Assembly (NCBI RefSeq): GCF_028737315.1
Contig: NZ_JAQZAO010000002.1
Span: 496,001 to 560,000 of the forward strand
Length of the DNA stretch: 64,000 bases
Direction of reading: 5' to 3'
Source of the DNA: Actinomycetospora lemnae
GTDB lineage: Bacteria; Actinomycetota; Actinomycetes; Mycobacteriales; Pseudonocardiaceae
The notes beneath the pieces were generated by a model. The model had not been told where the DNA came from. It saw nothing but the letters and a program-made list of their open reading frames with translations, and searched no databases. How positions within the stretch are numbered: position 1 is the stretch's first letter; each line of letters opens with the position of its first letter. Shown in pieces: positions 1-64,000 of this stretch. The position numbers were made by a program, and so were the translations under genes.

Positions 1-476
1 CGGGCGCGTCGGCCCGCTTCGGCTTCGTCTTCGCCCGCCGCGGGATCGTGCCGGAGGCGGCCTCGAGCTGGTTCCTGCCGCGGGTGGTGGGCATCTCGCG
101 GGCCATGGAGTGGGCGATGACCGGCCGGGTGTTCGACGCCGCCGAGGCCCTCGAGGGCCGGCTGGTCGCGCGCGTCGTGCCCGACGAGGCGCTGCTCGAC
201 ACCGCGTACGGCCTCGCGCGGGAGGTCGCCGAGAACACCTCGTCGGTGTCGGTCGCCGTCACCCGGCACATGATGTGGTCGATGCTCTCGGCCGCCTCGC
301 CGTGGGAGGCGCACGCCCTGGACTCGCGGGCGATCGTCGAGCTCGGCCGCGACGCCGACGCCGCCGAGGGCGTCACGGCGTTCCTCGAGAAGCGGGCGCC
401 CCGGTTCCCGCTGCGGCGCACGCGCGACCACACCGACCTCGTGCCGGAGTGGCCCGCCCGGCCCCACGAGGGGTAG
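1..476 (+). CDS. Enoyl-CoA hydratase/isomerase family protein, C-terminal part (cut by window edge)
   Basis: The frame is open from base 3 to the TAG at 474-476, so the gene begins outside the window. The translated part carries crotonase signatures: the segment RRGIVPEAASSWFLPR, in which the PE glutamate matches the second catalytic Glu of enoyl-CoA hydratases, then RVVGISRAMEWAMTGRVFDAAEA (shortened here: RVVGISRAMEW followed by a GRVFDA AEA stretch) and the GLVARVVP-like region where the CoA-proximal helix starts. It probably acts on acyl-CoA thioesters in beta-oxidation or a related side-chain pathway. Substrate is unknown because the N-terminal binding loop is missing. The fold assignment is firm; the exact reaction is not. 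Confidence 0.85.
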   Translation, partial: GASARFGFVFARRGIVPEAASSWFLPRVVGISRAMEWAMTGRVFDAAEALEGRLVARVVPDEALLDTAYGLAREVAENTSSVSVAVTRHMMWSMLSAASPWEAHALDSRAIVELGRDADAAEGVTAFLEKRAPRFPLRRTRDHTDLVPEWPARPHEG

Positions 477-596
477 CTCCCCCGCCACTGCGGTGCCGGT
501 ACCTCGCCACGGCGGCGACCGTCTGCTACACCGGGCCGGACCACGGGCGCGGGCCGGACCGAGGCACGGGTGCCCGGCATCGAGATCGGGGGACCC

Positions 597-1391
597 ATGC
601 CCCAGGAGACGGTCACGTCGAAGGACGGCACGCCGATCGCCTACGGGCGCAGCGGTGAGGGACCACCCCTCGTCCTGGTGCACGGGACGTCGGCCGACCG
701 CAGCCGGTGGGCACCCGTGCTCCCGGCCCTCGAGGAGCGATGCACCGTCTACGCCGTCGATCGTCGCGGTCGCGGCGGCAGCGGCGACGCCGACGACTAC
801 GCCCTCGAGCGGGAGGTCGAGGACGTGGCCGCCGTGGTGGACGCGATCGGTGAGCCGGTGACCCTGCTCGGCCACTCGCACGGTGGGTTGTGCGCCCTCG
901 AGGCCGCCCTGCTCAGCCACGGCGTCCGTGCGTTGGTGCTCTACGAGCCCGCCGCTGACATGGTGGGCGCGGCGTCGCGCCCGTCCGACGTCGTCGAGCG
1001 GCTGGAAGCGCTGCTGCAGGCGGGCGACCGGGACGAGGTGGTCGCGACCATGGCGCGCGAGGTCGCGCACGTGCCGCCGGAGGCCGTGACGGCCATGCGG
1101 TCCCAGCCCGCCTTCCGCGCCCGGGTCGCGACCGCACACACCATCCCGCGGGAACTGCGCGCGGTCCGGTCCTACCGGTTCGATCCGGAGCGTTTCCGGG
1201 ACCTCGCGGTACCGACACTGCTGCTGAGCGGCGGCGAGAGCCCCGCCGAGTTCCGGGCGGCCGTCGACGCCGTGGACGCAGCGCTGCCGGACTCCCGCGT
1301 CGTGATCATGCCCGGGCAGGCGCACGTCGCCATGGACACCGGGACCGACCTCTTCACCTCCGAGGTCGTCCGCTTTCTCGAGCGCCTGTGA
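597..1391 (+). CDS. Alpha/beta hydrolase
   Basis: The 264-residue protein has the alpha/beta hydrolase layout: an oxyanion segment LVLVHGTSADRSRW near residue 24, the nucleophile elbow GHSHGG with Ser at about 94, and the C-terminal catalytic His in PGQAHVAMD at about 243. I chose the ATG at 597 because GGGGGA lies just upstream; an ATG at 570 would add nine residues. There is no signal peptide, so it is cytosolic. Families of this shape include esterases, epoxide hydrolases and meta-cleavage-product hydrolases; nothing here fixes the substrate. It ends 57 bases before the convergent HxlR gene, separated by a tandem repeat. Confidence 0.85.
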   Translation: MPQETVTSKDGTPIAYGRSGEGPPLVLVHGTSADRSRWAPVLPALEERCTVYAVDRRGRGGSGDADDYALEREVEDVAAVVDAIGEPVTLLGHSHGGLCALEAALLSHGVRALVLYEPAADMVGAASRPSDVVERLEALLQAGDRDEVVATMAREVAHVPPEAVTAMRSQPAFRARVATAHTIPRELRAVRSYRFDPERFRDLAVPTLLLSGGESPAEFRAAVDAVDAALPDSRVVIMPGQAHVAMDTGTDLFTSEVVRFLERL

Positions 1392-1400
1392 CGGCCTCCC

Positions 1401-1460
1401 GGCTCCGTCAGGCGGGCAGGGGCTCCGTCAGGCGGGCAGGGGCTCCGTCAGGCGGGCAGG
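1401..1460. repeat. Three perfect tandem copies of a 20-bp unit at the 3' end of the HxlR gene
   Basis: The unit GGCTCCGTCAGGCGGGCAGG occurs exactly three times, at 1401-1420, 1421-1440 and 1441-1460, and a degenerate fourth unit begins at 1461. On the minus strand each unit contains an in-frame-looking TGA. The copy at 1441-1460 holds the real stop codon (1448-1450) of the HxlR gene, so the last codons plus stop have been duplicated downstream. This looks like replication slippage. Confidence 0.95.
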
Positions 1461-2104
1461 CGCTCCGGCAGGTGCACGGCGTCGACGAGCGCCTGGAGCG
1501 CCGCGGGGTCGCCGGCGAGCTCGAGCGCGCCGTCGGCCTGCATCGTCTCCACCGACAGGTCCTGGTAGACGACGCCGGCGAGGACGGTCGGCGAGCAGCG
1601 CACCGTCACGTCGGCGCCGGACACCTCGCCCCGCTCGATGTCGAGGACGCCGTGCGCGAGGCGGGTGCGGAAGGGCTGGTCGTCGAGCACGAGCTGCAGC
1701 GTGACGTCGGCGTCGGCCGCGCGGGCCGGGTCGAACATCGTGCGCAGCGAGAGGACGAACGAGTCGACCTTGATGCTGTCGGATTCCGGGAGCGAGCGCG
1801 CGGCCCAGCGGCCGAGGGCCTGGAGCACGGGCTCGAGCTCCTGGCCCCACTCGGTGAGCTCGTAGACGGCGGACGCGGCGGGCGGGGGCAGGCGGCGCCG
1901 GCGCAGCACGCCCGCGTCCTCGAGCTCGCGCAGGCGCTGGGAGAGGACGTTGGGGCTGGCGTGCGGCAGGCCCGCCCGCAGGTCGGTGAACCGCTTGGGC
2001 CCGAGCACCAGCTCGCGCACCACCAGCAGCGCCCACCGCTCCCCGACGAGGTCGAGCGCGTGGGCGGCGCCGCAGCCGTCGAAGTAGTCCCGCCGTGCAG
2101 CCAT
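1448..2104 (-). CDS. HxlR-type winged-helix regulator with C-terminal SCP2-like domain
   Basis: Residues 1-110 form an HxlR winged helix: ALDLVGERWALLVVRELVLG, then the recognition region FTDLRAGLPHASPNVLSQRL, then the wing with LTEWGQEL. The remaining 100 residues resemble the sterol-carrier-like domain often fused to HxlR proteins, ending in an ALQALVDAVHLPERLPA tail. Total length is 218 residues. A TAGGGT -10-like box at 2111-2116 (minus strand) lies 6 bases before the ATG, suggesting a leaderless transcript. It follows the VOC gene on the same strand after a 154-base gap containing a 54-base repeat. DNA binding is well supported; the ligand is unknown. Confidence 0.9.
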   Translation of the reverse strand: MAARRDYFDGCGAAHALDLVGERWALLVVRELVLGPKRFTDLRAGLPHASPNVLSQRLRELEDAGVLRRRRLPPPAASAVYELTEWGQELEPVLQALGRWAARSLPESDSIKVDSFVLSLRTMFDPARAADADVTLQLVLDDQPFRTRLAHGVLDIERGEVSGADVTVRCSPTVLAGVVYQDLSVETMQADGALELAGDPAALQALVDAVHLPERLPA

Positions 2105-2191
2105 AGCCGCACCCTACCACCGGATACTTCTACCGACCTGTCGAGTTGTTCTCTAGGACCAGACCTCCGCGGTCAACCACCCCGTGCTCCT

Positions 2192-2245
2192 GGTGATCAA
2201 CGGGGACTTCGCGCGCGTAGAAGCAGCGAACAGCGCGTTCGCTGC
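2192..2245 (-). repeat. 54-base gene-end repeat element, copy 1
   Basis: Read on the minus strand, this begins with the hairpin GCAGCGAAC-GCGCT-GTTCGCTGC, followed by a conserved tail ending in GTTGATCACC. Two more copies lie at 9890-9943 and 59261-59314. It starts 13 bases after the stop of the VOC gene, in the same orientation as that gene. A terminator role for the hairpin is likely; the conserved tail is unexplained. Confidence 0.9.
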
Positions 2246-2258
2246 GGGCGACGCCGGC

Positions 2259-2660
2259 TCAGGTGCCGGGCGCGATGAAGAACTCGAGGGCGATGTTGTC
2301 GGGGTCGCGGAAGGAGATGCCCGAGCCGTAGTGCGCCTTCTTGATGCCGCCGTGCTCGATGCCCAGCTCGTCGAGCTTGTCGCGCCACTGCTCGAGCTCG
2401 GCGGTGCCCGGGAGACCGAAGCTGATGTGGTCCAGCCCGGTGCGGCGCTCGTCGGCGCGGTCCTTCGACTCCTTGCCCATGTGCGTGTGCAGCCCGAAGA
2501 GCGTGCCGCCGTCGAGGGCGTACACCACGTGGCGGAACTCCCCGCCCTCCTCGTCCTCCACGAGCACCGGCTCGGCACCGAGGAGGCGGTTGTACCACTC
2601 GGTGCTGCGATCCAGGTCGGAGACGGTGATCGCGACGTGCTGCAGGCCGGGGAAGGCCAT
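2259..2660 (-). CDS. VOC-family (glyoxalase/bleomycin-resistance fold) protein
   Basis: This 133-residue protein opens with LQHVAITVSDLDRSTEWYNRLLG, the classic first beta-alpha-beta unit of a vicinal-oxygen-chelate domain. The second half has LDHISFGLPGTAELEQW and ends with SFRDPDNIALEFF, whose Glu matches the last metal ligand; a His sits in the QHVAI strand. It is one complete VOC domain pair. AGGAG lies about 8 bases before the ATG. It follows the crotonase gene by 46 bases on the same strand, so the two are probably cotranscribed. Possible roles are lyase, isomerase or dioxygenase on a small metabolite; substrate unknown. Confidence 0.85.
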   Translation of the reverse strand: MAFPGLQHVAITVSDLDRSTEWYNRLLGAEPVLVEDEEGGEFRHVVYALDGGTLFGLHTHMGKESKDRADERRTGLDHISFGLPGTAELEQWRDKLDELGIEHGGIKKAHYGSGISFRDPDNIALEFFIAPGT

Positions 2661-2706
2661 GGCGGGGCTCCTTTGCCTCGGGGGGTCGGGCGGGTGCGGG
2701 GGCGCG

Positions 2707-3495
2707 CTACTCGTGGTGCTGCCAGTGCGGGGCCCGCTTGGCGAGGAAGGCGGACATGCCCTCCTGCGCGTCGCAGGTCATCGCGTTCGTCGCCATCGTC
2801 TCCTGCATCTGCTCGTAGGCCGCGTCCTCGGGCAGGTCGACCTGGCGGTAGAACGCCTCCTTGCCGATGCGCAGGGTGACGGCGCTGGCGTCGGCGACCT
2901 TGGCCGCGAGCTCGCGCACCGCCCCGTCGAGGGCGTCGGGTGCGACGACCTGGTTGACCAGGCCCCAGTCGGCGGCGGTGGCGGCGTCGATCGTCTCGCC
3001 GGTGAGCAGCAGCTGCATCGCGCGCTTACGCCCGATCGCGCGCGTCACGGCGACCATCGGCGTGGAGCAGAACAGGCCGATCTTCACGCCGGGCGTGCCG
3101 AAGACGGCGACGTCGGCGGCGACGGCGAGGTCGCAGGCGGCGACGAGCTGGCACCCCGCGGCGACCGCGACCCCCTGGACCGCGGCGATCACGGGCTGGG
3201 GCACCGCGTGCAGGGTGGTCATGAGCTCGGTGCAGACCGCGAAGACCTCGCGCTCCTCGTCGAGGGTCCGGTCGACCATCTCGGACAGGTCGTGGCCGGC
3301 GGAGAACGCGGGTCCCTCGGCGCGCAGGACGATCGCGCGCACCCCGTCGCGGGCGGACGCGTCGCGCAGCGCGGCGGTCAGCTCGGTCATCGTCGCCACC
3401 GACAGGGCGTTGCGGCGCTTCGGGTTGTCGAGGGTGAGTACCGCGGTCGACCCCTCGACCTCGACGCGGACGGCGGCGGGCGCACTCACGGTCAT
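2707..3495 (-). CDS. Crotonase-fold protein of the ECHDC3-like type
   Basis: The 262-residue protein has the crotonase fold (GHDLSEM oxyanion region, then GVAVAAGCQLVAACDLAVAA). The segment FGTPGVKIGLFCSTPM is characteristic of the ECHDC3-like branch rather than of true hydratases. Where enoyl-CoA hydratase has two catalytic glutamates (GCEL and PE), this protein shows GCQL and PG, so a normal hydration reaction is doubtful. It may be another CoA-thioester isomerase, hydrolase or a binding protein. It heads a short minus-strand unit with the VOC gene. Upstream lies a 13-bp tandem repeat. Confidence 0.85.
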   Translation of the reverse strand: MTVSAPAAVRVEVEGSTAVLTLDNPKRRNALSVATMTELTAALRDASARDGVRAIVLRAEGPAFSAGHDLSEMVDRTLDEEREVFAVCTELMTTLHAVPQPVIAAVQGVAVAAGCQLVAACDLAVAADVAVFGTPGVKIGLFCSTPMVAVTRAIGRKRAMQLLLTGETIDAATAADWGLVNQVVAPDALDGAVRELAAKVADASAVTLRIGKEAFYRQVDLPEDAAYEQMQETMATNAMTCDAQEGMSAFLAKRAPHWQHHE

Positions 3496-3543
3496 GCGTC
3501 CACGTCTATCAGTCGCACGACGGCGGGGCCAGGGGCCGGACGG

Positions 3544-3606
3544 CCAGGTCGGGTCGAGGTCGGGCGACCAGGTCGGGCGACCAGGTCGGGCGACCAGGTC
3601 GGGTGA
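3544..3606. repeat. 13-bp direct repeats between the crotonase and DUF4383 genes
   Basis: Units of CCAGGTCGGGCGA run head to tail at 3568-3580, 3581-3593 and 3594-3606 (the last with GGGTGA). Two diverged units precede them from 3544. The block fills most of the gap between the crotonase start (3495) and the stop of the DUF4383 gene (3607). It could be slippage DNA or a multi-site operator for the crotonase gene. Confidence 0.9.
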
Positions 3607-4359
3607 TCACGCCATGGTCGTGCCCCGCTGGTCGGACCGGTGCTCGAGCCGGTGGTCGGACGGCTCGTCGGACCGGTCGAACCCCATCCAGATCGCGCGG
3701 CGCTCCTCGTGGGTCCGCGCGCCCTCGGCCGCGGCCAGGCGCCGGCGCTGGTCCTCGTCGGCCGCGCCCTGGACGAGCGCGCGCTCGGCCGCCGCCATGG
3801 CCGCGTCGGCGTCGGCCTCGGCGGGTGACGACGGGCGCGGCTGGCGGTGGGAGTCCTCGGGCGCCTCGGCGGCGTCGCCGTGGTCCTGCGGGTCGTCGGG
3901 ACGCCGCTGCTGCTTGTACGGGTTGTCGCTCGGCAGCTTCGCCGAGAGCCGCCCGTACGCACCGGTGAACAGCAGCACCAGGCCCGCGCCGATCGAGAAG
4001 AAGACGTTGGGCAGGCGGAAGGCCAGCAGGTTGTACGGCGTGCCGATGAGCCAGAGGTTGACGAACGCCGAGACCAGGAACAGCGTCCCGACCACGATCA
4101 TCACGGTCGACGACAGCCGCCCGCCGCGGATCGCGGCCGCGACGAGCACGACCGCGGTGACGATCGAGATCGTCGACAGCGCGCCGTTGGTGGACAGCCC
4201 GGCGATCGGGGCGCCCTGGGTGTCGAAGAAGGATAGGCCGCCGACGAAGCCGAGGACGCCGAACACCGCGATGACGGCGGCGACGACCATTGCGCCGACG
4301 CGGTGCACCCACACGACCTGGTGGTTCGCCTGCATCGGACCCGAGCCGCCACCGCTCAT
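3607..4359 (-). CDS. DUF4383 membrane protein
   Basis: This 250-residue protein has four hydrophobic helices in the first 150 residues (VGAMVVAAVIAVFGVLGFVGG, ALSTISIVTAVVLVAAAI, VMIVVGTLFLVSAFVNLWL, PNVFFSIGAGLVLLFTGAYG). These match the DUF4383 family common in actinobacteria; several helices carry conserved Asn/Gly as in the family. The last 100 residues are charged and probably disordered and cytoplasmic. Its ATG overlaps the stop of the preceding gene by four bases (ATGA), so translation is likely coupled. Function is unknown; DUF4383 proteins are often linked to envelope stress. Confidence 0.85.
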   Translation of the reverse strand: MSGGGSGPMQANHQVVWVHRVGAMVVAAVIAVFGVLGFVGGLSFFDTQGAPIAGLSTNGALSTISIVTAVVLVAAAIRGGRLSSTVMIVVGTLFLVSAFVNLWLIGTPYNLLAFRLPNVFFSIGAGLVLLFTGAYGRLSAKLPSDNPYKQQRRPDDPQDHGDAAEAPEDSHRQPRPSSPAEADADAAMAAAERALVQGAADEDQRRRLAAAEGARTHEERRAIWMGFDRSDEPSDHRLEHRSDQRGTTMA

Positions 4360-4661
4360 GACCGCTCGTCCCGCTCGTCCCGCTCGGCCTCGCGGCGGGC
4401 CTCGGCGCCGGTCTCGCCGGCGTAGCCGAGGTCGCGGCCGGCGGCCCGGCCGACGAACGTGTCGGTCTCGCCGGTGCCGGTGACCGAGCCCTGGTCGCCG
4501 CGGTTCTCGGGGTGGGCGCCGCCGGTGACGCGCGACGCCGCCGTCCGCGGGTCGTGGCCCGCGTCCGACTCGTCGCCGTCGGACGAGCGGGAGGGGCCGA
4601 CGGGACCGCTCTCCCCGGTCAGGCGCGCCCGCAGGCGGGCGAGGGTCTCGGCGAGGGACAT
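4356..4661 (-). CDS. Small hydrophilic protein of unknown function
   Basis: I do not recognise this 101-residue protein. It starts MSLAETLARLRARLTGESGP, is rich in Asp, Glu, Arg, Gly and Ser, and ends with an acidic/basic tail (RREAERDERDERS), so it is probably largely disordered. I chose the ATG at 4661 because it gives a sensible amphipathic first helix; a much longer frame upstream would overlap the phosphatase gene. It is directly coupled to the DUF4383 gene through an ATGA overlap, so the pair probably works together at the membrane. Confidence 0.65.
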   Translation of the reverse strand: MSLAETLARLRARLTGESGPVGPSRSSDGDESDAGHDPRTAASRVTGGAHPENRGDQGSVTGTGETDTFVGRAAGRDLGYAGETGAEARREAERDERDERS

Positions 4662-4752
4662 GGAGGGGGCTCCCCGATCTGGACAGCGTTGGCCCAGGGG
4701 AATCGGCGGGGTCCGGGGGCCCGAAACGTCACGACCCGGCGACGGGTCCGTG

Positions 4753-5553
4753 TCACCAGCGGTGGGTGGCCCGCTCCCCCGCCTCCAGGTAGGACGCGTC
4801 GAGCCACGGCGGCAGCTCGGCGGGCACGTCGACCTCGGCGCTCTCACCACGGAACGTGACGAGCGCGCGCCGGCCGTCGTGGAGGACCTCGACGTGCTCG
4901 AGGTTGCGCGGCTCGCCCGGGTCGTGCCCGAGCGCGGCGGCCGCGAAGCCGCGCAGCAGCGCCGAGTGGGAGGACACCAGCGTGGTCCCGTCCCCGAGGG
5001 CGCGGATCCCGGCCCACGCCCGGTAGGCGATCACCTGGGGCGGCTCGAAGTGGAGGCTGACGAGGTCCATCCAGCGGTCGATCGGGCCACCGAGGCGCGA
5101 GCCGGCGCCGTAGTCGGTGTCGAAGCGGTCGTAGGCGCGGACCCAGTCCGGTACGCCGGCCCCGTTCTCCTCGAACCGCAGCCGGTGGGCGGCCACCCCG
5201 GACGACTCCCGGGCTGCGCCGTCGTGGAGGAACTGGAGGCTGTCGAACCGCGCGTCGGGGCGCAGGTCGCCGAGGTCGAGGTCGTCGCGGCGGGCGGCGA
5301 GCACTGCCCGGAGCGTCCGCGCGGTCGCGGTGGCCCGGGCCGTGGGCGCGTGGACCATCGCGATCGCGGCGCCGTCGGGCAGGTCCGCGGCGAGCTCGGC
5401 GGCCTTCGCGCGGCACTGCTCCTCGCCGTGCTCGGTGAGCCCGACGTCGTCGAAGTAGCCGTGGGTCTCGCCGTGGCGGATCAGCAGTACCCGCCCGTCG
5501 GGTCGAGCTCCCCGATCGGCGTGCTCCCCCTGATCGTCCGTCTCCCGAACCAT
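4753..5553 (-). CDS. Histidine phosphatase family protein (phosphoglycerate-mutase fold), copy 1
   Basis: The RHG motif is at residues 26-28 (LLIRHGETHGYFDDVGLTEHG), the first catalytic Arg-His; the second catalytic His is near 196 in SSHSALLRG. At 266 residues it is a complete single-domain enzyme. It shares the unusual endings LGHDPGEPRN and VDVPAELPPW with the second phosphatase at 32230-33369, so the two are paralogues. The gene starts 19 bases after the FMN oxidase gene, in one minus-strand unit whose upstream region carries a copy of the shared inverted repeat. I infer a small-molecule phosphatase of the aromatic pathway, by comparison with CreD-type aryl-phosphate hydrolysis; the substrate is unproven. 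Confidence 0.85.
   Translation of the reverse strand: MVRETDDQGEHADRGARPDGRVLLIRHGETHGYFDDVGLTEHGEEQCRAKAAELAADLPDGAAIAMVHAPTARATATARTLRAVLAARRDDLDLGDLRPDARFDSLQFLHDGAARESSGVAAHRLRFEENGAGVPDWVRAYDRFDTDYGAGSRLGGPIDRWMDLVSLHFEPPQVIAYRAWAGIRALGDGTTLVSSHSALLRGFAAAALGHDPGEPRNLEHVEVLHDGRRALVTFRGESAEVDVPAELPPWLDASYLEAGERATHRW
5501..5534 (-). repeat. 34-base repeat, copy inside phosphatase coding sequence
   Basis: Bases 5501-5534 match 27871-27904 at 31 of 34 positions without gaps. Here the sequence encodes residues 7-18 of the phosphatase, just before the conserved VLLIRHG strand. In the other copy the same sequence is the leader, with ribosome-binding site, of the 4-oxalocrotonate decarboxylase gene. 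This suggests that the phosphatase N-terminus was built from a duplicated leader. Confidence 0.85.
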
Positions 5554-5572
5554 GCCGACCACCCTGGCGTGA

Positions 5573-6904
5573 TCAGCCCCGCGCCTGCACGGCGGGTTCC
5601 GCCGTGGCGAACGGGGCGAGCTCGAGGTCGGCGACGGTGCGCGCACCGGCGAGGGCGAGGGTGAGGTCCAGCTCGGCGAGGACGTCGCGGATCACCTGGG
5701 ACACGCCCGCCGCCCCGGCCAGCGCGAGGCCGTAGACCCAGGGCCGGCCCAGGCACACCGCGGTGGCGCCGAGGGCGAGCGCGCGGGCGACGTCGGACCC
5801 GCTGCGGATGCCGGAGTCCAGCAGTACCGGTGCCCGCCCGTCGACCGCCTCGGCGACCCCGGGCAGGGCGTCGAGCGCCGCGACGCCGCCGTCGACCTGG
5901 CGCCCGCCGTGGTTGCTGACGAGCACGCCGTCGACGCCGTGGTCCAGGGCGCGGCGCGCGTCGTCGGGGTGCAGGACGCCCTTGAGCACCACGGGCAGGC
6001 GCGTGCGCGAGCGCAGGGTGGCGATGTCGTCCCAGGAGAGCGTCGGCCGGGAGTACACGCGCAGGAACGTCTCGACCGCGGCGCGCGGCAGCGGCGAGCG
6101 CAGGTTGTCGAGGAACGCGCCGGGGTGGTGGCGGCTGATCTCGAGCAGCGTGCGCACGGCCGCCGGCGTGGGCGTCGGCGACGGGCGCCGCGTCGATGGT
6201 CCGGCTCCGCTGCGCTTCGCGTCCGAGGCCCTGTCCGCGGTCTCCTGCGTGAGGCGGGCGAAGACGGGGTCGGACGTGTACTGCGCGATGCCCAGGCCGC
6301 GGGCGAACGGCAGGTGCCCGAGGTCGAGGTCACGCGGGCGCCACCCGAGCGTCGTCGTGTCCAGGGTGACGACGACCGCGCCGGCACCGGCCGCCTCGGC
6401 GCGGGCCAGGAAGCTGTCGACGAGGTCGTCGGAGGTCGACCAGTAGAGCTGGGACCACCAGCCCGCCGTCGCCCGCGGCGCGATCTCCTCGGACGGGTGG
6501 CCGGCCTGGTTGGACACGATCATCGTCACGCCCGCGTGGGCGGCGCCCTCGGCGACGGCGAGGTCGGCGCGGCGGTGCACGAGGTCGCAGGCGCCGATCG
6601 GGGCGAGCAGCAGGGGGTGCTCGTGGCGGTGGCCGAAGATCTCGACCGAGGTGTCGCGCTCCCCCACCCCGCGCAGCATCCGCGGCACGATGCGGTGGCG
6701 CTCGAAGGCCGCCCGATTGGCGCGGACGGTCTCCTCGCTGCCGGCGCCGCCGGCGACGTAGGCGTGGGCGCGCCGCGACATCACCCGGCGCGCCCGCCGC
6801 TCCAGCGCCGGGAACGCGGTCGGCACCACCGGCCGCCGCCCCGTGATCCCGCCCCGGTAGACCTCGTCCTGCCGCACGCGTCCGCTCGGTGTCACGGGGT
6901 GCAT
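5573..6904 (-). CDS. FMN-dependent alpha-hydroxy-acid oxidase (lactate 2-monooxygenase-like)
   Basis: The 443-residue protein has the TIM-barrel hydroxy-acid oxidase signatures: HPLLLAPIGACDLVHRRAD near the N-terminus for FMN binding, LPVVLKGVLHPDDA with the flavin Lys, and VSNHGGRQVDGG containing the catalytic His. The protein is longer than glycolate oxidases and resembles lactate 2-monooxygenases, which oxidise an L-2-hydroxy acid with O2. The ATG at 6904 is the only sensible start. A repeat-derived insertion (DAKRSGAGPSTRR) near residues 227-236 enlarges the variable loop over the active site. It leads an operon with a histidine phosphatase and lies divergent from a SnoaL-like gene, with a CGTTCC-N7-GGGACC site between. 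Confidence 0.85.
   Translation of the reverse strand: MHPVTPSGRVRQDEVYRGGITGRRPVVPTAFPALERRARRVMSRRAHAYVAGGAGSEETVRANRAAFERHRIVPRMLRGVGERDTSVEIFGHRHEHPLLLAPIGACDLVHRRADLAVAEGAAHAGVTMIVSNQAGHPSEEIAPRATAGWWSQLYWSTSDDLVDSFLARAEAAGAGAVVVTLDTTTLGWRPRDLDLGHLPFARGLGIAQYTSDPVFARLTQETADRASDAKRSGAGPSTRRPSPTPTPAAVRTLLEISRHHPGAFLDNLRSPLPRAAVETFLRVYSRPTLSWDDIATLRSRTRLPVVLKGVLHPDDARRALDHGVDGVLVSNHGGRQVDGGVAALDALPGVAEAVDGRAPVLLDSGIRSGSDVARALALGATAVCLGRPWVYGLALAGAAGVSQVIRDVLAELDLTLALAGARTVADLELAPFATAEPAVQARG
6198..6224 (+). repeat. 27-base repeat within coding sequence, copy 1
   Basis: The 27 bases beginning GGTCCGGCTCCGCTGCGC recur at 32251-32277 with one mismatch. Here the element lies antisense in the oxidase gene and encodes DAKRSGAGP in a loop; there it lies sense, near the N-terminus of a phosphatase. 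Both positions are in low-constraint protein regions, as expected for a small repeat tolerated in coding DNA. Confidence 0.85.
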
Positions 6905-6920
6905 CCTGGCCCGTGGCCGT

Positions 6921-6939
6921 CGTTCCGGCCTCGGGGACC
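6921..6939. promoter_or_regulatory. Candidate operator of the shared catabolic motif (weaker copy)
   Basis: CGTTCC-ggcctcg-GGGACC sits between the divergent oxidase (start 6904) and SnoaL-like (start 6980) genes. The left half and the 7-base spacer match the motif at 14224-14242 and 30235-30253; the right half has two changes. It is the weakest of the six copies. Confidence 0.5.
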
Positions 6940-6979
6940 GGCCTTGCCGGGGGCGTCGGGAGCTCCGCATGCTCGCGCG

Positions 6980-7438
6980 GTGAGCACACCAGCACGCGTC
7001 GGCGGCACGACCGCCGCGGAGCTCGAGGCGACGGTGCGGGGCTACATGGACGCCTGCACCGCCGGGGACGCCGACGCCGTCGCCGCGCACCTCGCCGACG
7101 ACGCGCGGCACTACTTCCCGCCGGACATGTACGACGGGCCCTGGGTCGGCGCGCGGGTGATCGGGGAGCGCTGGGCGACGGCGGCCCGCGAGCGCGGGTC
7201 GTCGTGGACCGTCGACGCGATCGTGGTCGACGAGGCCCGGCGGCAGGCCGTGTGCGAGTGGACCCACCACAAGGGCTCGCTCGGGGTGATCCTGCGCGGC
7301 GCGGAGTGGTACGAGTTCGACGACGAGGGCCGCATCACCGAGATCCGCGCCTACTACGCCTCACCCCAGGCCGCGGGCTACGAGCGCCTCGAGCTCGGCG
7401 GCTTCGACTACGCGGCGCGGGGCTACCCGCACGCCTGA
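6980..7438 (+). CDS. SnoaL-like / NTF2-fold protein
   Basis: This 152-residue protein shows an NTF2-like fold: a helix AAELEATVRGYMDACTAGDADAVAAHLADDARHYFPP, then strands through CEWTHHKGSLGVILRGAEWYEFDDEGRITEIRAYYASPQ, the typical SnoaL ending. Such proteins are small cone-shaped isomerases, hydrolases or hydroxylases, or non-catalytic binders. I used GTG at 6980 because it gives a normal family length; no strong ribosome-binding site is visible. It diverges from the oxidase-phosphatase operon and may share its operator. Substrate unknown. Confidence 0.8.
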   Translation: MSTPARVGGTTAAELEATVRGYMDACTAGDADAVAAHLADDARHYFPPDMYDGPWVGARVIGERWATAARERGSSWTVDAIVVDEARRQAVCEWTHHKGSLGVILRGAEWYEFDDEGRITEIRAYYASPQAAGYERLELGGFDYAARGYPHA

Positions 7439-7483
7439 CCGGCGTGTCGCGGATGCCGGGCGCCGGGCGGCGTGCTGAGAGGC

Positions 7484-7502
7484 CGTCCCGGTCAGGGGAA
7501 CG
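7484..7502 (+). promoter_or_regulatory. Candidate operator of the shared catabolic motif
   Basis: CGTCCC-ggtcagg-GGAACG, with the right half perfect and one change in the left half, ends 42 bases before the acetaldehyde dehydrogenase start. The bases after it (TCGTGCTTCC) resemble those after the sites at 14224 and 30235 (GTGTTGCTT, CTGCTGCTTCC). Confidence 0.6.
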
Positions 7503-7544
7503 TCGTGCTTCCGCGCCCCGCGCGGCCGGTGCCACGCTGCGGTC

Positions 7545-8453
7545 ATGACTGCGCCTGCGAAGGTCCCGGCCGCGATCGTCGGGCCGGGCAACATCGGCAC
7601 CGACCTGCTGGCCAAGCTCGCGCGCAGCGCGCGGATCGAGGTCACGGCGATGGTCGGGGTGGTCGAGTCCGAGGGCCTCGATCGGGCGCGGGCGATGGGC
7701 GTGCCCGCGTCGGCCGAGGGCGTCGACTGGCTGCTGCGCCAGGACCCGCTGCCCCGCATCGTGTTCGAGGCGACCTCGGCGAAGGCGCACCAGGCGAACG
7801 CGCCGCGCTACGCCGAGGCCGGCATCCGCGCGATCGACCTGACCCCGGCCCACCTCGGGCCCATGGTGTGCCCGGCGGTGAACATGCCCCACCACCTCGA
7901 CGCCCCGAACGTCAACATGATCACCTGCGGCGGCCAGGCCACGATCCCGATCGTCGCCGCGGTCTCGCGGGACGCGCCGGTGGCCTACGCCGAGATCGTC
8001 GCCTCGGCCGCCTCGCGGTCGGCCGGGCCCGGCACGCGGGCCAACATCGACGAGTTCACCCAGACCACGGCCCGCGCGGTCGAGGAGGTCGGGGGCGCCG
8101 AGCGCGGCAAGGCGATCATCATCCTCAACCCCGTCGAGCCGCCGATGATCATGCGGGACACGGTGTTCTGCTCGCTGCCCGAGGGTGCCGACACCGACGC
8201 CGTCGGGGCCTCGATCCACGCGATGGTCGAGCGCGTCCAGCAGTACGTGCCGGGCTACACGCTGCGCGCCGAGCCCCAGTTCGACCCGCCCTCGGAGAAG
8301 TGGGGCGGGTGCGGCCGGGTCGCGGTGTTCCTCGAGGTCAAGGGCAACGGCGACTTCCTGCCCGAGTACGCCGGCAACCTGGACATCATGACGGCGGCCG
8401 CCGCGCAGGTCGGCGAGCTCGTCGCCGCGGAGATGACGGAGGTGGCGGCATGA
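7545..8453 (+). CDS. mhpF: Acetaldehyde dehydrogenase (acylating), meta-cleavage pathway
   Basis: This enzyme converts acetaldehyde, NAD+ and CoA to acetyl-CoA. The 302-residue protein has the N-terminal Rossmann motif [12 protein letters not shown], the strand [10 protein letters not shown], and the active-site Cys at about residue 128 in [14 protein letters not shown], all typical of the BphJ/DmpF/HsaG/MhpF family, at the family length. It overlaps the aldolase start by four bases (ATGA), matching the family's known tight dehydrogenase-aldolase complex in which acetaldehyde is channelled. A CGTCCC-N7-GGAACG site lies 42 bases upstream. Confidence 0.95.
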
Positions 8454-9484
8454 GCCGGCCCGAGATCAGGCACGACGTCCGCATCACCGACACGACCCTG
8501 CGCGACGGCAGCCACGCGCAGGCGCACCAGTTCACGGTCGAGCAGGTGCGCGACACCGTCCGCGCACTCGACCGGGCCGGCGTCGAGGTCATCGAGGTGA
8601 CCCACGGCGACGGGCTGGGCGGCTCCAGCTTCAACTACGGCTTCTCGCACACGAACGAGCTCGAGCTGATCGCCGCCGCCCGCGAGGAGGCGAAGCAGGC
8701 CCGCATCGCGGTGCTGCTCGTGCCCGGCATCGGGACGGTCGACGACCTGCGCCGCGCCCGCGACGCGGGGGCCGACGTCGTGCGCGTCGCCACCCACTGC
8801 ACCGAGGCCGACGTCAGCCCCCAGCACTTCGGGGTCGCCCGCGACCTGGGCATGGAGACCGTCGGTTTCCTCATGATGGCCCACCGGACCTCGCCCGAGG
8901 ACCTCGCGAAGCAGGCCCGGATCATGGTCGACGCCGGCTGCCAGTGCCCGTACGTCACCGACTCCGCGGGCGCGCTGCTCATGCACGACGCCCGCGCCCG
9001 TTTCGAGGCGCTGATCGCCGAGGTCGGCGACGAGGCGTGGGTCGGCTACCACGGCCACCAGAACCTCTCGCTCGGCGTCGCGAACTCCGTGATCGCCGCC
9101 GAGGTCGGGGTCAAGGAGATCGACGGCTCGCTGTGCGCGCTCGGCGCCGGATCGGGGAACTCGCCCACCGAGGTGCTCGCCGCGGTGTTCGACCGCATGG
9201 GCATCGAGACCGGCCTCGACGTCACCGCCCTGCTCGACGCCGCCGAGGACGTCGTGCGCCCCTACCTGCACCGCTGGCCGAAGATGGACCGCAACGCCAT
9301 CACCCAGGGCTGGGCCGGGGTGTACTCCAGCTTCCTGCTCCACGCCGAGCACGCCGGCGAGCGCTACAAGGTCCCGGTGCCCGACATCCTGCGCCGCTGC
9401 GGCGAGCTCGGTCTCGTCGGCGGCCAGGAGGACATGATCATCGACATCGCCCTCGACCTCGCCCGCGAGCGGGAGCAGGGCTGA
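8450..9484 (+). CDS. mhpE: 4-hydroxy-2-oxovalerate aldolase
   Basis: The 344-residue protein belongs to the DRE-TIM metallolyases. It starts [19 protein letters not shown], giving the Arg and Asp of the active site, and carries the metal-binding [15 protein letters not shown]. Length and sequence match BphI/DmpG/HsaF/MhpE, which split 4-hydroxy-2-oxoacids into pyruvate and an aldehyde. The ATG at 8450 overlaps the dehydrogenase stop, and the GTG of the tautomerase gene starts two bases after its stop. It is the next-to-last step of the meta-cleavage pathway, fed by the hydratase encoded at 27917-28720. Confidence 0.95.
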
Positions 9485-9485
9485 C

Positions 9486-9890
9486 GTGCCCGTCCTCGAG
9501 ATCCACCTCGTCGAGGGCGACCACGATCCCGACGACGTGACCCGCCTGCTGCACGAGGCGAGCCGGCGCTACGCCGAGGTGCTCGGGTCGCCGCTGGAGC
9601 GCATCCGGGCGTTCGCGACGCCGCACGCCCGCGGGGACGTCGTGGTGGGCGGGGAGGCCGGCGGCGCGCCCGCGCCCTACTTCACCGCCGTCGTGCTGGA
9701 GGGCCGCCCGGTGGAGCAGCGCCACCGCCTGCTCGCCGACCTCACCGAGGTCATCGTCGAGCACCTCGGGGTGGAGCGCTCGCGGGTGCGCGGGCGGATC
9801 GTCCAGGTCCCGCCCGACGACTGGGCCATCGGCGGCGTCCCGGCCTCCGGCGCCCGCCGGGACGAGATCGCGGCGCGGGCGTCCCGGTAG
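9486..9890 (+). CDS. Tautomerase-superfamily protein, fused double-unit type
   Basis: The protein starts with Met-Pro (GTG CCC), so Pro-1 is available as the catalytic base after Met removal. At 134 residues it holds two beta-alpha-beta units: VLEIHLVEGDHDPDDVTRLL and YFTAVVLEGRPVEQRHRLLADL. This resembles fused 4-oxalocrotonate tautomerase or cis-CaaD/MSAD-like enzymes rather than the 62-67-residue single-unit form also found here at 26844. It closes the dehydrogenase-aldolase operon. It may tautomerise a 2-hydroxydienoate, but its exact reaction is not certain. Confidence 0.85.
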   Translation: MPVLEIHLVEGDHDPDDVTRLLHEASRRYAEVLGSPLERIRAFATPHARGDVVVGGEAGGAPAPYFTAVVLEGRPVEQRHRLLADLTEVIVEHLGVERSRVRGRIVQVPPDDWAIGGVPASGARRDEIAARASR

Positions 9891-9943
9891 CAGCGAACGG
9901 CCTGTTCGCGGCTTCTACGCGCGCGAACTCCCCGTTGATCACC
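9890..9943 (+). repeat. 54-base gene-end repeat element, copy 2
   Basis: It begins on the last base of the tautomerase stop codon. The hairpin GCAGCGAAC-ggcct-GTTCGCgGC is followed by GCTTCTACGCGCGCGAA and the tail CTCCCCGTTGATCACC. Orientation relative to the upstream gene is the same as in the other two copies. Likely the operon terminator, with an extra conserved tail. Confidence 0.9.
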
Positions 9944-9978
9944 CGTCCACACCGGCCGCGACACCGCATGCCTTGCGT

Positions 9979-9988
9979 GGAATATTCC
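9979..9988. promoter_or_regulatory. Palindrome upstream of arsR-type gene (possible autoregulatory operator)
   Basis: GGAATATTCC is a perfect AT-rich palindrome in otherwise GC-rich DNA, 9 bases before the ArsR-type start. It is flanked by wider arms GCATGCC (from 9966) and GGCATGC. ArsR proteins usually bind AT-rich inverted repeats overlapping their own promoter, so autoregulation is a reasonable inference. Confidence 0.5.
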
Positions 9989-9997
9989 CCATAGGGC

Positions 9998-10351
9998 ATG
10001 CTCGGCGCCGTGACCACCGCACCCGACACCGGCACGTGGGCGGCGCTCGCCGACCCGCACCGGCGGGCGATGCTCGGGCTGCTGCGGGTGCGCCCGCGTG
10101 CGGTCGGCGAGCTCGTCGACGCCCTCGAGCTCAGCCAGCCCAGCACGTCCAAGCACCTGCGGGTGCTGCGCGAGGCGGGGCTGGTGCGCGCCCGGCCCGA
10201 GGCCCAGCGGCGGGTCTACGAGATCGACCCCGCCCCGCTCGCCGCCCTCGACGCCTGGCTCGCCCCGTACCGGCGGCTGTGGTCCGACAGCCTCGACGCC
10301 CTCGAGCGGCGTCTCGACGAGACAGCTGACCCCCGGGAGGACACCCCGTGA
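9998..10351 (+). CDS. ArsR-family winged-helix regulator
   Basis: This 117-residue protein has the ArsR fold: WAALADPHRRAMLGLLRVRP, VGELVDALELSQPSTSKHLRVL (helix-turn-helix), and the wing LVRARPEAQRRVYEIDP. No Cys cluster for metal sensing is visible, so it belongs to the group paired with AHSA1 proteins rather than metal sensors. Its TGA overlaps the GTG of the AHSA1 gene (GTGA). The pair probably regulates itself. A GTG at 10010 is an alternative start. Confidence 0.9.
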   Translation: MLGAVTTAPDTGTWAALADPHRRAMLGLLRVRPRAVGELVDALELSQPSTSKHLRVLREAGLVRARPEAQRRVYEIDPAPLAALDAWLAPYRRLWSDSLDALERRLDETADPREDTP

Positions 10352-10860
10352 CCCGCACCGGCACCTACCTCGAGATCGACGGACGCCCCGCGCTGCGCTT
10401 CGTCCGCGAGTACGACCACGCCCCCGAGCGCGTGTTCGCGCTGCTCACCGACCCCGCCGAGCTCGTGCACTGGTTCCCGGCGGGCGTCGCGCCGGAGTCC
10501 TGGGAGCCCGGGGCCACCGTGACCTACACCTTCGAGACCCCGGGCGACGGCGGCACCGGCACGGTGCTCGTGCACGAGCCGCCGCGCCGGGTCGCGTTCT
10601 CGTGGGGCGGCGACGAGCTGTGGTTCGAGGTCGAGGCGCTCGACGGCGGGCGCAGCCGCCTGGCGTTCACCCACCTCATCGACGAGAAGCCCGCCGCCGC
10701 GCGCAACGCGGCCGGCTGGGAGCTCTGCCTCGACGCCCTCGACGCGGCGGTCGCCGGCACCCCGGTGGCCCCGAGCGGCGGCCGGACACCGGCGTGGGAG
10801 GCGATCTACCAGGAGTTCGTCGCCGCCGGGATGCCCTCGGGCGCGCCGATCCCCGGCTGA
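10348..10860 (+). CDS. SRPBCC-domain (AHSA1-like) protein
   Basis: The 170-residue protein opens ALRFVREYDHAPERVFALLTDPAELVHWFP, the first strand and helices of an AHSA1/START-like hydrophobic-pocket fold, and continues with PPRRVAFSWGGDELWFEVEAL and RLAFTHLIDEK, the usual strand order. Such partners of ArsR regulators bind small hydrophobic molecules, but their role is seldom known. It is translationally coupled to the ArsR gene and followed 14 bases later by the pentapeptide gene. Confidence 0.85.
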   Translation: MTRTGTYLEIDGRPALRFVREYDHAPERVFALLTDPAELVHWFPAGVAPESWEPGATVTYTFETPGDGGTGTVLVHEPPRRVAFSWGGDELWFEVEALDGGRSRLAFTHLIDEKPAAARNAAGWELCLDALDAAVAGTPVAPSGGRTPAWEAIYQEFVAAGMPSGAPIPG

Positions 10861-10874
10861 GGAGACTCCCGGGC

Positions 10875-11585
10875 GTGACCGACGCCCTCGCCCACGGCCC
10901 CGAGGTCCTCGACGCCGACCTCACGGACGCGGATCCCGAGGAGGTCCGCGACGCCCTGGGCCGCGGCGGGCCGTGGGTGCTGCGCCGCTGCCGGCTCGCC
11001 GCACTCGACCTCTCGGGCGTCGACCTCACGGGCGCGGTGCTCGACCGCTGCGACCTCGCCGGGGTGCGGCTGCGCGGGGCGGTGCTCGACGGCGTCGCGG
11101 TCGAGGGCGGCTCGCTGGCCGGCGCGGACCTCACCGACGCCGACCTCACCGACGCGGTCCTGTTCGGCGCCGACCTCTCCCGCGCGCGCCTCGTCGGCGC
11201 CCGCCTCACCGACACCGCGTTCCGCGACTGCCGCATGATCGGCGCCGACCTCACGGAGATGCGCAGCCTCGCGGTCACCTTCACCGTCGACGGCTGCTCG
11301 CTCGCCCTCGCCCGCCTCGCCGACGCCGCGCTGCGCGGCTGGCGCCTCGAGCGCGTCGACCTCTCCGACGCCGACCTCTCCGGCGCCGACCTGCGCGACA
11401 CCGTCTTCACCGACTGCGCGCTGCGCGGCACCGACCTCACCCACGCCCGCCTGACCGGCGCCGACCTGCGCGGGGCCGACCTCGGCGAGATCACCCCGGA
11501 CACGCCGGCGGTGCTGCGCGGCGCGATCGTCTCGACCGAGCAGGCGGCCGACGTGTGCCGGGCGCTGGGGCTGCAGGTGATCTAG
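10875..11585 (+). CDS. Pentapeptide-repeat protein
   Basis: The 236-residue protein is made almost wholly of A(D/N)Lxx pentapeptides, for example LAGADLTDADLTDAVLFGADLS and LSDADLSGADLRDTVF, which form a right-handed quadrilateral beta helix. The start GTG at 10875 has GGAG 10 bases upstream. Some family members mimic DNA and protect gyrase from quinolones (Qnr, MfpA), but this one has an interrupting stretch (MRSLAVTFTVDGCSLALARL) and no clear MfpA signature, so that role is only a possibility. Its stop overlaps the stop of the convergent formyltransferase gene. Confidence 0.85.
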   Translation: MTDALAHGPEVLDADLTDADPEEVRDALGRGGPWVLRRCRLAALDLSGVDLTGAVLDRCDLAGVRLRGAVLDGVAVEGGSLAGADLTDADLTDAVLFGADLSRARLVGARLTDTAFRDCRMIGADLTEMRSLAVTFTVDGCSLALARLADAALRGWRLERVDLSDADLSGADLRDTVFTDCALRGTDLTHARLTGADLRGADLGEITPDTPAVLRGAIVSTEQAADVCRALGLQVI

Positions 11586-12493
11586 GTGAGCCGGTCCCCC
11601 GGCGTCAGCACCTCGGCCGGGTCGGTGCCCCGGCCGTCGACGACCACACGGCGCGGCCGGATCCAGGTGTCGGCGGTGGCGACGACCGGGCCCTCGTCGT
11701 CGCGGTCCACCTCGCCGGGCGTGCGGTCCGCGCACGACCGCCCGGTGGCCGCCGCGCGCACGACCCCGATCTCCTCGGCGCCGTTGCGACAGGTCCGCGG
11801 GACGCCCCAGGGCGACGGGTAGGGCCCGTAGTCGCAGGCCCGCAGGAAGGCGAGGACCTCGCGGGCGGGCGCCGACCAGGGCACCCGGCCCTCGTGGGGG
11901 ACCCCGCGCCCGAAGTACTGCCGCGCCGACGGGTCCTGGGGGTGGCGGGGCACGGTGCCCGTATCGAGGTGGGCGAGCAGCCGGTCGACGAGCTCCTGCC
12001 CGTGGCTGATGCAGCGCACCGACACCGTGAGCCCCGTGTCCTCGTCCGTGATCGGGAACCGGACCTGCTCGACGACGTCGCCGGTGTCGATCCCGGCCTC
12101 CATCCAGTGCAGCGTCACCCCGTGCTCCGCGTGACCCCGCGCGATCGCCCAGCTCGGGGCGTTGAGACCCGCGCACTCGGGCAGGGGTCCGGGGTGCAGG
12201 TTGAACGCGCCGACCCGCGGCGCGTCGAGGACCTCCGGGCGGACGAGGTGCAGCGAGTGGACGTTGAGCAGCACGTCGACCCCGCGCGCACGCAGGTCGT
12301 CGGCCAGGGCGGGGTCGCGGACGCGGTCGGCGCGCAGCGTGGGTACGCCCAGGCCCGCGGCCGTCGCGGCCACGGAGCCGGCCTCGTCGGGGCTGCTCGC
12401 GGTCAGCACGACGGCGGGACGGTGGTCGCTGCGGGCGACACGCTGCAACGCGCGTGCCCCCGCGGCCTCCTCGGCGACGATCGCGACGTCCAC
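11582..12493 (-). CDS. Formyltransferase-fold protein (Fmt/PurN-like catalytic domain)
   Basis: The 303-residue protein contains the formyltransferase core: LNVHSLHLVRPEVL, then AFNLHPGPLPECAGLNAPSWAI with the catalytic Asn and His, then MEAGIDTGDVVEQ with the catalytic Asp. I chose the GTG at 12493, preceded by GGGAGG at good distance. The last 90 residues do not look like the tRNA-binding domain of methionyl-tRNA formyltransferase, so it more likely formylates a small molecule or sugar, or hydrolyses a formyl group. It diverges from a hydrolase gene 86 bases away. Confidence 0.8.
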   Translation of the reverse strand: MDVAIVAEEAAGARALQRVARSDHRPAVVLTASSPDEAGSVAATAAGLGVPTLRADRVRDPALADDLRARGVDVLLNVHSLHLVRPEVLDAPRVGAFNLHPGPLPECAGLNAPSWAIARGHAEHGVTLHWMEAGIDTGDVVEQVRFPITDEDTGLTVSVRCISHGQELVDRLLAHLDTGTVPRHPQDPSARQYFGRGVPHEGRVPWSAPAREVLAFLRACDYGPYPSPWGVPRTCRNGAEEIGVVRAAATGRSCADRTPGEVDRDDEGPVVATADTWIRPRRVVVDGRGTDPAEVLTPGDRLT

Positions 12494-12579
12494 GAGCACC
12501 TCCCACGATCCGGTCCGGCCCGTGCCGGAGACGGTACGAATCGGGCAGACAGGGTCGGACACCGGGAGGTGGGGCGAGG

Positions 12580-13389
12580 GTGCGCGCGGTGGTGACGGTC
12601 GTCGGGGTGCTGCTCGTGGCGGCGCTCGTGCTGGTCGCCGGGCTGTGGTGGTTCCAGCGCGCGCTGGTCTACCTGCCCTCGTCCGGGCCGGTCCCGTCGG
12701 CGGGCACGGTGCTCGCGCAGGGCGAGGACGTGGCGCTCACCACCGCCGACGGGCTGCGCCTCGGCGCGTGGTTCCTGCCGGCGCGCGGGGAGCGCCGCGA
12801 CGTCACGGTGCTGGTCGCCAACGGGAACGCCGGCGACCGGTCGCTGCGCGCGCCCCTCGCCGCCGCGCTGACCGCGCGCGGGTTCGACGTGCTGTTGTTC
12901 GACTACCGCGGCTTCGGCGGCAACCCGGGGCGCCCGAGCGAGGAGGGGCTGCTCGCCGACGCCCGCGCCGCGCGCGAGCACCTCGTCCGCGAGCGCGGCG
13001 TCGTCCCGGACCGGCTGGTCTACCTCGGCGAGAGCCTCGGCTCGGCGGTGGTCGCCCGGCTCGCCGCAGAGGCGCCGCCCGCCGGGATGGTGCTGCGCTC
13101 GCCGTTCGTCGACCTCGCCGCGGTCGGCGAGCTCGCCTACCCGTTCCTCCCGGTCCGCGCGCTGCTGGTCGACCGCTTCCCCGTCGTCGCGACCGTGACC
13201 GGCACCCGCGTCCCGACCGTCGTCGTCCTCGGCGAGGCCGACCGCATCATCCCGCCCGCGCAGAGCCGGGCGGTGGCCGCGGCGGCCGGCGGGCGGGTCG
13301 TCGCCGTCCCCGGGGCCGACCACAACGACGCCGTGCTGGGCCACGGACCCGCCGTCGTCGAGGCGGTGGTGGCGGTCGCGCCGGGGTGA
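12580..13389 (+). CDS. Membrane-anchored alpha/beta hydrolase
   Basis: Residues 1-25 (VVTVVGVLLVAALVLVAGLWWF) form one membrane segment. The rest is an alpha/beta hydrolase with VLVANGNAGDRSLRAPLA in place of the HGxxG loop, DYRGFGGNPG, the nucleophile elbow GESLGS with Ser at about 152, and the acidic and His residues in GEADRIIPP and PGADHNDAVLG. The domain resembles the BEM46/YfhR group. GTG at 12580 is used, with GGGAGG 10 bases upstream; GTG at 12589 is possible. Substrate is unknown; location is probably the outer face of the membrane. Confidence 0.85.
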   Translation: MRAVVTVVGVLLVAALVLVAGLWWFQRALVYLPSSGPVPSAGTVLAQGEDVALTTADGLRLGAWFLPARGERRDVTVLVANGNAGDRSLRAPLAAALTARGFDVLLFDYRGFGGNPGRPSEEGLLADARAAREHLVRERGVVPDRLVYLGESLGSAVVARLAAEAPPAGMVLRSPFVDLAAVGELAYPFLPVRALLVDRFPVVATVTGTRVPTVVVLGEADRIIPPAQSRAVAAAAGGRVVAVPGADHNDAVLGHGPAVVEAVVAVAPG

Positions 13390-13396
13390 GGGCAGG

Positions 13397-14164
13397 TCAG
13401 ACGCCCCGCCGCGCGCCCATGTCGAGGGCGAGGGTGGAGCCGGTGAGCGCCGAGGCCTCGGGGTCGAGGAGGGTCGCGACCGCCCAGGCGACCTGGTCGG
13501 GGGTGACGAGCGCGCCCAGCGGGGACTCGGCGCGCCGCTCGGCGAGGACGTCCTCGACGTCGATCCCCCGCGCGTCGGCCTGCGCGCCCGAGAGCCGGCG
13601 CAGGCGCTCGGTGTCGGCAGGACCGGGCGCGACGAGGTGCGCGGTGATCCCCCGCGGGCCGTACGCGTCGGCGAGCTGGCGGACCAGGTTCGCGAGCGCC
13701 GCGTTGGTGACCCCCGCGCCCGGTACGTGCGGTGAGGGCTCGACACCGTAGTGCCCGCCGAGGGCGACGATCCGCGAGCCCTCGCCCAGCCACCCCTCGG
13801 CCGCGCGGACCAGGCGCAGCAGGCCGCCGACCTTGAGCGCGACCGCCGCGCCGAGCGCCGCCGGCTCCACGACGTCGAGGCCGCCCAGCGCGGGCAGTCC
13901 CGCGGCCTGCACGAGCATCCGCACCGGCAGCCCGTGCGCCGCCAGGGCCTCGGCGATCACCGGGCCGGCGGCGTCGTCTCCGATGTCCGCGGCGCACGCC
14001 ACGACGCCCTCGTCGTCGGCGGCCAGCGCCGCGACCGCCTCCGGGGAACGGGCGACGGCGAGCACCGGCAGGCCGCGGTCCCGCAGCCGCCGCACGATCG
14101 CCCCGCCCAGCGCCCCGGTGGCGCCGACCACGACGGCAAGGGGCTCGCCCGCACGATCTCCCAC
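13397..14164 (-). CDS. Short-chain dehydrogenase-fold protein lacking the usual Tyr-Lys pair
   Basis: The 255-residue protein has the SDR Rossmann start VVVGATGALGGAIVRRL and the C-terminal SALTGSTLALDMGA typical of the family. In the catalytic region it reads RIVALGGHYGVEPSPHVPGAGVTNAALANL over two segments, where a YxxxK motif would be expected; none is seen. It may use another proton donor or only bind. It diverges from the PEP-synthase-like pair, and the shared operator at 14224-14242 lies between, so it could be a pathway dehydrogenase. GTG at 14164 is the start; the frame runs on upstream without a stop. Confidence 0.75.
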   Translation of the reverse strand: MGDRAGEPLAVVVGATGALGGAIVRRLRDRGLPVLAVARSPEAVAALAADDEGVVACAADIGDDAAGPVIAEALAAHGLPVRMLVQAAGLPALGGLDVVEPAALGAAVALKVGGLLRLVRAAEGWLGEGSRIVALGGHYGVEPSPHVPGAGVTNAALANLVRQLADAYGPRGITAHLVAPGPADTERLRRLSGAQADARGIDVEDVLAERRAESPLGALVTPDQVAWAVATLLDPEASALTGSTLALDMGARRGV

Positions 14165-14223
14165 AGCGCGTGACCCTAGGCGGCCGCGAGTGGCACACCA
14201 GGGGCCCGTTCGGCGGCGAGCAA

Positions 14224-14242
14224 CGTTCCCGGTGGCGGAACG
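14224..14242. promoter_or_regulatory. Candidate operator of the shared catabolic motif (perfect halves)
   Basis: CGTTCC-cggtggc-GGAACG is a perfect inverted repeat, extendable by one base on each side (A/T). It ends 66 bases before the PEP-synthase-like operon and lies 60 bases from the divergent SDR start. The same halves and spacer length recur at 30235-30253. Confidence 0.65.
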
Positions 14243-14308
14243 TGTTGCTTGCCTCACAGCGCCGAGGCGATGAACGGTGATCGTGCGCTCATCGTCGAGG
14301 AGGATCAG

Positions 14309-16090
14309 ATGGCCAACGTGGTGCCGGTGGACGAGTTCGCCACGGGCGAGTGGTACCCGGGCTACCGGCCCGAGCACTTCGCCGCGCCGTACATCGTGGA
14401 CGCGGCGGGCCCGTTCAGGCCCGGGGACGAGCAGGGCTTCTGGTTCCTCGACTTCCACTGGTCGCGCGGCCTGACCCCGCTGGCGGCGACGCTGTGGAGC
14501 GCGGACGGCTACTGCTGGGGCACCCAGCACGCCGCCGAGGCGCTGCCCCTCCCGCCGGGCCGCGGGATCACCGCCCGCTTCGCCGGCACGCACCTCTACG
14601 GCTGCGCGCTCCCCGAGACCGACCCCCGCGAGATCGGGGCCCGTGCCAACCGCATCGCGACCAACCTCCCGCACTTCCTGCAGAACTACCGCCCCATCTG
14701 GGAGGCCGGTCGCGACGAGCTGGAGGCCACCTGGCAGTACTTCCGCGGCGTCGACTTCGCGGGCATCCCGGACCTCACCGACCTGCTCACCCAGGCCCGG
14801 CGCTACCACAAGCGCTCGATGGAGATCCACTTCGGCGTCATGTACCCGATGCTCGCGAACTTCCTCGGCTTCTACGGGGCCTGCGCCGACATGGGGATCA
14901 ACCCGGCCGAGATCGGCAAGTTCCTCCAGGGCGAGGACACCAAGATCATGGAGACCGACCGCGAGCTCTACAAGCTCGCCCTCAAGGCCCGCCAGGTCGG
15001 CCTCGCGGCGGTCTTCGAGGAGAACGAGCCGCACCAGCTGCGCGAGGCGCTGGGCCGCCAGGGCGGCGCCGCGTCGGTCTGGCTGACCGAGTTCGACGAC
15101 TTCCTGCAGATCTACGGCTGGCGCGCCGAGGCGACCTGCGACGTCGGCGTGCCGAGCTGGATCGAGGACAACACGATCCCGCTGGGCCTGGTCAAGACGT
15201 TCCTCAAGAAGGACGACGAGCACGACTTCGAGGCGGCCGCCCGCAACGCGCGCGCCGAGCGCGACGAGGCCATCGACAACGCCCGCGCCGGGCTGACCCG
15301 GGAGGAGCAGGCCGTCTTCGACGCCGGCCTCGCGTCCAACCAGGCCGCGAACTTCCCCTGGTGGCAGGACGACCACAACTACTACATCGACCTCAAGGTC
15401 ATGCTGCCGCTGCGCTGGGGCTGCCAGGAGCTGGCGCGGCGCGAGGGCGCCGACCACCAGGACGACATGCTCTACCTGTTCTGGCCCGAGCTGCAGGACG
15501 TCGCGAGCGGGCGGCGTCCCTACGCCGGCGAGCTGCGCAGCCTCGTCCGGGATCGCCGCCAGTACTTCGACCACTGGCACGCCAAGCGCGGGGACATGCC
15601 GAAGGTGCTCGGGACGATCCCCGAGTCGGTCGAGGACCCGGTCCTCATCGAGATCTTCGGGCTCAACCCGGCGTCGATCAAGGCCGTGCAGGACCCCGAC
15701 GCCGCGAAGCAGACCGTGATGTCGGGCGTCGCCGCCGCGAAGGGCACCGCGCGGGGCATCGCCCGGGTGCTCCAGTCGTCCGACGAGCTGCACCGCCTGG
15801 AGCCCGGCTCGATCCTCGTCTGCGAGTCGACCTCGCCGAACTGGACGCCGGCGTTCGGGAAGATCGCGGGCGCGGTGTGCGACGGAGGCGGCATGCTGTC
15901 CCACGCGGCGATCGTCGGGCGCGAGTACGGCGTCCCGACGGTCACCGCGGTCGGCGTCGCGACGCTGTCGATCTCCGACGGCGACGAGATCGAGGTCGAC
16001 GGCACGAACGGCACCGTCACGATCCTGAGCAAGGCCCCCACCACCACCCCGGACACCGCCGCCGACGCCCCCGCGGGAGTCGCCGGGTGA
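14309..16090 (+). CDS. PEP-utilising enzyme with swivelling His domain (phenylphosphate synthase PpsA / CreH-I-like subunit)
   Basis: GAGGAGG lies just before the ATG, an excellent ribosome-binding site. The 593-residue protein ends in a PEP-utiliser mobile domain: GMLSHAAIVGREYGVPTVTA with the phospho-acceptor His at about 532, preceded by KGTARGIARVLQSSDELHRL. The first 480 residues are helical and match no part of ordinary PEP synthase; a PEP/pyruvate barrel is not seen. Size and domain order fit the 70-kDa subunit of phenylphosphate synthase and the aryl-kinase subunits used for p-cresol phosphorylation in Corynebacterium. Its stop overlaps or closely precedes the ATP-binding partner. I infer ATP-driven phosphorylation of a phenol. 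Confidence 0.8.
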   Translation: MANVVPVDEFATGEWYPGYRPEHFAAPYIVDAAGPFRPGDEQGFWFLDFHWSRGLTPLAATLWSADGYCWGTQHAAEALPLPPGRGITARFAGTHLYGCALPETDPREIGARANRIATNLPHFLQNYRPIWEAGRDELEATWQYFRGVDFAGIPDLTDLLTQARRYHKRSMEIHFGVMYPMLANFLGFYGACADMGINPAEIGKFLQGEDTKIMETDRELYKLALKARQVGLAAVFEENEPHQLREALGRQGGAASVWLTEFDDFLQIYGWRAEATCDVGVPSWIEDNTIPLGLVKTFLKKDDEHDFEAAARNARAERDEAIDNARAGLTREEQAVFDAGLASNQAANFPWWQDDHNYYIDLKVMLPLRWGCQELARREGADHQDDMLYLFWPELQDVASGRRPYAGELRSLVRDRRQYFDHWHAKRGDMPKVLGTIPESVEDPVLIEIFGLNPASIKAVQDPDAAKQTVMSGVAAAKGTARGIARVLQSSDELHRLEPGSILVCESTSPNWTPAFGKIAGAVCDGGGMLSHAAIVGREYGVPTVTAVGVATLSISDGDEIEVDGTNGTVTILSKAPTTTPDTAADAPAGVAG

Positions 16091-16110
16091 CCGCCGCCCC
16101 GGAGGTACGC

Positions 16111-17232
16111 ATGGCCGCCGAGACGCCGGACCTCATGGTCCACAGCTGCGACGCCGTCGTCTGGATCGACGAGGTCGACCCGCAGCGGGCGATCGCGGTC
16201 GGCGGCTCGAAGATGGGGCGGCTCGCGGAGCTGCTGCAGTCGGGGGTGGAGGTCCCGCAGGGCTTCGCCGTCACCGTCGACGCCTACGCCCGGCACTGCC
16301 GGGAGTCGGGCCTCGACGCGCGGATCGACGCGGTGATCGGGCGGCTCGGGTCGCAGGCGTCAGCGCCGTCCGAGGCGCAGGTCGAGGAGGCCTCGGCCGA
16401 GATCCGCGCGATGTTCCGCGAGACGCCCATCGGCGAGGACCTCACGGCCCGGCTCACCGAGGCCTACGAGGAGCTCTGCCTGCGCTGCGTCGACGTCAAC
16501 GTGCCGGTCGCGGTGCGATCGTCGGCCACGGGCGAGGACGCCGCCGACGCCTCGTTCGCCGGCATCTTCGACACCTACCTCGGGGTGTCGGGGATCGAAC
16601 GGGTGCTCGACGCGGTCCGCAACTGCTGGGGCTCGCTGTTCACCGGCCGCGCGCTCGCGTACCGGCTGCGCCGCGGCATCAGCCACCACGCGATGCCGAT
16701 CGCCGTCGGGGTCATCGAGCTCATCCACGCCCGCGCGTCGGGCGTGGCGTTCTCGGTGCACCCGGTGACCGGCAAGTCCGACCGGATCGTCGTCGAGACC
16801 AGCTGGGGCTGGGGCGAGGCGATCGTCCAGGGCCTCGTCGACCCCGACCACGTCGAGATCGGCAAGGCCGACGGTCGGGTCCTCAAGTACGACGTCGCGC
16901 ACAAGCGGATCGTGTCGGCGTTCGACTTCGCCGTCGGCGCGGTCACCGAGATCGACATGCCGGCCAAGCTGGCCGACCGCCGCGTGCTCGACGACGAGCA
17001 GGTCGGCGCGATCTGCGCCGCGGTCCGGGCCATCGAGGACCACTACGGCTACCCGGTGGACGTGGAGTGGGTGATCAGCCGGCACCGGCGGGCGGGCGAC
17101 CCGGTCTGCATCGTGCAGACCCGGCCCGTGACGGTGACCGCCGCGCCCGAGGAGGCGGCGCCGACCGCGTACGACCCCGTGGCCCTGGCCCAGAAGTACC
17201 TCTTCTCCGGCAAGCCCATCCCGGGGCGCTAG
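16111..17232 (+). CDS. PEP/pyruvate-binding (PPDK N-terminal) ATP-grasp subunit, PpsB / CreH-I-like
   Basis: The 373-residue protein contains the nucleotide-binding domain of PEP synthase alone: VGGSKMGRLAELLQSG, PVAVRSSATGEDAADASFAG, the ETSWGWGEAIVQG loop, and VDVEWVISRH near the end, finishing with VQTRPVTV. It lacks both the His domain, supplied by the preceding gene, and a PEP/pyruvate barrel. I chose ATG 16111, which has GGAGG five bases upstream; GTG 16087, overlapping the previous stop as GTGA, would add eight residues. With its neighbour it should use ATP to phosphorylate the His, which then phosphorylates an aromatic hydroxyl by analogy with phenylphosphate synthase. Confidence 0.8.
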   Translation: MAAETPDLMVHSCDAVVWIDEVDPQRAIAVGGSKMGRLAELLQSGVEVPQGFAVTVDAYARHCRESGLDARIDAVIGRLGSQASAPSEAQVEEASAEIRAMFRETPIGEDLTARLTEAYEELCLRCVDVNVPVAVRSSATGEDAADASFAGIFDTYLGVSGIERVLDAVRNCWGSLFTGRALAYRLRRGISHHAMPIAVGVIELIHARASGVAFSVHPVTGKSDRIVVETSWGWGEAIVQGLVDPDHVEIGKADGRVLKYDVAHKRIVSAFDFAVGAVTEIDMPAKLADRRVLDDEQVGAICAAVRAIEDHYGYPVDVEWVISRHRRAGDPVCIVQTRPVTVTAAPEEAAPTAYDPVALAQKYLFSGKPIPGR

Positions 17233-17257
17233 TCGGTCACACCCCGGACTCGCCGGC

Positions 17258-18538
17258 ATGGGGCCGGCGCGGCCGGGGAACACGCCGTCCGGCGTGCGAT
17301 CGTGCACCACCGGACGGAGGACCACCATCAGCTCGTCGACCGAGACCACCCGCACCACCCGGGGGCTGCGGGGCCCCGCGGCCGCGGTGGTCGTCGCCCT
17401 CGCGTTCCTGGTCACGATGCTCGGCGCGACGCTGCCGACGCCGCTCTACCCGATCTACGAACAGGAGCTGGGCTTCGGCGGGGTCATGGTGACCCTGGTC
17501 TTCGCGACGTACGCCGTGGGCGTGACGGTGGCCCTGCTGTTCTTCGGGCGCCTGTCCGACCAGCTCGGACGCCGCGCCGTGCTGCTGCCGGGCCTCGCGC
17601 TCGCCGCGGTCTCCAGCGCCGTGTTCCTCGTCGACGACCTCCCGGCGCTCTTCGTCGGGCGCCTGCTCTCCGGGCTCTCGGCCGGCATCTTCACCGGCAC
17701 CGCCACCGCCGCCCTCGTCGACCTCGCGCCGGAGGGCCGGCAGAACCGCTACAGCCTGGTCGCCGCGTGCGTGAACATGCTGGGGCTGGGCCTGGGCCCC
17801 GTCGTCGCGGGCGCCCTCGCCGAGTACCTGCCCGCGCCCCTGTACCTCCCGTACGCGGTGCACATCGTCATGGTGGTGGTCGTCGGCGCGTTCCTGTGGG
17901 CGGTGGTCGAGCCGACGGGGCGCTCCGAGGGGCCGGTCAGCTGGCGCCCGCAACGGGTGTCGGTGCCGCCCGAGGTCCGCGGGGTGTTCGTCCGCGCGGC
18001 CATCGCCGGGTTCGCGGGGTTCGCGGTGCTCGGCCTGTTCACCGCGGTCTCGCCGTCGTTCCTCGGCCAGGTCCTCGGCGTGCGCGACCACCTCGTCACC
18101 GGGCTCGTCGTGTTCACGCTGCTCGGGGCGTCGACGGTCGGGCAGATCGCGTCGTCGCGGCTGTCCCTGCGCCCCGCGCTGCTCGTCGGCTGCGCCGCGC
18201 TCGTGATCGGCGTCGCCGGCGTCGGGGCCGCGCTCGCGCTGGCCTCGCTCGCGCTGCTCGTGGCCGGGGCCGCGGTCGCCGGCGTCGGGCAGGGCATGAG
18301 CTTCCGCGCCGGGCTGGGCGCGGTGAACGCCGGCAGCCCGCCCGAGCGGCGCAGCGAGGTCGCGTCGAGCTTCTTCCTCGTGCTCTACGTCGGCATCTCG
18401 CTGCCGGTGATCGGCGAGGGCGTCGCGTCGGCGGCGTTCGGGCTGGTCACCGCGGGCGTCGTCTTCGCCGGGATCGTCGCGCTGCTCGGGCTCGTCGCGT
18501 TCGTCAGCCTCCTGCTCCAGCGGCGAGTCGCCGGGTGA
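17258..18538 (+). CDS. MFS transporter
   Basis: After a polar N-terminus the protein has about 12 hydrophobic helices, beginning AAAVVVALAFLVTMLGATLPTPLYPIY, with the MFS loop FFGRLSDQLGRRAVLLPG between helices 2 and 3. The family of short bacterial MFS carriers includes drug and aromatic-acid transporters. The start is unclear: ATG 17258 and GTG 17294 lack ribosome-binding sites, while GGAGG at 17316-17320 sits six bases before an in-frame ATC at 17327. It follows the PEP-synthase-like pair on the same strand and may carry the pathway substrate. Its 3' end overlaps the convergent IclR gene by 35 bases. Confidence 0.85.
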   Translation: MGPARPGNTPSGVRSCTTGRRTTISSSTETTRTTRGLRGPAAAVVVALAFLVTMLGATLPTPLYPIYEQELGFGGVMVTLVFATYAVGVTVALLFFGRLSDQLGRRAVLLPGLALAAVSSAVFLVDDLPALFVGRLLSGLSAGIFTGTATAALVDLAPEGRQNRYSLVAACVNMLGLGLGPVVAGALAEYLPAPLYLPYAVHIVMVVVVGAFLWAVVEPTGRSEGPVSWRPQRVSVPPEVRGVFVRAAIAGFAGFAVLGLFTAVSPSFLGQVLGVRDHLVTGLVVFTLLGASTVGQIASSRLSLRPALLVGCAALVIGVAGVGAALALASLALLVAGAAVAGVGQGMSFRAGLGAVNAGSPPERRSEVASSFFLVLYVGISLPVIGEGVASAAFGLVTAGVVFAGIVALLGLVAFVSLLLQRRVAG

Positions 18539-19280
18539 TGACGTCGGCGGTGTCGGTCACCAGCGTCGTGTAGCGGCGCATCGTCGCGGCGGCGGCCCGG
18601 TCCACGGGGACGGCGACACTGACCGCGGCCACCGGCGCCCCCGCGGCGTCGCGGATCACCGCGCCCACCGACACGACGCCCAGCCGGCTCTCCTCACGGT
18701 TCTCCGCCCAGCCCCGCGCGGCGATGTCGCGCAGGCGCCGGCGCAGCGTCGCGGGGTCGGCGATCGAGTGCGGGGTGGGGCGCTCGGGGGTCCAGTCGGC
18801 GAGCCGGGCGTCCAGGTCCTCGGGCGGCAGGGCCGCGAGCAGGACCTTGCCCGTGCTCGTGGTCGTCGCCGGCAGCCGCGTCCCGACGCGGGCGAAGATG
18901 CGCACGGTGTGCGGGCTCTCGAGGCGCTCGACGTAGACCGAGTGCAGGCCGTCGAGCACCGCGAGCTGCACGGTCTCGCCGGTGGCGTGGCGCAGGCCCG
19001 CCATCGCCGGCATCGCCGCCTCGTGCAGCCCGACGTGCGGGGCGACGGTCGCCCCGAGCTCGTGCACGGCGAGCCCGAGCCGGTAGGTGCCCGTCGGTCC
19101 GCGCTCGAGAAGGCGCTCGTCGGCGAGGGTCGCGAGCAGGCGGTGCACGGTGCTCGTGCCCAGGCCGAGGCGGCGGGCGAGCTCGGCCACCCCCAGCTCC
19201 CGGTCGGTCACCGAGAACTCCTTGAGCAGGCGCGCGGCGTTGCGCACCGAGCTCAGCTCCCAGCTCGGGCGCGCCGCCAT
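18504..19280 (-). CDS. IclR-family regulator (copy 1 of 3)
   Basis: At 258 residues this is a full-length IclR protein. The N-terminal winged helix is SVRNAARLLKEFSVTDRELGVAELARRLGLGTSTVHRLLATL, shown here in parts, followed by the effector domain with GETVQLAVLDGLHSVYVERL and TSTGKVLLAALPPEDL, the ligand-pocket motifs. IclR members of this type control aromatic catabolism and respond to pathway acids. The ATG at 19280 gives the standard N-terminus. Ten bases separate it from the carboxymuconolactone-decarboxylase-like gene upstream on the same strand, so it may be the last gene of an MFS-CMD-IclR unit. Confidence 0.9.
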   Translation of the reverse strand: MAARPSWELSSVRNAARLLKEFSVTDRELGVAELARRLGLGTSTVHRLLATLADERLLERGPTGTYRLGLAVHELGATVAPHVGLHEAAMPAMAGLRHATGETVQLAVLDGLHSVYVERLESPHTVRIFARVGTRLPATTTSTGKVLLAALPPEDLDARLADWTPERPTPHSIADPATLRRRLRDIAARGWAENREESRLGVVSVGAVIRDAAGAPVAAVSVAVPVDRAAAATMRRYTTLVTDTADVITRRLAAGAGG

Positions 19281-19290
19281 GCCCGAGAGG

Positions 19291-19911
19291 CTAGGGCTCG
19301 GGGATCGGCGGCGCCGGGACCTCGAACGCGTTGAGCAGCGCCGAGGTCGCGAGGTACATGCCGGCGAGGTGGACCATGTCGAGCACCCCGTCACGGCCGA
19401 AGGCGTCGACGGCGGCCGCGTAGGTCGCGTCGGTGACGCGGTGGGTGCGCACGAGCTCGTCGGTGAAGCGGTGGGCGGCGAGCTCGTCGGGCGCGAAGCC
19501 GTCGGTGTCCCCGGCGCGCAGCCCGGCGATGACGGTCTCGGACAGCCCCACGGTCCGGGCCACCGCGACGTGGGCGTAGATCTCGTAGTCGGCCTGCCAG
19601 GCGACGCCGACGGTGAGGATGACGACCTCGCGGATCGGCGCGGGCAGCGACGAGCCCCGCTGGTCGGTCTGCACCCAGCGGTTGAACGCCCGCCCGGGCG
19701 CGGGCCGCAGCGCGAACGCGTTGAACGGGCCGATCAGCCCGCCCGCGTCGTCGGTGGGCGCGAACCCGGCGCGCTCGGCCCAGCGCGCGGAGCGCTCGAG
19801 GATCTCCTCGCGGGCGGCGCGCTGGTCGTCGTCGAGGTCGAGCGTCTCGTTGCGCGGGAGCCGCCCGCCCCAGTCGCGGTCGCCGGCCGGGGGACGTACA
19901 GAGATCGTCAC
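19291..19911 (-). CDS. Carboxymuconolactone-decarboxylase-family protein
   Basis: The 206-residue protein has the AhpD/CMD helical core: PAPIREVVILTVGVAWQADYEIYAHVAVARTVGLSETVIAGL in overlapping parts, with the His of YAHV and acidic residues as in gamma-carboxymuconolactone decarboxylases. It lacks the CxxC redox motif of AhpD, so peroxidase activity is unlikely. Its GTG overlaps the MFS stop by four bases (GTGA), so transporter and enzyme are co-translated. Substrate unknown; probably a hydroxylated or lactone intermediate brought in by the transporter. Confidence 0.85.
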   Translation of the reverse strand: MTISVRPPAGDRDWGGRLPRNETLDLDDDQRAAREEILERSARWAERAGFAPTDDAGGLIGPFNAFALRPAPGRAFNRWVQTDQRGSSLPAPIREVVILTVGVAWQADYEIYAHVAVARTVGLSETVIAGLRAGDTDGFAPDELAAHRFTDELVRTHRVTDATYAAAVDAFGRDGVLDMVHLAGMYLATSALLNAFEVPAPPIPEP

Positions 19912-21206
19912 CGCACCGACGGTATCCCCGCCCGCCGAGAGATCGCGAGCGAGAGCCCGGCGGCCACGACGCAGAGCGCGCCCGCGCCCCACCACGCGCC
20001 GTCGTAGGCGCCGGTGAGGTCGCGGACCAGGCCGGCGCCGACCGCGGCGATCGCCGAGCCGAGCTGGTGAGCCGCGAACACCCAGCCGAAGACGATCGGG
20101 GCGCGGGCCCCGAAGCGCTCCCGGCACAGCGCGACCGTCGGCGGCACGGTCGCGACCCAGTCGAGCCCGTAGAAGATGATGAACGCCCACAGCGGCGGCG
20201 CGGCGGTCGGCGCGAGCAGGAAGGGCAGGAACGCCAGCGACGCGCCGCGCAGCACGTAGTAGACGGCCAGCAGCTTGCGCGGGTCGACGCGGTCGGTGAA
20301 CCAGCCCGACGCGATCGTGCCGACGACGTCGAAGACGCCGACCACCGCGAGCAGGCCGGCCGCCGTCGTCGCGGGCATGCCGTGGTCGTGGGCGGCGGGC
20401 ACGAAGTGCGTGTTGAGCAGGCCGACGGTGGTCGCCCCGCAGATCGCGAACCCGCCCGCGAGCAGCCAGAACGTCCCGGCGCGGGCGGCGTCGGCGAGCA
20501 CGGCGACGGTGCGGCGGGCGGCTCCGGTCGTGACCACCTCCTCCGGCTCGGCCTCGCCCGGCGCGGCCCCGTGGGCGACGGTGCCGACGTCCGACGGGCG
20601 GTCGCGCAGCAGGAGCAGGACCAGCGGGACGACGACCAGCGCGCCGGCCGCGACGACGAGCGAGGCGAGGCGCCAGCCGACCGAGCCCGCGAGGTGGGCC
20701 ATGAGCGGCAGGAACACCAGCCCACCGGCCGCCTGGGCGGCGGTGAGCACGCCGGAGACGAGGCCCCGGCGCGCGACGAACCAGCGTCCGGTCACCGTCG
20801 CGACGAACGCCAGCGCCATCGAGCCGGTCCCGACGCCGACGAGCACGCCCCAGAGCAGGACCAGCTGCCACGCCGCGCTCATGAACACCGTCAGCCCGCT
20901 GCCCGCGGCGACGAGCAGGAGCGCGATGCTGACCACCCGCCGCATCCCGAAGCGCTCCATCAGCGCCGCGGCGAAGGGCGACACCACCCCGTAGAGCAGC
21001 AGGTTCAGCGACACCGCCGACGAGATCGTCGCCGTCGACCAGCCGAACTCCGCGTGCAGCGGCTCGACGAACACCCCGGGCGCGGAGCGGAAGCCCGAGG
21101 CGCCCAGCAGGGTCACGAACGCCGTGGCGGCGACGGCCCAGGGCCAGGCCGACGTGCGGGTGCGGGGCGCGCTCGGGGTCGGGGCATCGGGCCGCGTCTC
21201 GGTCAC
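19908..21206 (-). CDS. MFS transporter (monocarboxylate/OFA-like)
   Basis: The 432-residue protein has 12 predicted membrane segments, beginning WPWAVAATAFVTLLGASGFRSAPGVFVEPLHAEFGWSTATIS (quoted in parts), a pattern typical of the oxalate/formate and monocarboxylate branch. The charged central loop follows LLLLRDRPSDVG, and the second half has WFTDRVDPRKLLA. It probably imports an organic acid. It leads a minus-strand unit with the CMD-like enzyme and perhaps IclR, and diverges from a GlxA-type regulator 72 bases away, the likely controller. Confidence 0.85.
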   Translation of the reverse strand: MTETRPDAPTPSAPRTRTSAWPWAVAATAFVTLLGASGFRSAPGVFVEPLHAEFGWSTATISSAVSLNLLLYGVVSPFAAALMERFGMRRVVSIALLLVAAGSGLTVFMSAAWQLVLLWGVLVGVGTGSMALAFVATVTGRWFVARRGLVSGVLTAAQAAGGLVFLPLMAHLAGSVGWRLASLVVAAGALVVVPLVLLLLRDRPSDVGTVAHGAAPGEAEPEEVVTTGAARRTVAVLADAARAGTFWLLAGGFAICGATTVGLLNTHFVPAAHDHGMPATTAAGLLAVVGVFDVVGTIASGWFTDRVDPRKLLAVYYVLRGASLAFLPFLLAPTAAPPLWAFIIFYGLDWVATVPPTVALCRERFGARAPIVFGWVFAAHQLGSAIAAVGAGLVRDLTGAYDGAWWGAGALCVVAAGLSLAISRRAGIPSVR

Positions 21207-21278
21207 GAGGGGACAGCCTGCGGGACGGGCCGGACGTGGACCAGTGGCCGGAACGCCAACTCGTGCAAGAATCCGGCC

Positions 21279-22262
21279 ATGGCTGGTCCCGTCGGTCCGC
21301 GGCCGCACGTCGTGGCCGTCCTCGCCCTGCCCGAGGTCGTCGGCTTCGACCTGCAGATCCCGCCGCAGGTGTTCGGGACCGCGGAGGGACCGGACGGCCC
21401 GCTCTACGACGTGCGGGTGTGCGGTCTCGAGGAGCGCGTCGCGTCGACCGCCGGCTTCTCGCTGCTGCTCGAGCACGGAGCGGAGGCGCTCGCCGCCGCC
21501 GACACCGTCATCGTCCCCGGCACCCACTACGTGCCCGCCCGCCGCGACGGCGTGCTGCCCGACGACCTGCTCGCGGCCCTGGACACCGTGCCCGCGCACG
21601 CCCGCTGGCTGTCGATCTGCACGGGCGCCTTCGTGCTGGCCGCGGCCGGGCGGCTCGCCGGGCACCGCGTCGCGACACACTGGGCCCGGGCGGACGACCT
21701 CCGTCGCCTCCACCCCGACCTCGCGGTCGACGAGTCCGTCCTGTTCGTCGACGACGGCGACGTCGCCACCTCCGCGGGCCTCGCCGCCGGGCTGGACCTG
21801 TGCCTGCACGTGCTGCGCGGCGACCACGGCGCGGAGGTCGCCAACGCCGTCGCGCGCCACCTCGTCGTCTCGCCCTGGCGCGACGGCGGCCAGGCCCAGT
21901 TCATCGACCACCCCCTCCCCGCGGCCGGTGCGGGCGCCACGGGCGCGGCGCGGGCCTGGGCGCTCGAGCACCTCGACGAGGACCTCGACGTCGCCGCCCT
22001 CGCCGCCCACGCGGCGATGAGCGTGCGCACCTTCACCCGCCGCTTCCGCGCCGAGACCGGGACCTCACCCCACGCCTGGCTGGTCGCGCAGCGCCTCGCC
22101 CGCGCGCGGCGCCTGCTCGAGGGCACCGACCTGCCCGTCGATCGTGTCGCCGCGGCCGTCGGGCTGGGCACCGCCGCGTCGCTGCGCGCCCACCTCGCCG
22201 AGACGGTCGGCCTGTCCCCGCTCGCGTACCGGCGGCGGTTCCGGGTGCCAGCCGGCAGGTGA
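21279..22262 (+). CDS. GlxA/FtrA-type regulator: DJ-1/PfpI domain plus AraC helix-turn-helix
   Basis: Residues 1-190 form a DJ-1/PfpI-like domain (VVAVLALPEVVGFDLQIPPQVFG at the start; WLSICTGAFVLAAAGRLAGHRVATHW with the nucleophile-elbow Cys). Residues 225-327 are an AraC HTH with MSVRTFTRRFRAETGTSPHAWL and the second helix pair. The two-domain build and 327-residue length match GlxA-family activators. Its stop codon lies inside the left arm of a palindromic terminator. By position it probably controls the divergent MFS-CMD unit. Confidence 0.9.
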   Translation: MAGPVGPRPHVVAVLALPEVVGFDLQIPPQVFGTAEGPDGPLYDVRVCGLEERVASTAGFSLLLEHGAEALAAADTVIVPGTHYVPARRDGVLPDDLLAALDTVPAHARWLSICTGAFVLAAAGRLAGHRVATHWARADDLRRLHPDLAVDESVLFVDDGDVATSAGLAAGLDLCLHVLRGDHGAEVANAVARHLVVSPWRDGGQAQFIDHPLPAAGAGATGAARAWALEHLDEDLDVAALAAHAAMSVRTFTRRFRAETGTSPHAWLVAQRLARARRLLEGTDLPVDRVAAAVGLGTAASLRAHLAETVGLSPLAYRRRFRVPAGR

Positions 22263-22301
22263 GCAGAAAGGAGTGCTGCAGCACTCCTCTCTGCTCACCT
22301 G
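22256..22301. terminator. Gene-end palindrome with GTGAGC/GCTCAC arms (P1)
   Basis: CAGGTGAGCAG...CTGCTCACCTG flanks the inner palindrome GGAGTGCTGCAGCACTCC. The stop codon of the GlxA-type gene lies in the left arm. Outer arms and the following bases (TGCGCG-AGCGCACCG) are shared with the palindrome at 50531-50575. No U-run follows, as is common for actinobacterial hairpin terminators. Confidence 0.8.
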
Positions 22302-22313
22302 CGCGCAGCGCAC

Positions 22314-22332
22314 CGTCCCGCGGAGCGGGACG
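22314..22332 (+). promoter_or_regulatory. Candidate operator of the shared catabolic motif
   Basis: CGTCCC-gcggagc-GGGACG is a perfect inverted repeat with the same 7-base spacer as the motif at 14224. Each half differs from CGTTCC/GGAACG by one symmetric change. It ends 29 bases before a TAGCGT box and 67 bases before the Rieske oxygenase start. Confidence 0.55.
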
Positions 22333-22361
22333 GCGCCCTTCTCGGCGGTGCGCACGCTGCC

Positions 22362-22367
22362 TAGCGT
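22362..22367 (+). promoter_or_regulatory. -10-like box TAGCGT of the Rieske oxygenase gene
   Basis: TAGCGT recurs at the same distance (29-31 bases) after the inverted repeat here, at 30285 and at 37560. A convincing -35 box is absent in each case, as expected for an activator-dependent promoter. Confidence 0.5.
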
Positions 22368-22399
22368 CGGGGGCACCGCCACACCCCGGGAGGGCACAC

Positions 22400-23749
22400 G
22401 TGCTGACCGCCGAGCAGAACGAGGAACTCACCGCCGTCGAGGCCGGCACGCCGATGGGCGAGGTGCTGCGCCGCTACTGGTACCCCGTCGCGTTCACCCG
22501 CGAGCTCGAGGAGTTCCCGGTGAAGCGGGTGGAGCTGCTCGGCGACTTCTTCGCGCTGTGGCGCTCCCCGTCCGGGCGGTACGGGATCATCCCCGAGCCC
22601 TGCCCGCACCGGAAGGCGTCGATGGCCTACGGCGTCGTGGAGGGCGACGGGCTGCGCTGCCCGTACCACGGCTGGAAGTTCGACACCGACGGCGCGTGCA
22701 CCGACCAGCCCGCCGAGAAGGACAACACCAACTTCCAGGAACGGGTGCGCGCCACCGCCGGCAAGGTCGAGGAGCTCGGCGGGCTCGTGTGGGCCTACGT
22801 CGGGCCGGATCCGGCGCCGCTGCTGCCGCGCTTCGACGTCTACGTCATGGACGGGTTCCGCGACATCGGCTGGGCGGACATCCCCTGCAACTACGTGCAG
22901 GTCATGGAGAACGCCGTCGACCCGCACCACGTCGAGCACCTGCACGGGCGCTACTTCGAGTTCATCGGACGCCACGAGGGCTTCGAGGCCCCGCCGTCGT
23001 TCGGCAAGAAGCACCAGCGCATCGGGTTCGACGCCTTCGAGTGGGGCATCATCAAGCGCCGCGTGCTCGCCGGCGCCAGCGAGGACAACGACGACTGGAA
23101 GGTCGGGCACCCGCTGGTCTTCCCGTACAACATGCGGGTCGGGGGCGGCGGCATCCACCAGATGCAGATCCGCGTGCCGATCAACCGCACGACCACCCGG
23201 TTCATGCTCTACACCGTCCACGCCCCCGAGGGCTACGAGCCGGTGGAGCAGCAGACGGTGCCGGACTACGAGATCCCGGTGTTCGACGAGCGCGGGCACC
23301 ACGTCGTCAACTACGTCGAGGGCCAGGACATCATGGCCTGGGTGACGCAGGGGCCGATCACCGACCGGACCACCGAGCACCTCGGCCGCTCCGACATCGG
23401 CGTCGCCATGCTGCGCAAGATGTTCCGCCAGCAGATGGCCGCGGTCGCGAAGGGCGAGGACCCGCTGGGCACCATCCGCGAGCCGCACGAGCGCATCGAC
23501 CTGCCCTGCGAGAAGGACAAGTTCCACGCCGGCGGAGCGACCTTCGCGCTGGACTTCTGCCGGATGGGCTCCACGCGCTACTCCCCCGCGCTCGAGACCA
23601 TCCGGCAGGTGCACCTGTCAGCGGCCGCGCGCGTCGAGGCGGACCAGGAGGCCGGACGCCCGTCGTTCACCCCCGCCGGGGGCATCGGCACCGCGACGCT
23701 CCCGCCCGACACCTCGGCACAGGTGGACTCGGGACTGATCCCGCGGTGA
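22400..23749 (+). CDS. Rieske non-haem iron oxygenase, alpha subunit
   Basis: The 449-residue protein has a Rieske [2Fe-2S] domain with CPHR (Cys at about 68, His 70) and CPYHGW (Cys at about 87, His 90), and a catalytic domain with NAVDPHHVEHLHG for mononuclear iron. The layout resembles phthalate-dioxygenase-type or O-demethylase-type single-subunit oxygenases. GGGAGGG lies before GTG 22400. The gene is followed 11 bases later by a zinc-ribbon protein, and a Rieske ferredoxin is encoded at 26495-26836. It could hydroxylate, or demethylate, the aromatic substrate before ring cleavage. Confidence 0.9.
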   Translation: MLTAEQNEELTAVEAGTPMGEVLRRYWYPVAFTRELEEFPVKRVELLGDFFALWRSPSGRYGIIPEPCPHRKASMAYGVVEGDGLRCPYHGWKFDTDGACTDQPAEKDNTNFQERVRATAGKVEELGGLVWAYVGPDPAPLLPRFDVYVMDGFRDIGWADIPCNYVQVMENAVDPHHVEHLHGRYFEFIGRHEGFEAPPSFGKKHQRIGFDAFEWGIIKRRVLAGASEDNDDWKVGHPLVFPYNMRVGGGGIHQMQIRVPINRTTTRFMLYTVHAPEGYEPVEQQTVPDYEIPVFDERGHHVVNYVEGQDIMAWVTQGPITDRTTEHLGRSDIGVAMLRKMFRQQMAAVAKGEDPLGTIREPHERIDLPCEKDKFHAGGATFALDFCRMGSTRYSPALETIRQVHLSAAARVEADQEAGRPSFTPAGGIGTATLPPDTSAQVDSGLIPR

Positions 23750-23760
23750 GACTGTCCGCC

Positions 23761-24000
23761 GTGACGGTCCCCGACGGCTCCCCCGGCGCGAAGATCGACC
23801 GGCGCTTCGCCGCGGACGTCGAGGCCCACCGCCGCGACGCCCCCCGGTTCTGCCCGGCGTGCGCCCGCGACCTGGGGCTCGCGACCGAGTTCTGGGAGGG
23901 CGACGCCCGCCGGTTCTACTGCTGGTGCGCGACCTGCGGCTGGACGGGCGAGGTCACGACCACCGGCGAGACCGTGGTCGGGCACGAGCCGGAGCACTGA
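23761..24000 (+). CDS. Small zinc-ribbon-like protein
   Basis: This 79-residue protein has two Cys pairs, CPAC near residue 32 and CWCATC near 54, spaced as in a zinc ribbon or rubredoxin-like knuckle, with aromatic residues between (TEFWEGDARRFYC). It begins 11 bases after the Rieske oxygenase stop; an in-frame GTG at 23746 overlapping that stop would add five residues. I do not recognise a named family. The tight linkage suggests a helper or electron-transfer partner of the oxygenase, but a structural role is as likely. Confidence 0.65.
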   Translation: MTVPDGSPGAKIDRRFAADVEAHRRDAPRFCPACARDLGLATEFWEGDARRFYCWCATCGWTGEVTTTGETVVGHEPEH

Positions 24001-24065
24001 CGGCTCGCACCGGAGACCTCCGGACCACAGCTCGGAGCTGAGACGGTCTCAGCGGCGCGCCCTCG

Positions 24066-24088
24066 CTGTCGGGGGTCGGGTCTACGTT
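24066..24088 (+). promoter_or_regulatory. RecA-independent DNA-damage (PafBC-type) promoter
   Basis: CTGTCGGGG-N8-TACGTT matches the mycobacterial RecA-NDp consensus TTGTCRGTG-N8-TAN3T at 7 of 9 positions in the upstream box and fully in the -10 box. The -10 ends seven bases before the ATG at 24096, so the transcript should be leaderless. DUF222/13E12-type genes are known members of this damage regulon in mycobacteria. Confidence 0.65.
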
Positions 24089-24095
24089 CGAACGC

Positions 24096-25436
24096 ATGAG
24101 CGAACGGGAGCCGGGGCCGGCGGAACGGGCCGCGCTCGAGCGTGCCCGCGTCGGCGAGCTCGCCCGTCGCCGCGAGGGCTACACGCGCCTGGAGCAGGTC
24201 GCCGAGCTCGACCGCTCCGCGGTGGCGGAGGTGACCGGTGACCGCTCGACCGAGCGGCTGCTCGAAGAGCTCTGGCGCATCAGCGCCGCGGAGGCCCGCA
24301 GGCTGGTCGCCGAGTCCCGCGACCTGTGCCCCCGGCGCTCGCTGCTCGGCGAGGCGCTGGCGCCGCGGTTGCCCTGCACCGCCACCGTGGCCGCCTCCGG
24401 CGAGATCGGTCCGGCCCACATCGCGATCATCCGCACCACCATGCGCCGCCTCGATCGCGTCGAGGGCCTCCCCGCGCCCGCGTGGGCCGACGCCGAGCAG
24501 ACCCTGGCCGACGAAGCCACCCGGTGGGGACCGCGGGGTCTGCAGGCCGTGGCCGACCGGCTGCTCGCGCACCTCGACCCCGACGGGGACGAGCCGCCCG
24601 AGGAGGCCCGGAGCCGGGACGACGAATTGCTGTTCAGCCACCGCCGCGACGGCACGCTGCTGTTCCGCGGGCGGATGGGCGACCCGGTGGACGGCGAGGC
24701 GTTCCTGGAGGTCATCGACGGGCTCGCCACCCGGTGCGGGCCCGAGGACCAGCGCGAGCTCGCTCGGCGCCGCGTCGACGGGCTCAAGGACCTCGTCGCC
24801 GACGCCCGCAGCCCCCGCGGCATCGCCACCGACACCACCGGCCCCGAGGGCCGGCCCGAGGACCAGAGCGAGGCGCCATCGGCGTCGATCCCCGAGCCGC
24901 GCCGCGGCCACCCCGCCGGCGGTGCGCCGCGGGTCGAGCGGCCCGGGCGGGCGTTGCTCACCATCACCATCGACCACCGGTGGCTCCGCGAGGCCCTCGG
25001 CGAGCGGGGCGGCTTCGGCCTGCTCGACTCCGGAGCGCGGGTCCACCCCGCCACCGCCCGCCGCTGGGCCTGCGACGCCGCGGTCATCCCCGTGGTCCTC
25101 GGCTCGAGGTCCGAACCCCTCGACGTCGGCCGCGCGCAGCGCACCGCCGGCGACGCCATCCGCCGAGCGCTCGACCTGCGTGACGGCGGCTGCGCCTTTC
25201 CCGGCTGCGACCGCCGGCCCCGCCGCTGCCAGGCCCATCACGTCGATCACTGGCTCGACGGCGGCGAGACGGCGCTCGACAACATGTGCCTGTTGTGCTC
25301 GTTCCACCACCAGCTGGTCCACCACGGCCACTGGACGATCCGGATGATCGACGGGCGCCCCTGGTTCACCCCACCCTGGATCATCGACCCCGGACGACGA
25401 CCCCGACCCGGCGGACGTCCCCGCGTCCCCACCTGA
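24096..25436 (+). CDS. DUF222 domain HNH endonuclease (13E12-repeat type)
   Basis: The 446-residue protein has the helical DUF222 region, including SGEIGPAHIAIIRTTMRRL and GLQAVADRLLAHLDPDG, a variable linker around residues 245-280, and a C-terminal HNH domain: CAFPGCDRRPRRCQAHHVDHW, then GGETALDNMCLLCSFHHQLVHH, giving the His-Asn-His and Cys zinc ligands. Such genes are multi-copy and actinobacteria-specific. A PafBC-type promoter directly precedes it, so it is probably induced by DNA damage. Target unknown; mobility or recombination roles are proposed for the family. Confidence 0.9.
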   Translation: MSEREPGPAERAALERARVGELARRREGYTRLEQVAELDRSAVAEVTGDRSTERLLEELWRISAAEARRLVAESRDLCPRRSLLGEALAPRLPCTATVAASGEIGPAHIAIIRTTMRRLDRVEGLPAPAWADAEQTLADEATRWGPRGLQAVADRLLAHLDPDGDEPPEEARSRDDELLFSHRRDGTLLFRGRMGDPVDGEAFLEVIDGLATRCGPEDQRELARRRVDGLKDLVADARSPRGIATDTTGPEGRPEDQSEAPSASIPEPRRGHPAGGAPRVERPGRALLTITIDHRWLREALGERGGFGLLDSGARVHPATARRWACDAAVIPVVLGSRSEPLDVGRAQRTAGDAIRRALDLRDGGCAFPGCDRRPRRCQAHHVDHWLDGGETALDNMCLLCSFHHQLVHHGHWTIRMIDGRPWFTPPWIIDPGRRPRPGGRPRVPT

Positions 25437-25480
25437 CTCCGGGACGAGCACGGAGCCGGCCCCGGGGCGGTCGGCCGGCG

Positions 25481-26410
25481 CTACCGCTCGACGGTGATGT
25501 TCCAGCCGTCGAGGGTGCCGCGGTCGATGGCCACGCCGTCGGCGACGACCAGCGTCCACGGCCCCTGGACCTGCTGGCCGACCAGCGGGGCCAGCGGGCT
25601 GCCGGGCTGGCGGCTGTCGAGCGCCAGGACGAGGCCGGGGCGGTTGCGGTCGCAGTCGTTGCTGTCGGCGAGGACGGCCGACGCGCCCTGCGGCGAGCGC
25701 AGCGAGACCACCAGGTCGCAGGTGTACGGGTGCGAGATCGTCGCGTTGACCTGCAGCGCCGACACCGTGCCCGACCCGTCGAGGGTGAGGGCGTCGGTGA
25801 TGCCCGCCGGACTCGCGTCGGGGATCGGCACCGACCGGGTCGACGCCGCCTGCACGGGCCCGCCGCCGAGCGTCATGACGAGGACGACGACCGCCACGAT
25901 CGCGACGACGAGGACGGCCACGCCACCGAGAATCCAGGGCAGGGCCTTGTTCTTCTTCGGCGGCTGGCCGTAGCCGGGCTGACCGTAGGGGTTGTAGCCG
26001 GGCTGACCGTAGGGCGCGCCGTACCCCTGCTGACCGTAGGGCTGCCCGTACCCCTGCTGACCGTAGGGCTGGCCGTACCCCGGCTGACCGTAGCCCTGCT
26101 GGCCGTAGCCGGGCTGGGCGTGGGGCTGGCCGTAGCCCTGGCCGTACCCCTGCTGCTGTCCGTACCCCGGCTGCCCGTAGCCCTGCTGCTCGTAGCCGCC
26201 GTAGTAGGGCTGCGGGCCGGACTGGCCGTACTGCCCCTGCTGGCCCTGCCCCTGCTGCCCTTGCCCCGGGGCGTAGGGGCTCTGACCCGCCTGGGCGGCC
26301 GAGGGATCGGCCGTCGGGCCGTACTGGGTGGGCTGGGAGCCGAACGACTCGGAGCGCTGGGGGTCCTCGGACCCGGAGCCGCCGAAGGGGGAGGACACGC
26401 GCGGCAACAT
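25481..26410 (-). CDS. P-domain protein with Tyr/Gly/Gln-rich low-complexity N-terminus and one membrane segment (copy 1)
   Basis: Residues 1-155 are low-complexity repeats of the type GYGQPGYGQ and [10 protein letters not shown], prion-like in composition. A basic stop ([10 protein letters not shown]) is followed by one membrane helix ([24 protein letters not shown]), then about 120 residues of proprotein-convertase P-domain: [33 protein letters not shown], and [21 protein letters not shown]. Two Cys may form a disulfide. By charge the repeats face the cytoplasm and the P-domain the outside. A paralogue is at 46334-47071. No protease domain is present, so it is likely a surface or binding protein. 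Start could be ATG 26410 or GTG 26398. Confidence 0.8.
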
Positions 26411-26494
26411 ACCTCCCACCGGCCACGCCGATGGTCCCCTTTCCCCCACCCGGTCCGCCCCGCGAGCGGGAACCGGACGGACGTGACGGAGCGG

Positions 26495-26836
26495 CTACTC
26501 CCGGGCGTGCGCCCGCAGGCGCTCCGACCACGACAGCGCCCGCGGAGGGTCGCCGACGTCGGCGTACAGGACGCCGTCCACCTCGCGCAGCGGGTGGACG
26601 CCGAGCACGTGCTGCGGGGATGTCGGGCACGCGCCGGTGTCCAGGTCGAAGCGGTACCAGTGCCACGGGCAGACGAGGGTGTGGCCGTCGCGGACCCAGC
26701 CCTGCTCCAGCGGACCGCGGTTGTGCGGGCACACGGCGTCGACGACGCGGTAGCCGTCCTCGACCGCGAGCACGACGAAGCGCCGGCCATCGTCGCTGGT
26801 GACGACGCCCGGCGCGTCGACGCGCACCAGACTCAC
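26495..26836 (-). CDS. Rieske ferredoxin
   Basis: This 113-residue protein is a stand-alone Rieske domain: CPHNRG with Cys36 and His38, and CPWHWYRFD with Cys56 and His59, followed by GVHPLREVDGVLYADVG. GTG 26836 is seven bases after the 4-OT stop, so it is the last gene of the catabolic minus-strand operon. It should pass electrons to a Rieske oxygenase, most likely the one at 22400-23749. No reductase gene is seen in the window. Confidence 0.9.
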   Translation of the reverse strand: MSLVRVDAPGVVTSDDGRRFVVLAVEDGYRVVDAVCPHNRGPLEQGWVRDGHTLVCPWHWYRFDLDTGACPTSPQHVLGVHPLREVDGVLYADVGDPPRALSWSERLRAHARE

Positions 26837-26843
26837 GGCGGGG

Positions 26844-27047
26844 TCACCGCCGGCCCGAGGCCCGCAGCGACGCCAGCGACTCACCGCCCACGAACCAGTG
26901 CTCCGGCTCGCACTCGGTGACGACGACCCGGACGTTCTCGGCCGGGGCGCCGACCGCACGCGTCACGGCGGCGGTGACCTCCTCCCCCAGCGCGGCGAGC
27001 TGCTCGGGGCTGCGGCCCCGGGCGAGGGTGATCTGCACGAGCGGCAT
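26844..27047 (-). CDS. 4-oxalocrotonate tautomerase-type enzyme
   Basis: The 67-residue protein begins MPLVQITLARGRSPEQL, giving Pro-1 and the conserved Arg-11, and includes VRVVVTECEPEHWFVGGES, the hairpin of 4-OT. It should convert 2-hydroxymuconate to 2-oxo-3-hexenedioate, in the oxalocrotonate branch of meta-cleavage. Its place directly after the decarboxylase gene, with a palindrome between them, supports this. An additional double-unit tautomerase is at 9486-9890. Confidence 0.9.
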   Translation of the reverse strand: MPLVQITLARGRSPEQLAALGEEVTAAVTRAVGAPAENVRVVVTECEPEHWFVGGESLASLRASGRR

Positions 27048-27065
27048 GGCGTTGCCTCCGGTCCT

Positions 27066-27107
27066 CGTGAGCGATCTTCGGAGCTATGGCTCGAAAGTTC
27101 GCTCACG
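27066..27107. terminator. Gene-end palindrome with GTGAGC/GCTCAC arms (P2)
   Basis: CGTGAGCGA (27066-27074) pairs with TCGCTCACG (27099-27107), with an inner arm around GAGC-TATG-GCTC. The TGA of the decarboxylase gene lies in its right arm (minus strand). It sits between two genes of one operon, so it may attenuate or process the message rather than end it. Confidence 0.75.
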
Positions 27108-27870
27108 TACAGGCGAGCTCGACCGTCCCGAGGCGGTCGATGGTCACGGTCACGACGTCGCCGGCGACGACGGGGGTGGCGGCGGTCAGGCCGCCGGACA
27201 GGACGACCTCGCCGGCGGCGAGGCCCTCGCCCGACGCGGCGAGGCGGCGGACCAGCCAGGCGACGGCCGCCGCCGGGTGGCCCAGGGACGCCGCGCCCGA
27301 GGCGGTGGCGACGAGCTCGCCGTTCTTCTCCAGCAGCACGCCGACGAGGCGCACGTCGATGCCCGCCGGCGGCACCGGCGTGCCGACGACGAAGCGCGCC
27401 GCCGAGGTGTTGTCGGCGACCACGTCGGCCATCGTGAAGCGGTAGTCGCGGAACCGGGAGTCGAGGATCTCGATGCCCACCGCGAGCCCGGAGGTCGCCG
27501 AGAGCACGTCGGCCGCGGTGACGTGCTCGCCGGCCAGGTCGCGGCCCAGCACGAACACGATCTCCGGCTCGGCGCGGGGCTGGATCAGCTCCCCGGTGCG
27601 CAGGGGCGCGCCGAGGTCGAGCGCCGCGCTGCCCGGCAGGAACCCGCAGACCGGGTCGGACACCCCGACCTGGGCCTGCTTCGCCCGCGACGTCACCCCG
27701 AGCTTCCAGCCCACCCGCGGGCCGGCCTGCTCGCGCAGCACGCGCTGGACGGCGTACCCGGTCTCGAGGTCGAGGTCGGTGACGTCGTCGGTGAGCGGGT
27801 CGATCGCGGTGCGCTCGGTGACGGCCTTGGTCAGCCGGGCCGCCAGCTCCTGGACGTCCGCGCCGCTCAT
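27103..27870 (-). CDS. 4-oxalocrotonate decarboxylase (DmpH/XylI-type fumarylacetoacetase-fold)
   Basis: This 255-residue protein has family motifs VGWKLGVTSRAKQAQVGVSDPV, PRAEPEIVFVLGRDL with the acidic metal ligands, and VLSGGLTAATPVVAGD, closer to 4-oxalocrotonate decarboxylase than to the paralogous hydratase beside it (which has MTGALHAAVPLAAGD). In the family these two enzymes form a complex. It should remove CO2 from 2-oxo-3-hexenedioate. The leader carries AGGGGAG and is the 34-base repeat shared with the phosphatase at 4753-5553. The assignment of which paralogue is decarboxylase rests on these motifs and on the neighbouring 4-OT. Confidence 0.85.
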   Translation of the reverse strand: MSGADVQELAARLTKAVTERTAIDPLTDDVTDLDLETGYAVQRVLREQAGPRVGWKLGVTSRAKQAQVGVSDPVCGFLPGSAALDLGAPLRTGELIQPRAEPEIVFVLGRDLAGEHVTAADVLSATSGLAVGIEILDSRFRDYRFTMADVVADNTSAARFVVGTPVPPAGIDVRLVGVLLEKNGELVATASGAASLGHPAAAVAWLVRRLAASGEGLAAGEVVLSGGLTAATPVVAGDVVTVTIDRLGTVELACT

Positions 27871-27904
27871 GGTCCAGCTCCCCTGTCGGCGTGCTCCCCC
27901 TGAT
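27871..27904 (-). repeat. 34-base repeat, leader copy before the decarboxylase gene
   Basis: On the minus strand it reads ATCAGGGGGAGCACGCCGA followed by a GGGGAGCT core and abuts the ATG at 27868-27870. It contains the ribosome-binding site. A 31/34 match occurs inside the phosphatase gene at 5501-5534. Confidence 0.85.
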
Positions 27905-27916
27905 GCTTCGTGTCCA

Positions 27917-28720
27917 TCAGTCCTCCACCACCCTGATCGTCACCGGCCCCAGCCGGTCGAACTCCGCGCGGAACACGTCGCCCGCGGCCAGCGGGACCGC
28001 CGCGTGCAGGGCGCCGGTCATGATCATGTGACCGGGCTCGAGCGCCACGCCGGCCTCGCCGAGCACGTTCGCCAGCCAGGCCACCACCGCCAGCGGGTCG
28101 CCCAGCGCCGCCGCGCCCGCCCCGGTGTCGACGAGCTCGCCGTTGCGCGTGAACGTCATCCCGATCAGCCGGGTGTCGAGGCCCGCCAGCGGCACGAGCC
28201 GCGAGGACACCGCGACCGCGCCGTTGGACGCCATGTCGGCGACGGTGTCGGCGAGCTTGATCCGCCAGTCGACGATGCGGGAGTCGACGATCTCCATGGC
28301 CGCCGCGACCCCGGCGATCGCGGGCGCGACGTCGGTGGGCCCGACGCCCGGGCCCTGCAGCCGCGAGCCGAGCACGAAGACGATCTCGGCCTCGACCTTG
28401 GGCTGGATGAAGCGCGAGAGCGGGATCGCGTCGCCGTCGCGGTAGACCGTCGACGCCAGCGTCGGGCCGTAGTCCGGGGTGTCGATACCGATCATCTTCT
28501 GCATCGCCGCCGACGTGACGCCGACCTTGTGCCCGACGACCCGGTCGCCGTCGGCCAGCAGCAGCGGGACGAGCTCCTGCTGGATCGCGTAGCCGTCGGC
28601 CATCCCGAGGTCGGGCTCGCTGTCGGTGAACGGCGGGATCGGCACCCGCGTGCGCCGCGCCTCGTAGAGCGCACGCGCCTTCGCCTTGATCGGATCGTCC
28701 GGGGCGTCGGTGACGGCCAC
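27917..28720 (-). CDS. mhpD: 2-hydroxypenta-2,4-dienoate hydratase (2-keto-4-pentenoate hydratase)
   Basis: The 267-residue protein shows GHKVGVTSAAMQKMIGIDTPDYG, PKVEAEIVFVLGSRL (metal-binding Glu residues), AMEIVDSRIVDWR and the C-terminal MTGALHAAVPLAAGD, matching hydratases that add water to 2-hydroxypentadienoate to give 4-hydroxy-2-oxovalerate, the substrate of the aldolase at 8450. The GTG at 28720 abuts the IclR stop, so translation is probably coupled. It lies in the operon unknown protein - IclR - hydratase - decarboxylase - 4-OT - ferredoxin. Confidence 0.9.
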   Translation of the reverse strand: MAVTDAPDDPIKAKARALYEARRTRVPIPPFTDSEPDLGMADGYAIQQELVPLLLADGDRVVGHKVGVTSAAMQKMIGIDTPDYGPTLASTVYRDGDAIPLSRFIQPKVEAEIVFVLGSRLQGPGVGPTDVAPAIAGVAAAMEIVDSRIVDWRIKLADTVADMASNGAVAVSSRLVPLAGLDTRLIGMTFTRNGELVDTGAGAAALGDPLAVVAWLANVLGEAGVALEPGHMIMTGALHAAVPLAAGDVFRAEFDRLGPVTIRVVED

Positions 28721-29512
28721 TCAGCTCTCCTTCTCGAGTAGGGGTGCCTCTTCCGACCAGCCGAGACGGCGGGACACGGCCTCGCCCGCCTCGACGACCG
28801 TGCGCGCCAGGCGTTTGCGGGGGATCGCGCGGAACCGGCTGACCGGCGCGCCGATGCCGATCGCGGCGACGACGACCCCGCGCGCGTCGCGGATGGGGGC
28901 CGCGAGGGACGCCACGCCGATCTCGCGCTCGTCGACGGCGTCGGCCCAGCCCCGGGCGCGCACGGTGGCCAGCGCCCGGCGCAGCTCGTCGGGGTCGGTG
29001 AGCGTGTGCTCGGTGTGGCGGGCCAGGGTCGCGGTGGCGAGGTAGCGCTCGCGGACCGGTTCGGGCGCGAAGGCCATGAGCACCTTGCCCGAGCTGGTGC
29101 AGTGCACCGGCACACGGCGACCGGTCTCGGTGAACAGCCGCAGCGCGTGGCTCGACTCGAGGCGGTCGACGTAGACGACGTCGTGGCCGTCGAGCATCCC
29201 GACCTGCGTGGACTCGCCGGTCTCCTCGCGCAGGTGGGCGAGCACCGACCCGGCCGCGGCGTGCAGGTCCATGTGCACGCGCACCGCCTCGCCGAGCTCG
29301 AAGACGACGAGACCGAGGCGGTAGCCGCCGGTGTGCGGGTCCTGCTCGACGAGCCCCTCCGCGGCGAGCGTGGTCAGCAGCCGGTGCACCGCGCTCTTGC
29401 CCAGGCCCAGCCGCCGCGCGAGCTCGGAGACCCCGAGCGACTCCTCGCGCGTGAGGAACGCCTTGAGCAGCCGCGCGGCATTGGTGACCGTCTGCAGGGG
29501 CGCGTCGCTCAC
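28721..29512 (-). CDS. IclR-family regulator (copy 2 of 3)
   Basis: The 263-residue protein has the IclR winged helix (TVTNAARLLKAFLTREESLGVSELARRLGLGKSAVHRLL in parts) and an effector domain with GYRLGLVVFELGEAV, YVDRLESSHALRLF and TSSGKVLMAFAPE. It is embedded in the meta-cleavage operon, overlapping the upstream unknown gene by four bases and abutting the hydratase gene. A pathway-specific activator or repressor is likely, and it is a good candidate to bind the inverted repeat at 30235-30253. Confidence 0.9.
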   Translation of the reverse strand: MSDAPLQTVTNAARLLKAFLTREESLGVSELARRLGLGKSAVHRLLTTLAAEGLVEQDPHTGGYRLGLVVFELGEAVRVHMDLHAAAGSVLAHLREETGESTQVGMLDGHDVVYVDRLESSHALRLFTETGRRVPVHCTSSGKVLMAFAPEPVRERYLATATLARHTEHTLTDPDELRRALATVRARGWADAVDEREIGVASLAAPIRDARGVVVAAIGIGAPVSRFRAIPRKRLARTVVEAGEAVSRRLGWSEEAPLLEKES

Positions 29513-30198
29513 GCCGGCTCCTCCGTGAACGACGCCAGCAGCACCTTGCGCACCGCGTCCGGGTCGGGCGTCGCGCCCGGGCGCAGGGCGGCGTCCACGG
29601 CCTCGCCGACCGCCGCGTCGTACGGGCGGATCGCGCGGGCCAGCAGCACCTGGGCCCGGGCCAGCCCGGCGACCGCTGCGCCCTCCATCTCGTCGACCAG
29701 CGCCTCGCGGCCCCGGGCCCGGTCGCGCAGGCGCTCGAAGTCGCGCGCCGCGGCCGAGTGCGCGCTCGCCAGGCCCGAGCCGACGTGGCCCGCGTGGTGC
29801 GGGGACAGACCGGAGCCGGGCTGGGTGACGACGTGGTAGACGACCGTGGAGATGCCGAGTGCGGCCCGCACCTTCTCCGACGCCGGGCCGTCGGACTCGT
29901 CGATCAGCCCGAGGGCGGGCACGACGACCGGGTCGTAGAAGCGCACGACCCACTCGAGGCCCTCGGCCGACCCCGGCACCTCCACCTCCTGCCCGCGCGG
30001 CGGGCCGAGGCCCTCGGTGGTGGCGAGGATGTGCAGGTTGCGCGCGCCGACCGCCGCGACGGTGAGGCGTCCGGCGGCCAGCAGCGGCAGGCGCCCCTGC
30101 ACCGCGGGCGGGAACGTCGTCGCCTGCTGCAGGTAGGCCCGGTGGACGCCCTCGACGTAGCCGGCGACCGCGCGGCGCATCGCCATCGGGTCCGCCAT
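29509..30198 (-). CDS. Protein of unknown function leading the meta-cleavage operon
   Basis: I do not recognise a family for this 229-residue protein. It is soluble and mostly helical, starts MADPMAMRRAVAGYVEGVHRAYL, and has a central region with GARNLHILATTEGLGPPRG and VRFYDPVVVPALGLIDESDG, then a His-rich stretch YHVVTQPGSGLSPHHAGHVG that could bind metal or a cofactor. GGAGGGGG precedes the ATG. It overlaps IclR as GTGA and is first behind the divergent operator, so its product is probably needed with the pathway. It could be a sensor partner of IclR, or an enzyme of the missing semialdehyde step, but this is a guess. Confidence 0.75.
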   Translation of the reverse strand: MADPMAMRRAVAGYVEGVHRAYLQQATTFPPAVQGRLPLLAAGRLTVAAVGARNLHILATTEGLGPPRGQEVEVPGSAEGLEWVVRFYDPVVVPALGLIDESDGPASEKVRAALGISTVVYHVVTQPGSGLSPHHAGHVGSGLASAHSAAARDFERLRDRARGREALVDEMEGAAVAGLARAQVLLARAIRPYDAAVGEAVDAALRPGATPDPDAVRKVLLASFTEEPA

Positions 30199-30234
30199 GC
30201 CGTCCCCCTCCGTCGAGCCTGAGTCAAGAGCCCG

Positions 30235-30253
30235 CGTTCCGGTGTGCGGAACG
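30235..30253. promoter_or_regulatory. Candidate operator of the shared catabolic motif (perfect halves, divergent operons)
   Basis: CGTTCC-ggtgtgc-GGAACG is perfect and extends to GCGTTCCG/CGGAACGC, 8-base arms with a 5-base spacer. It lies between the divergent catabolic operons. A further half-site, TTCCGGAACG, follows at 30265-30274. Confidence 0.65.
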
Positions 30254-30284
30254 CTGCTGCTTCCTTCCGGAACGCTAGGGCGGT

Positions 30285-30290
30285 TAGCGT
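30285..30290 (+). promoter_or_regulatory. -10-like box TAGCGT of the extradiol dioxygenase operon
   Basis: TAGCGT begins 31 bases after the end of the inverted repeat, close to the 29-base distance at 22362 and 37560. The start codon is 45 bases further on, so a short leader is expected. Confidence 0.5.
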
Positions 30291-30335
30291 CGCGCCGTCA
30301 AGGAAGCCGGATGGCAGCCCGAAGGGAGCCGAGGC

Positions 30336-31250
30336 ATGGGAATCCTGCGCCTGGCCCACGTGGACGTCCGTACGCCCGACCTGGATCTCTCGACCGCGTA
30401 CTACACCGAGGTCATGGGCCTCCAGCAGGTCGCGCGGACCGAGGACTGCGTCTACCTCAAGTGCTGGGACGAGGAGGACCACCACTCCCTGCGGATGCGC
30501 TACAACCCGCGCACCGGGATGGACTCCTTCACCTTCCGCGTGGAGGAGGAGGACGACCTCCACGACCTGGAGAAGAAGGTCGAGGCGTACGGCTGCCCGA
30601 CGTCGCGGGTCAGCCGGGGCGAGGCCGTCGGCCAGGGCGAGTCGATCCGGTTCGAGGTGCCGTCGGGCCAGATCATGGAGCTGGTCTGGGACATCGAGAA
30701 GACCGGCAACGTGCTCGGCAAGCGCAACCCGGCGCCGGTGCCGCCGCCCGACCTGCCCGGCATCGCGCCCCCGCGCATGGACCACATGCTGGTCAACGCC
30801 GAGGAGGTCGCGGAGTCCGCGGCCTTCTTCATCGACGTGCTCGGCATGCGCATGACCGAGCAGGTGCTCGACGGGAACGGCCACCAGCTCGGCGTGTGGC
30901 TCGCGGGCAACACCCGCTCCCCGCACGACATCGCCATCGTCAACGGCCCGAACGGCGCGCTGCACCACTGGGCCTACTGGCTCGACGACTGGGACCACAT
31001 CCGCCAGGCCGCCGACACGCTCGCCTACAACGGCGTCCAGATCGACCAGGGCCCGACGCGCCACGGCGTCACGCGCGGCAACACCATCTACTTCTTCGAC
31101 CCGCTCGGCATCCGCAACGAGGTCTTCACCGGCGGCTACTGGGTCGACCCCGACACCGAGATCCTCACCTGGACCGAGGACAACTTCGGCAAGGGCCTCT
31201 TCTACTACGAGAACGTCGTCAGCCAGCGCTTCCTGCGGATGCACACGTGA
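30336..31250 (+). CDS. Extradiol ring-cleavage dioxygenase (catechol 2,3-dioxygenase type), copy 1
   Basis: The 304-residue protein has two VOC repeats. Iron ligands are visible at His150 (PRMDHML), the second His of ALHHWAYW (about 211) and Glu262 (IRNEVFTGGYW); the catalytic His (SPHDIAIVNG) and Tyr (TIYFFDP) are present too. It should open a catechol ring next to the diol. Start ATG 30336 follows AGGGAG. Its N-terminal half (LAHVDVRTPDLDLSTAYYTEVMGL) is the degenerate non-metal domain. A related dioxygenase follows 44 bases later. Confidence 0.95.
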   Translation: MGILRLAHVDVRTPDLDLSTAYYTEVMGLQQVARTEDCVYLKCWDEEDHHSLRMRYNPRTGMDSFTFRVEEEDDLHDLEKKVEAYGCPTSRVSRGEAVGQGESIRFEVPSGQIMELVWDIEKTGNVLGKRNPAPVPPPDLPGIAPPRMDHMLVNAEEVAESAAFFIDVLGMRMTEQVLDGNGHQLGVWLAGNTRSPHDIAIVNGPNGALHHWAYWLDDWDHIRQAADTLAYNGVQIDQGPTRHGVTRGNTIYFFDPLGIRNEVFTGGYWVDPDTEILTWTEDNFGKGLFYYENVVSQRFLRMHT

Positions 31251-31294
31251 CGAGGACCTGCTCGCAGGGTCCGACCATCGAAGGAGCGTCGACC

Positions 31295-32233
31295 GTGGCC
31301 ACCACCTCCGACCGGATCATCCGGCTGCAGCACGTCGAGGTCCGGGTCCCCGACCTGGAGCTCGCGACCGCCTACTACACCGAGGTCCTGGGCCTCGTGG
31401 AGACCGCGCGCGACGAGAGGGACGGCGCCCCGCGGGTGTTCCTCAAGTGCTGGGACGAGCGCGAGCACCACTCGGTGATCCTGCGCGAGGCCCCCACCTA
31501 CGGCCTCGACCACATGTCGTTCAAGCTCAACGAGGCCGGCGACCTCGACCACTTCACGACGAAGCTCGAGGCGGCCGGCGTGCCGGTCAAGCGCTTCGCC
31601 GCCCGCGAGCTCGGCCCGGGGTGGGGCGAGGCGATCCGCTTCGACGCGCCGTCGGGCCACCTCGTGGAGCTGACGCACGGCACCGAGCGCATCGGCAACA
31701 TGCTGCCGCGGACGAACCCGCCGCCCCGGCCCCAGGACCTCATCGGCATCGCGCCGCCGCGCCTGGACCACCTGTTCGTCATGGCCGAGGACGTCGAGGC
31801 GTTCACGGCGTTCTTCACCGAGCTGCTCGAGTTCCGGCTCACCGAGCAGATCCTCGCCAACGACGGCCACCAGCTCGCGACGTTCCTCGAGCACTCCCAC
31901 ACCCCGCACGACATCGCCGTCATCACCGGGCCGAACGGGGCGCTGCACCACTTCGCGTTCTGGATGGACGACTGGAACGGCATCCGCGAGGCCGCCGACG
32001 CGCTCGCGTACCACGGCGTGACGATCGACGTCGCCCCCACGCGCCACGGCGTCACCCGCGGCTACACGACCTACTTCTTCGACCCGGCCGGCAACCGCAA
32101 CGAGCTCTTCACCGGCGGCTACTGGGTGGACCCCGACTTCGAGCCGATCACCTGGACCGAGGAGGAGATGGGGCGCGCCATCTTCTACTACCACCGCCAG
32201 GTCAACGAGCGCTTCTTCACGGTGCACTCGTGA
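31295..32233 (+). CDS. Extradiol ring-cleavage dioxygenase (catechol 2,3-dioxygenase type), copy 2
   Basis: The 312-residue protein is a close homologue of the preceding enzyme, with ligands His159 (PRLDHLFV), the second His of ALHHFAFW (about 219) and Glu270 (NRNELFTGGYW), and the catalytic PHDIAVITG and YTTYFFDP regions intact. Both copies thus look active and may differ in substrate or form mixed oligomers. GTG 31295 has AAGGAG nine bases upstream. Its stop overlaps the GTG of the phosphatase gene (GTGA), so phosphatase and dioxygenase are translationally coupled. Confidence 0.95.
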   Translation: MATTSDRIIRLQHVEVRVPDLELATAYYTEVLGLVETARDERDGAPRVFLKCWDEREHHSVILREAPTYGLDHMSFKLNEAGDLDHFTTKLEAAGVPVKRFAARELGPGWGEAIRFDAPSGHLVELTHGTERIGNMLPRTNPPPRPQDLIGIAPPRLDHLFVMAEDVEAFTAFFTELLEFRLTEQILANDGHQLATFLEHSHTPHDIAVITGPNGALHHFAFWMDDWNGIREAADALAYHGVTIDVAPTRHGVTRGYTTYFFDPAGNRNELFTGGYWVDPDFEPITWTEEEMGRAIFYYHRQVNERFFTVHS

Positions 32234-33369
32234 CCGGCACTGAGCAACGGGGTCCGGCTCCGCTGCGCTCCGCGTCCCAGGACCGGCCCGACGCCCGCTC
32301 GGTGCACCGGTACGAGGCCCCCGACTACCTGTCCCGGTACCGCTCGCGCCGGGGCGGGGACAACGCGCCCACCTCCGACCGCGCCAGCGCCGCGGCCGCG
32401 CCGGCCGCACCCGAGGCCCCGCCCGAGGGTGACGGCACGCCGCTGTACCTGCGCCGCTTCCGCGAGCGCGGGGCCGCCCCGGCGGAGACCGTCGAGTACG
32501 AGGGCCGGACCTTCACACCGGCGCTGGCCGAGGCGAGCCGCGGCAAGGAGGTCGCGGCGCCCATGGAGCGCCGGGCGTCCGAGAAGATCGTCTGCGAGAT
32601 CTCGATCATCCGGCACGGCATCACCCAGGGCTACTCCACCGACGCGGGCCTCACGCCCATGGGCGGCTGGCAGGCCCACCGCCGGGGCCACGAGCTGGCC
32701 CGGCGCTTCGACCACGGCGACCGCGTGCGCCTCGTCTGCGCCGACACCAACCGCGCCCGCCAGACCGCCGACCAGCTCTACAACGGCGTCACCGACGGCC
32801 TCCAGATGTGGGGCATCGACGCCGAGGTCACCGAGAAGGAGCCGATCCCGGAGCTGCGCAACTTCGGGGTGTGGACCCCGGACGGGCTGCGCGACGTCAC
32901 CTCGGCGTTCCGGCAGTACCAGGCCACCAACGAGACCCTCGAGCGCCTCGCCGTCGGCGACCGGCCCCGCTGGCTCGTCGAGATCGACCGCTTCTACCGC
33001 ACGCAGCTGGGCGGGGCGGACCCGATCCAGGAGTGGCTGACGATCCCGATGATGTACTTCGAGCCGCCGGCGATGTGCGTGCGCCGCTTCTGGCGGGGGT
33101 TCCACCGGTTGATCACGGAGTCGACGCAGCCCGACGGCTCGGTCAGCCACCGCCGCATCCTCGCCGCGACGCACTCCGGGCCGATGCGGGCGTTCGCCAC
33201 GTGGGCCCACGGCTACGACCCGGGCGAGCCGCTGAACACCGAGGAGATCCGGGTCAAGATGCGTGAGGGCTGCCGCACCGCCTTCGTGTCGTACCGCAAC
33301 CGGGTCACCGAGGTGAACGTGCCGCCGCCGGACGAGTTCCCGCGGTGGGAAGAGATCGGGGAGTCGTGA
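32230..33369 (+). CDS. Histidine phosphatase with disordered N-terminal extension (copy 2)
   Basis: At 379 residues it is much longer than usual. About 115 N-terminal residues are Ala/Pro/Arg-rich and disordered, with two similar segments, APDYLSRYRSRRG-like (YEAPDYLSRYRS) and LYLRRFRERGAAP. The catalytic domain has RHG at 128-130 (ISIIRHGITQGYSTDAGLTPMG), the second His at about 315 (AATHSGPMRAF), and the endings HGYDPGEPLN and VNVPPPDEFPRW shared with the phosphatase at 4753. It is coupled to the second extradiol dioxygenase. I infer that it frees a catechol or phenol from its phosphate ester just before ring cleavage. Confidence 0.85.
   Translation: MTGTEQRGPAPLRSASQDRPDARSVHRYEAPDYLSRYRSRRGGDNAPTSDRASAAAAPAAPEAPPEGDGTPLYLRRFRERGAAPAETVEYEGRTFTPALAEASRGKEVAAPMERRASEKIVCEISIIRHGITQGYSTDAGLTPMGGWQAHRRGHELARRFDHGDRVRLVCADTNRARQTADQLYNGVTDGLQMWGIDAEVTEKEPIPELRNFGVWTPDGLRDVTSAFRQYQATNETLERLAVGDRPRWLVEIDRFYRTQLGGADPIQEWLTIPMMYFEPPAMCVRRFWRGFHRLITESTQPDGSVSHRRILAATHSGPMRAFATWAHGYDPGEPLNTEEIRVKMREGCRTAFVSYRNRVTEVNVPPPDEFPRWEEIGES
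32251..32277 (+). repeat. 27-base repeat within coding sequence, copy 2
   Basis: It encodes residues 8-16 of the phosphatase (GPAPLRSAS region) and matches 6198-6224 with a single mismatch. Orientation relative to the host gene is opposite to copy 1. Confidence 0.85.
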
Positions 33370-33373
33370 GTCG

Positions 33374-34192
33374 ATGACCGTCCTGTCCCTCCCCCCGCTC
33401 GACCTCGACGCCGCCGGTGGCGTCGGCGAGGAGGACTCGCCGCTGCGGTCGGTGGCCACGGCCGTCGCGGTGCTCGACTGCTTCGCCGACGAGGCCGAGC
33501 TCGGCGCCACGCGCGTCGCCACCCGGCTCGGCATCGCCAAGAGCACCGCGTGCCGGATGCTCGCCGCGCTGGCCACCGGTGGTCTGCTCGAGCGCACCGG
33601 CTCGGGGCGCTACCGCCTGGGCCTGCGGCTGTTCGAGTACGGCCAGCTCGCCGTCGACCGGCTGATGCTGCGCGACGTCGCCCTGCCCGCGATGGGCGAG
33701 CTGCGCGAGCTGCTGCGCGAGACGATCCAGCTCGGCGTGGTCGTCGGCACCGACGTGCTCTACGTCGAGCGCGCCGAGGCCGCGACCATGAACGTCCGCT
33801 TCCGCAGCGAGCACCGCCGCAACCCGGCGCACTCGTCCAGCGCCGGCCGGGTGCTGGCCGCCGCGGACCCGGCGCTGGTCACCGCGATCCTCGAGCGGGG
33901 CCTGCAGCGCTACACCCCGTTCACGGTGGTCGACCCGCTGCGCTACCGCCAGATCCTCGCTTCGACCCGGGAACAGGGCTACGCCACGGCCCGCGAGGAG
34001 TTCGAGCCCGGCTGGTCGTCGATCGCCGCGCCGATCACGCTGACCCGCGGCGGGCGGCCGCACCCGGTGGCCGCCCTGTCGGTGGTCGCGCCGACCTCGC
34101 GCATCCTCGGGCCCCGCAAGCCCGCCGTCGTCCAGGGCGTGCGCCGCGCGGCCGCCCGCGTCTCCGCCGACCTGGAGCGCGCCCGGAGCTGA
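33374..34192 (+). CDS. IclR-family regulator (copy 3 of 3)
   Basis: The 272-residue protein has an IclR HTH (SVATAVAVLDCFADEAELGATRVATRLGIAKSTACRML in parts) and an effector domain with YRLGLRLFEYGQLAVDRLML, YVERAEAATMNVRF and AHSSSAGRVLAAADP. It starts four bases after the phosphatase stop, so it closes the extradiol dioxygenase operon. With the IclR at 28721 it gives each divergent operon its own regulator; either could bind the operator between them. Confidence 0.9.
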   Translation: MTVLSLPPLDLDAAGGVGEEDSPLRSVATAVAVLDCFADEAELGATRVATRLGIAKSTACRMLAALATGGLLERTGSGRYRLGLRLFEYGQLAVDRLMLRDVALPAMGELRELLRETIQLGVVVGTDVLYVERAEAATMNVRFRSEHRRNPAHSSSAGRVLAAADPALVTAILERGLQRYTPFTVVDPLRYRQILASTREQGYATAREEFEPGWSSIAAPITLTRGGRPHPVAALSVVAPTSRILGPRKPAVVQGVRRAAARVSADLERARS

Positions 34193-34305
34193 GCGGGCTT
34201 ACCAGCCTGGCGTCCACGCTGGCACCGGTCGCCAGGATCGCCACCACCTCGGTGATGCGACACGCCGGGACATGACGCGTCGCGGGCACGGGTAGCCACG
34301 GCCCC

Positions 34306-35868
34306 GTGCCCGCGACGGATCACCAGCGCACCGACGACGGGACACCCGTCCCCGGACGCTGGCGGGCCCTCGCGGTCTGCATGCTCGCCGGTGTCATGAT
34401 CTTCGTCGACGTCAGCATCGTGAACGTCGCCCTGCCCGCCTTCCAGGACGGTCTGGGCGCGAGCCCGGCGGACCTGTCCTGGATCGTCGCCGGCTACACG
34501 CTGACGTTCGGCCTCGCCCTCGTCCCCGCCGGACGGCTCGGCGACGGCCGGGGCCGCAAGCGGGTGCTCGTCGCCGGCCTCGTGCTCTTCGCCCTCGCGA
34601 GCCTCGCGGCCGGGCTCGCCCAGGACGCGACGTGGCTCGTGGTCGCCCGCCTGGTCCAGGGGCTCGCGGGTGGTCTGGTCAACCCGCAGCTGCTCGGCCT
34701 CATCCAGCAGATGTTCCGCGGGACCGAGCGCGGCACGGCGTTCGGCGTCTTCGGTGCGGTCAACGCCTCGTCGACGGCGATCGGGCCCCTGCTGGGCGGG
34801 CTGCTCATCGCCGCCGGCGGGCCGGGCGAGGGCTGGCGCTGGGTCTTCCTCGTCAACCTCCCGCTCGCGGCGGCGGCCCTCGCGCTCGCGCCCCGTCTCC
34901 TGCCCGCCGACCCGGCACCCGACCAGCGCACCCGCACCTCCCTCGACCCGATCGGGGCGGTCCTCCTGGGCGTCGCGGTGCTCGGGGTGCTCCTGCCGGT
35001 GGTGCTCGCCGAGCGCGACCCGGCCGCCGCGCCCTGGTGGACGCTCGCGGTCGGCCTCGTGGTCGGTGTCGGCTTCGTCGCCTGGGAGCGGCGCTACGCC
35101 CGGCGCGGTCACGACCCGCTGCTCAACGAGCGGGTGCTGCGCAGTCCCGGCTACGTCCTCGGCACCGCGCTCGGCACCCTCTACATGGCGGGCTCCACCG
35201 CGATCTTCTTCGTGCTCACGGTCTACCTGCAGCAGGGCCTGGGCTACTCCGCCCTGCTCGCGGGGCTCGCGACGATGCCCTACGCCGTCGGGTCCGCGGT
35301 CGCGGCGGCGTGGGGCGGGCGCGTGGTCGCGCGGGTCGGGCGCCCGCTGGTGCTGGCCGGCACGCTCGTGATGGCCCTCGGGATCCTCGCGACCCTGCTG
35401 GTCGTCCGGGTGCGCACCGACCCGTCCACCGGCCTGCTCACCGCCCTGCCGCTGCTCGTCGCCGGCATCGGCAGCGGCCTCGTGATCACCCCGAACCAGG
35501 CGCTGACCCTCCAGCGCGTGCCCACCGACCAGGGCGGCACCGCAGGCGGGATGCAGCAGACCGCGCAGCGCATCGGCTCGTCGATCGGCATCGCGCTGGT
35601 CGCGACGGTGTTCTTCGCGGTGCTCGCGGCGTCCGGCCAGCAGTTCGGCACGGCGCTCGCCGCGGGGCTCGCCGTGGTGCTCGCCTGCGTCCTCGCGGCC
35701 GCCGCCCTCGGCCTCGCCGACGTCGTGCGCCGGCGCCGGGCCCGCCGGCCCGTCCCCGACCTCACCGCCGTGGGCACCGGGCTCGCCTCCGGCACCGCCA
35801 CCGACGTGACCGACGACGCCACCGACCCCCACACCACCGCCGGGACCCACGGACACCCCCACCCCTGA
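34306..35868 (+). CDS. DHA2-family MFS multidrug exporter (EmrB/QacA type)
   Basis: The 520-residue protein has about 14 hydrophobic segments. The first is VCMLAGVMIFVDVSIVNVALPAFQ, with the VDxxIVNVALP motif of the DHA2 group, then the loop GRLGDGRGRKRVL and the motif C-like GPLLGGLLIAAGG. Such pumps expel drugs or toxic metabolites using the proton gradient. The last bases overlap the amidase start (TGATG), so the two are expressed together. A 113-base gap separates it from IclR. Confidence 0.9.
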   Translation: MPATDHQRTDDGTPVPGRWRALAVCMLAGVMIFVDVSIVNVALPAFQDGLGASPADLSWIVAGYTLTFGLALVPAGRLGDGRGRKRVLVAGLVLFALASLAAGLAQDATWLVVARLVQGLAGGLVNPQLLGLIQQMFRGTERGTAFGVFGAVNASSTAIGPLLGGLLIAAGGPGEGWRWVFLVNLPLAAAALALAPRLLPADPAPDQRTRTSLDPIGAVLLGVAVLGVLLPVVLAERDPAAAPWWTLAVGLVVGVGFVAWERRYARRGHDPLLNERVLRSPGYVLGTALGTLYMAGSTAIFFVLTVYLQQGLGYSALLAGLATMPYAVGSAVAAAWGGRVVARVGRPLVLAGTLVMALGILATLLVVRVRTDPSTGLLTALPLLVAGIGSGLVITPNQALTLQRVPTDQGGTAGGMQQTAQRIGSSIGIALVATVFFAVLAASGQQFGTALAAGLAVVLACVLAAAALGLADVVRRRRARRPVPDLTAVGTGLASGTATDVTDDATDPHTTAGTHGHPHP

Positions 35869-37499
35869 TGCGCCTCCTCCTCGCCGTCCTCGCCCTGCTC
35901 GCGACCCTGGTCGCGGGCTGCGCCGACCGTCCGGTGGCCACCGGGGGCCAGGCCGGACCCCCACCGAGCACCCCGGCTGCGGCGGAGACACCACCCGCCG
36001 GGACCGCACCGGCGAGCCTCGACCTCCAGACCGCCGACCTCGCCACGCTGCAGGACGCGATGGCGCGCGGCCGGCTGACCGCGGCCGCGCTCACCGCCTC
36101 CTCGCTGGACCGCGTCCGCGCCGTCGACCCCGGCATCCACGCGGTCATGGCCGTCGATCCCACGGTCCGCGACCAGGCCGCCGCCAGCGACGCCCGCCGC
36201 GCCGCCGGACGAGTCGGGCCGCTCGAGGGCATCCCGGTGATGGTCAAGGGCAACACCAGCGTCGGCCCGACCCTGCCGACGACCGCGGGCTCGCTGGCGC
36301 TGGCCGACTCCCGCCCGCCCGAGGCCGAGGCCGTGCGCCGGCTGCGCGATGCGGGCGCGGTCGTGCTCGGGACGACGACGATGACGGCGTGGGCGGGAGC
36401 CCGCTCGTCGCAGTCCGCGAGCGGCTGGAGCGCGACGGGCGCCACCACCGGCAACCCCTACGACCCCGCGCGCACCGCGTGCGGCTCGAGCTCCGGCTCG
36501 GCGGCCGCGGTGGCGGCGGCGCTCGTCCCGGTCGCGCTCGGCACGGAGACGTCGGGCTCGATCGTCTGCCCGGCGGGCACGAACGGCGTCGTGGGCGTCA
36601 AGCCCGGGACCGGGCTGGTCAGCCGCACGGGCGTGGTGCCGTACTCGCTGGCCCAGGACACGGTCGGCCCGATCGCGCGCTCGGTGCGCGACGCGGCCCT
36701 CGTGCTGTCGGTCGTGGCGGGCACCGACCCCGCCGACCCGTCGACCGCCGAGGCCGACGCGCACCCGGTGACCCCGACCGTCGTGCCCCGCCCGCTCACC
36801 GGCGTCCGTCTCGGCGTCCTGCGCGAGGACCAGGGCTCGAGCGAGGAGACCGACGCCGCGTACGCCGCCGCGCTCGACCGCCTCCGGAGCCTGGGTGCCG
36901 AGCTCGTCGAGCCCGTGGGCCTGCCGAACGCGAGCCGGGCGAAGGCCGCTGCCAACGCCGCGCTGACGACGGAGATCGCGCACGACCTCGGTGCCTACCT
37001 GCGCTCGCCGGGGGTGTCGGGGCCGCGCTCGCTCGAGGAGCTCATCGCGTTCGGCCGCGAGCAGGCGGGCCGGGAGATGCCGTTCTTCGGGCAGGATCTC
37101 TTCGAGCAGGCCGCGGCGACCCGCGGCGACGTCACCGACCCGCGCTACCGGGCGGCCCGTGCCGACGCGACGTCGCGCAGCCGCGCGGACCTCGACACGG
37201 CGCTGGCCGGCGTGGACGCCCTGGTCTCGCCCACCAACGCCCCCGCCTGGCCCACCGACCTCGTCAACGGCGACCACTTCTCGGTCAGCCCCGCCGGGCC
37301 CGCGGCCACCGCCGGCTACCCCAGCACCAGCGTCCCGATGGCGATGTCGCACGGGATGCCGGTGGGGCTCTCGCTGATCGGACCGCGGTGGTCGGAGGGC
37401 CGGCTGCTGGCGCTCGCCGCCGGCGTCGAGGAGGGGCTGCACGCCCGGGTGCCCCCGCCGCTGCCCCCCGCGACGGTGGCCCTGACGACCGGGCGCTGA
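35868..37499 (+). CDS. Lipoprotein amidase (amidase signature family)
   Basis: The first 18 residues form a lipoprotein signal (LLLAVLALLATLVAGC, lipobox Cys18). Amidase-signature catalytic residues are visible: Lys127 (PVMVKGN), the Ser region CGSSSGSAAA (about 206-211) and the nucleophile Ser231 (GTETSGSIVCPAG). At 543 residues it is a full enzyme, anchored outside the membrane. It is coupled to the DHA2 pump; together they may modify and expel an amide compound. Exact substrate unknown. Confidence 0.9.
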   Translation: MRLLLAVLALLATLVAGCADRPVATGGQAGPPPSTPAAAETPPAGTAPASLDLQTADLATLQDAMARGRLTAAALTASSLDRVRAVDPGIHAVMAVDPTVRDQAAASDARRAAGRVGPLEGIPVMVKGNTSVGPTLPTTAGSLALADSRPPEAEAVRRLRDAGAVVLGTTTMTAWAGARSSQSASGWSATGATTGNPYDPARTACGSSSGSAAAVAAALVPVALGTETSGSIVCPAGTNGVVGVKPGTGLVSRTGVVPYSLAQDTVGPIARSVRDAALVLSVVAGTDPADPSTAEADAHPVTPTVVPRPLTGVRLGVLREDQGSSEETDAAYAAALDRLRSLGAELVEPVGLPNASRAKAAANAALTTEIAHDLGAYLRSPGVSGPRSLEELIAFGREQAGREMPFFGQDLFEQAAATRGDVTDPRYRAARADATSRSRADLDTALAGVDALVSPTNAPAWPTDLVNGDHFSVSPAGPAATAGYPSTSVPMAMSHGMPVGLSLIGPRWSEGRLLALAAGVEEGLHARVPPPLPPATVALTTGR

Positions 37500-37511
37500 G
37501 GCATGCCGGGG

Positions 37512-37530
37512 CGTTCGCCCCACCGGAACG
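37512..37530 (+). promoter_or_regulatory. Candidate operator of the shared catabolic motif
   Basis: CGTTCG-ccccacc-GGAACG has one change in the left half and the standard 7-base spacer. It ends 29 bases before TAGCGT and 42 bases before the MetE-like start. Confidence 0.55.
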
Positions 37531-37559
37531 ACGTGGTGCCCGGCTCCCCGCGGCCCTCC

Positions 37560-37565
37560 TAGCGT
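37560..37565 (+). promoter_or_regulatory. -10-like box TAGCGT of the MetE-like gene
   Basis: TAGCGT ends seven bases before the ATG at 37573, so transcription should start at or next to the start codon. Its distance from the inverted repeat equals that in the Rieske promoter. Confidence 0.5.
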
Positions 37566-37572
37566 CGGTGAC

Positions 37573-38730
37573 ATGCAGCGCAGCACCGACCGTGTCCTGA
37601 CGACCCACGTCGGCAGCCTCGCCCGGCCCGAGGCCCTGCTCGACACAATGCGGGAGAAGGAGCACGGCCGTCCGTACGACGCCGACCTCTTCGCCCGGCA
37701 GGTCACCGAGGCGGTCGCCGACGCCGTCGCCCGCCAGCGCGAGACCGGGATCGACGTCGTCACCGACGGCGAGATGGGCAAGGTCAGCTTCGCGACCTAC
37801 ATCCAGCGCCGGCTGGACGGCTTCGCCCCCGACTCCGGGGAGCGCCTCCTGCCGCCGTCGTGGCAGGTCGAGATCGACGCGTTCCCGGAGTACTACGAGG
37901 GCTACCTCGGCAAGTACACGAAGACGGTCGCGCCGATGGTCGAGATCGCCTGCACGGGCCCGGTGCGCTACACCGGCCACGACGAGCTGCAGACCGACCT
38001 GGCCAACCTGCAGAAGGCGCTCGCGGGCGTCTCCGGCGTCGTCGAGGCGTTCCTGCCCTCGACCTCGCCCCGCGGCTTCGGACGCAACGAGTACTACGCG
38101 ACCGACCGGGAGTACTACGAGGCCGTCGGCGAGGCGCTGCGCGAGGAGTACCTGGCGATCGTCGACGCGGGGTTCCTGCTGCAGGTCGACGACCCGTGGC
38201 TGATCGAGATCCTCTCCGACCCGACCCTCGAGCCCGCCGACCGCGACCGCACCGCCCGCGAGCACGCCGAGATCGTCAACCACAGCCTGCGCGGCATCCC
38301 GACCGAGAAGATCCGGCTGCACACCTGCTACGGCCTCAACCACGGCCCGCGGATCCACGACATCGGCATGGGCGAGGTCGCGCCGTACATGCTCGGCATC
38401 CGCGCCGGCGGCTACTCCTTCGAGGTCGCCAACCCGCGCCACATGCACGAGTGGAAGATCTGGCAGGACCTCGCACTGCCCGAGGGGTCGGTGCTCATCC
38501 CGGGCCTGCTCGGTCACGCGCAGAACTACGTGGAGCACCCGGAGCTGATCGCCGACATGATCGGCTGGTACGCCTCGGTGGTCGGCCGGGAGAACGTCAT
38601 CGCCGGCGCGGACTGCGGGTTCTCCTCGCGGGCGAGCTACTCGCCGGAGGTGCACCCGAGCGTGGTGTGGGAGAAGTTCCGGGCGCTGAGCCAGGGCGCC
38701 GCGATCGCCACCGAGCGGCTCTGGGGCTGA
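37573..38730 (+). CDS. Cobalamin-independent methionine synthase family protein (short, C-terminal-domain type)
   Basis: The 385-residue protein corresponds to the catalytic barrel of MetE, with LTTHVGSLARPEALL at the start and zinc ligands His250 and Cys252 (RLHTCYGLN) and Cys348 (GADCGFSS). It lacks the N-terminal half of true MetE. Short relatives include epoxyalkane:coenzyme M transferases and other alkyl transferases with a zinc-bound thiol. No coenzyme M genes are seen. The upstream catabolic operator suggests it transfers a methyl or alkyl group arising in the aromatic pathway, for example after demethylation, but this is inference. Confidence 0.85.
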   Translation: MQRSTDRVLTTHVGSLARPEALLDTMREKEHGRPYDADLFARQVTEAVADAVARQRETGIDVVTDGEMGKVSFATYIQRRLDGFAPDSGERLLPPSWQVEIDAFPEYYEGYLGKYTKTVAPMVEIACTGPVRYTGHDELQTDLANLQKALAGVSGVVEAFLPSTSPRGFGRNEYYATDREYYEAVGEALREEYLAIVDAGFLLQVDDPWLIEILSDPTLEPADRDRTAREHAEIVNHSLRGIPTEKIRLHTCYGLNHGPRIHDIGMGEVAPYMLGIRAGGYSFEVANPRHMHEWKIWQDLALPEGSVLIPGLLGHAQNYVEHPELIADMIGWYASVVGRENVIAGADCGFSSRASYSPEVHPSVVWEKFRALSQGAAIATERLWG

Positions 38731-38754
38731 GCTCCCCCGCAGCGAACGCGGAAA

Positions 38755-38808
38755 GGGGAGGCGGGGCCCGGCCGGCGTCCCCCCGGGCGCCCGCTGCCCC
38801 GCCTCCCC
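38755..38808. terminator. Strong hairpin after the MetE-like gene
   Basis: GGGGAGGCGGGGC (38755-38767) pairs perfectly with GCCCCGCCTCCCC (38796-38808); the 28-base loop is itself GC-rich and can pair. It starts 24 bases after the stop. The rest of the 38731-39017 gap holds only the LuxR promoter region. Confidence 0.75.
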
Positions 38809-39003
38809 CTCCCGTCGCGCGCCCGGCCGGGGACGGCGGGGCGAGCGCGAGGACGTCCGAGCGACTCCCTCCCGGTCCCCCGACGACCGTCGACCCGCCC
38901 TCGGGGAGAGCCTCGCCGATCACGCGTGAGCGGCACATCAGAAGAAATGACTAGGTAGGACGGGGCCTGCGTACGCCACTGGACGGCGTCGTTTCGTCCG
39001 GCC

Positions 39004-39009
39004 TAGCGT
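39004..39009 (+). promoter_or_regulatory. -10-like box TAGCGT of the LuxR gene
   Basis: TAGCGT lies eight bases before the GTG start at 39018, so the message is nearly leaderless. No copy of the catabolic inverted repeat precedes it. Confidence 0.45.
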
Positions 39010-39017
39010 CTTCCGTC

Positions 39018-42000
39018 GTGCCAGGTCAGGGGGGATCCGACGCCGACGCCGGCGGGGTCGGGCCCTGGCGCGCCGCGGACGCCGCCGTCCTCGCCCGCTG
39101 CTGGGACCGGGCCCGCACCGACGGTGCGCTGACCGTCGTGCTCACCGGCGACGCCGGGGCGGGCAAGACGCGGCTGGTCCGCGGCCTCGCCGACCGCGTC
39201 GAGGCCGACGGCGGGGTCGTCGTCGCCGGCGCGGCGGTCGACGTCGGCGAGCAGCTGCCGCTCTGGCCGGTCGCCACCGGGCTGCGGCGCCTGCTGCGGG
39301 CCCCCGACGACGCGTCGGCCCCGGTGCTGGTCGCGCGCGCGGCCCTGGCACCGTGGCGCGACGAGCTCGCCCCGATCCTGGACCCCGGGCCGGGGACGCC
39401 GCCGCCCTCGGGCGGGCACCTGCTCGAGCTCGTGCGCCGGGTGCTCGTGGCGGTGGCCGCCGAGGTCCCGGTGCTCGTCGTCGTCGACGACCTCCACTGG
39501 GCCGACCGCACCACCCGCGAGCTGGTCGTCTCGCTCGTCGCGCACCTGGCCGACGAGCGCGTCCTGCTCGTGGCCACCGCCCGCTCGGAGGCCCTCGACG
39601 CCGCCCACCCGCTGCGCCGGATGCTCCCCGAGCTCACCCGCGACCGGGCGGTGCGCGCGATCGAGCTCGGGCCGCTGCCGCGGGCGGTCGTCACCGAGAT
39701 CGTGCGGGCCGACGGCGGGGACACGGCGCTCTCCGAGCTCGTGTGGCGCCGCTCGGGCGGCAACCCCTTCATCATCGCCGAGACCCTCGCCGCCGTCGCC
39801 GACGGCGCCACGGACGGCCTCTCCCCCGGCCTGCGCGGGCTCGTGCTGGGCCGGCTGTCCGGGCTGCGCCCGCTCGCCCGGACCGTCGTCGCCGCCCTCG
39901 CGCTCGGCGAGGAGCCGGTCCCCCACCGGCTGCTCGCCGAGGTGGTCCGCGCCGACGACGAGGACGACCTGCTCGCGGCGCTGCGCGAGGCCGCGGAGGC
40001 GGCGATGGTCGTCGTCGATCCCGAGGTCGACGGCTACGCGCTGCGGCACGGGCTCATGCGCGACGTGGTGGCCGGCGAGCTGATGCCCGGGGAGCGCCGC
40101 GGCCTGCACCGCCGCTACGCCCTCGCGTACGAGGCCGTCCTCGGCGACGGCCGCGAGTCCGACCCGGACCACGGTCCGGCGGTGACGCTGCGGCGCGCCC
40201 ACCACTGGGCCCGCGCCGACGACCCCGAGCGGGCGCTGCCCGCCGTCGTCCACGCGGCCACCGTCGCCGAGCAGATGCACGAGTTCGGCACCGCGTACCG
40301 GCAGTGGATGGCCGCGCTGGCCCTCGTCGCCGCCCGCGCCCTCCCGCCGTCGGCCCGGGTCCTGCCCGGGCACCGGCCCCCGGCGCTGCCCCCGGCCGAC
40401 GCCGACGCCGACGCGGGCGACCTCCTGACCCGCGCCGCCGACACCGCCCGGCTGGCCGGCGAGTACGACGCCGCGGTCGACCTGCTGCAACGGCTCGTGC
40501 CCGACCCCGCCGCGGCCGGGGCCGCCGAGCTCCCCGCGGTGGTGCGGCTCGGGCGCTCGCTGCTCGACGCCGGGCGCACGGGCGACGCCGTAGCGGTGCT
40601 GGACGACGCCGGGCGGGCCGCGGGGCGCGTCGGCGACGACCCCGCCCTCGCCGCCGTGCACGCCGCGCACGCCGAGGCGCTCCTGATCACCGGGGACGTG
40701 CGCGGCGCCCGGCGCGAGGCCGAGCGCGCGCTCGCGGTGTCGCGCCGGCACGGCGAGCAGGCCGAGCAGGCGCCGATGCTCGCGACGCTGGGCTTCGCCC
40801 TGGCCTACCTCGAGAACCCCGACGCCGGGCTCGCCGCCGTCGCCGACGGGCTCATGATCGCCGAGCGCTCGGGCGACGCCGCGGCGGTCGGGCGCGCCTA
40901 CCAGTCCTGGGCGGACCTCCTCTCCGGCCCGCTGGGCGAGCTGCACGAGGGCGTCGAGATCGCCCGGCAGGGCGTGGCGCGCATGCGGGATCTCGGGCTC
41001 GCACGGTCCGCGGGCGTGCGGCTGCTCGCCACCGCCGCCAACGGCCTGTTCCGGCTCGGCCGCTGGTCGGAGGCCTCCGACGCCGTCGACGAGGCCTGGG
41101 CGCTCTCCCCCACCGGCGCGGACGCGCTCGAGGTGCGCCTCGCGCGGTGCCGCCTGCAGGTCGGGCGCGGCGAGTTCGTCGAGGCCGACGAGGACCTGCG
41201 CGCCGTCGACCTCCTCGCGCTCGACGGCACCGGCGAGGAGGCCGGTGACCTGCTCGCGGCGGGCGGCGGCGACGGCGAGGCGCCCGACGGCCGGGCCGGC
41301 ACGCCGCCCCGGCGCGGGACCGTGGCCTCGCGCTACCGGGTGCCGCTGCTGACCCTGCGCGCCGGGGTCGAGATGTGGCGCGGGCGCCCCGACCTCGCCC
41401 GGGCCCTCGTCGCGCGGGGTCTCGACGTCGCCGAGCACACGCCGGACGACGTCTTCCTCGTCGCGCCGCTGGTCTGGCACGGGCTGCGCGCCGAGGCCGA
41501 GGCGGCGGCCCGGGGCATGGCCCCCGACCGCGCCGCGCTCGACCGCCTCGCCCGCCACGTCGCCCACCTCGAGCAACGCATCCCGCACACCGTGCCCGCG
41601 CTGCGCCGCGTCGTCCTTGCCTACGTGCGGATGTGCCACGCCGAGACCGGGCGCGCCGCCGGGGCGTCGGACCCGGTGGCGTGGGGGCAGGTCGCCGAGA
41701 TGTGGAGCGCGCAGCTCAACCGCTACCCCGCCGCCTACGCCCTGCTGCGGCGCGCCGAGGCGCTGCTCGACACGGGCGAGCGGCGCGGGGAGGCGGCCCG
41801 GGCGCTGCGCGCGGCGGCGGCCACCGCGAGCGAGATGGGCGCGGGCCCGTTCCTCGACGAGATCGCGCGGCTGGCGCGCCGGGCCCGCCTCGACATCGTC
41901 CACGCCGGCGACGCGGCGGTGACGACGGCGCACGGCGGGTCCGGCGGCGCGGTGGCCCCCGAGCTCGCCGCCCTGACCGCCCGCGAGCACGAGGTCCTCG

Positions 42001-42188
42001 CCGTCCTCGCCGACGGGCTGTCGAACCGCGAGATCGCCCACCGGCTCTACATCAGCGAGCGCACCGTCGCGGTCCACGTCTCCCGGGTGCTCGCCAAGAC
42101 CGGCACCCGCTCCCGCACCCAGGCCGCGGCGCTGCTCCAGCGCGTCCGCGCCCGACCCACCGGATCGGAGAGAGGTCACCGTGGCTGA
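39018..42188 (+). CDS. Large ATP-binding LuxR-family regulator (LAL/MalT-like)
   Basis: The 1056-residue protein has an AAA/STAND ATPase start with Walker A GDAGAGKT at about 44-51 and Walker B VLVVVDDLHWAD at about 155, a long helical repeat region (TPR-like, residues 400-950), and a C-terminal LuxR HTH LTAREHEVLAVLADGLSNREIAHRLYISERT (in parts) at about 985-1040. LAL regulators integrate a ligand signal and control secondary metabolism or catabolism. It overlaps the start of the DUF5995 gene by eight bases, so that gene may be a target or partner. Confidence 0.9.
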   Translation: MPGQGGSDADAGGVGPWRAADAAVLARCWDRARTDGALTVVLTGDAGAGKTRLVRGLADRVEADGGVVVAGAAVDVGEQLPLWPVATGLRRLLRAPDDASAPVLVARAALAPWRDELAPILDPGPGTPPPSGGHLLELVRRVLVAVAAEVPVLVVVDDLHWADRTTRELVVSLVAHLADERVLLVATARSEALDAAHPLRRMLPELTRDRAVRAIELGPLPRAVVTEIVRADGGDTALSELVWRRSGGNPFIIAETLAAVADGATDGLSPGLRGLVLGRLSGLRPLARTVVAALALGEEPVPHRLLAEVVRADDEDDLLAALREAAEAAMVVVDPEVDGYALRHGLMRDVVAGELMPGERRGLHRRYALAYEAVLGDGRESDPDHGPAVTLRRAHHWARADDPERALPAVVHAATVAEQMHEFGTAYRQWMAALALVAARALPPSARVLPGHRPPALPPADADADAGDLLTRAADTARLAGEYDAAVDLLQRLVPDPAAAGAAELPAVVRLGRSLLDAGRTGDAVAVLDDAGRAAGRVGDDPALAAVHAAHAEALLITGDVRGARREAERALAVSRRHGEQAEQAPMLATLGFALAYLENPDAGLAAVADGLMIAERSGDAAAVGRAYQSWADLLSGPLGELHEGVEIARQGVARMRDLGLARSAGVRLLATAANGLFRLGRWSEASDAVDEAWALSPTGADALEVRLARCRLQVGRGEFVEADEDLRAVDLLALDGTGEEAGDLLAAGGGDGEAPDGRAGTPPRRGTVASRYRVPLLTLRAGVEMWRGRPDLARALVARGLDVAEHTPDDVFLVAPLVWHGLRAEAEAAARGMAPDRAALDRLARHVAHLEQRIPHTVPALRRVVLAYVRMCHAETGRAAGASDPVAWGQVAEMWSAQLNRYPAAYALLRRAEALLDTGERRGEAARALRAAAATASEMGAGPFLDEIARLARRARLDIVHAGDAAVTTAHGGSGGAVAPELAALTAREHEVLAVLADGLSNREIAHRLYISERTVAVHVSRVLAKTGTRSRTQAAALLQRVRARPTGSERGHRG

Positions 42189-42933
42189 GTCGCCCCAGGC
42201 CAACGCGAAGGCGCTGGCGAAGCTCTCCGACCCGCGGCCCGAGGACGTCGAGAAGGTGATCAAGGCCCTCGACCGGATCGCGGACCGGGCGGCCAAGCTG
42301 CCCCCGCAGGGTCCCGAGGACGGCGTCGCCTGCTTCACCCGGCTCTACCACCAGATCACCGTCGACGTGCTGGACGCCTACCGGCAGGGCGGGCTCTTCA
42401 CGTGCCCGGGCGACTTCATCATCGAGCTGGACATCGCGTTCGCCCGCCGCTACCTCGACGCGATCGTCGCCCACGCCGGCGGCGGTTCCGGGGCGCCGCG
42501 GTGCTGGCGGGTGCTGTTCGACCGGCGCCAGGAGGACACGGCGCCGTGGCGGTTCGCGGCGGCCGGGGTCAACGCGCACGTCAACTTCGACCTCGCGTTC
42601 GCCCTGCTCGACGTCTGGGAGCGCCACCGCGTCCCGCTGGGCACCGTCGAGCAGCAGTACGCCGACTACCTCGCGATCAACACGATCTTCGAGCGCAACA
42701 TGGACGAGCTCTGCAACCGCTTCGACGCCCCGTGGTCGGACGTCGGCGGCGACGGATCGTTCTTCGACCGCGCGGGCAACGTCCTCGGCGACATCCTCGT
42801 CACCGGCACCCGTGACCTGGCCTGGGACTTCGCCGACCGCATGTGGCGGCACCGCGGCAGCTCGAGCTACCGCACCGTGCCGGAGGCCACGCTGGACATG
42901 GTGACCACGGGGCTCGCGACCGCGCTGATCTAA
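42181..42933 (+). CDS. DUF5995 family protein
   Basis: The 250-residue soluble helical protein has the DUF5995 pattern: GVACFTRLYHQITVDVLDAY, FIIELDIAFARRYLDAI, GVNAHVNFDLAFALLDVW and DYLAINTIFERNMDEL, with conserved His and Asp residues that could bind metal. Function unknown. GTG 42181 lies within the last codons of the LuxR gene, after AGAGAGGT. Expression is therefore tied to that regulator. Confidence 0.85.
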   Translation: MAESPQANAKALAKLSDPRPEDVEKVIKALDRIADRAAKLPPQGPEDGVACFTRLYHQITVDVLDAYRQGGLFTCPGDFIIELDIAFARRYLDAIVAHAGGGSGAPRCWRVLFDRRQEDTAPWRFAAAGVNAHVNFDLAFALLDVWERHRVPLGTVEQQYADYLAINTIFERNMDELCNRFDAPWSDVGGDGSFFDRAGNVLGDILVTGTRDLAWDFADRMWRHRGSSSYRTVPEATLDMVTTGLATALI

Positions 42934-42943
42934 CCTCGACGGC

Positions 42944-43873
42944 GTGCCCCGCCGCAGCCCCCCGCTCCCGCCCCGGGACGGGCTGGACCCCGCGCGGGTG
43001 CGGATGCCCGACGACGGGCCGTGGGCGACGCTGCGCGACCACCTCGTCGAGCGGCTGCCGGTCCCGCCCGCGCGGGTCGACGCGATGCTCGCCGAGGGCC
43101 GGATCGTCGGCGACGACGGGCCGCTGGCCCCGGACGCGCCGTTCGTGCCCCGCTCGGTGGTGTGGTTCCACCGCGACCTGCCCGACGAGGCGCCGGTGCC
43201 GTTCGACGTCGAGGTCGTGCACCGCGACGACGAGGTCGTCGTCGTCGACAAGCCCCACTTCCTCGCGACGATCCCGCGGGGGCGCCACGTCCGCGAGACC
43301 GCGCTCGTCCGGCTGCGCCACCGGCTGGACCTGCCGTTCCTGAGCCCCGCCCACCGGCTGGACCGCGTCACCGCCGGGCTCGTGCTGTTCGTCGTCGACC
43401 CGTCGCGGCGCGGCACCTACCAGAACCTCTTCCGCGACCGGCGCGTCACGAAGGTCTACGAGGCCGTTGCGCCGCACGACCCGGCGCTCGACCTGCCCCG
43501 CGTGGTGCGCAGCCGCATCGTCAAGGAGCGCGGCGTCGTGACCGCGCAGGAGGTCCCGGGCGAGCCGAACGCGGAGACCCTGGTCGAGCTGCTCGAGCAC
43601 CGCGACGGGCTGGCGCGCTACCGGCTCACGCCGCACACCGGTCGCACCCACCAGCTGCGGGTGCACATGGCCTCGCTCGGCGTGCCGCTGCTCGGGGACC
43701 CGTTCTACCCGGAGGTGCGCGACGTGCCGCTCGACGACTTCCGGGCTCCGCTGCAGCTGCTCGCGCGCGAGCTCGCGTTCCCCGACCCGCGGACCGGGCA
43801 GGAGCGGCGCTTCACGAGCCCCCGGACGCTGCAGGCCTGGGACGACGCCGACGGCTGGCGGGCGGGCCGGTGA
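42944..43873 (+). CDS. RluA-family RNA pseudouridine synthase
   Basis: The 309-residue enzyme carries HRLDRVTAGLVLF with the catalytic Asp at about 139, preceded by VVVVDKPHFLATIP and followed by THQLRVHMASLGVPLLGD near the end, all standard for RluA. It lacks a clear S4 domain. It isomerises uridine in rRNA or tRNA; the site cannot be predicted. Its TGA overlaps the GTG of the 2H phosphoesterase gene. Confidence 0.9.
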   Translation: MPRRSPPLPPRDGLDPARVRMPDDGPWATLRDHLVERLPVPPARVDAMLAEGRIVGDDGPLAPDAPFVPRSVVWFHRDLPDEAPVPFDVEVVHRDDEVVVVDKPHFLATIPRGRHVRETALVRLRHRLDLPFLSPAHRLDRVTAGLVLFVVDPSRRGTYQNLFRDRRVTKVYEAVAPHDPALDLPRVVRSRIVKERGVVTAQEVPGEPNAETLVELLEHRDGLARYRLTPHTGRTHQLRVHMASLGVPLLGDPFYPEVRDVPLDDFRAPLQLLARELAFPDPRTGQERRFTSPRTLQAWDDADGWRAGR

Positions 43874-44391
43874 CCGACACCGACCCCCTCGTCGTCACCG
43901 CCCTCCTCGACGCGGCGAGCCAGGACGAGCTCGACGCCCGGCGCCGGCGCTGGTTCCCCGCGGGGCGGCGGGTCGTCGGCGCGCACCTGACGCTCTTCCA
44001 CGCGCTGCCCGGGGAGCGGGCGGACGAGGTCGCGGCCGTGCTCGACGAGGTCACCGACCGGGCGCCGATCACCGCCACGATCGAGGCCCCGGTCTCGCTG
44101 GGCCGCGGCGTCGCCCACCCCGTTGACGCGCCGGGCCTCGGGGACGTGCACCGGGCGATCGCGCAGCGCTTCGCCGGCGACCTCACCCGCCAGGACCAGC
44201 AGCGCCTGCGCGCGCACGTGACCGTGCAGAACAAGGTCGACCCGGCGACCGCCCGCGCCACCCTCGCCGAGCTCGCGGCCACCCATCGGCCGTGGACGGC
44301 GACGATCACCGGGCTGGGGCTGTGGCGCTACCGGGGCGGGCCCTGGGACGCGGTGGGCGAGTACCGGTTCCGGGACGGCGGCACCGGATAG
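43870..44391 (+). CDS. 2'-5' RNA ligase-family (2H phosphoesterase) protein
   Basis: The 173-residue protein has both His-x-Thr motifs of the 2H superfamily: AHLTLFHALPG in the first half and AHVTVQNKVDP in the second. It should open or close 2',3'-cyclic phosphate or 2'-5' linkages on RNA or a nucleotide. GTGA overlap with the pseudouridine synthase gene suggests an RNA-related role, but targets are unknown. Confidence 0.85.
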   Translation: MTDTDPLVVTALLDAASQDELDARRRRWFPAGRRVVGAHLTLFHALPGERADEVAAVLDEVTDRAPITATIEAPVSLGRGVAHPVDAPGLGDVHRAIAQRFAGDLTRQDQQRLRAHVTVQNKVDPATARATLAELAATHRPWTATITGLGLWRYRGGPWDAVGEYRFRDGGTG

Positions 44392-44429
44392 GGGCGGCGA
44401 CCGGGAGCGGTGCGGGGCACGATGCGGGC

Positions 44430-45536
44430 GTGCCGACGCTGCCCCCGCTCGACGTGCCGTTGATCGCCGCGCCCATGGCGGGCGGTCCGTCCACCCCGGC
44501 GCTGGTCGCCGCCGTCGCCGAGGCGGGCGCGATGGGCTTCCTCGCCGGCGGCTACCTCACCGGGGAGGCGTTCGACGAGCAGCTCACGGACCTGCGGGCC
44601 CGCAGCGACCGGCCCTTCGGCGCGAACCTCTTCCTCCCCGCGCCGCCCGACCCGGACCCCGCCGCGCGCGCCGCCGCGGTCCGCGAGTACGCGGGGACGC
44701 TGCAGGGCGAGGCGGAGCGGTACGGCGTCGAGCTCGGGGCACCGCGGGTGGACGACGACGCCGTCGACGACAAGATCGCCGTCCTGGCGCGGCACCGGCC
44801 CGCCGTCGTGTCGGTGACGTTCGCGCTGCCCTCGGCCGAGCGGTTCGCCGCGCTGCGCGCCACCGGGGCCTGCCTCGTCGCGACGGTGACGTCGGTGGCG
44901 GAGGCCCGTGCCGCGGAGGTCCAGGGCTTCGACGCGCTGTGGGTGCAGGGCCGCGAGGCGGGCGGGCACCGCGGGGTGCACCTCGACTCGGGCGGCGACC
45001 CGGAGGCGGGCGCCGAGCCGCTCGAGCGCCTGCTGCCCGTGATCCGGACCGCGACCGATCTGCCGCTCGTCGCCGCCGGTGGGCTCCACGACGGGCGGGA
45101 GGTCGCGCGGATGCTGGCACTGGGAGCGGCCGCCGTCGGGCTGGGTACCGCGTTCCTGGGTGCGCCGGAGGCCGGCACGTCGGCGACGCACCGGGCGGCG
45201 CTGCGCGAGGGTGGCCGCGACACCGTGGTGACGCGGGCGTTCACCGGGCGCCCGGCGCGGGCGCTGGTCAACCGCTTCACCCGCGAGCACTCGGCCGCGG
45301 CCCCGGCGGCCTATCCGGAGCTGCACCACCTCACCCGGCCGGTGCGCGCCGCGGCGTCACGGATGGGCGACGTCGAGGCGGTGCACCTCTGGGCGGGCAC
45401 GGGCCACGGGGCGGTCACCGGGGAGCCGGCGGCCGAGCTCGTCGCGCGCCTGGACCGCGAACGCCGCGCCACGGACGGGAACGGCCCGTCCCCCGTAGGG
45501 GACGGGCCGCACGTCGCGCTCGGGGATCAGAAGTAG
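44430..45536 (+). CDS. Nitronate monooxygenase family (2-nitropropane dioxygenase fold) FMN enzyme
   Basis: This 368-residue TIM-barrel protein starts DVPLIAAPMAGGPSTPALVAAVAEAGAMGFLAGGYL (in parts), and has VQGREAGGHRG and the phosphate-binding LVAAGGLHDGREVARMLALGAAAVGLGTAFL region. It oxidises nitronates or related compounds with O2. The last 25 residues are encoded by a terminator-like hairpin at 45483-45508 and do not look like family sequence, so the gene seems to have read into its own terminator. It overlaps the convergent DUF6131 gene by ten bases. Confidence 0.9.
   Translation: MPTLPPLDVPLIAAPMAGGPSTPALVAAVAEAGAMGFLAGGYLTGEAFDEQLTDLRARSDRPFGANLFLPAPPDPDPAARAAAVREYAGTLQGEAERYGVELGAPRVDDDAVDDKIAVLARHRPAVVSVTFALPSAERFAALRATGACLVATVTSVAEARAAEVQGFDALWVQGREAGGHRGVHLDSGGDPEAGAEPLERLLPVIRTATDLPLVAAGGLHDGREVARMLALGAAAVGLGTAFLGAPEAGTSATHRAALREGGRDTVVTRAFTGRPARALVNRFTREHSAAAPAAYPELHHLTRPVRAAASRMGDVEAVHLWAGTGHGAVTGEPAAELVARLDRERRATDGNGPSPVGDGPHVALGDQK
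45483..45508. terminator. Hairpin inside the 3' end of the nitronate monooxygenase gene
   Basis: GGCCCGTCCCC (45483-45493) pairs with GGGGACGGGCC (45498-45508) around a four-base loop. It lies before both the plus-strand stop (45534-45536) and the minus-strand stop of the DUF6131 gene (45527-45529), so it could end transcription from either side. Confidence 0.7.
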
Positions 45537-45682
45537 GTCTTGCGGCCGCCCACCCCGCGGCCCACCGCGCCCAGGATCGTCAGCACGAGGCCGACGACAG
45601 CGAGGATGGCGCCGATCGTGTAGAGGATCGAGATGCCGGTGATGGCACCGATGATGATGAGGATGACGCCCAGGATGATCAC
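45527..45682 (-). CDS. DUF6131 small membrane protein
   Basis: This 51-residue protein has two hydrophobic helices, IILGVILIIIGAITGISIL and GAILAVVGLVLTILGAVG, and the ending GRGVGGRKTYF typical of DUF6131 proteins in actinobacteria. GTG 45682 has GAGGAG about ten bases upstream. AT-rich DNA before it (GAATTGATCACTT) may hold the promoter. Function is unknown; such tiny proteins are often induced by envelope or osmotic stress. Confidence 0.8.
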   Translation of the reverse strand: MIILGVILIIIGAITGISILYTIGAILAVVGLVLTILGAVGRGVGGRKTYF

Positions 45683-45742
45683 TGCTACTACTCCTCGGTC
45701 ACGAATTGATCACTTGCTCGGGACTGCCAATTACCCCGCCGC

Positions 45743-46303
45743 ATGAACGAGGACACACCGCAACCGGACCATTCCTGGGTCGTCCATTCGCGGCACACGG
45801 CGTATGCCGGACGGACACTCCGCGTCGAGGTCGAGGACGTCACTGCGCCGGCCGGGGACCGCTTCGACCACGAACGGGCGGTGCTCCCCCAGGTGGCCGT
45901 GGCGCTCGTCCTCGACGCCGAGGACCGGGTGCTCGTGCTGCGCACCCACCGCCACGTCGTCGACCGGGAGGGGTGGGAGCTGCCGGGCGGGGTCGTCGAG
46001 CCCGGCGAGGACCCCCAGGAGGCCGCGGCCCGGGAGGCCGCCGAGGAGACCGGCCGCCGCCCCGCCGGCCCCGGGCGCACGCTCGTGAGCTTCGAGCCGC
46101 TGCCCGGCATGGTCGTCTCACCGATGTCGGTGCACGTCTGGACCGACAGCGAGCCCGGCGACCGCCCGCTCGATCCGTACGAGCCCGGCCGCGCCCGCTG
46201 GATCCCGTTCGCCGAGGCGCTGCGCCTCGCGCTCACGGGCGAGCTGCTGGGTTCCGGCTCGCTCGTCGGGGTGCTCGCACTGCAGGCCGAGCGCACCCGC
46301 TGA
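45743..46303 (+). CDS. NUDIX hydrolase
   Basis: The 186-residue protein has a Nudix box at about 83-105: [20 protein letters not shown] followed by TG, with the REAxEE glutamates for Mg2+. The N-terminal [16 protein letters not shown] and the preceding [19 protein letters not shown] resemble ADP-ribose pyrophosphatase-type members. It likely hydrolyses a nucleoside diphosphate derivative. Thirty bases separate its stop from that of the convergent P-domain gene. Confidence 0.9.
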
Positions 46304-46333
46304 GCTGGCCCCGCGACGAGCGAGGGACGCGAC

Positions 46334-47071
46334 TCAGCTCGTCTGGACCGTCAGGCCCCAGCCGGTGAGCGAGCCCTGGTCGATGCCGACGGCGTCGACG
46401 ACCTGCAGCCGCCACTCCCCGCCGGCCTCCTGACCGACGAACGGGGCGAGCGGGCTGCCCGGCGTCGTGCTGTCGAGGTTGACCTCGAGGTCCGGGGTCG
46501 AGCGGCTGCAGGTCGGCGGGTCGGCGAGGGTCACCGGCGTCCCCTGCGGCGAGACCAGCACGACGGTGAGGTCGCACGTGTAGGGGTGGGTGATCGACGC
46601 CTCGACGTGCACCGACTGCACCGTGCCCGAGCCGTCGAGGGTGAGGGGCACGGTGAGGCCGTTCGGGTCGGCGTCGGGGATCGCCGCGCCGGTCGTCGAC
46701 ACCGCGATGAGCGTGCCGCCGCCGGAGAACAGCAGGAACGCGCCGACGACGCCCGCGACGAGCGCGAGCGCGACGCCGCCGACCAGCCAGCCGATCCACC
46801 CGCGCCCGCGGGGCGCCGGCGGGCCGTAGCCGGGCACCGCCCCGGTCGGCGGCATGCCGTACGCGGGCTGGCCGTACGCGGGCTGGCCGTACGCGGGCGG
46901 GCCGTACGCGGGCTGGCCGTACGCGGGCGGGGCGCCGTACCCGCCGCTCCCCGGCGGCGGGTACGCGCCGTACCCGGGCTGGGCGTACCCCGGCTGCCCG
47001 ACGACGGTGGTCGGGGCGGACGGCACGCCCTGGTCGGCGGGCGGACCGGGCGGCGTGGTCGGGGTGGTCAA
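46334..47071 (-). CDS. P-domain protein with Tyr/Gly/Pro/Ala-rich N-terminus and one membrane segment (copy 2)
   Basis: This 245-residue protein repeats the design of 25481-26410: a repeat-rich start (PAYGQPAYGPPAYGQPAYGQ), a basic boundary (APRGRGWIGW), a membrane helix (LVGGVALALVAGVVGAFLLF), and a P-domain with IPDADPNGLTVPLTLDGSG, YTCDLTVVLVSPQG and GEWRLQVVDAVGIDQGSL. The P-domains of the two genes align along their length, but the repeats differ (QPAYG here, GQ/QQGYG there). Likely paralogues with outward P-domains. No protease is encoded nearby. Confidence 0.8.
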   Translation of the reverse strand: MTTPTTPPGPPADQGVPSAPTTVVGQPGYAQPGYGAYPPPGSGGYGAPPAYGQPAYGPPAYGQPAYGQPAYGMPPTGAVPGYGPPAPRGRGWIGWLVGGVALALVAGVVGAFLLFSGGGTLIAVSTTGAAIPDADPNGLTVPLTLDGSGTVQSVHVEASITHPYTCDLTVVLVSPQGTPVTLADPPTCSRSTPDLEVNLDSTTPGSPLAPFVGQEAGGEWRLQVVDAVGIDQGSLTGWGLTVQTS

Positions 47072-47227
47072 GGCGGTCTCCCGGGGGGAAGGAGCGGGTG
47101 GGACGCGGACCGGAGGAAGTCTCCTGTCATCCTCGACGCACAGTAATCATCTCCGGGTTTCGTACACCCACCTGTCACCCGTTGAGCCCAGCGACGACTT
47201 CGTTGCGTGAGTGACACGCGTCGCCCC

Positions 47228-47246
47228 ACGTCAAACGCTATGACGT
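47228..47246 (+). promoter_or_regulatory. Palindrome upstream of the IcmF gene
   Basis: ACGTCA-aacgcta-TGACGT is a perfect inverted repeat 42 bases before the IcmF start, in a locally AT-richer region. A TetR- or GntR-type repressor site is plausible. The halves differ from the catabolic motif although the spacer is also seven bases. Confidence 0.5.
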
Positions 47247-47288
47247 CCTACTATTTGCGGGAGGCGCCCACAGGACTGCGAGGGAAGC

Positions 47289-50200
47289 ATGACGGACGAG
47301 CTGTACGTCCCGACCCACCCGATCCGCTTCGTCACCGCGGCGAGCCTGTTCGACGGGCACGACGCCGCGATCAACATCATGCGGCGGATCCTCCAGCGCC
47401 AGGGCGCGGAGGTCGTCCACCTCGGCCACAACCGGTCGGTCGACGAGGTGGTCACCGCCGCCATCCAGGAGGACGCCCACGGCGTCGCCATCAGCTCCTA
47501 CCAGGGCGGGCACCTGGAGTACTTCTCGTACCTGGTCGACCTGCTGCGCGAGCGCGGCGCCGGGCACGTGAAGGTCTACGGCGGCGGCGGTGGCGTCATC
47601 GTCCAGGAGGAGATCGACCAGCTGCACGCCCACGGCGTGGAGCACATCTTCTCCCCCACCGACGGCCAGCGCCTGGGCCTGCCGGGCATGATCAACACGA
47701 TGATCAGGGCGTGCGACGTCGACCTCGGCGCGCAGCCCCCGTCGAGCTGGGACGGCGTGTTCACCGGCGAGCCGGCCACCCTCGCGCGCGCCCTGTCCGT
47801 GGCCGAGGCCGGCGCCCTGCCCGACGACGTCCGCGAGCGCGCGACATCGACGATCGAGGGCAAGCAGGTGCCGGTCCTGGGGATCACGGGCACCGGTGGC
47901 TCGGGCAAGTCGTCGCTGACCGACGAGCTCGTGCGCCGCTTCCGCCTCGACCAGGAGGACAAGCTGCGCATCGCGGTCCTCGCGGTCGACCCCACCCGGC
48001 GCAAGGGCGGCGGCGCGCTGCTCGGCGACCGCATCCGCATGAACTCCCTGGGCGGGGCGCAGGTCTACTTCCGCTCGATGGCGTCCCGGGGCGGCGGTGG
48101 CACGCTGCCCGAGCACCTCGACGACGCGATCCTGCTGCTGCGCGCCTCCGGGGTCGACCTCGTCATCGTCGAGACGCCGGGCATCGGGCAGGGCGACGCC
48201 GGGATCGTCGACCTCGTCGACGCCTCGCTCTACGTCATGACACCGGAGTTCGGCGCCGCGTCGCAGCTCGAGAAGATCGACATGCTGGACTTCGCCGACG
48301 CCGTCGCCATCAACAAGTTCGAGCGCCGCGGGGCCGACGACGCCCGTCGCGACGTCGCGCGCCAGCTCGTCCGCAACCGCGACGCGTTCTCGTCGTCGTG
48401 GGAGGACATGCCGGTCTTCGGCACCAGCGCCGCGACGTTCCACGACGACGGCGTGACCGCGCTCTACGGCCACCTGCGCACGCTGCTCGGCGAGCACGGC
48501 CTCACGGTCGGCGAGGGCCGGCTGACGATCCCGGACACGAAGACCTCGACCGAGTTCGCCGCCTCGATCCCGCCCGAGCGCGCCCGCTACCTCGCCGACG
48601 TGGCGGGCACGGTGCGCGGCTACCACGAGCAGACGGACGCGATGGTCGCGGCGGCGCGCCGGCGCGCGGCGCTGCGGACGGCCGTCGAGGCCCTCGGCGA
48701 TCGCGACGCCGGCGAGCTGCCCGCCGTGCTCGCCGAGGCCGAGCGCGACCTGCCGGGCGAGGCCGCGGCCCTGCTCGACGCGTGGCCGGCGACGGTCGAG
48801 GCCTACGCCGGCGACGAGATGGTCGTCCACGTGCGCGACAAGGAGCTGCGCACCCAGCTCACGCGGGAGACGCTCTCGGGCAACAAGGTCAACCGCGTCG
48901 CGCTGCCGCCGTTCACCGCCGACGAGGAGGTCCTGCGCTTCCTGCGCCGCGAGAACCTGCCCGGGCACTTCCCGTTCACCGCCGGGGTGTTCGCGTTCAA
49001 GCGCGAGGGCGAGGACCCGGCGCGCATGTTCGCCGGCGAGGGCGACGCGTTCCGCACCAACCGCCGGTTCCACTACCTCTCGCAGGACTCGCCCGCGAAG
49101 CGCCTGTCGACCGCGTTCGACTCGGTGACCCTCTACGGCCACGACCCGGCGACCCCGCCCGACGTCTACGGCAAGGTCGGCACGTCCGGGGTCTCGATCG
49201 CCTCGCTCGACGACATGGAGGTGCTCTACTCGGGCTTCGACCTCACGTCGCCGACGACCTCGGTGTCGATGACGATCAACGGCCCGGCGCCCGCGATCCT
49301 CGCGTTCTTCCTCAACACGGCGGTCGACCAGCAGGTGGACGCGTTCCGCTCCGAGCACGGGCGGGAGCCGTCCTCCGACGAGCGCGCCGAGCTCGCGGAG
49401 CACGCGTACCGCAACGTCCGGGGCACGGTGCAGGCCGACATCCTCAAGGAGGACCAGGGCCAGAACACCTGCATCTTCTCCACCGAGTTCTCGCTGCGGA
49501 TGATGGCCGACATCCAGGAGTGGTTCATCGAGCACGGGGTGCGCAACTTCTACTCGGTGTCGATCTCCGGCTACCACATCGCGGAGGCCGGGGCGAACCC
49601 CATCTCGCAGCTCGCGTTCACGCTCGCGAACGGCTTCACCTACGTCGAGTCCTACCTCGCGCGCGGCATGGACATCGACGACTTCGCGCCCAACCTGTCG
49701 TTCTTCTTCTCCAACGGCATGGACGCCGAGTACTCCGTCATCGGCCGGGTCGCGCGCCGCATCTGGGCGGTGGCGATGCGGGACCGCTACGGGGCGAACG
49801 AGCGCAGCCAGAAGCTGAAGTACCACGTGCAGACCTCGGGACGGTCGCTGCACGCGCAGGAGATGAACTTCAACGACATCCGCACGACGCTCCAGGCGCT
49901 GTGCGCGCTCTACGACAACGCGAACTCCCTGCACACCAACGCCTACGACGAGGCCGTCACCACCCCGTCGCAGGAGTCGGTGCGCCGCGCGCTGGCGATC
50001 CAGCTGATCATCAACCGCGAGTGGGGCCTGTCGATGAACGAGAACCCGCTGCAGGGCTCGTTCGTCATCGACGAGCTCACCGACCTCGTCGAGGAGGCCG
50101 TGCTGGCCGAGTTCGACCGCCTCGCGGAGCGCGGCGGCGTGCTCGGCGCGATGGAGACCGGTTACCAGCGCGGCAAGATCCAGGACGAGTCGCTGCTCTA

Positions 50201-50522
50201 CGAGTCGCGCAAGCACGACGGGACGCTGCCGATCGTCGGCGTCAACACCTTCCTGCCGCCCGAGGACGCCGAGCAGGAGGCGCCGGAGCTCGACCTCTCC
50301 CGCGGCACCGAGGAGGAGAAGCAGGGGCAGCTGCAGCGGGTCGCCGACTTCCAGGCCCGCCACGCCGACGCCGCGCCGGAGGCCCTGCGCCGGCTCCAGG
50401 ACGTCGCCACCTCGGGCGGCAACGTCTTCGCCGAGCTGATGTCCGCGGCGCGCGTCTGCACCCTGGGCCAGCTCACCGAGGCGTTCTTCGAGGTCGGCGG
50501 GCAGTACCGGCGCTCCATGTGA
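47289..50522 (+). CDS. icmF: Fused acyl-CoA mutase IcmF (isobutyryl-CoA mutase family)
   Basis: The 1077-residue protein joins three parts: an N-terminal B12-binding domain with FDGHDAAINIMRRIL (the His is the lower cobalt ligand), a central MeaB-type GTPase with P-loop GTGGSGKSS near 200 and NKFE as base motif, and a C-terminal methylmalonyl-CoA-mutase-type barrel from about 540 (YGKVGTSGVSIASLDDMEVLYSGFDLTSPTTSVSM in parts). Order and length match IcmF, which interconverts isobutyryl- and butyryl-CoA (and relatives) and carries its own chaperone. It is probably monocistronic, ended by palindrome P3. Confidence 0.95.
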   Translation: MTDELYVPTHPIRFVTAASLFDGHDAAINIMRRILQRQGAEVVHLGHNRSVDEVVTAAIQEDAHGVAISSYQGGHLEYFSYLVDLLRERGAGHVKVYGGGGGVIVQEEIDQLHAHGVEHIFSPTDGQRLGLPGMINTMIRACDVDLGAQPPSSWDGVFTGEPATLARALSVAEAGALPDDVRERATSTIEGKQVPVLGITGTGGSGKSSLTDELVRRFRLDQEDKLRIAVLAVDPTRRKGGGALLGDRIRMNSLGGAQVYFRSMASRGGGGTLPEHLDDAILLLRASGVDLVIVETPGIGQGDAGIVDLVDASLYVMTPEFGAASQLEKIDMLDFADAVAINKFERRGADDARRDVARQLVRNRDAFSSSWEDMPVFGTSAATFHDDGVTALYGHLRTLLGEHGLTVGEGRLTIPDTKTSTEFAASIPPERARYLADVAGTVRGYHEQTDAMVAAARRRAALRTAVEALGDRDAGELPAVLAEAERDLPGEAAALLDAWPATVEAYAGDEMVVHVRDKELRTQLTRETLSGNKVNRVALPPFTADEEVLRFLRRENLPGHFPFTAGVFAFKREGEDPARMFAGEGDAFRTNRRFHYLSQDSPAKRLSTAFDSVTLYGHDPATPPDVYGKVGTSGVSIASLDDMEVLYSGFDLTSPTTSVSMTINGPAPAILAFFLNTAVDQQVDAFRSEHGREPSSDERAELAEHAYRNVRGTVQADILKEDQGQNTCIFSTEFSLRMMADIQEWFIEHGVRNFYSVSISGYHIAEAGANPISQLAFTLANGFTYVESYLARGMDIDDFAPNLSFFFSNGMDAEYSVIGRVARRIWAVAMRDRYGANERSQKLKYHVQTSGRSLHAQEMNFNDIRTTLQALCALYDNANSLHTNAYDEAVTTPSQESVRRALAIQLIINREWGLSMNENPLQGSFVIDELTDLVEEAVLAEFDRLAERGGVLGAMETGYQRGKIQDESLLYESRKHDGTLPIVGVNTFLPPEDAEQEAPELDLSRGTEEEKQGQLQRVADFQARHADAAPEALRRLQDVATSGGNVFAELMSAARVCTLGQLTEAFFEVGGQYRRSM

Positions 50523-50530
50523 GCTCCGCC

Positions 50531-50575
50531 CAGGTGAGCAGAGAGAAGGGCTACAGCCCTTCTTCCTGCTCACCT
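50531..50575. terminator. Gene-end palindrome with GTGAGC/GCTCAC arms (P3)
   Basis: CAGGTGAGCAG...CTGCTCACCTG encloses GAAGGGCT-AC-AGCCCTTC. It begins nine bases after the IcmF stop, and its right half encodes the last residues of the convergent WS/DGAT gene. Outer arms and right flank match P1 at 22256. Confidence 0.8.
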
Positions 50576-51936
50576 GCGCGAAGCGCACCGAGCTCGTCCT
50601 CCAGGGCCGCGACGAAGCGGTCGACACCGTCCTCGCCGCCGAGCACGCCGGTGTCGGCGGCGACGCCGAGGCGCACGCGCCCGGCGTAGCTCAGGATGCT
50701 CACGCCCAGGGCCAGGCGCCCCGAGCACGGCACCCAGAACAGCAGGTCGCGGATCGGCGTGCCGGCGAGGCTCAGCTCGCGCACCGGGCCGGGGACGTTG
50801 GTGATGATCAGCGACGCCGCCTCGGCGTAGCGCCCGACGAGCGCCTGGGTCCAGGCGGCGCGACCGTGCCCGGCGGCCGCGATCCCGATGAACGTGGCCA
50901 GCGCCTGGTTGGTGCGCTTGATCTCCGACATCACCCGGTGCACGCGCTCGACGCGCCGGCCCGGGTCCGGCTCGTCGGTGGGGATCGTCGGCAGCACGAG
51001 CCCGAACTCGTTGCCCAGCCAGTGCGACACCGGGCGGTCGAGGCGGCGCAGGTTCGTCGGCATGACCGCCCGCAGGCGCGGCGTGTCCTCCCCCAGGTAG
51101 GTCCGCAGCGCGCCCGCGATCGCCGCGCACAGCACGTCGTTGACGCTCGCGCCGTGCTCCTTGCCGGCCTGCTTCACCGCGGCGAGGTCCACCGACCGCG
51201 TCCAGCGCGCCGACTTCGCCGTCCCCAGCTCGCCCTGCAGCGCCGTCGCGGCGTCCGCGGGCGGGCGGACGATGAGCGCGGTGGAGCGCCCGATCGCCGT
51301 GCTCGTCGCCGCCAGCTCCTGCGCGCCGCCGGGCCGTGACGACCCCGCCACCGTGCGGGTCAGCCGGCGCAGGCGCTGCGGGATCTCGCGGCGCACGAGC
51401 CGGACGTCGCGCACCCCGCGCCGGCGCTTCGGCGGGGCGGCGTAGGCGACCGGGGTGCCCTCGTCGGTGCCGGGTGGGTCGTCGGCGAGCGCGTGGAAGA
51501 GGTGGTTGAGCGCCACGCCGTCGGCCAGGCCGTGGTGGATGCTCACGATCACCGCGGTGCCGGACCCCTGCCAGCCCGTGAGCACGTGCATCGCCCACCA
51601 CGGTCGGTCGGGGGGCAGCGGGCGGGACATCAACCGCCCGACGTGCCGGGTCAGGGCGGCGTCGTCGCCCGGCGCCTCGAGGGCGACGGTGTCGACGTGC
51701 GCGGTCATGTCGGGGTCGTGGTCGACCCACCGCACGGGCCCGAGGCCGCTCGGCGACCACGTCGGGCGCTGGCGCAGCCCCGGGTAGGCGGGCAGCCACC
51801 GTTCCGCGACCCGCTCCCGCACCGTCGCGACGTCGACCGGCCCGTCGCAGAACAGCACCCCGTGCACGACCATGCGGTTGGCGGGCTGCTCGAGCTGCAG
51901 CCACGCGGTGTCGATGCCCGACGCCCAACGATCCAC
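50551..51936 (-). CDS. WS/DGAT-type wax ester synthase / diacylglycerol acyltransferase
   Basis: The 461-residue protein has the active-site motif HHGLADG at 134-140, the WARMVVHG-like start region (NRMVVHGVLFCDGPVD), and conserved PTNLRR, and NVPGPVRELSLAGTPI near the end, matching the family. It esterifies acyl-CoA with long alcohols or diacylglycerol for storage lipid. I chose GTG 51936, with GGAGG nine bases upstream; a longer frame runs upstream. The last codons lie in palindrome P3. Confidence 0.9.
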   Translation of the reverse strand: MDRWASGIDTAWLQLEQPANRMVVHGVLFCDGPVDVATVRERVAERWLPAYPGLRQRPTWSPSGLGPVRWVDHDPDMTAHVDTVALEAPGDDAALTRHVGRLMSRPLPPDRPWWAMHVLTGWQGSGTAVIVSIHHGLADGVALNHLFHALADDPPGTDEGTPVAYAAPPKRRRGVRDVRLVRREIPQRLRRLTRTVAGSSRPGGAQELAATSTAIGRSTALIVRPPADAATALQGELGTAKSARWTRSVDLAAVKQAGKEHGASVNDVLCAAIAGALRTYLGEDTPRLRAVMPTNLRRLDRPVSHWLGNEFGLVLPTIPTDEPDPGRRVERVHRVMSEIKRTNQALATFIGIAAAGHGRAAWTQALVGRYAEAASLIITNVPGPVRELSLAGTPIRDLLFWVPCSGRLALGVSILSYAGRVRLGVAADTGVLGGEDGVDRFVAALEDELGALRAGEQEEGL

Positions 51937-52012
51937 GACGGTGTGCCTCCGGTCACGCAGAAGATGCCGGTACCGACGGTATCGGACTTCGCTCGGGTGG
52001 CACGCTGGGGGC

Positions 52013-52795
52013 ATGAACGTCGTCGACGACGAGGGCCGCCGCGTCCCGCTCCCCGCGACCGTCAGGCGTGTGGTCAGCCTCGTCCCATCGCTCACCGAGG
52101 CCGTCGGGGTCACCGAGCCGGGCCTGCTGGTGGGTGCGACGGACTGGTGCACCCACCCCGACGACCTGGACGAGCACGGGGTGACGCGCGTCCGCGGGAC
52201 GAAGAACCCCGACATCGACACGATCGTCGCGCTGGCGCCCGACGTCGTGCTCGCCAACGCCGAGGAGAACAAGCCGGAGGAGCTCGAGAAGCTGCGCGCG
52301 GCCGGCCTCGCGGTCTACGTCACCGACATCCGCACCGTCGACGGCGCCCTGCGCTCGCTGGAGCGCGTGCTCGCCGCGTGCGGGCTCGACCGCCCGGCGT
52401 GGATCGACGGCGCCCGCGCGGCGTGGGACTCGCTGGCCCTGCCCGACCACACCCGCCGGGCCGTGGTGCCGATTTGGCGCAAGCCGTGGATGGCGGTCGG
52501 GTCGGACACCTTCACCGGGTCGGTGCTCGCCCGCCTCGGCGTCGAGAACGTGCTGGCCGACAGCCCCGAGCGCTACCCGCGCTTCGACCCGGCCGACCTG
52601 CCGGCCCACGACCTCGTCGTGCTGCCCGACGAGCCGTACCGCTTCACCGCCGACGACGGCCCGGAGGCGTTCGAGGCGCCGTCCGCGCTGGTCAGCGGGC
52701 GTCTGCTCACGTGGTACGGGCCGAGCCTGCTCGAGGCCGCCCGCGTGCTGCCCGAGGCGCTGGCGGCGGCGGACGAGTCCGCGACGACCCCGTAG
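52013..52795 (+). CDS. Cobalamin/metal-receptor-fold (BtuF-like) protein without signal peptide
   Basis: The 260-residue protein has the helical-backbone metal-receptor fold: RVVSLVPSLTEAVGV, VGATDWCTHP, TKNPDIDTIVALAPDVVLANAEENKPEEL (in parts), and WRKPWMAVGSDTFTGSVLARLGVENVLAD. No signal peptide or lipobox precedes the domain, and no ABC transporter genes are next to it, so it is probably cytoplasmic. It may bind a corrinoid or metal complex; the B12-dependent IcmF lies nearby. Confidence 0.8.
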   Translation: MNVVDDEGRRVPLPATVRRVVSLVPSLTEAVGVTEPGLLVGATDWCTHPDDLDEHGVTRVRGTKNPDIDTIVALAPDVVLANAEENKPEELEKLRAAGLAVYVTDIRTVDGALRSLERVLAACGLDRPAWIDGARAAWDSLALPDHTRRAVVPIWRKPWMAVGSDTFTGSVLARLGVENVLADSPERYPRFDPADLPAHDLVVLPDEPYRFTADDGPEAFEAPSALVSGRLLTWYGPSLLEAARVLPEALAAADESATTP

Positions 52796-52798
52796 TCG

Positions 52799-53485
52799 CT
52801 ACGACGAGGCCGTGCGCCGCACCTCGTCGTGGGAGCCCTCGACCTCGATCCGGGCGAGGGCCCCGGCGAGGCGCCCGGTCTTCTCGGCGTCGCTGCCGTA
52901 GCGGGCCAGGTCCGCGGCCGTCTCGCCGAGCCCCAGCGTCGCCGCGGCCCGCAGGGCGCGGTCGTCGGCGAACGGGGAGACCTCCTCCCAGAGCACCTGC
53001 ACCTCGCGCAGGAACACGTCGGCGACGGCGTCGTCGACCCCGGGCAGGGCGGTGAGCAGCTCGCGCTCGCGGGCGGGGTCGCGGCCGGCCTCGTCGCGCA
53101 GCGCGCGCAGGTCGCCGCCCCAGTCCGCCGACAGCGAGGACGCGAGGGCCACCAGCGTCCCGGCGTCGCCGGAGGCTCTGTCGTCGCGGTCGTCGTCGCG
53201 GTCGAAGCCCTCGACGGCGGCGCCGAGCTCCTTCGCGACGTCCTTCTCGTTCGCCGCCGCGAGGTCGGAGGCGGTGTGCCAGCGGTTGGTGACCTCGTGC
53301 GCGGCGCGCGCGGGACCCGTCGCCTCGCCGCGGGGGGCGACGAGCACCGCCGCCACGAGCAGACCGAACAGGCTCGCCGGGTTGTTGGTGCGTCCGAGCC
53401 CGATCTCCTCGGCGAACCCACGTCCCTCGCGCTCGAGCACGGCGCGGGCGGTCAGCTTCTGCTCCTCGGTGAGGGTGTCGTCCAT
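52799..53485 (-). CDS. Uncharacterised protein with a HhH-glycosylase-like core
   Basis: This 228-residue protein is acidic and helical. The segment LLTALPGVDDAVADVFLREVQVLW followed by SPFADDRALRAAATLGL resembles the helix-hairpin-helix and following Asp region of endonuclease III-type glycosylases, but the catalytic Lys position (VGRKTA in EndoIII) reads VDDAVA, and no iron-sulfur Cys are present. It is probably not an active glycosylase. It is convergent with the BtuF-like gene, three bases apart. The family assignment is tentative. Confidence 0.7.
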   Translation of the reverse strand: MDDTLTEEQKLTARAVLEREGRGFAEEIGLGRTNNPASLFGLLVAAVLVAPRGEATGPARAAHEVTNRWHTASDLAAANEKDVAKELGAAVEGFDRDDDRDDRASGDAGTLVALASSLSADWGGDLRALRDEAGRDPARERELLTALPGVDDAVADVFLREVQVLWEEVSPFADDRALRAAATLGLGETAADLARYGSDAEKTGRLAGALARIEVEGSHDEVRRTASS

Positions 53486-53506
53486 GACCGCCGGGCTACC
53501 CGACCG

Positions 53507-54268
53507 CTAGGTGGTCGTCACCCCGCCGTCGACCGTGACGGTGGTCCCGGTGACGTACGAGCCCGCGTCGGACACCAGCCACACGAGCGACGCCGCGAGC
53601 TCCTCCGGATCCCCGATCCGCCCGGCGAGCACGCGGGGCATCATCTTCTCGAGGTAGCCCTCCTGGTAGCTGTCGGTCATCTCCGAGGTGAAGAAGCCCG
53701 GGGCGAGCGCGTTGACGCGGATGCCCTTGCGCGGCGTCCACTGCTGGGCGAGGTCGCGGGTCAGGCCCAGCAGCCCCGCCTTCGACGCCGAGTAGGCGGC
53801 CTGCGGCAGGCCGGCCGTCGTCAGCGCGAGGATGCTCGAGACGTTGACGATCGCGCTGCCCTGCGGCATGTGCGGCACGACGGCCTGGGCCATCCAGTAG
53901 CAGCCGTTGAGGTTGACGTCGATGACCTGGCGGAACTGGTCCGGGGTCTCCTTGGTCGCCGGGTAGGCGGTGCCGATGCCGGCGTTGTTGACCAGGATGT
54001 CGATCTTCCCGAACTCGGTCGCGGCGGCGTCGGCCAGCGCGCGGCAGTCGTCGGGCGACGCGACGTCGGTGCTGACGGTGAGCGCGCGGCGCCCGCGCTC
54101 CTCGACGGCCTTGCGGGTGTCCTCGAGCTTCTCGGCGCGCCGGGCGCCCAGCACGACGTCGGCGCCCGCCTCGGCCAGCGCGGTGGCGAACACCACGCCC
54201 AGCCCGGAGGAGGCGCCGGTGATCACGGCGACGCGGTCGTCGAGTCGGAAGCGGTCGAGGATGCCCAT
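53507..54268 (-). CDS. Short-chain dehydrogenase/reductase (classical, active-site complete)
   Basis: The 253-residue enzyme has the NAD(P) motif VITGASSGLGVVFA, the NNAG strand (ILVNNAGIGTAY), the active-site Ser in VNVSSI, and YSASKAG with Tyr and Lys, then GIRVNALAPGFF. It reduces or oxidises a carbonyl/alcohol pair; substrate unknown. Start ATG 54268 lies 69 bases from the divergent AEC transporter gene. Confidence 0.9.
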   Translation of the reverse strand: MGILDRFRLDDRVAVITGASSGLGVVFATALAEAGADVVLGARRAEKLEDTRKAVEERGRRALTVSTDVASPDDCRALADAAATEFGKIDILVNNAGIGTAYPATKETPDQFRQVIDVNLNGCYWMAQAVVPHMPQGSAIVNVSSILALTTAGLPQAAYSASKAGLLGLTRDLAQQWTPRKGIRVNALAPGFFTSEMTDSYQEGYLEKMMPRVLAGRIGDPEELAASLVWLVSDAGSYVTGTTVTVDGGVTTT

Positions 54269-54337
54269 GGTCACGGGACCGTAGGGCACGCCACGCGGGG
54301 TGCGCAGCGCTCCTAGGGTGCCGGGCGTGGTCGACCG

Positions 54338-55255
54338 GTGAGCGGGGTGCTGGAGGGCTTCCTCGTCATCGGGGTCGTCGTCGCGGTCGGGGTCGTCGTC
54401 GGGCGTCTCGACGTCCTGCCCGACGGGGCGACCGAGACGCTCTCGCGTGTCGCCTTCTTCGTCGCGAGCCCGGCGCTGCTCTTCGTCACCCTGCTGCGCG
54501 CCGACGTCGCGCGCGTGCTCTCGACCGGCCTCGTCGTCACCGCGCTCGCGGCGGTGGCGGTATGCCTGCTCTACGTCCCGGTCGGCCTGCTGCGGCGCCG
54601 CCCGCGCGGCGAGACCGTCGTCGGCTCGATGGCCAGCGGCTACCTCAACGCCGGCAACCTCGGCATCCCGATCGCGACCTACGCGCTGGGCAGCGCCGCC
54701 GAGATCGCGCCGTCGCTGATCTTCCAGCTGGCCGTGCTGACGCCCACCTACACGACGCTGCTCGACGTCGTCGCCGCGCGCCGCCGGGGTGAGGAGCCGG
54801 GCCTCGCGGACGCCGTGGTCGCGCCGCTGCGCAACCCGCTGCTGCTGGCCACGGTCGCGGGCCTGGTGCTCAACGTGGCCGGCGTCGCCGTGCCCGAGGG
54901 CCTGCTCGAGCCGGTCGAGCTGCTCGCCGACCTCGCGGTCCCGGCGATGCTGCTCGCGTTCGGGCTCTCGCTCGCCCACGCCCAGCGGCCGGGCCGCGAC
55001 GACGACCCCGTGTGCCTCGGCGCGGTGATCGTGCTCAAGAACCTCGTGCACCCGTTCCTGGCCTGGGCGATCGGGTCGGCGTTCGGGCTGACCGGCCCGG
55101 CGCTGCTCGCGGTCGTGGTCTCGGCGGCGCTGCCGACCGCGCAGAACGTCTTCGGCTACGCCGTGCGCTTCGCCACCGGCGTCCCGCTGGCGCGCGACGC
55201 AGCGCTGCTCACGACCCTGGTCAGCGTGCCGGTGCTGCTCGTGGTGGCGTTGTGA
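54338..55255 (+). CDS. AEC-family (auxin efflux carrier-like) transporter
   Basis: The 305-residue membrane protein has about ten hydrophobic segments with the AEC crossing motifs ASGYLNAGNLGIPIATYALG in the first half and VVVSAALPTAQNVFGYAVRF in the second. Such carriers export organic acids such as malate or aromatic acids. TAGGGT at 54314-54319 is a possible -10 box. Its stop is followed by palindrome P4. Confidence 0.85.
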   Translation: MSGVLEGFLVIGVVVAVGVVVGRLDVLPDGATETLSRVAFFVASPALLFVTLLRADVARVLSTGLVVTALAAVAVCLLYVPVGLLRRRPRGETVVGSMASGYLNAGNLGIPIATYALGSAAEIAPSLIFQLAVLTPTYTTLLDVVAARRRGEEPGLADAVVAPLRNPLLLATVAGLVLNVAGVAVPEGLLEPVELLADLAVPAMLLAFGLSLAHAQRPGRDDDPVCLGAVIVLKNLVHPFLAWAIGSAFGLTGPALLAVVVSAALPTAQNVFGYAVRFATGVPLARDAALLTTLVSVPVLLVVAL

Positions 55256-55267
55256 CCACGTCGCCAT

Positions 55268-55307
55268 GTGAGCAGTTACCACGCCTATAGGCGTGGTAAC
55301 TGCTCAC
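55268..55307. terminator. Perfect 40-bp palindrome between convergent genes (P4)
   Basis: Each arm is the 20 bases GTGAGCAGTTACCACGCCTA or its exact complement, with no loop bases. It lies 12 bases after the AEC stop and eight before the convergent MFS stop. Shares the GTGAGC/GCTCAC ends with P1-P3 and P5. Confidence 0.9.
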
Positions 55308-55315
55308 GTAGGGGG

Positions 55316-56503
55316 TCAGGCGGCGGCCAGGGCGGCCCGGGCGTCGCGGCGACGGACGCGGACCTCCAGGCCCCCGGAGAGCCCGAGGACGGCGAGGCCG
55401 ACGACCGCGAGCACCGCGCCCACCACCGCCGGGGCGAGGTAGCCCAGGCCCGCGGCGATGACCATCCCGCCGAGCCAGGCGCCCAGGGAGTTGGCGATGT
55501 TCGACGCCGACTGGATCGCCGCCGACGCCATCGTCGGGGCCTCGCCGACCAGGTCGAGGATGCGCGTCTGGATCGCCGGGCCCAGGGCCAGCGAGAACAT
55601 GCCCGCGCCGAACAGCGAGAGCACCGCGAGCACGGGGTGGTGCACCGTGACGACGAAGCTCACGAGGACCCCGGCGAGCGCCACGAGGCAGGCGTACAGG
55701 GTCGTCATCGGCGCCCGGTCCGCGGCGCGCCCGCCCAGTACCGAGCCCGCGGTCATGCCCAGGCCCACGACGGCGAGCAGCAGCGTGACCGTGGCCGTCG
55801 AGAAGCCGCCGACCTCGGTGAGCATCGGGGTGACGTAGCTGTAGCAGGCGAACATCGCGCCGAAGCCGAAGACCACGGCGGCGAGGGCGAGCACGACCTG
55901 CGGGTGGCGCAGGGTCGCGACCTCGGTGCGCAGCGCACCCCGGCCGGGCGCCGCGGGCTGCGCGGCCGGCACGAACGCGGCGATCCCGGCGACGGCCAGC
56001 AGACCGATCACGCCGACCACCGCGAAGGTGGCGCGCCAGCCGGCGGCCTGGCCGAGCAGCGTGCCCAGCGGCACGCCGACCACGTTCGCGATGGTCAGGC
56101 CCAGGAACACGCGCGAGACGGCGGTGGCGCGCCGGTCGCGGCCGACCATCGCGGCCGCGGCCACCGACGCCGCCCCGAAGAACGCACCGTGCGGCAGGCC
56201 GGTGAGGAAGCGGACCGCCAGCAGCGACCCCATCCCGGGCGCGATCGCCGAGAGCAGGTTGCCGACGGCGAACACGCCCATCAGCGCCATGAGCACCGGG
56301 CGGCGCGGGAGCTTGACGGTGGCGACGGCGAGCAGGGGTGCGCCGACCACGACGCCGGCCGCGTAGGCGGACACGAGGTGGCCGGCCTCGCTGACCGGGA
56401 CGCCGAGGGCGCCGGCGACCTCGGGCAGGAGGCCCATGATCACGAATTCGGTGGTACCGATGCCGAAGGTGCCCAGGGCGAGGGCGAGCAGGGCCAGAGG
56501 CAC
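55316..56503 (-). CDS. DHA1-family MFS exporter (AraJ/CmlA-like)
   Basis: The 395-residue protein has twelve hydrophobic helices. It begins LALLALALGTFGIGTTEFVIMGLLPEVAGALGV (in parts), the TTEFVxxGLLP signature of sugar/drug exporters of the AraJ group, and has RAADRAPMTTLYACLV between halves. GAGGAG precedes GTG 56503. It diverges from a LysR gene 108 bases away, the usual arrangement for a regulated pump. Confidence 0.9.
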   Translation of the reverse strand: MPLALLALALGTFGIGTTEFVIMGLLPEVAGALGVPVSEAGHLVSAYAAGVVVGAPLLAVATVKLPRRPVLMALMGVFAVGNLLSAIAPGMGSLLAVRFLTGLPHGAFFGAASVAAAAMVGRDRRATAVSRVFLGLTIANVVGVPLGTLLGQAAGWRATFAVVGVIGLLAVAGIAAFVPAAQPAAPGRGALRTEVATLRHPQVVLALAAVVFGFGAMFACYSYVTPMLTEVGGFSTATVTLLLAVVGLGMTAGSVLGGRAADRAPMTTLYACLVALAGVLVSFVVTVHHPVLAVLSLFGAGMFSLALGPAIQTRILDLVGEAPTMASAAIQSASNIANSLGAWLGGMVIAAGLGYLAPAVVGAVLAVVGLAVLGLSGGLEVRVRRRDARAALAAA

Positions 56504-56611
56504 GGGGAGCTCCTCGGGGGTTCGACGGGCTTGCTGTCGTCCCGATCCACGGTTCGCCGCCAGCCGCCATAAGTCGAAGAAGTTCAGTGCCAGAATCCAT
56601 AAGATGAGCTG

Positions 56612-57547
56612 ATGGCACCGACCCTGCGGCAGCTCGAGTCCTTCCTCGCCGTCGTCGAGGAGGGCTCGTTCACCCGGGCCGCCGACCGGCTGTTCGTCAC
56701 CCAGCCCGGCCTGTCGCAGCAGATCGCGGCGCTGGAGAAAGAGCTGGGCGGGTCGGTGTTCGACCGCCTCCCGCGTGCGGTGCACCTCACGCCCACCGGG
56801 CGGGCCCTGCTCCCCCACGCCCGCACGGCGGTCACCGCGGCCGAGCGCGGGCACGCCGCGGCGCGTCAGGTCACCGGCTCCGAGGGCGGTGAGCTGCGCA
56901 TCGCCTGCGTCTACTCGGTGAGCCTCGGCCTGCTGCCCGGCGTGCTGCGCCGGTGGCGCGCCGAGAACCCCGACGTCACCGTGCGCCTGTTCGAGCACCG
57001 CCACGGGGACGCGCTGGCCGCGGCCATCGCCGACGGGCAGGCCGACGTCGGCGTCGGGCCGGTGCCCGCCCGGTGGCGCGGGCGGCAGCGCACGCTCGGC
57101 CAGGAGGAGATGGTCGTGCTGCTGCCGCCGAACCTCGGCCCCGACGACGTCATGGCCCCCGCCGGCGGTGAGATCGCCCTCACGCGCCTCGAGCACGTCC
57201 CGTGGGTGCAGTACGCGCCCGACCACGCGCTCGCCGACGTCCTGCTCGACGCCTGCGAGCGCGTCGGCTACCGGCCGCGGGTGGCGGTGCGCACCGAGCA
57301 GACCGCCGTCGCGCCCCTGCTCACGGCGGCCGGGATCGGGCCGTCGCTGGTGCCCGCGGCGATCGTCCCGACGGACTTCCCGGGCACCGTCGCCCGCCCG
57401 GTCCCCCGCGTCGAGCGGGAGCTCGCGGCCTACACCGGCGCCGACCCCGACGCCCTGACCAACCGCTTCCTCGGCGACGTCGCCCGGCACGCGGTGCTCA
57501 TGCCCGACCACGTCACGGCGGCGCTGCGCGGGCCCGCCGTGCTATGA
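56612..57547 (+). CDS. LysR-family regulator
   Basis: The 311-residue protein has the LysR HTH at 5-64 (LRQLESFLAVVEEGSFTRAADRLFVTQPGLSQQIAALEKELG in parts) and a substrate-binding domain starting GELRIACVYSVSLGLLPG. Direct CATAAG repeats at about 56569 and 56599 in the short divergent region could be part of its binding site. It probably controls the DHA1 pump. Confidence 0.9.
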   Translation: MAPTLRQLESFLAVVEEGSFTRAADRLFVTQPGLSQQIAALEKELGGSVFDRLPRAVHLTPTGRALLPHARTAVTAAERGHAAARQVTGSEGGELRIACVYSVSLGLLPGVLRRWRAENPDVTVRLFEHRHGDALAAAIADGQADVGVGPVPARWRGRQRTLGQEEMVVLLPPNLGPDDVMAPAGGEIALTRLEHVPWVQYAPDHALADVLLDACERVGYRPRVAVRTEQTAVAPLLTAAGIGPSLVPAAIVPTDFPGTVARPVPRVERELAAYTGADPDALTNRFLGDVARHAVLMPDHVTAALRGPAVL

Positions 57548-57587
57548 CACGGGCCCACGGAACGATCGCTCGAGGAGGTCCCACCGC

Positions 57588-58439
57588 ATGGACGCACGCC
57601 CGACGACCGCCGTCATCGGCGGCGGCACGATGGGCGCCGGGATCGCCCACGTCCTGCTCGCCGCCGGCTCCCCGGTGGTGCTCGTGGAGGCGGACGGGTC
57701 CCGGCTGGACGCGGCGGCGCAGGCCGTGTCGACGAGCCTCGACGGTGCCGCGCAGCGCGGGAAGCTGCCCGAGGGCACCACGCGCGAGGACCTCGTCGCC
57801 CGCCTCACGCCCACCACGGCGGTGGACGAGCTGCCCGCGGACACCGCGCTGGTGGTCGAGGCGGTGCCCGAGCGGGTGGACGTCAAGCAGACGGTGCTCG
57901 GCGCCGCCGCCCGCGCCTGCCCCGAGGCCGTGCTCGCGTCGAACACCTCGTCGCTGTCGATCGGCGCGATCGCCGCGGAGCTGCCCGGCGAGCGCGTCAT
58001 CGGCATGCACTTCTTCAACCCGGTGCCCGCGCAGAAGCTCGTCGAGCTCGTCGTGCACCCGGGGACGTCGGAGGCGACGACGCAGGCCTGCCGCGACTGG
58101 GTCGACGCGCTGGGCAAGACGTCGATCGTCGTCAACGACGCGCCCGGCTTCGCCACCTCGCGCCTGGGCCTGACCGTGGGGCTCGAGGCGATCCGCATGG
58201 TCGAGGAGGGCGTCGCCAGCCCCGAGGACATCGACACCGGCATGCAGCTGGGCTACCGCTGGCCCATGGGCCCGCTGCGCCTGACCGACGTCGTCGGCCT
58301 CGACGTGCGCCTGGCGATCGCCGAGCACCTGACGCAGGAGCTCGGCCCGCGGTTCACCCCGCCCCAGCTGCTGCGCGACAAGGTGGAGCGCGGCGAGCTC
58401 GGGCAGAAGTCCGGGCGCGGCTTCTACGACTGGAGCTGA
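57588..58439 (+). CDS. 3-hydroxybutyryl-CoA dehydrogenase family protein
   Basis: The 283-residue enzyme has the NAD motif GGGTMGAGIAHVLLAAG, the catalytic His in MHFFNPVPAQKLVELV, SIVVNDAPGFATSRL, and a C-terminal YRWPMGPLRLTDVVGLDV region, as in Hbd/FadB2. It oxidises 3-hydroxyacyl-CoA or runs the reverse step. GAGGAGG lies before ATG 57588. The SDR gene begins two bases after its stop, so they form an operon. Confidence 0.9.
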   Translation: MDARPTTAVIGGGTMGAGIAHVLLAAGSPVVLVEADGSRLDAAAQAVSTSLDGAAQRGKLPEGTTREDLVARLTPTTAVDELPADTALVVEAVPERVDVKQTVLGAAARACPEAVLASNTSSLSIGAIAAELPGERVIGMHFFNPVPAQKLVELVVHPGTSEATTQACRDWVDALGKTSIVVNDAPGFATSRLGLTVGLEAIRMVEEGVASPEDIDTGMQLGYRWPMGPLRLTDVVGLDVRLAIAEHLTQELGPRFTPPQLLRDKVERGELGQKSGRGFYDWS

Positions 58440-58441
58440 GC

Positions 58442-59245
58442 GTGGACCTCGACCTGGGCGGGCGGGTCGCCATCGTCACCGGCGCCTCGCGCGGCATCGG
58501 CCTGGCGTGCGCGCGGGCGCTCGCGACCGAGGGCGCGCACGTCGTGCTCGTCGGCCGCGACGCGGACACGCTGGAGGGCGCGGCGGGGCGGGTGCGCTCG
58601 GCCGGGCCCGCGTCGACGGTGCTGCCGGTCGTCGCCGACACCACCGACGACACGGCGGTGCGCGCCATGGTGGAGCGGGCGGTCGGCGAGCTCGGCGGCG
58701 TCGACGTGCTGGTCAACGCTGCGGCGCGCCCGGCGGGCGGGACGTCGATCCCGCCGCTGACCGAGCTGACCGACGACGCGGTGCTCGCCGAGGTCGACAC
58801 CAAGGTGCTCGGCTACCTGCGCACCGCCCGGGCCGTGGCGCCGCACATGACCGCCCAGGGCTGGGGGCGGATCGTCAACATCTCGGGCCTCAACGCGCGG
58901 CGCACGGGGTCGATCGCCGGGACGATCCGCAACGTCGGCGTCGCCGCGCTGACCGCGAACCTCGCCGACGAGCTCGGCCCGCACGGCGTCGGCGTCGTCG
59001 TCGTGCACCCGGGCTACACCGAGACCGAGCGGACGGCCGGGATGATCGCCGACCGGGTGGCGGCGAGCGGGCGCTCGGAGGACGAGGTCCGCGCCGAGCT
59101 CGCGCAGGCCACCAGCCTGCGGCGGATCATCACCGCCGACGAGGTCGCCGACGTCGTCGCGTTCCTCGCCTCGCCCCGCGCGGTCAGCGTCACCGGCGGC
59201 GCCGTCGCGGCCGCGGGCGGCGAGCGCGGGGTCGTGCACTACTGA
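58442..59245 (+). CDS. SDR-fold protein with atypical active site
   Basis: The 267-residue protein has VAIVTGASRGIGLACARAL and VLVNAAARPAGG as a normal SDR, but after VNISGLNARRTGSIAGTIRN the YxxxK motif is absent; Tyr and Lys are replaced within AGTIRNVGV. Related proteins with this GSIAGxIRN pattern exist, so it may be a subfamily with other chemistry. It is coupled to a 3-hydroxyacyl-CoA dehydrogenase gene, which suggests a CoA-thioester substrate. Confidence 0.8.
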   Translation: MDLDLGGRVAIVTGASRGIGLACARALATEGAHVVLVGRDADTLEGAAGRVRSAGPASTVLPVVADTTDDTAVRAMVERAVGELGGVDVLVNAAARPAGGTSIPPLTELTDDAVLAEVDTKVLGYLRTARAVAPHMTAQGWGRIVNISGLNARRTGSIAGTIRNVGVAALTANLADELGPHGVGVVVVHPGYTETERTAGMIADRVAASGRSEDEVRAELAQATSLRRIITADEVADVVAFLASPRAVSVTGGAVAAAGGERGVVHY

Positions 59246-59260
59246 GGCGCGCCGGGGGAC

Positions 59261-59314
59261 GCAGCGAACGCGCTGTTCGCTGCTTCTACGCGTCCGAAGT
59301 CCCCGTTGATCACC
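59261..59314 (+). repeat. 54-base gene-end repeat element, copy 3
   Basis: It begins 15 bases after the SDR stop, with hairpin GCAGCGAAC-gcgct-GTTCGCTGC and tail ending GTTGATCACC. The hairpin is identical to copy 1 across 23 bases. Confidence 0.9.
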
Positions 59315-59339
59315 GCCGAGGACCCGGCCCCGCACACAG

Positions 59340-59376
59340 ACGAACCGGCGCCCCCGTGACGGGGACGCCGGTTCGT
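59340..59376. terminator. Strong hairpin after the SDR gene
   Basis: ACGAACCGGCG (59340-59350) pairs with CGCCGGTTCGT (59366-59376), with a further CCCC/GGGG pairing in the loop. It follows the 54-base element, giving a double stop for the operon. Confidence 0.8.
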
Positions 59377-59443
59377 ATCTGGGAGGAAGTGTCAGCTCGG
59401 GACCCGCACGGTCCCGGTCGTCCCACCGACCGACTGATTGCGC

Positions 59444-59548
59444 TCAGCGGCGTGGAGTCTGGTGTGGATCAGCTCCCGTGCGCGGTGCGGCGCCGGGACG
59501 ACCGGGTCCTCGTGATGCGGTGCGGGGTCTTCCCTGCGTCCAATCCAT
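59444..59548 (-). CDS. Possible small protein between MGMT and the SDR operon
   Basis: A 34-codon frame starts at ATG 59548 with GAAGAGGTG just upstream: MDWTQGRPRTASRGPGRPG, then a basic Pro/Arg-rich tail. No family is recognised and composition is that of random GC-rich DNA, so it is uncertain. Apart from this, the repeat and the hairpin, I see nothing in the 415-base stretch 59246-59660. Confidence 0.25.
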   Translation of the reverse strand: MDWTQGRPRTASRGPGRPGAAPRTGADPHQTPRR

Positions 59549-59660
59549 CACCTCTTCCCGGTCATTCCACTGCGGTCGTGTGCGCGGTGCGGACCAACCC
59601 TCAGCTCGTGTGGCCGGCACCACAGCGACACCTCCGACGGTACTCCCGGCACGGGCGGGG

Positions 59661-60176
59661 TCAAGGGGTCCGACGCTCCAGTGCCAACAGCAATCGCTTG
59701 CGTGCGATACCGGGTCCCCCACCCGAGGGTTCGCCCGCGGCGTTGACGACGCGATGACACGGAACGAGCAGACTGACCGGATTACGAGCGTTCGCGGTCC
59801 CCACGGCCTGGGCCGCGCGCGGTTTCCCCACCGCCGCCGCGAGCGCGCCGTACGTCGTCACCGACCCGTAGGGCACCTCGGCCAGCGCCGCCCACACCGC
59901 GCGCGAGAAGGCCGTCCCGGGCGGGTCGACGGGCACCGAGAACCGCTCCCGCTCCCCCGCGAAGTACTCGTCGAGCTCGGCGGCGAGGGCGTCCAGGCCC
60001 GCGCAGGCGCCGTCGTCGGGCACGCCGAAGGCCGGGTCGGGCTCGCGCTCGCGCTGGTCGTGGACGTGCACCCCGACGACCGCGTCGCGCTCGTCGTCCC
60101 AGGTGAGCGTCAGCGGGCCGATCGGGCTGTCGACGACGCGGAAGCGGCGGGTGGAGGGCGTCACCGGGGGCGTCAC
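59661..60176 (-). CDS. ogt: Methylated-DNA--protein-cysteine methyltransferase
   Basis: The 171-residue protein has the MGMT active site LLVPCHRVVN with the acceptor Cys at about 140, preceded by the helix-turn-helix VPYGSVTTYGALAAAVGKPRAAQAVG (in parts). It removes methyl groups from O6-methylguanine in a suicide reaction. Its N-terminal domain is short. It diverges from the quinone oxidoreductase gene by 35 bases. Ogt or AdaB-type by length. Confidence 0.95.
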   Translation of the reverse strand: MTPPVTPSTRRFRVVDSPIGPLTLTWDDERDAVVGVHVHDQREREPDPAFGVPDDGACAGLDALAAELDEYFAGERERFSVPVDPPGTAFSRAVWAALAEVPYGSVTTYGALAAAVGKPRAAQAVGTANARNPVSLLVPCHRVVNAAGEPSGGGPGIARKRLLLALERRTP

Positions 60177-60211
60177 GCGTCCCGGTCTACCCCGCCGGGT
60201 AGGCCGGGGAT

Positions 60212-61150
60212 GTGCGTGCCATCGGAGTGAATTCGTACGGAGGCCCCGACGCCCTCGAGGTCGTCGAGCTGCCCGACCCCCACGCCGGTCCCGGCGAGGT
60301 CCGGCTACGCGTGCGGGCGGCGGCGGTCAACCCCACCGACACCCTCGTCCGGGACGGCTCCCGCGCGGAGCGCCAGCGCAAGGACCCGCCGCCGTACGTG
60401 CCGGGCATGGACGCCGCGGGCGAGGTCGACGAGATCGGCGAGGGCACCGACACCGAGCTGCACGTCGGCGACGCGGCGATGGCGATCGTCGTGCCCGACG
60501 GCAGCCACGGCGCCTACGCCGAGCACGTCGTCGTGCCCGCCGCTTCCGTGGTGCGGGCGCCGGCGACCGCGTCGATCGTCGAGGCCGCGACGCTGCCGAT
60601 GAACGCCCTGACCGCCCGCCTCGCGCTCGACACGCTCGCGCTGGCGCCGGGCGGGACGCTCGCGGTCACCGGCGCCGCCGGCGCGCTCGGGGGCTACGTC
60701 GTGCAGCTCGCGAAGGCCGACCGGCTCACGGTGGTCGCGGACGCGTCCGAGGCCGACGAGGCCCTGGTGCGGGAGCTCGGCGCCGACGTCGTCGTGCGGC
60801 GGGGTGACGACGTGGCCCAGCGCATCCGCGACGACCAGCCGGGCGGGGTCGACGCGGTCGTCGACGCGTCCCTGCAGGGCGACGCGCTGCTCGACGCGGT
60901 CCGCGACGGCGGCAAGATCGCGACGGTGCGCGGTCACCGGGGCGCCGACGAACGCGGGATCACGTGGCACCCGGTGCTGGTGCGCGAGGTCGCCGAGGAC
61001 CACGCGGCCCTCGAGACGCTGCGCCGCCAGGCCGAGGAGGGTGTGCTGACCCTGCGCGTCGCCGACACCATCCCCGCCGACAAGGCGCCCGAGGCCCACC
61101 GGCGCCTCGAGGCCGGCGGCGTCCGCGGCCGGCTGGTGCTGACGTTCTGA
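60212..61150 (+). CDS. Zinc-independent alcohol dehydrogenase-like quinone oxidoreductase
   Basis: The 312-residue medium-chain reductase lacks the zinc-binding Cys/His of true alcohol dehydrogenases. It has VNPTDTLVRDG, PGMDAAGEVDEIG and the nucleotide motif AVTGAAGALGGYVVQLAK, as in QOR enzymes. It likely reduces quinones or enones with NADPH. Its stop is seven bases from palindrome P5. Confidence 0.9.
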   Translation: MRAIGVNSYGGPDALEVVELPDPHAGPGEVRLRVRAAAVNPTDTLVRDGSRAERQRKDPPPYVPGMDAAGEVDEIGEGTDTELHVGDAAMAIVVPDGSHGAYAEHVVVPAASVVRAPATASIVEAATLPMNALTARLALDTLALAPGGTLAVTGAAGALGGYVVQLAKADRLTVVADASEADEALVRELGADVVVRRGDDVAQRIRDDQPGGVDAVVDASLQGDALLDAVRDGGKIATVRGHRGADERGITWHPVLVREVAEDHAALETLRRQAEEGVLTLRVADTIPADKAPEAHRRLEAGGVRGRLVLTF

Positions 61151-61156
61151 CCCCGT

Positions 61157-61198
61157 CGTGAGCGAACTCTCGAGCCATGGCTCTGGAGTTCGCTCACG
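61157..61198. terminator. Gene-end palindrome with GTGAGC/GCTCAC arms (P5)
   Basis: CGTGAGCGAACTC (61157-61169) pairs perfectly with GAGTTCGCTCACG (61186-61198); the inside contains GAGCCATGGCTC. It fills almost the whole gap between the convergent stops at 61150 and 61202. The ends match P2 (TCGTGAGCGA / TCGCTCACGTAC). Confidence 0.85.
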
Positions 61199-61201
61199 TA
61201 C

Positions 61202-62494
61202 TCAGCCGAACGTGTCGATCAGCTCCGTGACGCAGAGGACGCCGAAGAGCACCGCCGCGCCGACGAGCAGGGTCGTCGAGAGCCAGCCGTTGCGCCACTC
61301 CCGCGGCGTGCGGCTGCTGTTGAGCAGCCACAGCAGCGTGATCGCCAGGAACGGCATGAAGAACGCCCCGAGCGCGCCGTACGCAACGACCAGCGCGAAC
61401 GGCCGCCCGAGGAACAGCAGCACCATCGGCGGGAACGTGAGCCAGAGCAGGTAGGCCCGGAACGGCAGGCTGCGCTCGGCGTCCTCGGAGAGCTGCCCGG
61501 CCGCGGCGAGTTCCTCCGGCGTCCTGGCGACGGCCTCGCGGCGGGTGCGGACGAAGTCGGTGACCATCAGGCTCACGCCCTGCCACACGCCGAGCAGCGA
61601 CGAGAACGACGTCGCGAAGAACCCGACGAGGAAGAGCGTCGCGATCACCGGGCCGAAGCGCTGGGCGAGGATCGCGTCGAGGTCGAGCAGGCCGCGGTCG
61701 CTCTCGACCAGCGCGATGTTGGCCGTGTAGAGCAGCTCCGCGCCGACGACGAGCATCGCGGCGACGAAGATGCCGGTGGTGATGTAGGCGACGCGGTTGT
61801 CCAGCCGCATGATCTTCATCCAGGAGCTGTCGCGCCAGCCCTTGGCGTTGACCCAGTAGCCGTACGCCGCCATCGTCACCGTGCCGCCGACGCCGCCGAC
61901 GAGGCCGAGCGTGTAGATCCCCGAGCCCTCCGGCAGCGTCGGGACCAGGCCCGCGAGCATCGCCGGGACGTCGGGCAGCACGAGGATCGCCAGCCCCACG
62001 ACGACGACGAACATGACGCCCACGAGCACCGTCATGATCTTCTCGAACAGCGGGTACGAGCCGAACCACACGAGCACCAGCCCGACCAGGCCGCACGGGA
62101 TGCCCCATGCCGGGATCGAGCCGCCGAACATCGCCGCCAGCGGCAGCGCCGACGACGTCATCGCCGTCGCGCCGTAGACGAACCCCCAGATCGCGACGTA
62201 GACGACGAAGTAGACGGTCGTCCACGCGCCCAGCGAGCGCCAGCCCGCGAAGATCGTCGAGCCGGTCGCGAGGTGCCAGCGGCCGGTGGCCTCGGCCAGC
62301 GCGATCTTGACGACGACGCCGAGCACCACCGCCCACAGCAGGGTGTAGCCGTACTCGGCGCCGGCGACGAGGGTGGCGACGAGGTCGCCCGCGCCCACGC
62401 CGGTCGCCGCGACGACGATGCCCGGTCCGACGATGCTCCAGCGCCGGCGGGGCTGCTGGCCCGCGACGACGTCCTCGGTCCCCCGATCGGTCAT
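61202..62494 (-). CDS. Nramp-related membrane transporter lacking the DPGN motif
   Basis: The 430-residue protein has about eleven membrane helices of the Nramp/APC fold: GPGIVVAATGVGAGDLVATLVAGAEYGY in helix 1, and GTVTMAAYGYWVNAKGW. In true Nramp metal carriers helix 1 has DPGN and helix 6 MPH; here helix 1 reads ATGVGAGD and helix 6 region lacks MPH. It therefore probably carries something other than Mn/Fe, or another ion. Start ATG 62494; convergent partner ended by P5. Confidence 0.8.
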   Translation of the reverse strand: MTDRGTEDVVAGQQPRRRWSIVGPGIVVAATGVGAGDLVATLVAGAEYGYTLLWAVVLGVVVKIALAEATGRWHLATGSTIFAGWRSLGAWTTVYFVVYVAIWGFVYGATAMTSSALPLAAMFGGSIPAWGIPCGLVGLVLVWFGSYPLFEKIMTVLVGVMFVVVVGLAILVLPDVPAMLAGLVPTLPEGSGIYTLGLVGGVGGTVTMAAYGYWVNAKGWRDSSWMKIMRLDNRVAYITTGIFVAAMLVVGAELLYTANIALVESDRGLLDLDAILAQRFGPVIATLFLVGFFATSFSSLLGVWQGVSLMVTDFVRTRREAVARTPEELAAAGQLSEDAERSLPFRAYLLWLTFPPMVLLFLGRPFALVVAYGALGAFFMPFLAITLLWLLNSSRTPREWRNGWLSTTLLVGAAVLFGVLCVTELIDTFG

Positions 62495-62513
62495 GCGGGG
62501 CAGTCCACCACGA

Positions 62514-63242
62514 TCACCCCTCGCGTCGGGAGACCTGCGTCACGGCCTCGGCGGGCGTGCCACGCCAGGCCGGTCCGTGCCCGGGGAGCAGCACATCCGC
62601 CGCCAGCCCCGCCAGGGGCTCGAGCGGGGCGCGCGCGTGGTCGAAGAACGCGGGTAGGCGCTGGGGTCCGTGGTGCGGGCTGGTGGGGTGCCCGGTGACG
62701 AGCACGTCGCCGGTGACGAGCACGCCGGCGTCGGGGAGCAGGTAGGCGGTGTGCCCGCTGGTGTGACCGGGCGTGGCGACCGGGACGGGGCGGCCGGGCA
62801 GGTCGAGCGGTGCACCCCCGGCGATCCCGCGGGCCTCCGACAGCGCGACCTGGCGCAGGGCCCCGAGCCGCGCGGCGTGCACCGCCCACGTCAGCACCCG
62901 TGGACGCCAGGCGTTCCGGACGACGTCGGCCGGGCCCGCCTGCTCGAGGAACTCGCGGCGGGCGTGGCGTGCCTCGACCGGGCTGGTCAGCACCGGGATC
63001 CCGTGGCGCGCGACCAGCGGTGCGAGCCCGCCGACGTGGTCGACGTGGGCGTGGGTGACCAGGGCGGCGACCACGTCGCCCGGCGCGCGCCCCACGGCCG
63101 CGAGCGAGGCCTCCACGGCTGCGGCGTCGCCCGGGTAGCCGCCGTCGACCAGCGTCACCGCCTCGCCGTCGACGACGAGCACCCAGTTCACCGCCGACCC
63201 GCGCACGAGGTGCACGCCGTCGGCGACCTCCTCGATCCTCAC
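62514..63242 (-). CDS. Metallo-beta-lactamase-fold hydrolase
   Basis: The 242-residue protein has THAHVDHVGGL (the HxHxDH metal motif), VATPGHTSGHTAYLL and GDVLVTGHP with the bridging Asp, then LLPGHGPAW, the complete set of MBL ligands. Likely glyoxalase II-like or a lactonase. GTG 63242 overlaps the stop of the upstream hydrolase remnant (GTGA), so they are transcribed together. Confidence 0.9.
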   Translation of the reverse strand: MRIEEVADGVHLVRGSAVNWVLVVDGEAVTLVDGGYPGDAAAVEASLAAVGRAPGDVVAALVTHAHVDHVGGLAPLVARHGIPVLTSPVEARHARREFLEQAGPADVVRNAWRPRVLTWAVHAARLGALRQVALSEARGIAGGAPLDLPGRPVPVATPGHTSGHTAYLLPDAGVLVTGDVLVTGHPTSPHHGPQRLPAFFDHARAPLEPLAGLAADVLLPGHGPAWRGTPAEAVTQVSRREG

Positions 63243-63844
63243 GGCGTGCGGGTCCCCACGTGCTCGGCGAGGAACGCGGCCACCTGCGGCCGCGTCGCCT
63301 GGGCGCCCGGGCTGCCGAAGGGGAAGTCGAAGACGTGGTCGGCGTGCGGCACCTCGACCAGCCGTCCCGGCACGCCCGCGGCCCGCAGCGCGCGGTGCAC
63401 CCAGACCACCACCGGGTGCGCGCCGGGCCCGGTGGGCCGGTAGAGGTCGAGGACCAGGGGCCGGCCGAGCTCGTCGACGGCGTAGGGCTCGGTGCGGTCG
63501 GGTCCGCCGTCGGGCTGCCCGGTGACGGTCAGCGCCTGCCACCAGTCGATCCGGGTGTCCGACGCGCGGGCCTGCGTGACGAGGACCCCGACGAGGGCGA
63601 CGACGGCGACGAGCGCCACGCCGGCGACGACCGCGCCGTCGGTCCGCGCCCCGAGCACCCGGGCCAGCACGCCCAGCCCGACCCCGGCGAGCGCCGCCAG
63701 CGCCGCGTGCAGCGGGTACTGCCCGGTGACGAAGGACCGGAGGAAGCCGACGACCGGCAGCCGCGGCGCGTACGTGCCGACCGCGACGACGAGCACCCCG
63801 AGCAGCCACACCACCGCCAGCACGCGCACCAGCCACACCAGCAC
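63239..63844 (-). pseudogene. Alpha/beta hydrolase with in-frame internal deletion (probable remnant)
   Basis: Residues 1-92 form about three membrane helices (LVRVLAVVWLLGVLVVAVGTY and two more). The next part begins an alpha/beta hydrolase: VLDLYRPTGPGAHPVVVWVH, where an HGGG loop should follow. Instead it jumps to RALRAAGVPGRLVEVPHADHVFDF, the end of such an enzyme with its catalytic His. The nucleophile Ser and acidic residue, some 120-150 residues, are missing, yet the frame is open. The product, 201 residues, cannot be a working hydrolase. It remains coupled to the MBL gene. Confidence 0.75.
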
Positions 63845-63915
63845 CCGCGTGCCCTCCTCCGCTCGGTGATCCCCTCACCACGCGGGGCGGGGCGTCGCAG
63901 CGAGGGCGGACCGCG

Positions 63916-64000
63916 TCACCCGAAGGCCGCCGCCACCCGCCGACCCCGCGGCGCGGCGAGCACGCGCCGGGCCGCCACGGCCACGACGGCGACCAGGGCC
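63916..64000 (-). CDS. Possible 3' end of a further minus-strand gene (cut by window edge)
   Basis: Reading leftward from the window end, an open frame gives ALVAVVAVAARRVLAAPRGRR and VAAAFG before a TGA at 63916-63918. The first part is hydrophobic and followed by basic residues, as in the C-terminal end of a membrane protein. Only 27 codons are visible, so this is weak. Confidence 0.35.
   Translation of the reverse strand, partial: ALVAVVAVAARRVLAAPRGRRVAAAFG

What the first reader, a model, noticed from the sequence alone, without database searches (positions are those of the whole stretch)
4753..33369. Candidate phosphate-handle aromatic pathway: aryl-kinase pair plus two paralogous histidine phosphatases
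The regulon holds a PpsA/PpsB-like pair (14309-17232), which in known systems phosphorylates phenol or p-cresol, and two related histidine phosphatases (4753, 32230), one of them translationally coupled to a catechol dioxygenase. In Corynebacterium p-cresol metabolism a phosphate is installed (CreHI), the product oxidised by a P450, and the phosphate removed (CreD). Here a Rieske oxygenase would replace the P450. That would be a new variant of the strategy.
Basis: inference. Interest (0 to 1): 0.85.

Follow-up and report, generated by a model that had tools for sequence, protein, structure and literature searches.

The report
Phosphate-tagged phenol breakdown gene cluster
This soil-actinobacterium gene cluster looks like a pathway that tags a small wood-derived phenol with phosphate, lets a Rieske oxygenase (in other bacteria an unrelated demethylase) work on it, then removes the tag to give catechol, and it would offer a testable reason why some bacteria phosphorylate phenols before eating them.

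Summary
A two-gene dikinase (14309-17232), two related histidine phosphatases and a Rieske oxygenase lie in one catechol-cleavage region of an Actinomycetospora genome (genus inferred). The phosphatases are the only two members of their subfamily found in that genome; one overlaps a catechol 2,3-dioxygenase gene.

The kinase has the RPH/HpeH fold but forms its own clade, 24-28% identical to CreH/HpeH/PpsA types. The CreD slot of a cre-like cluster holds an HD-domain protein. HP1 belongs beside a second kinase pair absent here.

Comparison sharpens the idea. In 16 units with close kinA, nine carry this Rieske family, five a LigM-like O-demethylase, none both, two neither; the same regulator and HAD phosphatase occur with either. 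In Amycolatopsis the order phosphatase-oxygenase-catBAC-like makes catechol the likely product.

Best reading: a methoxyphenol such as guaiacol is phosphorylated, O-demethylated as an anionic aryl phosphate, dephosphorylated to catechol and ring-cleaved. Nothing is shown biochemically. Related kinases also sit beside phenol hydroxylases, so metabolic trapping stays open. It is a new variant of a known strategy.

The parts
14309..16090 (+). kinA: substrate-binding plus swivel component of a two-component small-molecule dikinase; phospho-acceptor His532 in GGGMLSHAAIVGREYG
   Evidence: PF00391; AF2 model pLDDT 89.5; Foldseek ranks 1-6 all rifampin phosphotransferase over about 580 columns; His532 invariant in 22 homologues
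16087..17232 (+). kinB: ATP-grasp component
   Evidence: PF01326 E=8e-94; GTGA overlap with kinA
22400..23749 (+). RO: Rieske oxygenase alpha subunit, phthalate-dioxygenase/LigXa type (RO1); proposed to oxidise the aryl phosphate. Start inferred
   Evidence: Rieske and LigXa_C; best solved relatives are phthalate dioxygenase-like chains; single copy in genome, next hit 28%; Rieske and 2-His ligand residues invariant in 15 homologues
23746..24000 (+). sm: 84-aa CxxC zinc-ribbon-like protein overlapping RO
   Evidence: in 7 of 43 units by clustering, 6 of them with RO
32230..33369 (+). HP2: histidine phosphatase (branch 1), proposed to remove the phosphate; overlaps C23O2
   Evidence: RHG and second His invariant in 6 homologues; AF2 model mean pLDDT 69, catalytic part mostly above 70, first about 116 residues low; best fold matches RosC and Rv2419c, E about 2e-8 to 4e-8, TM-score by target about 0.5-0.6
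4753..5646 (-). HP1: HP2 paralogue (36%); likely start about 5553; follows the FMN dehydrogenase gene
5573..6793 (-). FMN-dependent 2-hydroxyacid dehydrogenase/oxidase-like, upstream of HP1 (start uncertain)
   Evidence: PF01070; NCBIfam matches below cut-off
7545..8453 (+). acetaldehyde dehydrogenase (acylating)
   Evidence: TIGR03215 above cut-off
8480..9484 (+). 4-hydroxy-2-oxovalerate aldolase (start slightly upstream)
   Evidence: TIGR03217 above cut-off
9669..9890 (+). 4-oxalocrotonate tautomerase-like (ORF from 9486)
   Evidence: PF01361, below NCBIfam cut-offs
26495..26959 (-). Rieske-type ferredoxin, possible electron carrier (ORF; start uncertain)
   Evidence: PF00355
27103..27870 (-). 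2-oxo-3-hexenedioate decarboxylase-like (DmpH-type)
   Evidence: below curated cut-off
27917..28720 (-). 2-oxopent-4-enoate hydratase-like (DmpE-type)
   Evidence: below curated cut-off
28721..29515 (-). IclR-family regulator (IclR2; start uncertain)
30336..31250 (+). catechol 2,3-dioxygenase 1
   Evidence: TIGR03211 356 bits, cut-off 320
31316..32233 (+). catechol 2,3-dioxygenase 2 (start approximate), coupled to HP2
   Evidence: TIGR03211 359 bits
33374..34192 (+). IclR-family regulator (IclR3), with 47-56% relatives beside kinAB in other genera
37573..38730 (+). MetE-like zinc methyltransferase-family protein (HxC...C); homologues beside kinAB in other genera; role unknown

Best explanation
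A conserved catabolic cluster uses a removable phosphate on a monohydric phenol. KinAB, a two-component RPH-type dikinase, transfers a phosphate of ATP through His532 to the phenolic OH of a small phenol, most likely a methoxyphenol such as guaiacol. The anionic aryl phosphate is then oxidised by a Rieske monooxygenase of the phthalate-dioxygenase/LigXa type, most likely by O-demethylation, to catechol monophosphate. Histidine phosphatase HP2 (HAD or other phosphatases in relatives) hydrolyses this to catechol, which the coupled catechol 2,3-dioxygenases and the meta-cleavage genes degrade. Shown by computation: the protein families, the conserved linkage, the interchangeable Rieske/LigM slot, the interchangeable phosphatases, and catechol as end product by gene content. 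Inferred: substrate, order of steps, and that the oxygenase acts on the phosphorylated form.
For: Fold: kinA aligns end to end only with rifampin phosphotransferase, as reported for HpeH (PMC12167813, section 8). Linkage: kinA, RO and an HP2-type gene in 17 of 17 congeners. Outside the genus the HP family was found in 3 of 82 related genomes; two of these (G054, G056) are the only ones with kinA at 60% or more, and the third (G058) has partial LigM-like and IclR3-like matches 2-3 kb from its HP gene. Haloechinothrix alba (G056): MetE-HAD-sm-RO-HP divergent from kinA-kinB-reductase-IclR3, no C23O match in the 37 kb read. Amycolatopsis alkalitolerans: HP-RO-sm-muconate cycloisomerase-like (below cut-off)-catechol intradiol dioxygenase-muconolactone isomerase, divergent from kinAB-reductase-IclR3, so catechol is the likely product. 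Slot swap: of 16 units with kinA >=56%, 9 carry this RO family, 5 a LigM-like O-demethylase (404 bits to LigM), 0 both, 2 neither; P(no overlap)=0.005. MTHFR-like gene beside LigM in both Nocardioides units, by matching coordinates. The HAD phosphatase is single-copy at E<=1e-10 and adjacent to kinA in G001 and G003 and within 3 kb in G056; in G054 the best of three copies is adjacent. Best solved relatives of RO are phthalate dioxygenases, which bind carboxylates (recalled). Coupled or abutting C23O-phosphatase genes recur in G054 and a Marinimicrobia genome.
Against: No biochemistry. kinA is far (24-28%) from CreH-, HpeH- and PpsA-type proteins, and its motif begins with Cys524 where T/S is reported. 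Nine of 43 units have phenol-hydroxylase genes and no RO or LigM match (Pfam-confirmed in three); that enzyme needs no phosphate. Twenty of 43 units show none of the four phosphatase families tested (contig ends and other families could hide some), and 7 of 16 in the near clade show neither HAD nor HP. RO1 (the window's type) follows the phenolic-clade pair kinB2-kinA2 in G054, whereas kinAB is divergent from RO2, about 50% identical; the window's kinAB-RO1 pairing therefore leans on congeners in which no other such kinase was found. Arginines recalled as phthalate ligands are not evidently conserved in the alignment shown. The window's genome has no HAD match, so HP2 or HP1 must do that step. 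The 16-unit group and the 56% limit were chosen after seeing the data.
Confidence: 0.5

Rival explanations
1. Metabolic trapping: KinAB phosphorylates phenols only to keep them in the cell, a phosphatase releases them, and the oxygenase (Rieske or phenol hydroxylase) acts on the free phenol.
For: Phenol hydroxylase genes accompany kinAB in 9 of 43 units; the HpeHI authors suggest scavenging and trapping (PMC12167813, Discussion).
Against: Phosphatase-oxygenase gene order next to the kinase and O-demethylases of carboxylated substrates in the same slot fit a handle better; in Hpe the carboxylase needs the phosphate (PMC9618137 passages).
Confidence: 0.25
2. KinAB acts on a non-phenolic substrate (for example an alcohol, or a drug as RPH does) and the neighbouring phosphatases serve unrelated steps.
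For: Own clade, 24-28% to phenol kinases; MetE-like partners of unknown role; the own-genome paralogue kinA3 sits with an inositol-monophosphatase and two MetE-like genes.
Against: Meta-cleavage genes in 17 of 43 units, from Actinomycetota to Gammaproteobacteria and Marinimicrobia.
Confidence: 0.13
3. Same phosphate-handle logic, but the Rieske enzyme ortho-hydroxylates phenyl phosphate (substrate phenol or alkylphenol) instead of O-demethylating guaiacyl phosphate.
For: Nearest solved relatives are ring-hydroxylating phthalate dioxygenases; HpeHI and PpsAB accept phenol (PMC12167813).
Against: LigM-like O-demethylase and a DdmC-like Rieske enzyme in the same slot elsewhere.
Confidence: 0.12

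Closest known systems
Cre pathway of Corynebacterium glutamicum (CreHI, CreJEF, CreG, CreD, CreC) for p-cresol
   Same: Two-component dikinase, oxygenase, phosphatase, aerobic
   Different: P450 instead of Rieske; CreD slot is HD-domain in a cre-like Rhodococcus cluster; kinase about 27% to that cluster's CreH-like protein; leads to 4-hydroxybenzoate (recalled), not catechol
Hpe/Acv pathway (HpeHI, HpeCBA, HpeD) for acetovanillone
   Same: Two-component dikinase, transformation of the phosphorylated ring compound, phosphatase
   Different: Biotin carboxylase as middle step, NagD-like HAD phosphatase; kinase in another clade. An Hpe-like cluster lies elsewhere in this genome (L077)
Phenylphosphate synthase PpsAB of Thauera/Aromatoleum
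   Same: Domain split, phosphohistidine mechanism
   Different: Anaerobic, followed by carboxylation; about 25% identity to an Azoarcus relative
GcoAB guaiacol O-demethylase; VanAB, LigXa, DdmC and LigM O-demethylases
   Same: Make catechols from methoxyaromatics (recalled; GcoAB and LigM also in PMC13406360 passages)
   Different: No phosphorylation step; most act on carboxylated substrates (recalled)

Membership tests
Two-component small-molecule dikinases (HpeHI/CreHI/PpsAB type) | ATP-grasp protein and swivel plus substrate-domain protein encoded separately, side by side | tested here: met
Two-component small-molecule dikinases (HpeHI/CreHI/PpsAB type) | Substrate domain of RPH fold over full length | tested here: met
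   RPH ranks 1-6 over about 580 columns; PPDK matches mostly cover only the swivel domain
Two-component small-molecule dikinases (HpeHI/CreHI/PpsAB type) | T/SxxGGxxxH motif with catalytic His | tested here: inconclusive
   GG and His532 invariant, but Cys524 in the T/S place
Phenolic-kinase clade (PpsA/CreH/HpeH) | Sequence clade (about 45% mutual identity) | tested here: not met
   24-27% to six clade members that are 37-54% to each other; separated by a branch with 100% SH-aLRT
Two-component small-molecule dikinases (HpeHI/CreHI/PpsAB type) | ATP-dependent phosphorylation of a phenol | not testable with these tools
   needs assay
Cre pathway | P450 CreJ acting on the phosphorylated cresol | tested here: not met
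   no P450 match among the window ORFs scanned with Pfam in 1-40 kb; Rieske oxygenase instead
Cre pathway | CreD-type phosphohydrolase | tested here: not met
   protein at the CreD position of a cre-like cluster is PF01966 HD; HP1/HP2 are PF00300. CreD itself was not available
Histidine phosphatase superfamily branch 1 | RHG motif and second catalytic His in the alpha/beta fold | tested here: met
Rieske oxygenases | CxH...CxxH cluster and 2-His mononuclear site | tested here: met
   C71, H73, C90, H93, H180, H185 invariant in 15
Catechol 2,3-dioxygenase | TIGR03211 equivalog cut-off | tested here: met
   both paralogues above 320.2 bits

The most novel reading that the evidence does not exclude
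Bacteria use phosphate as a removable carboxylate mimic: a dedicated dikinase turns neutral methoxyphenols into anions so that O-demethylases evolved for carboxylated aromatics (Rieske phthalate/LigXa or DdmC types, or folate-dependent LigM) can act on them, and any of several unrelated phosphatases then takes the tag off. Kinase and regulator stay constant while demethylase and phosphatase are swapped.
Probability: 0.4. Interest if true: 0.88.

Novelty: new variant of a known kind. Interest (0 to 1): 0.75.

Why it matters
The HpeHI authors state that it is unclear why phenol catabolism starts with phosphorylation (PMC12167813, Discussion). This cluster family suggests a testable reason, an anionic handle for demethylases that recognise carboxylates, and a route from methoxyphenols to catechol other than P450 GcoAB, which would be useful for lignin conversion. 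It also points to a second, widespread clade of two-component dikinases (Actinomycetota, Gammaproteobacteria, a Bradyrhizobium, a Marinimicrobia and a Thaumarchaeota bin) for which I found no characterised or solved member (literature; PDB).

Tried and rejected
CreD homology of the histidine phosphatases: rejected (HD domain at the CreD position). HP1 as the partner of this kinase: set aside; in eight congeners (G002, G005, G006, G008, G010, G011, G012, G017) HP1 follows the FMN dehydrogenase and lies near a kinB2-kinA2-HAD module that is missing from the window (106 bp between SnoaL and AcAldDH). In three of the eight congeners with HP1 elsewhere its region was read (L207-L209): no kinase match in the 20 kb. 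P450 in Nocardioides L131 as a guaiacol demethylase: nearest solved relative is P450cin, so not used. Phthalate-type arginines in RO as proof of anion binding: not conserved in the alignment shown (their positions are recalled). HMSA dehydrogenase: no close orthologue in the own genome (best 46%), though A. cinnamomea has one beside the aldolase. In the listings (titles and starts of abstracts) I saw nothing linking a dikinase with a Rieske or LigM demethylase. The original CreHI paper and the MarK paper are not held, so the MarK survey of kinase neighbourhoods was not checked.
Full report
WHAT IS THERE. The window (GC about 75%) lies on a 675 kb contig of a 6.06 Mb genome. Its closest named relatives are Actinomycetospora species, so the genus is inferred. 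Gene calls used the codon-position GC pattern and Pfam/NCBIfam. The region holds a near-complete catechol meta-cleavage set: two tandem catechol 2,3-dioxygenases, DmpE/DmpH-like enzymes, a tautomerase, an aldolase and an acylating acetaldehyde dehydrogenase. With these lie a Rieske oxygenase (RO), an 84-aa zinc-ribbon-like protein (sm) overlapping it, a Rieske ferredoxin, three IclR regulators, a MetE-like protein, two histidine phosphatases and the dikinase pair. No close orthologue of the hydroxymuconic semialdehyde dehydrogenase was found in the genome (best 46%).

THE KINASE. kinA and kinB overlap by GTGA. An AlphaFold model of kinA (pLDDT 89.5) matches rifampin phosphotransferase over nearly its full length, and PPDK mostly over the swivel domain. 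This is the diagnosis given for HpeH (PMC12167813, section 8 read). The catalytic His is invariant in 22 homologues. kinA is 24-28% identical to CreH-, HpeH- and PpsA-like proteins read from named plasmids and the own genome. A tree of 44 rows separates the clades with 100% SH-aLRT. It is thus a two-component RPH-type dikinase of a separate clade. kinA orthologues (81-93%) occur in 17 of 17 congeners searched; among the 102 other relatives only two genomes (G054, G056) carry one at 60% or more.

THE PHOSPHATASES. HP1 and HP2 are the only matches of HP2 in the genome at E<=1e-3. HP2 overlaps the C23O2 stop codon; coupled or abutting C23O-phosphatase genes also occur in G054 and in a Marinimicrobia bin. 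The HP2 model is good only in its catalytic part (mean pLDDT 69, first 116 residues low), which resembles small-molecule histidine phosphatases (RosC, Rv2419c). HP1 follows an FMN-dependent dehydrogenase gene. In eight congeners a kinB2-kinA2-HAD module lies near HP1, beyond SnoaL; in seven of them the coordinates put it between SnoaL and the acetaldehyde dehydrogenase, in the eighth (G008) the contig ends. The window strain lacks it. In eight other congeners HP1 is on another contig or 190-325 kb from kinA. Congeners G001, G007 and G009 show only one kinA-type match each at E<=1e-20, yet keep RO, C23O1/2 and HP2. This supports kinAB as the partner of RO in this genus. An own-genome Hpe-like cluster (kinase, biotin carboxylase, NagD-like HAD) lies on another contig.

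CONSERVED NEIGHBOURHOODS. One scan of named genomes gave 79 kinA loci. I dropped four Actinomycetospora paralogue loci (L170, L172-L174) and merged 16 Actinomycetospora and 18 Pseudonocardia loci, leaving 75 loci in 43 units. kinB is present in 37 of 43. One of four phosphatase families (HAD, histidine phosphatase, inositol-monophosphatase, NagD-like HAD) is present in 23 of 43 and absent from 20. Meta-cleavage genes are in 17, the RO family in 8, a phenol-hydroxylase subunit in 9 (8 for each of two subunits), RO or phenol hydroxylase in 17, phosphatase plus one of these oxygenases in 11. There is no background count for other 20-kb stretches. Ten-kb flanks miss HP2 in Actinomycetospora and Pseudonocardia, and many contigs end early. 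The HAD gene was sought in five genomes: single-copy at E<=1e-10 and adjacent to kinA in G001 and G003, single-copy and within 3 kb in G056, best of three copies adjacent in G054, none in the window's genome.

THE CLEAREST UNITS. Haloechinothrix alba: MetE-HAD-sm-RO-HP facing kinA-kinB-reductase-IclR3, with no C23O match in 37 kb. Amycolatopsis alkalitolerans: HP-RO-sm-muconate cycloisomerase-like (209 bits, cut-off 335)-catechol intradiol dioxygenase-muconolactone isomerase, facing kinA-kinB-reductase-IclR3. These place catechol as the likely product of the kinase-oxygenase-phosphatase module, whichever ring-cleavage route follows. G058, the one relative with an HP-family gene but no kinA of this clade, has partial LigM-like and IclR3-like matches 2-3 kb from it.

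THE INTERCHANGEABLE SLOT. In the 16 units (48 of the 79 loci) whose kinA is at least 56% identical to the window's, 9 have the RO family and 5 have a LigM-like protein (404 bits to vanillate/3-O-methylgallate O-demethylase for the one tested, L171). None has both and 2 have neither; P of no overlap under independence is 0.005 (limit chosen after seeing the data; one RO is a fragment at a contig end). HAD or HP was found in 9 of these 16. The other 31 loci have neither RO (at 45% identity) nor LigM. In both Nocardioides units an MTHFR match coincides in place and strand with the gene beside LigM (that the contigs are the same is inferred). In Bradyrhizobium kinA-kinB-HAD is followed by a VanA_C Rieske protein whose best solved relative is dicamba O-demethylase. 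IclR3, the MetE-like protein and HAD are found with both slot fillings (L128 and L151; L136 and L171). Hence O-demethylation of a methoxyphenol, most simply guaiacol to catechol, is my preferred middle step. These O-demethylase families, and the phthalate dioxygenases nearest to RO, are known for acting on carboxylated substrates (recalled), so a phosphate could serve as a carboxylate mimic (inference).

AGAINST. In mycobacteria, Nocardia, Streptomyces and Gammaproteobacteria related kinAB pairs sit beside phenol-hydroxylase genes (Pfam-confirmed in L144, L149, L156; others by clustering), where a handle is not obviously needed; trapping of phenols fits there, as proposed for HpeHI. RO exists as two groups about 50% identical: RO2 faces kinAB, and RO1 (the window's type) follows the phenolic-clade kinB2-kinA2 in G054. 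Either way each RO group sits by a dikinase. The recalled phthalate-binding arginines are not evidently conserved. No activity has been measured.

COMPARED WITH WHAT IS KNOWN. Cre (P450), Hpe/Acv (carboxylase) and Pps (carboxylase, anaerobic) share the logic. PMC9618137 (passages), PMC12167813 (abstract, passages, sections 8 and 10) and PMC13101465 (passages) were used. The order of cre genes comes from a table in PMC7764795 (passages); in a Rhodococcus ruber cre-like cluster the CreD position is an HD-domain protein. A 2026 review on catechol funnelling (PMC13406360, passages) names P450 GcoAB for guaiacol; the terms Rieske and phosphorylat do not occur in its main text. The window system is a new variant: another kinase clade, a Rieske oxygenase, a histidine phosphatase and direct feeding of catechol cleavage.

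Noticed in passing
37573-38730; L075:4445-5476; L075:3352-4452: MetE-like zinc-site proteins (HxC...C) accompany this kinase family, including an own-genome paralogue (kinA3 on contig C4, with an inositol-monophosphatase and two MetE-like genes but no kinB match in the two 20 kb stretches read). Role unexplained; possibly disposal of the methyl group.
   Followed up: partly
L095 (Natrinema sp. DC36 plasmid): Haloarchaeal dikinase pair beside a metallophosphoesterase, a ring-hydroxylating dioxygenase catalytic subunit with beta subunit, and an aldehyde dehydrogenase: another kinase-oxygenase-phosphatase set with yet another phosphatase fold.
   Followed up: partly
L077 (own contig C11): Hpe-like cluster: kinase pair, biotin carboxylase, NagD-like HAD phosphatase.
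   Followed up: partly
7438-7545: The kinB2-kinA2-HAD module present here in seven congeners by coordinates is absent; SnoaL and the acetaldehyde dehydrogenase are 106 bp apart.
   Followed up: yes
23746-24000: 84-aa double-CxxC protein overlapping the Rieske oxygenase stop codon, found next to this oxygenase family in other genera; function unknown.
   Followed up: partly
29509-30198: 229-aa protein without Pfam match, conserved next to IclR2/C23O1 in Actinomycetospora and Pseudonocardia.
   Followed up: no
11582-12562: Formyltransferase-like gene (PF00551, PF02911), found in seven of the congeners compared; could belong to one-carbon disposal.
   Followed up: no
L210:9753-13441 (G058): HP-family phosphatase gene with partial LigM-like and IclR3-like matches nearby, in a genome without a kinA of this clade; perhaps a remnant of the LigM version of the cluster. 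Only described.
   Followed up: no
47289-50522: Fused B12-binding/MeaB-GTPase/acyl-CoA mutase protein (IcmF-like arrangement; the name is recalled).
   Followed up: no
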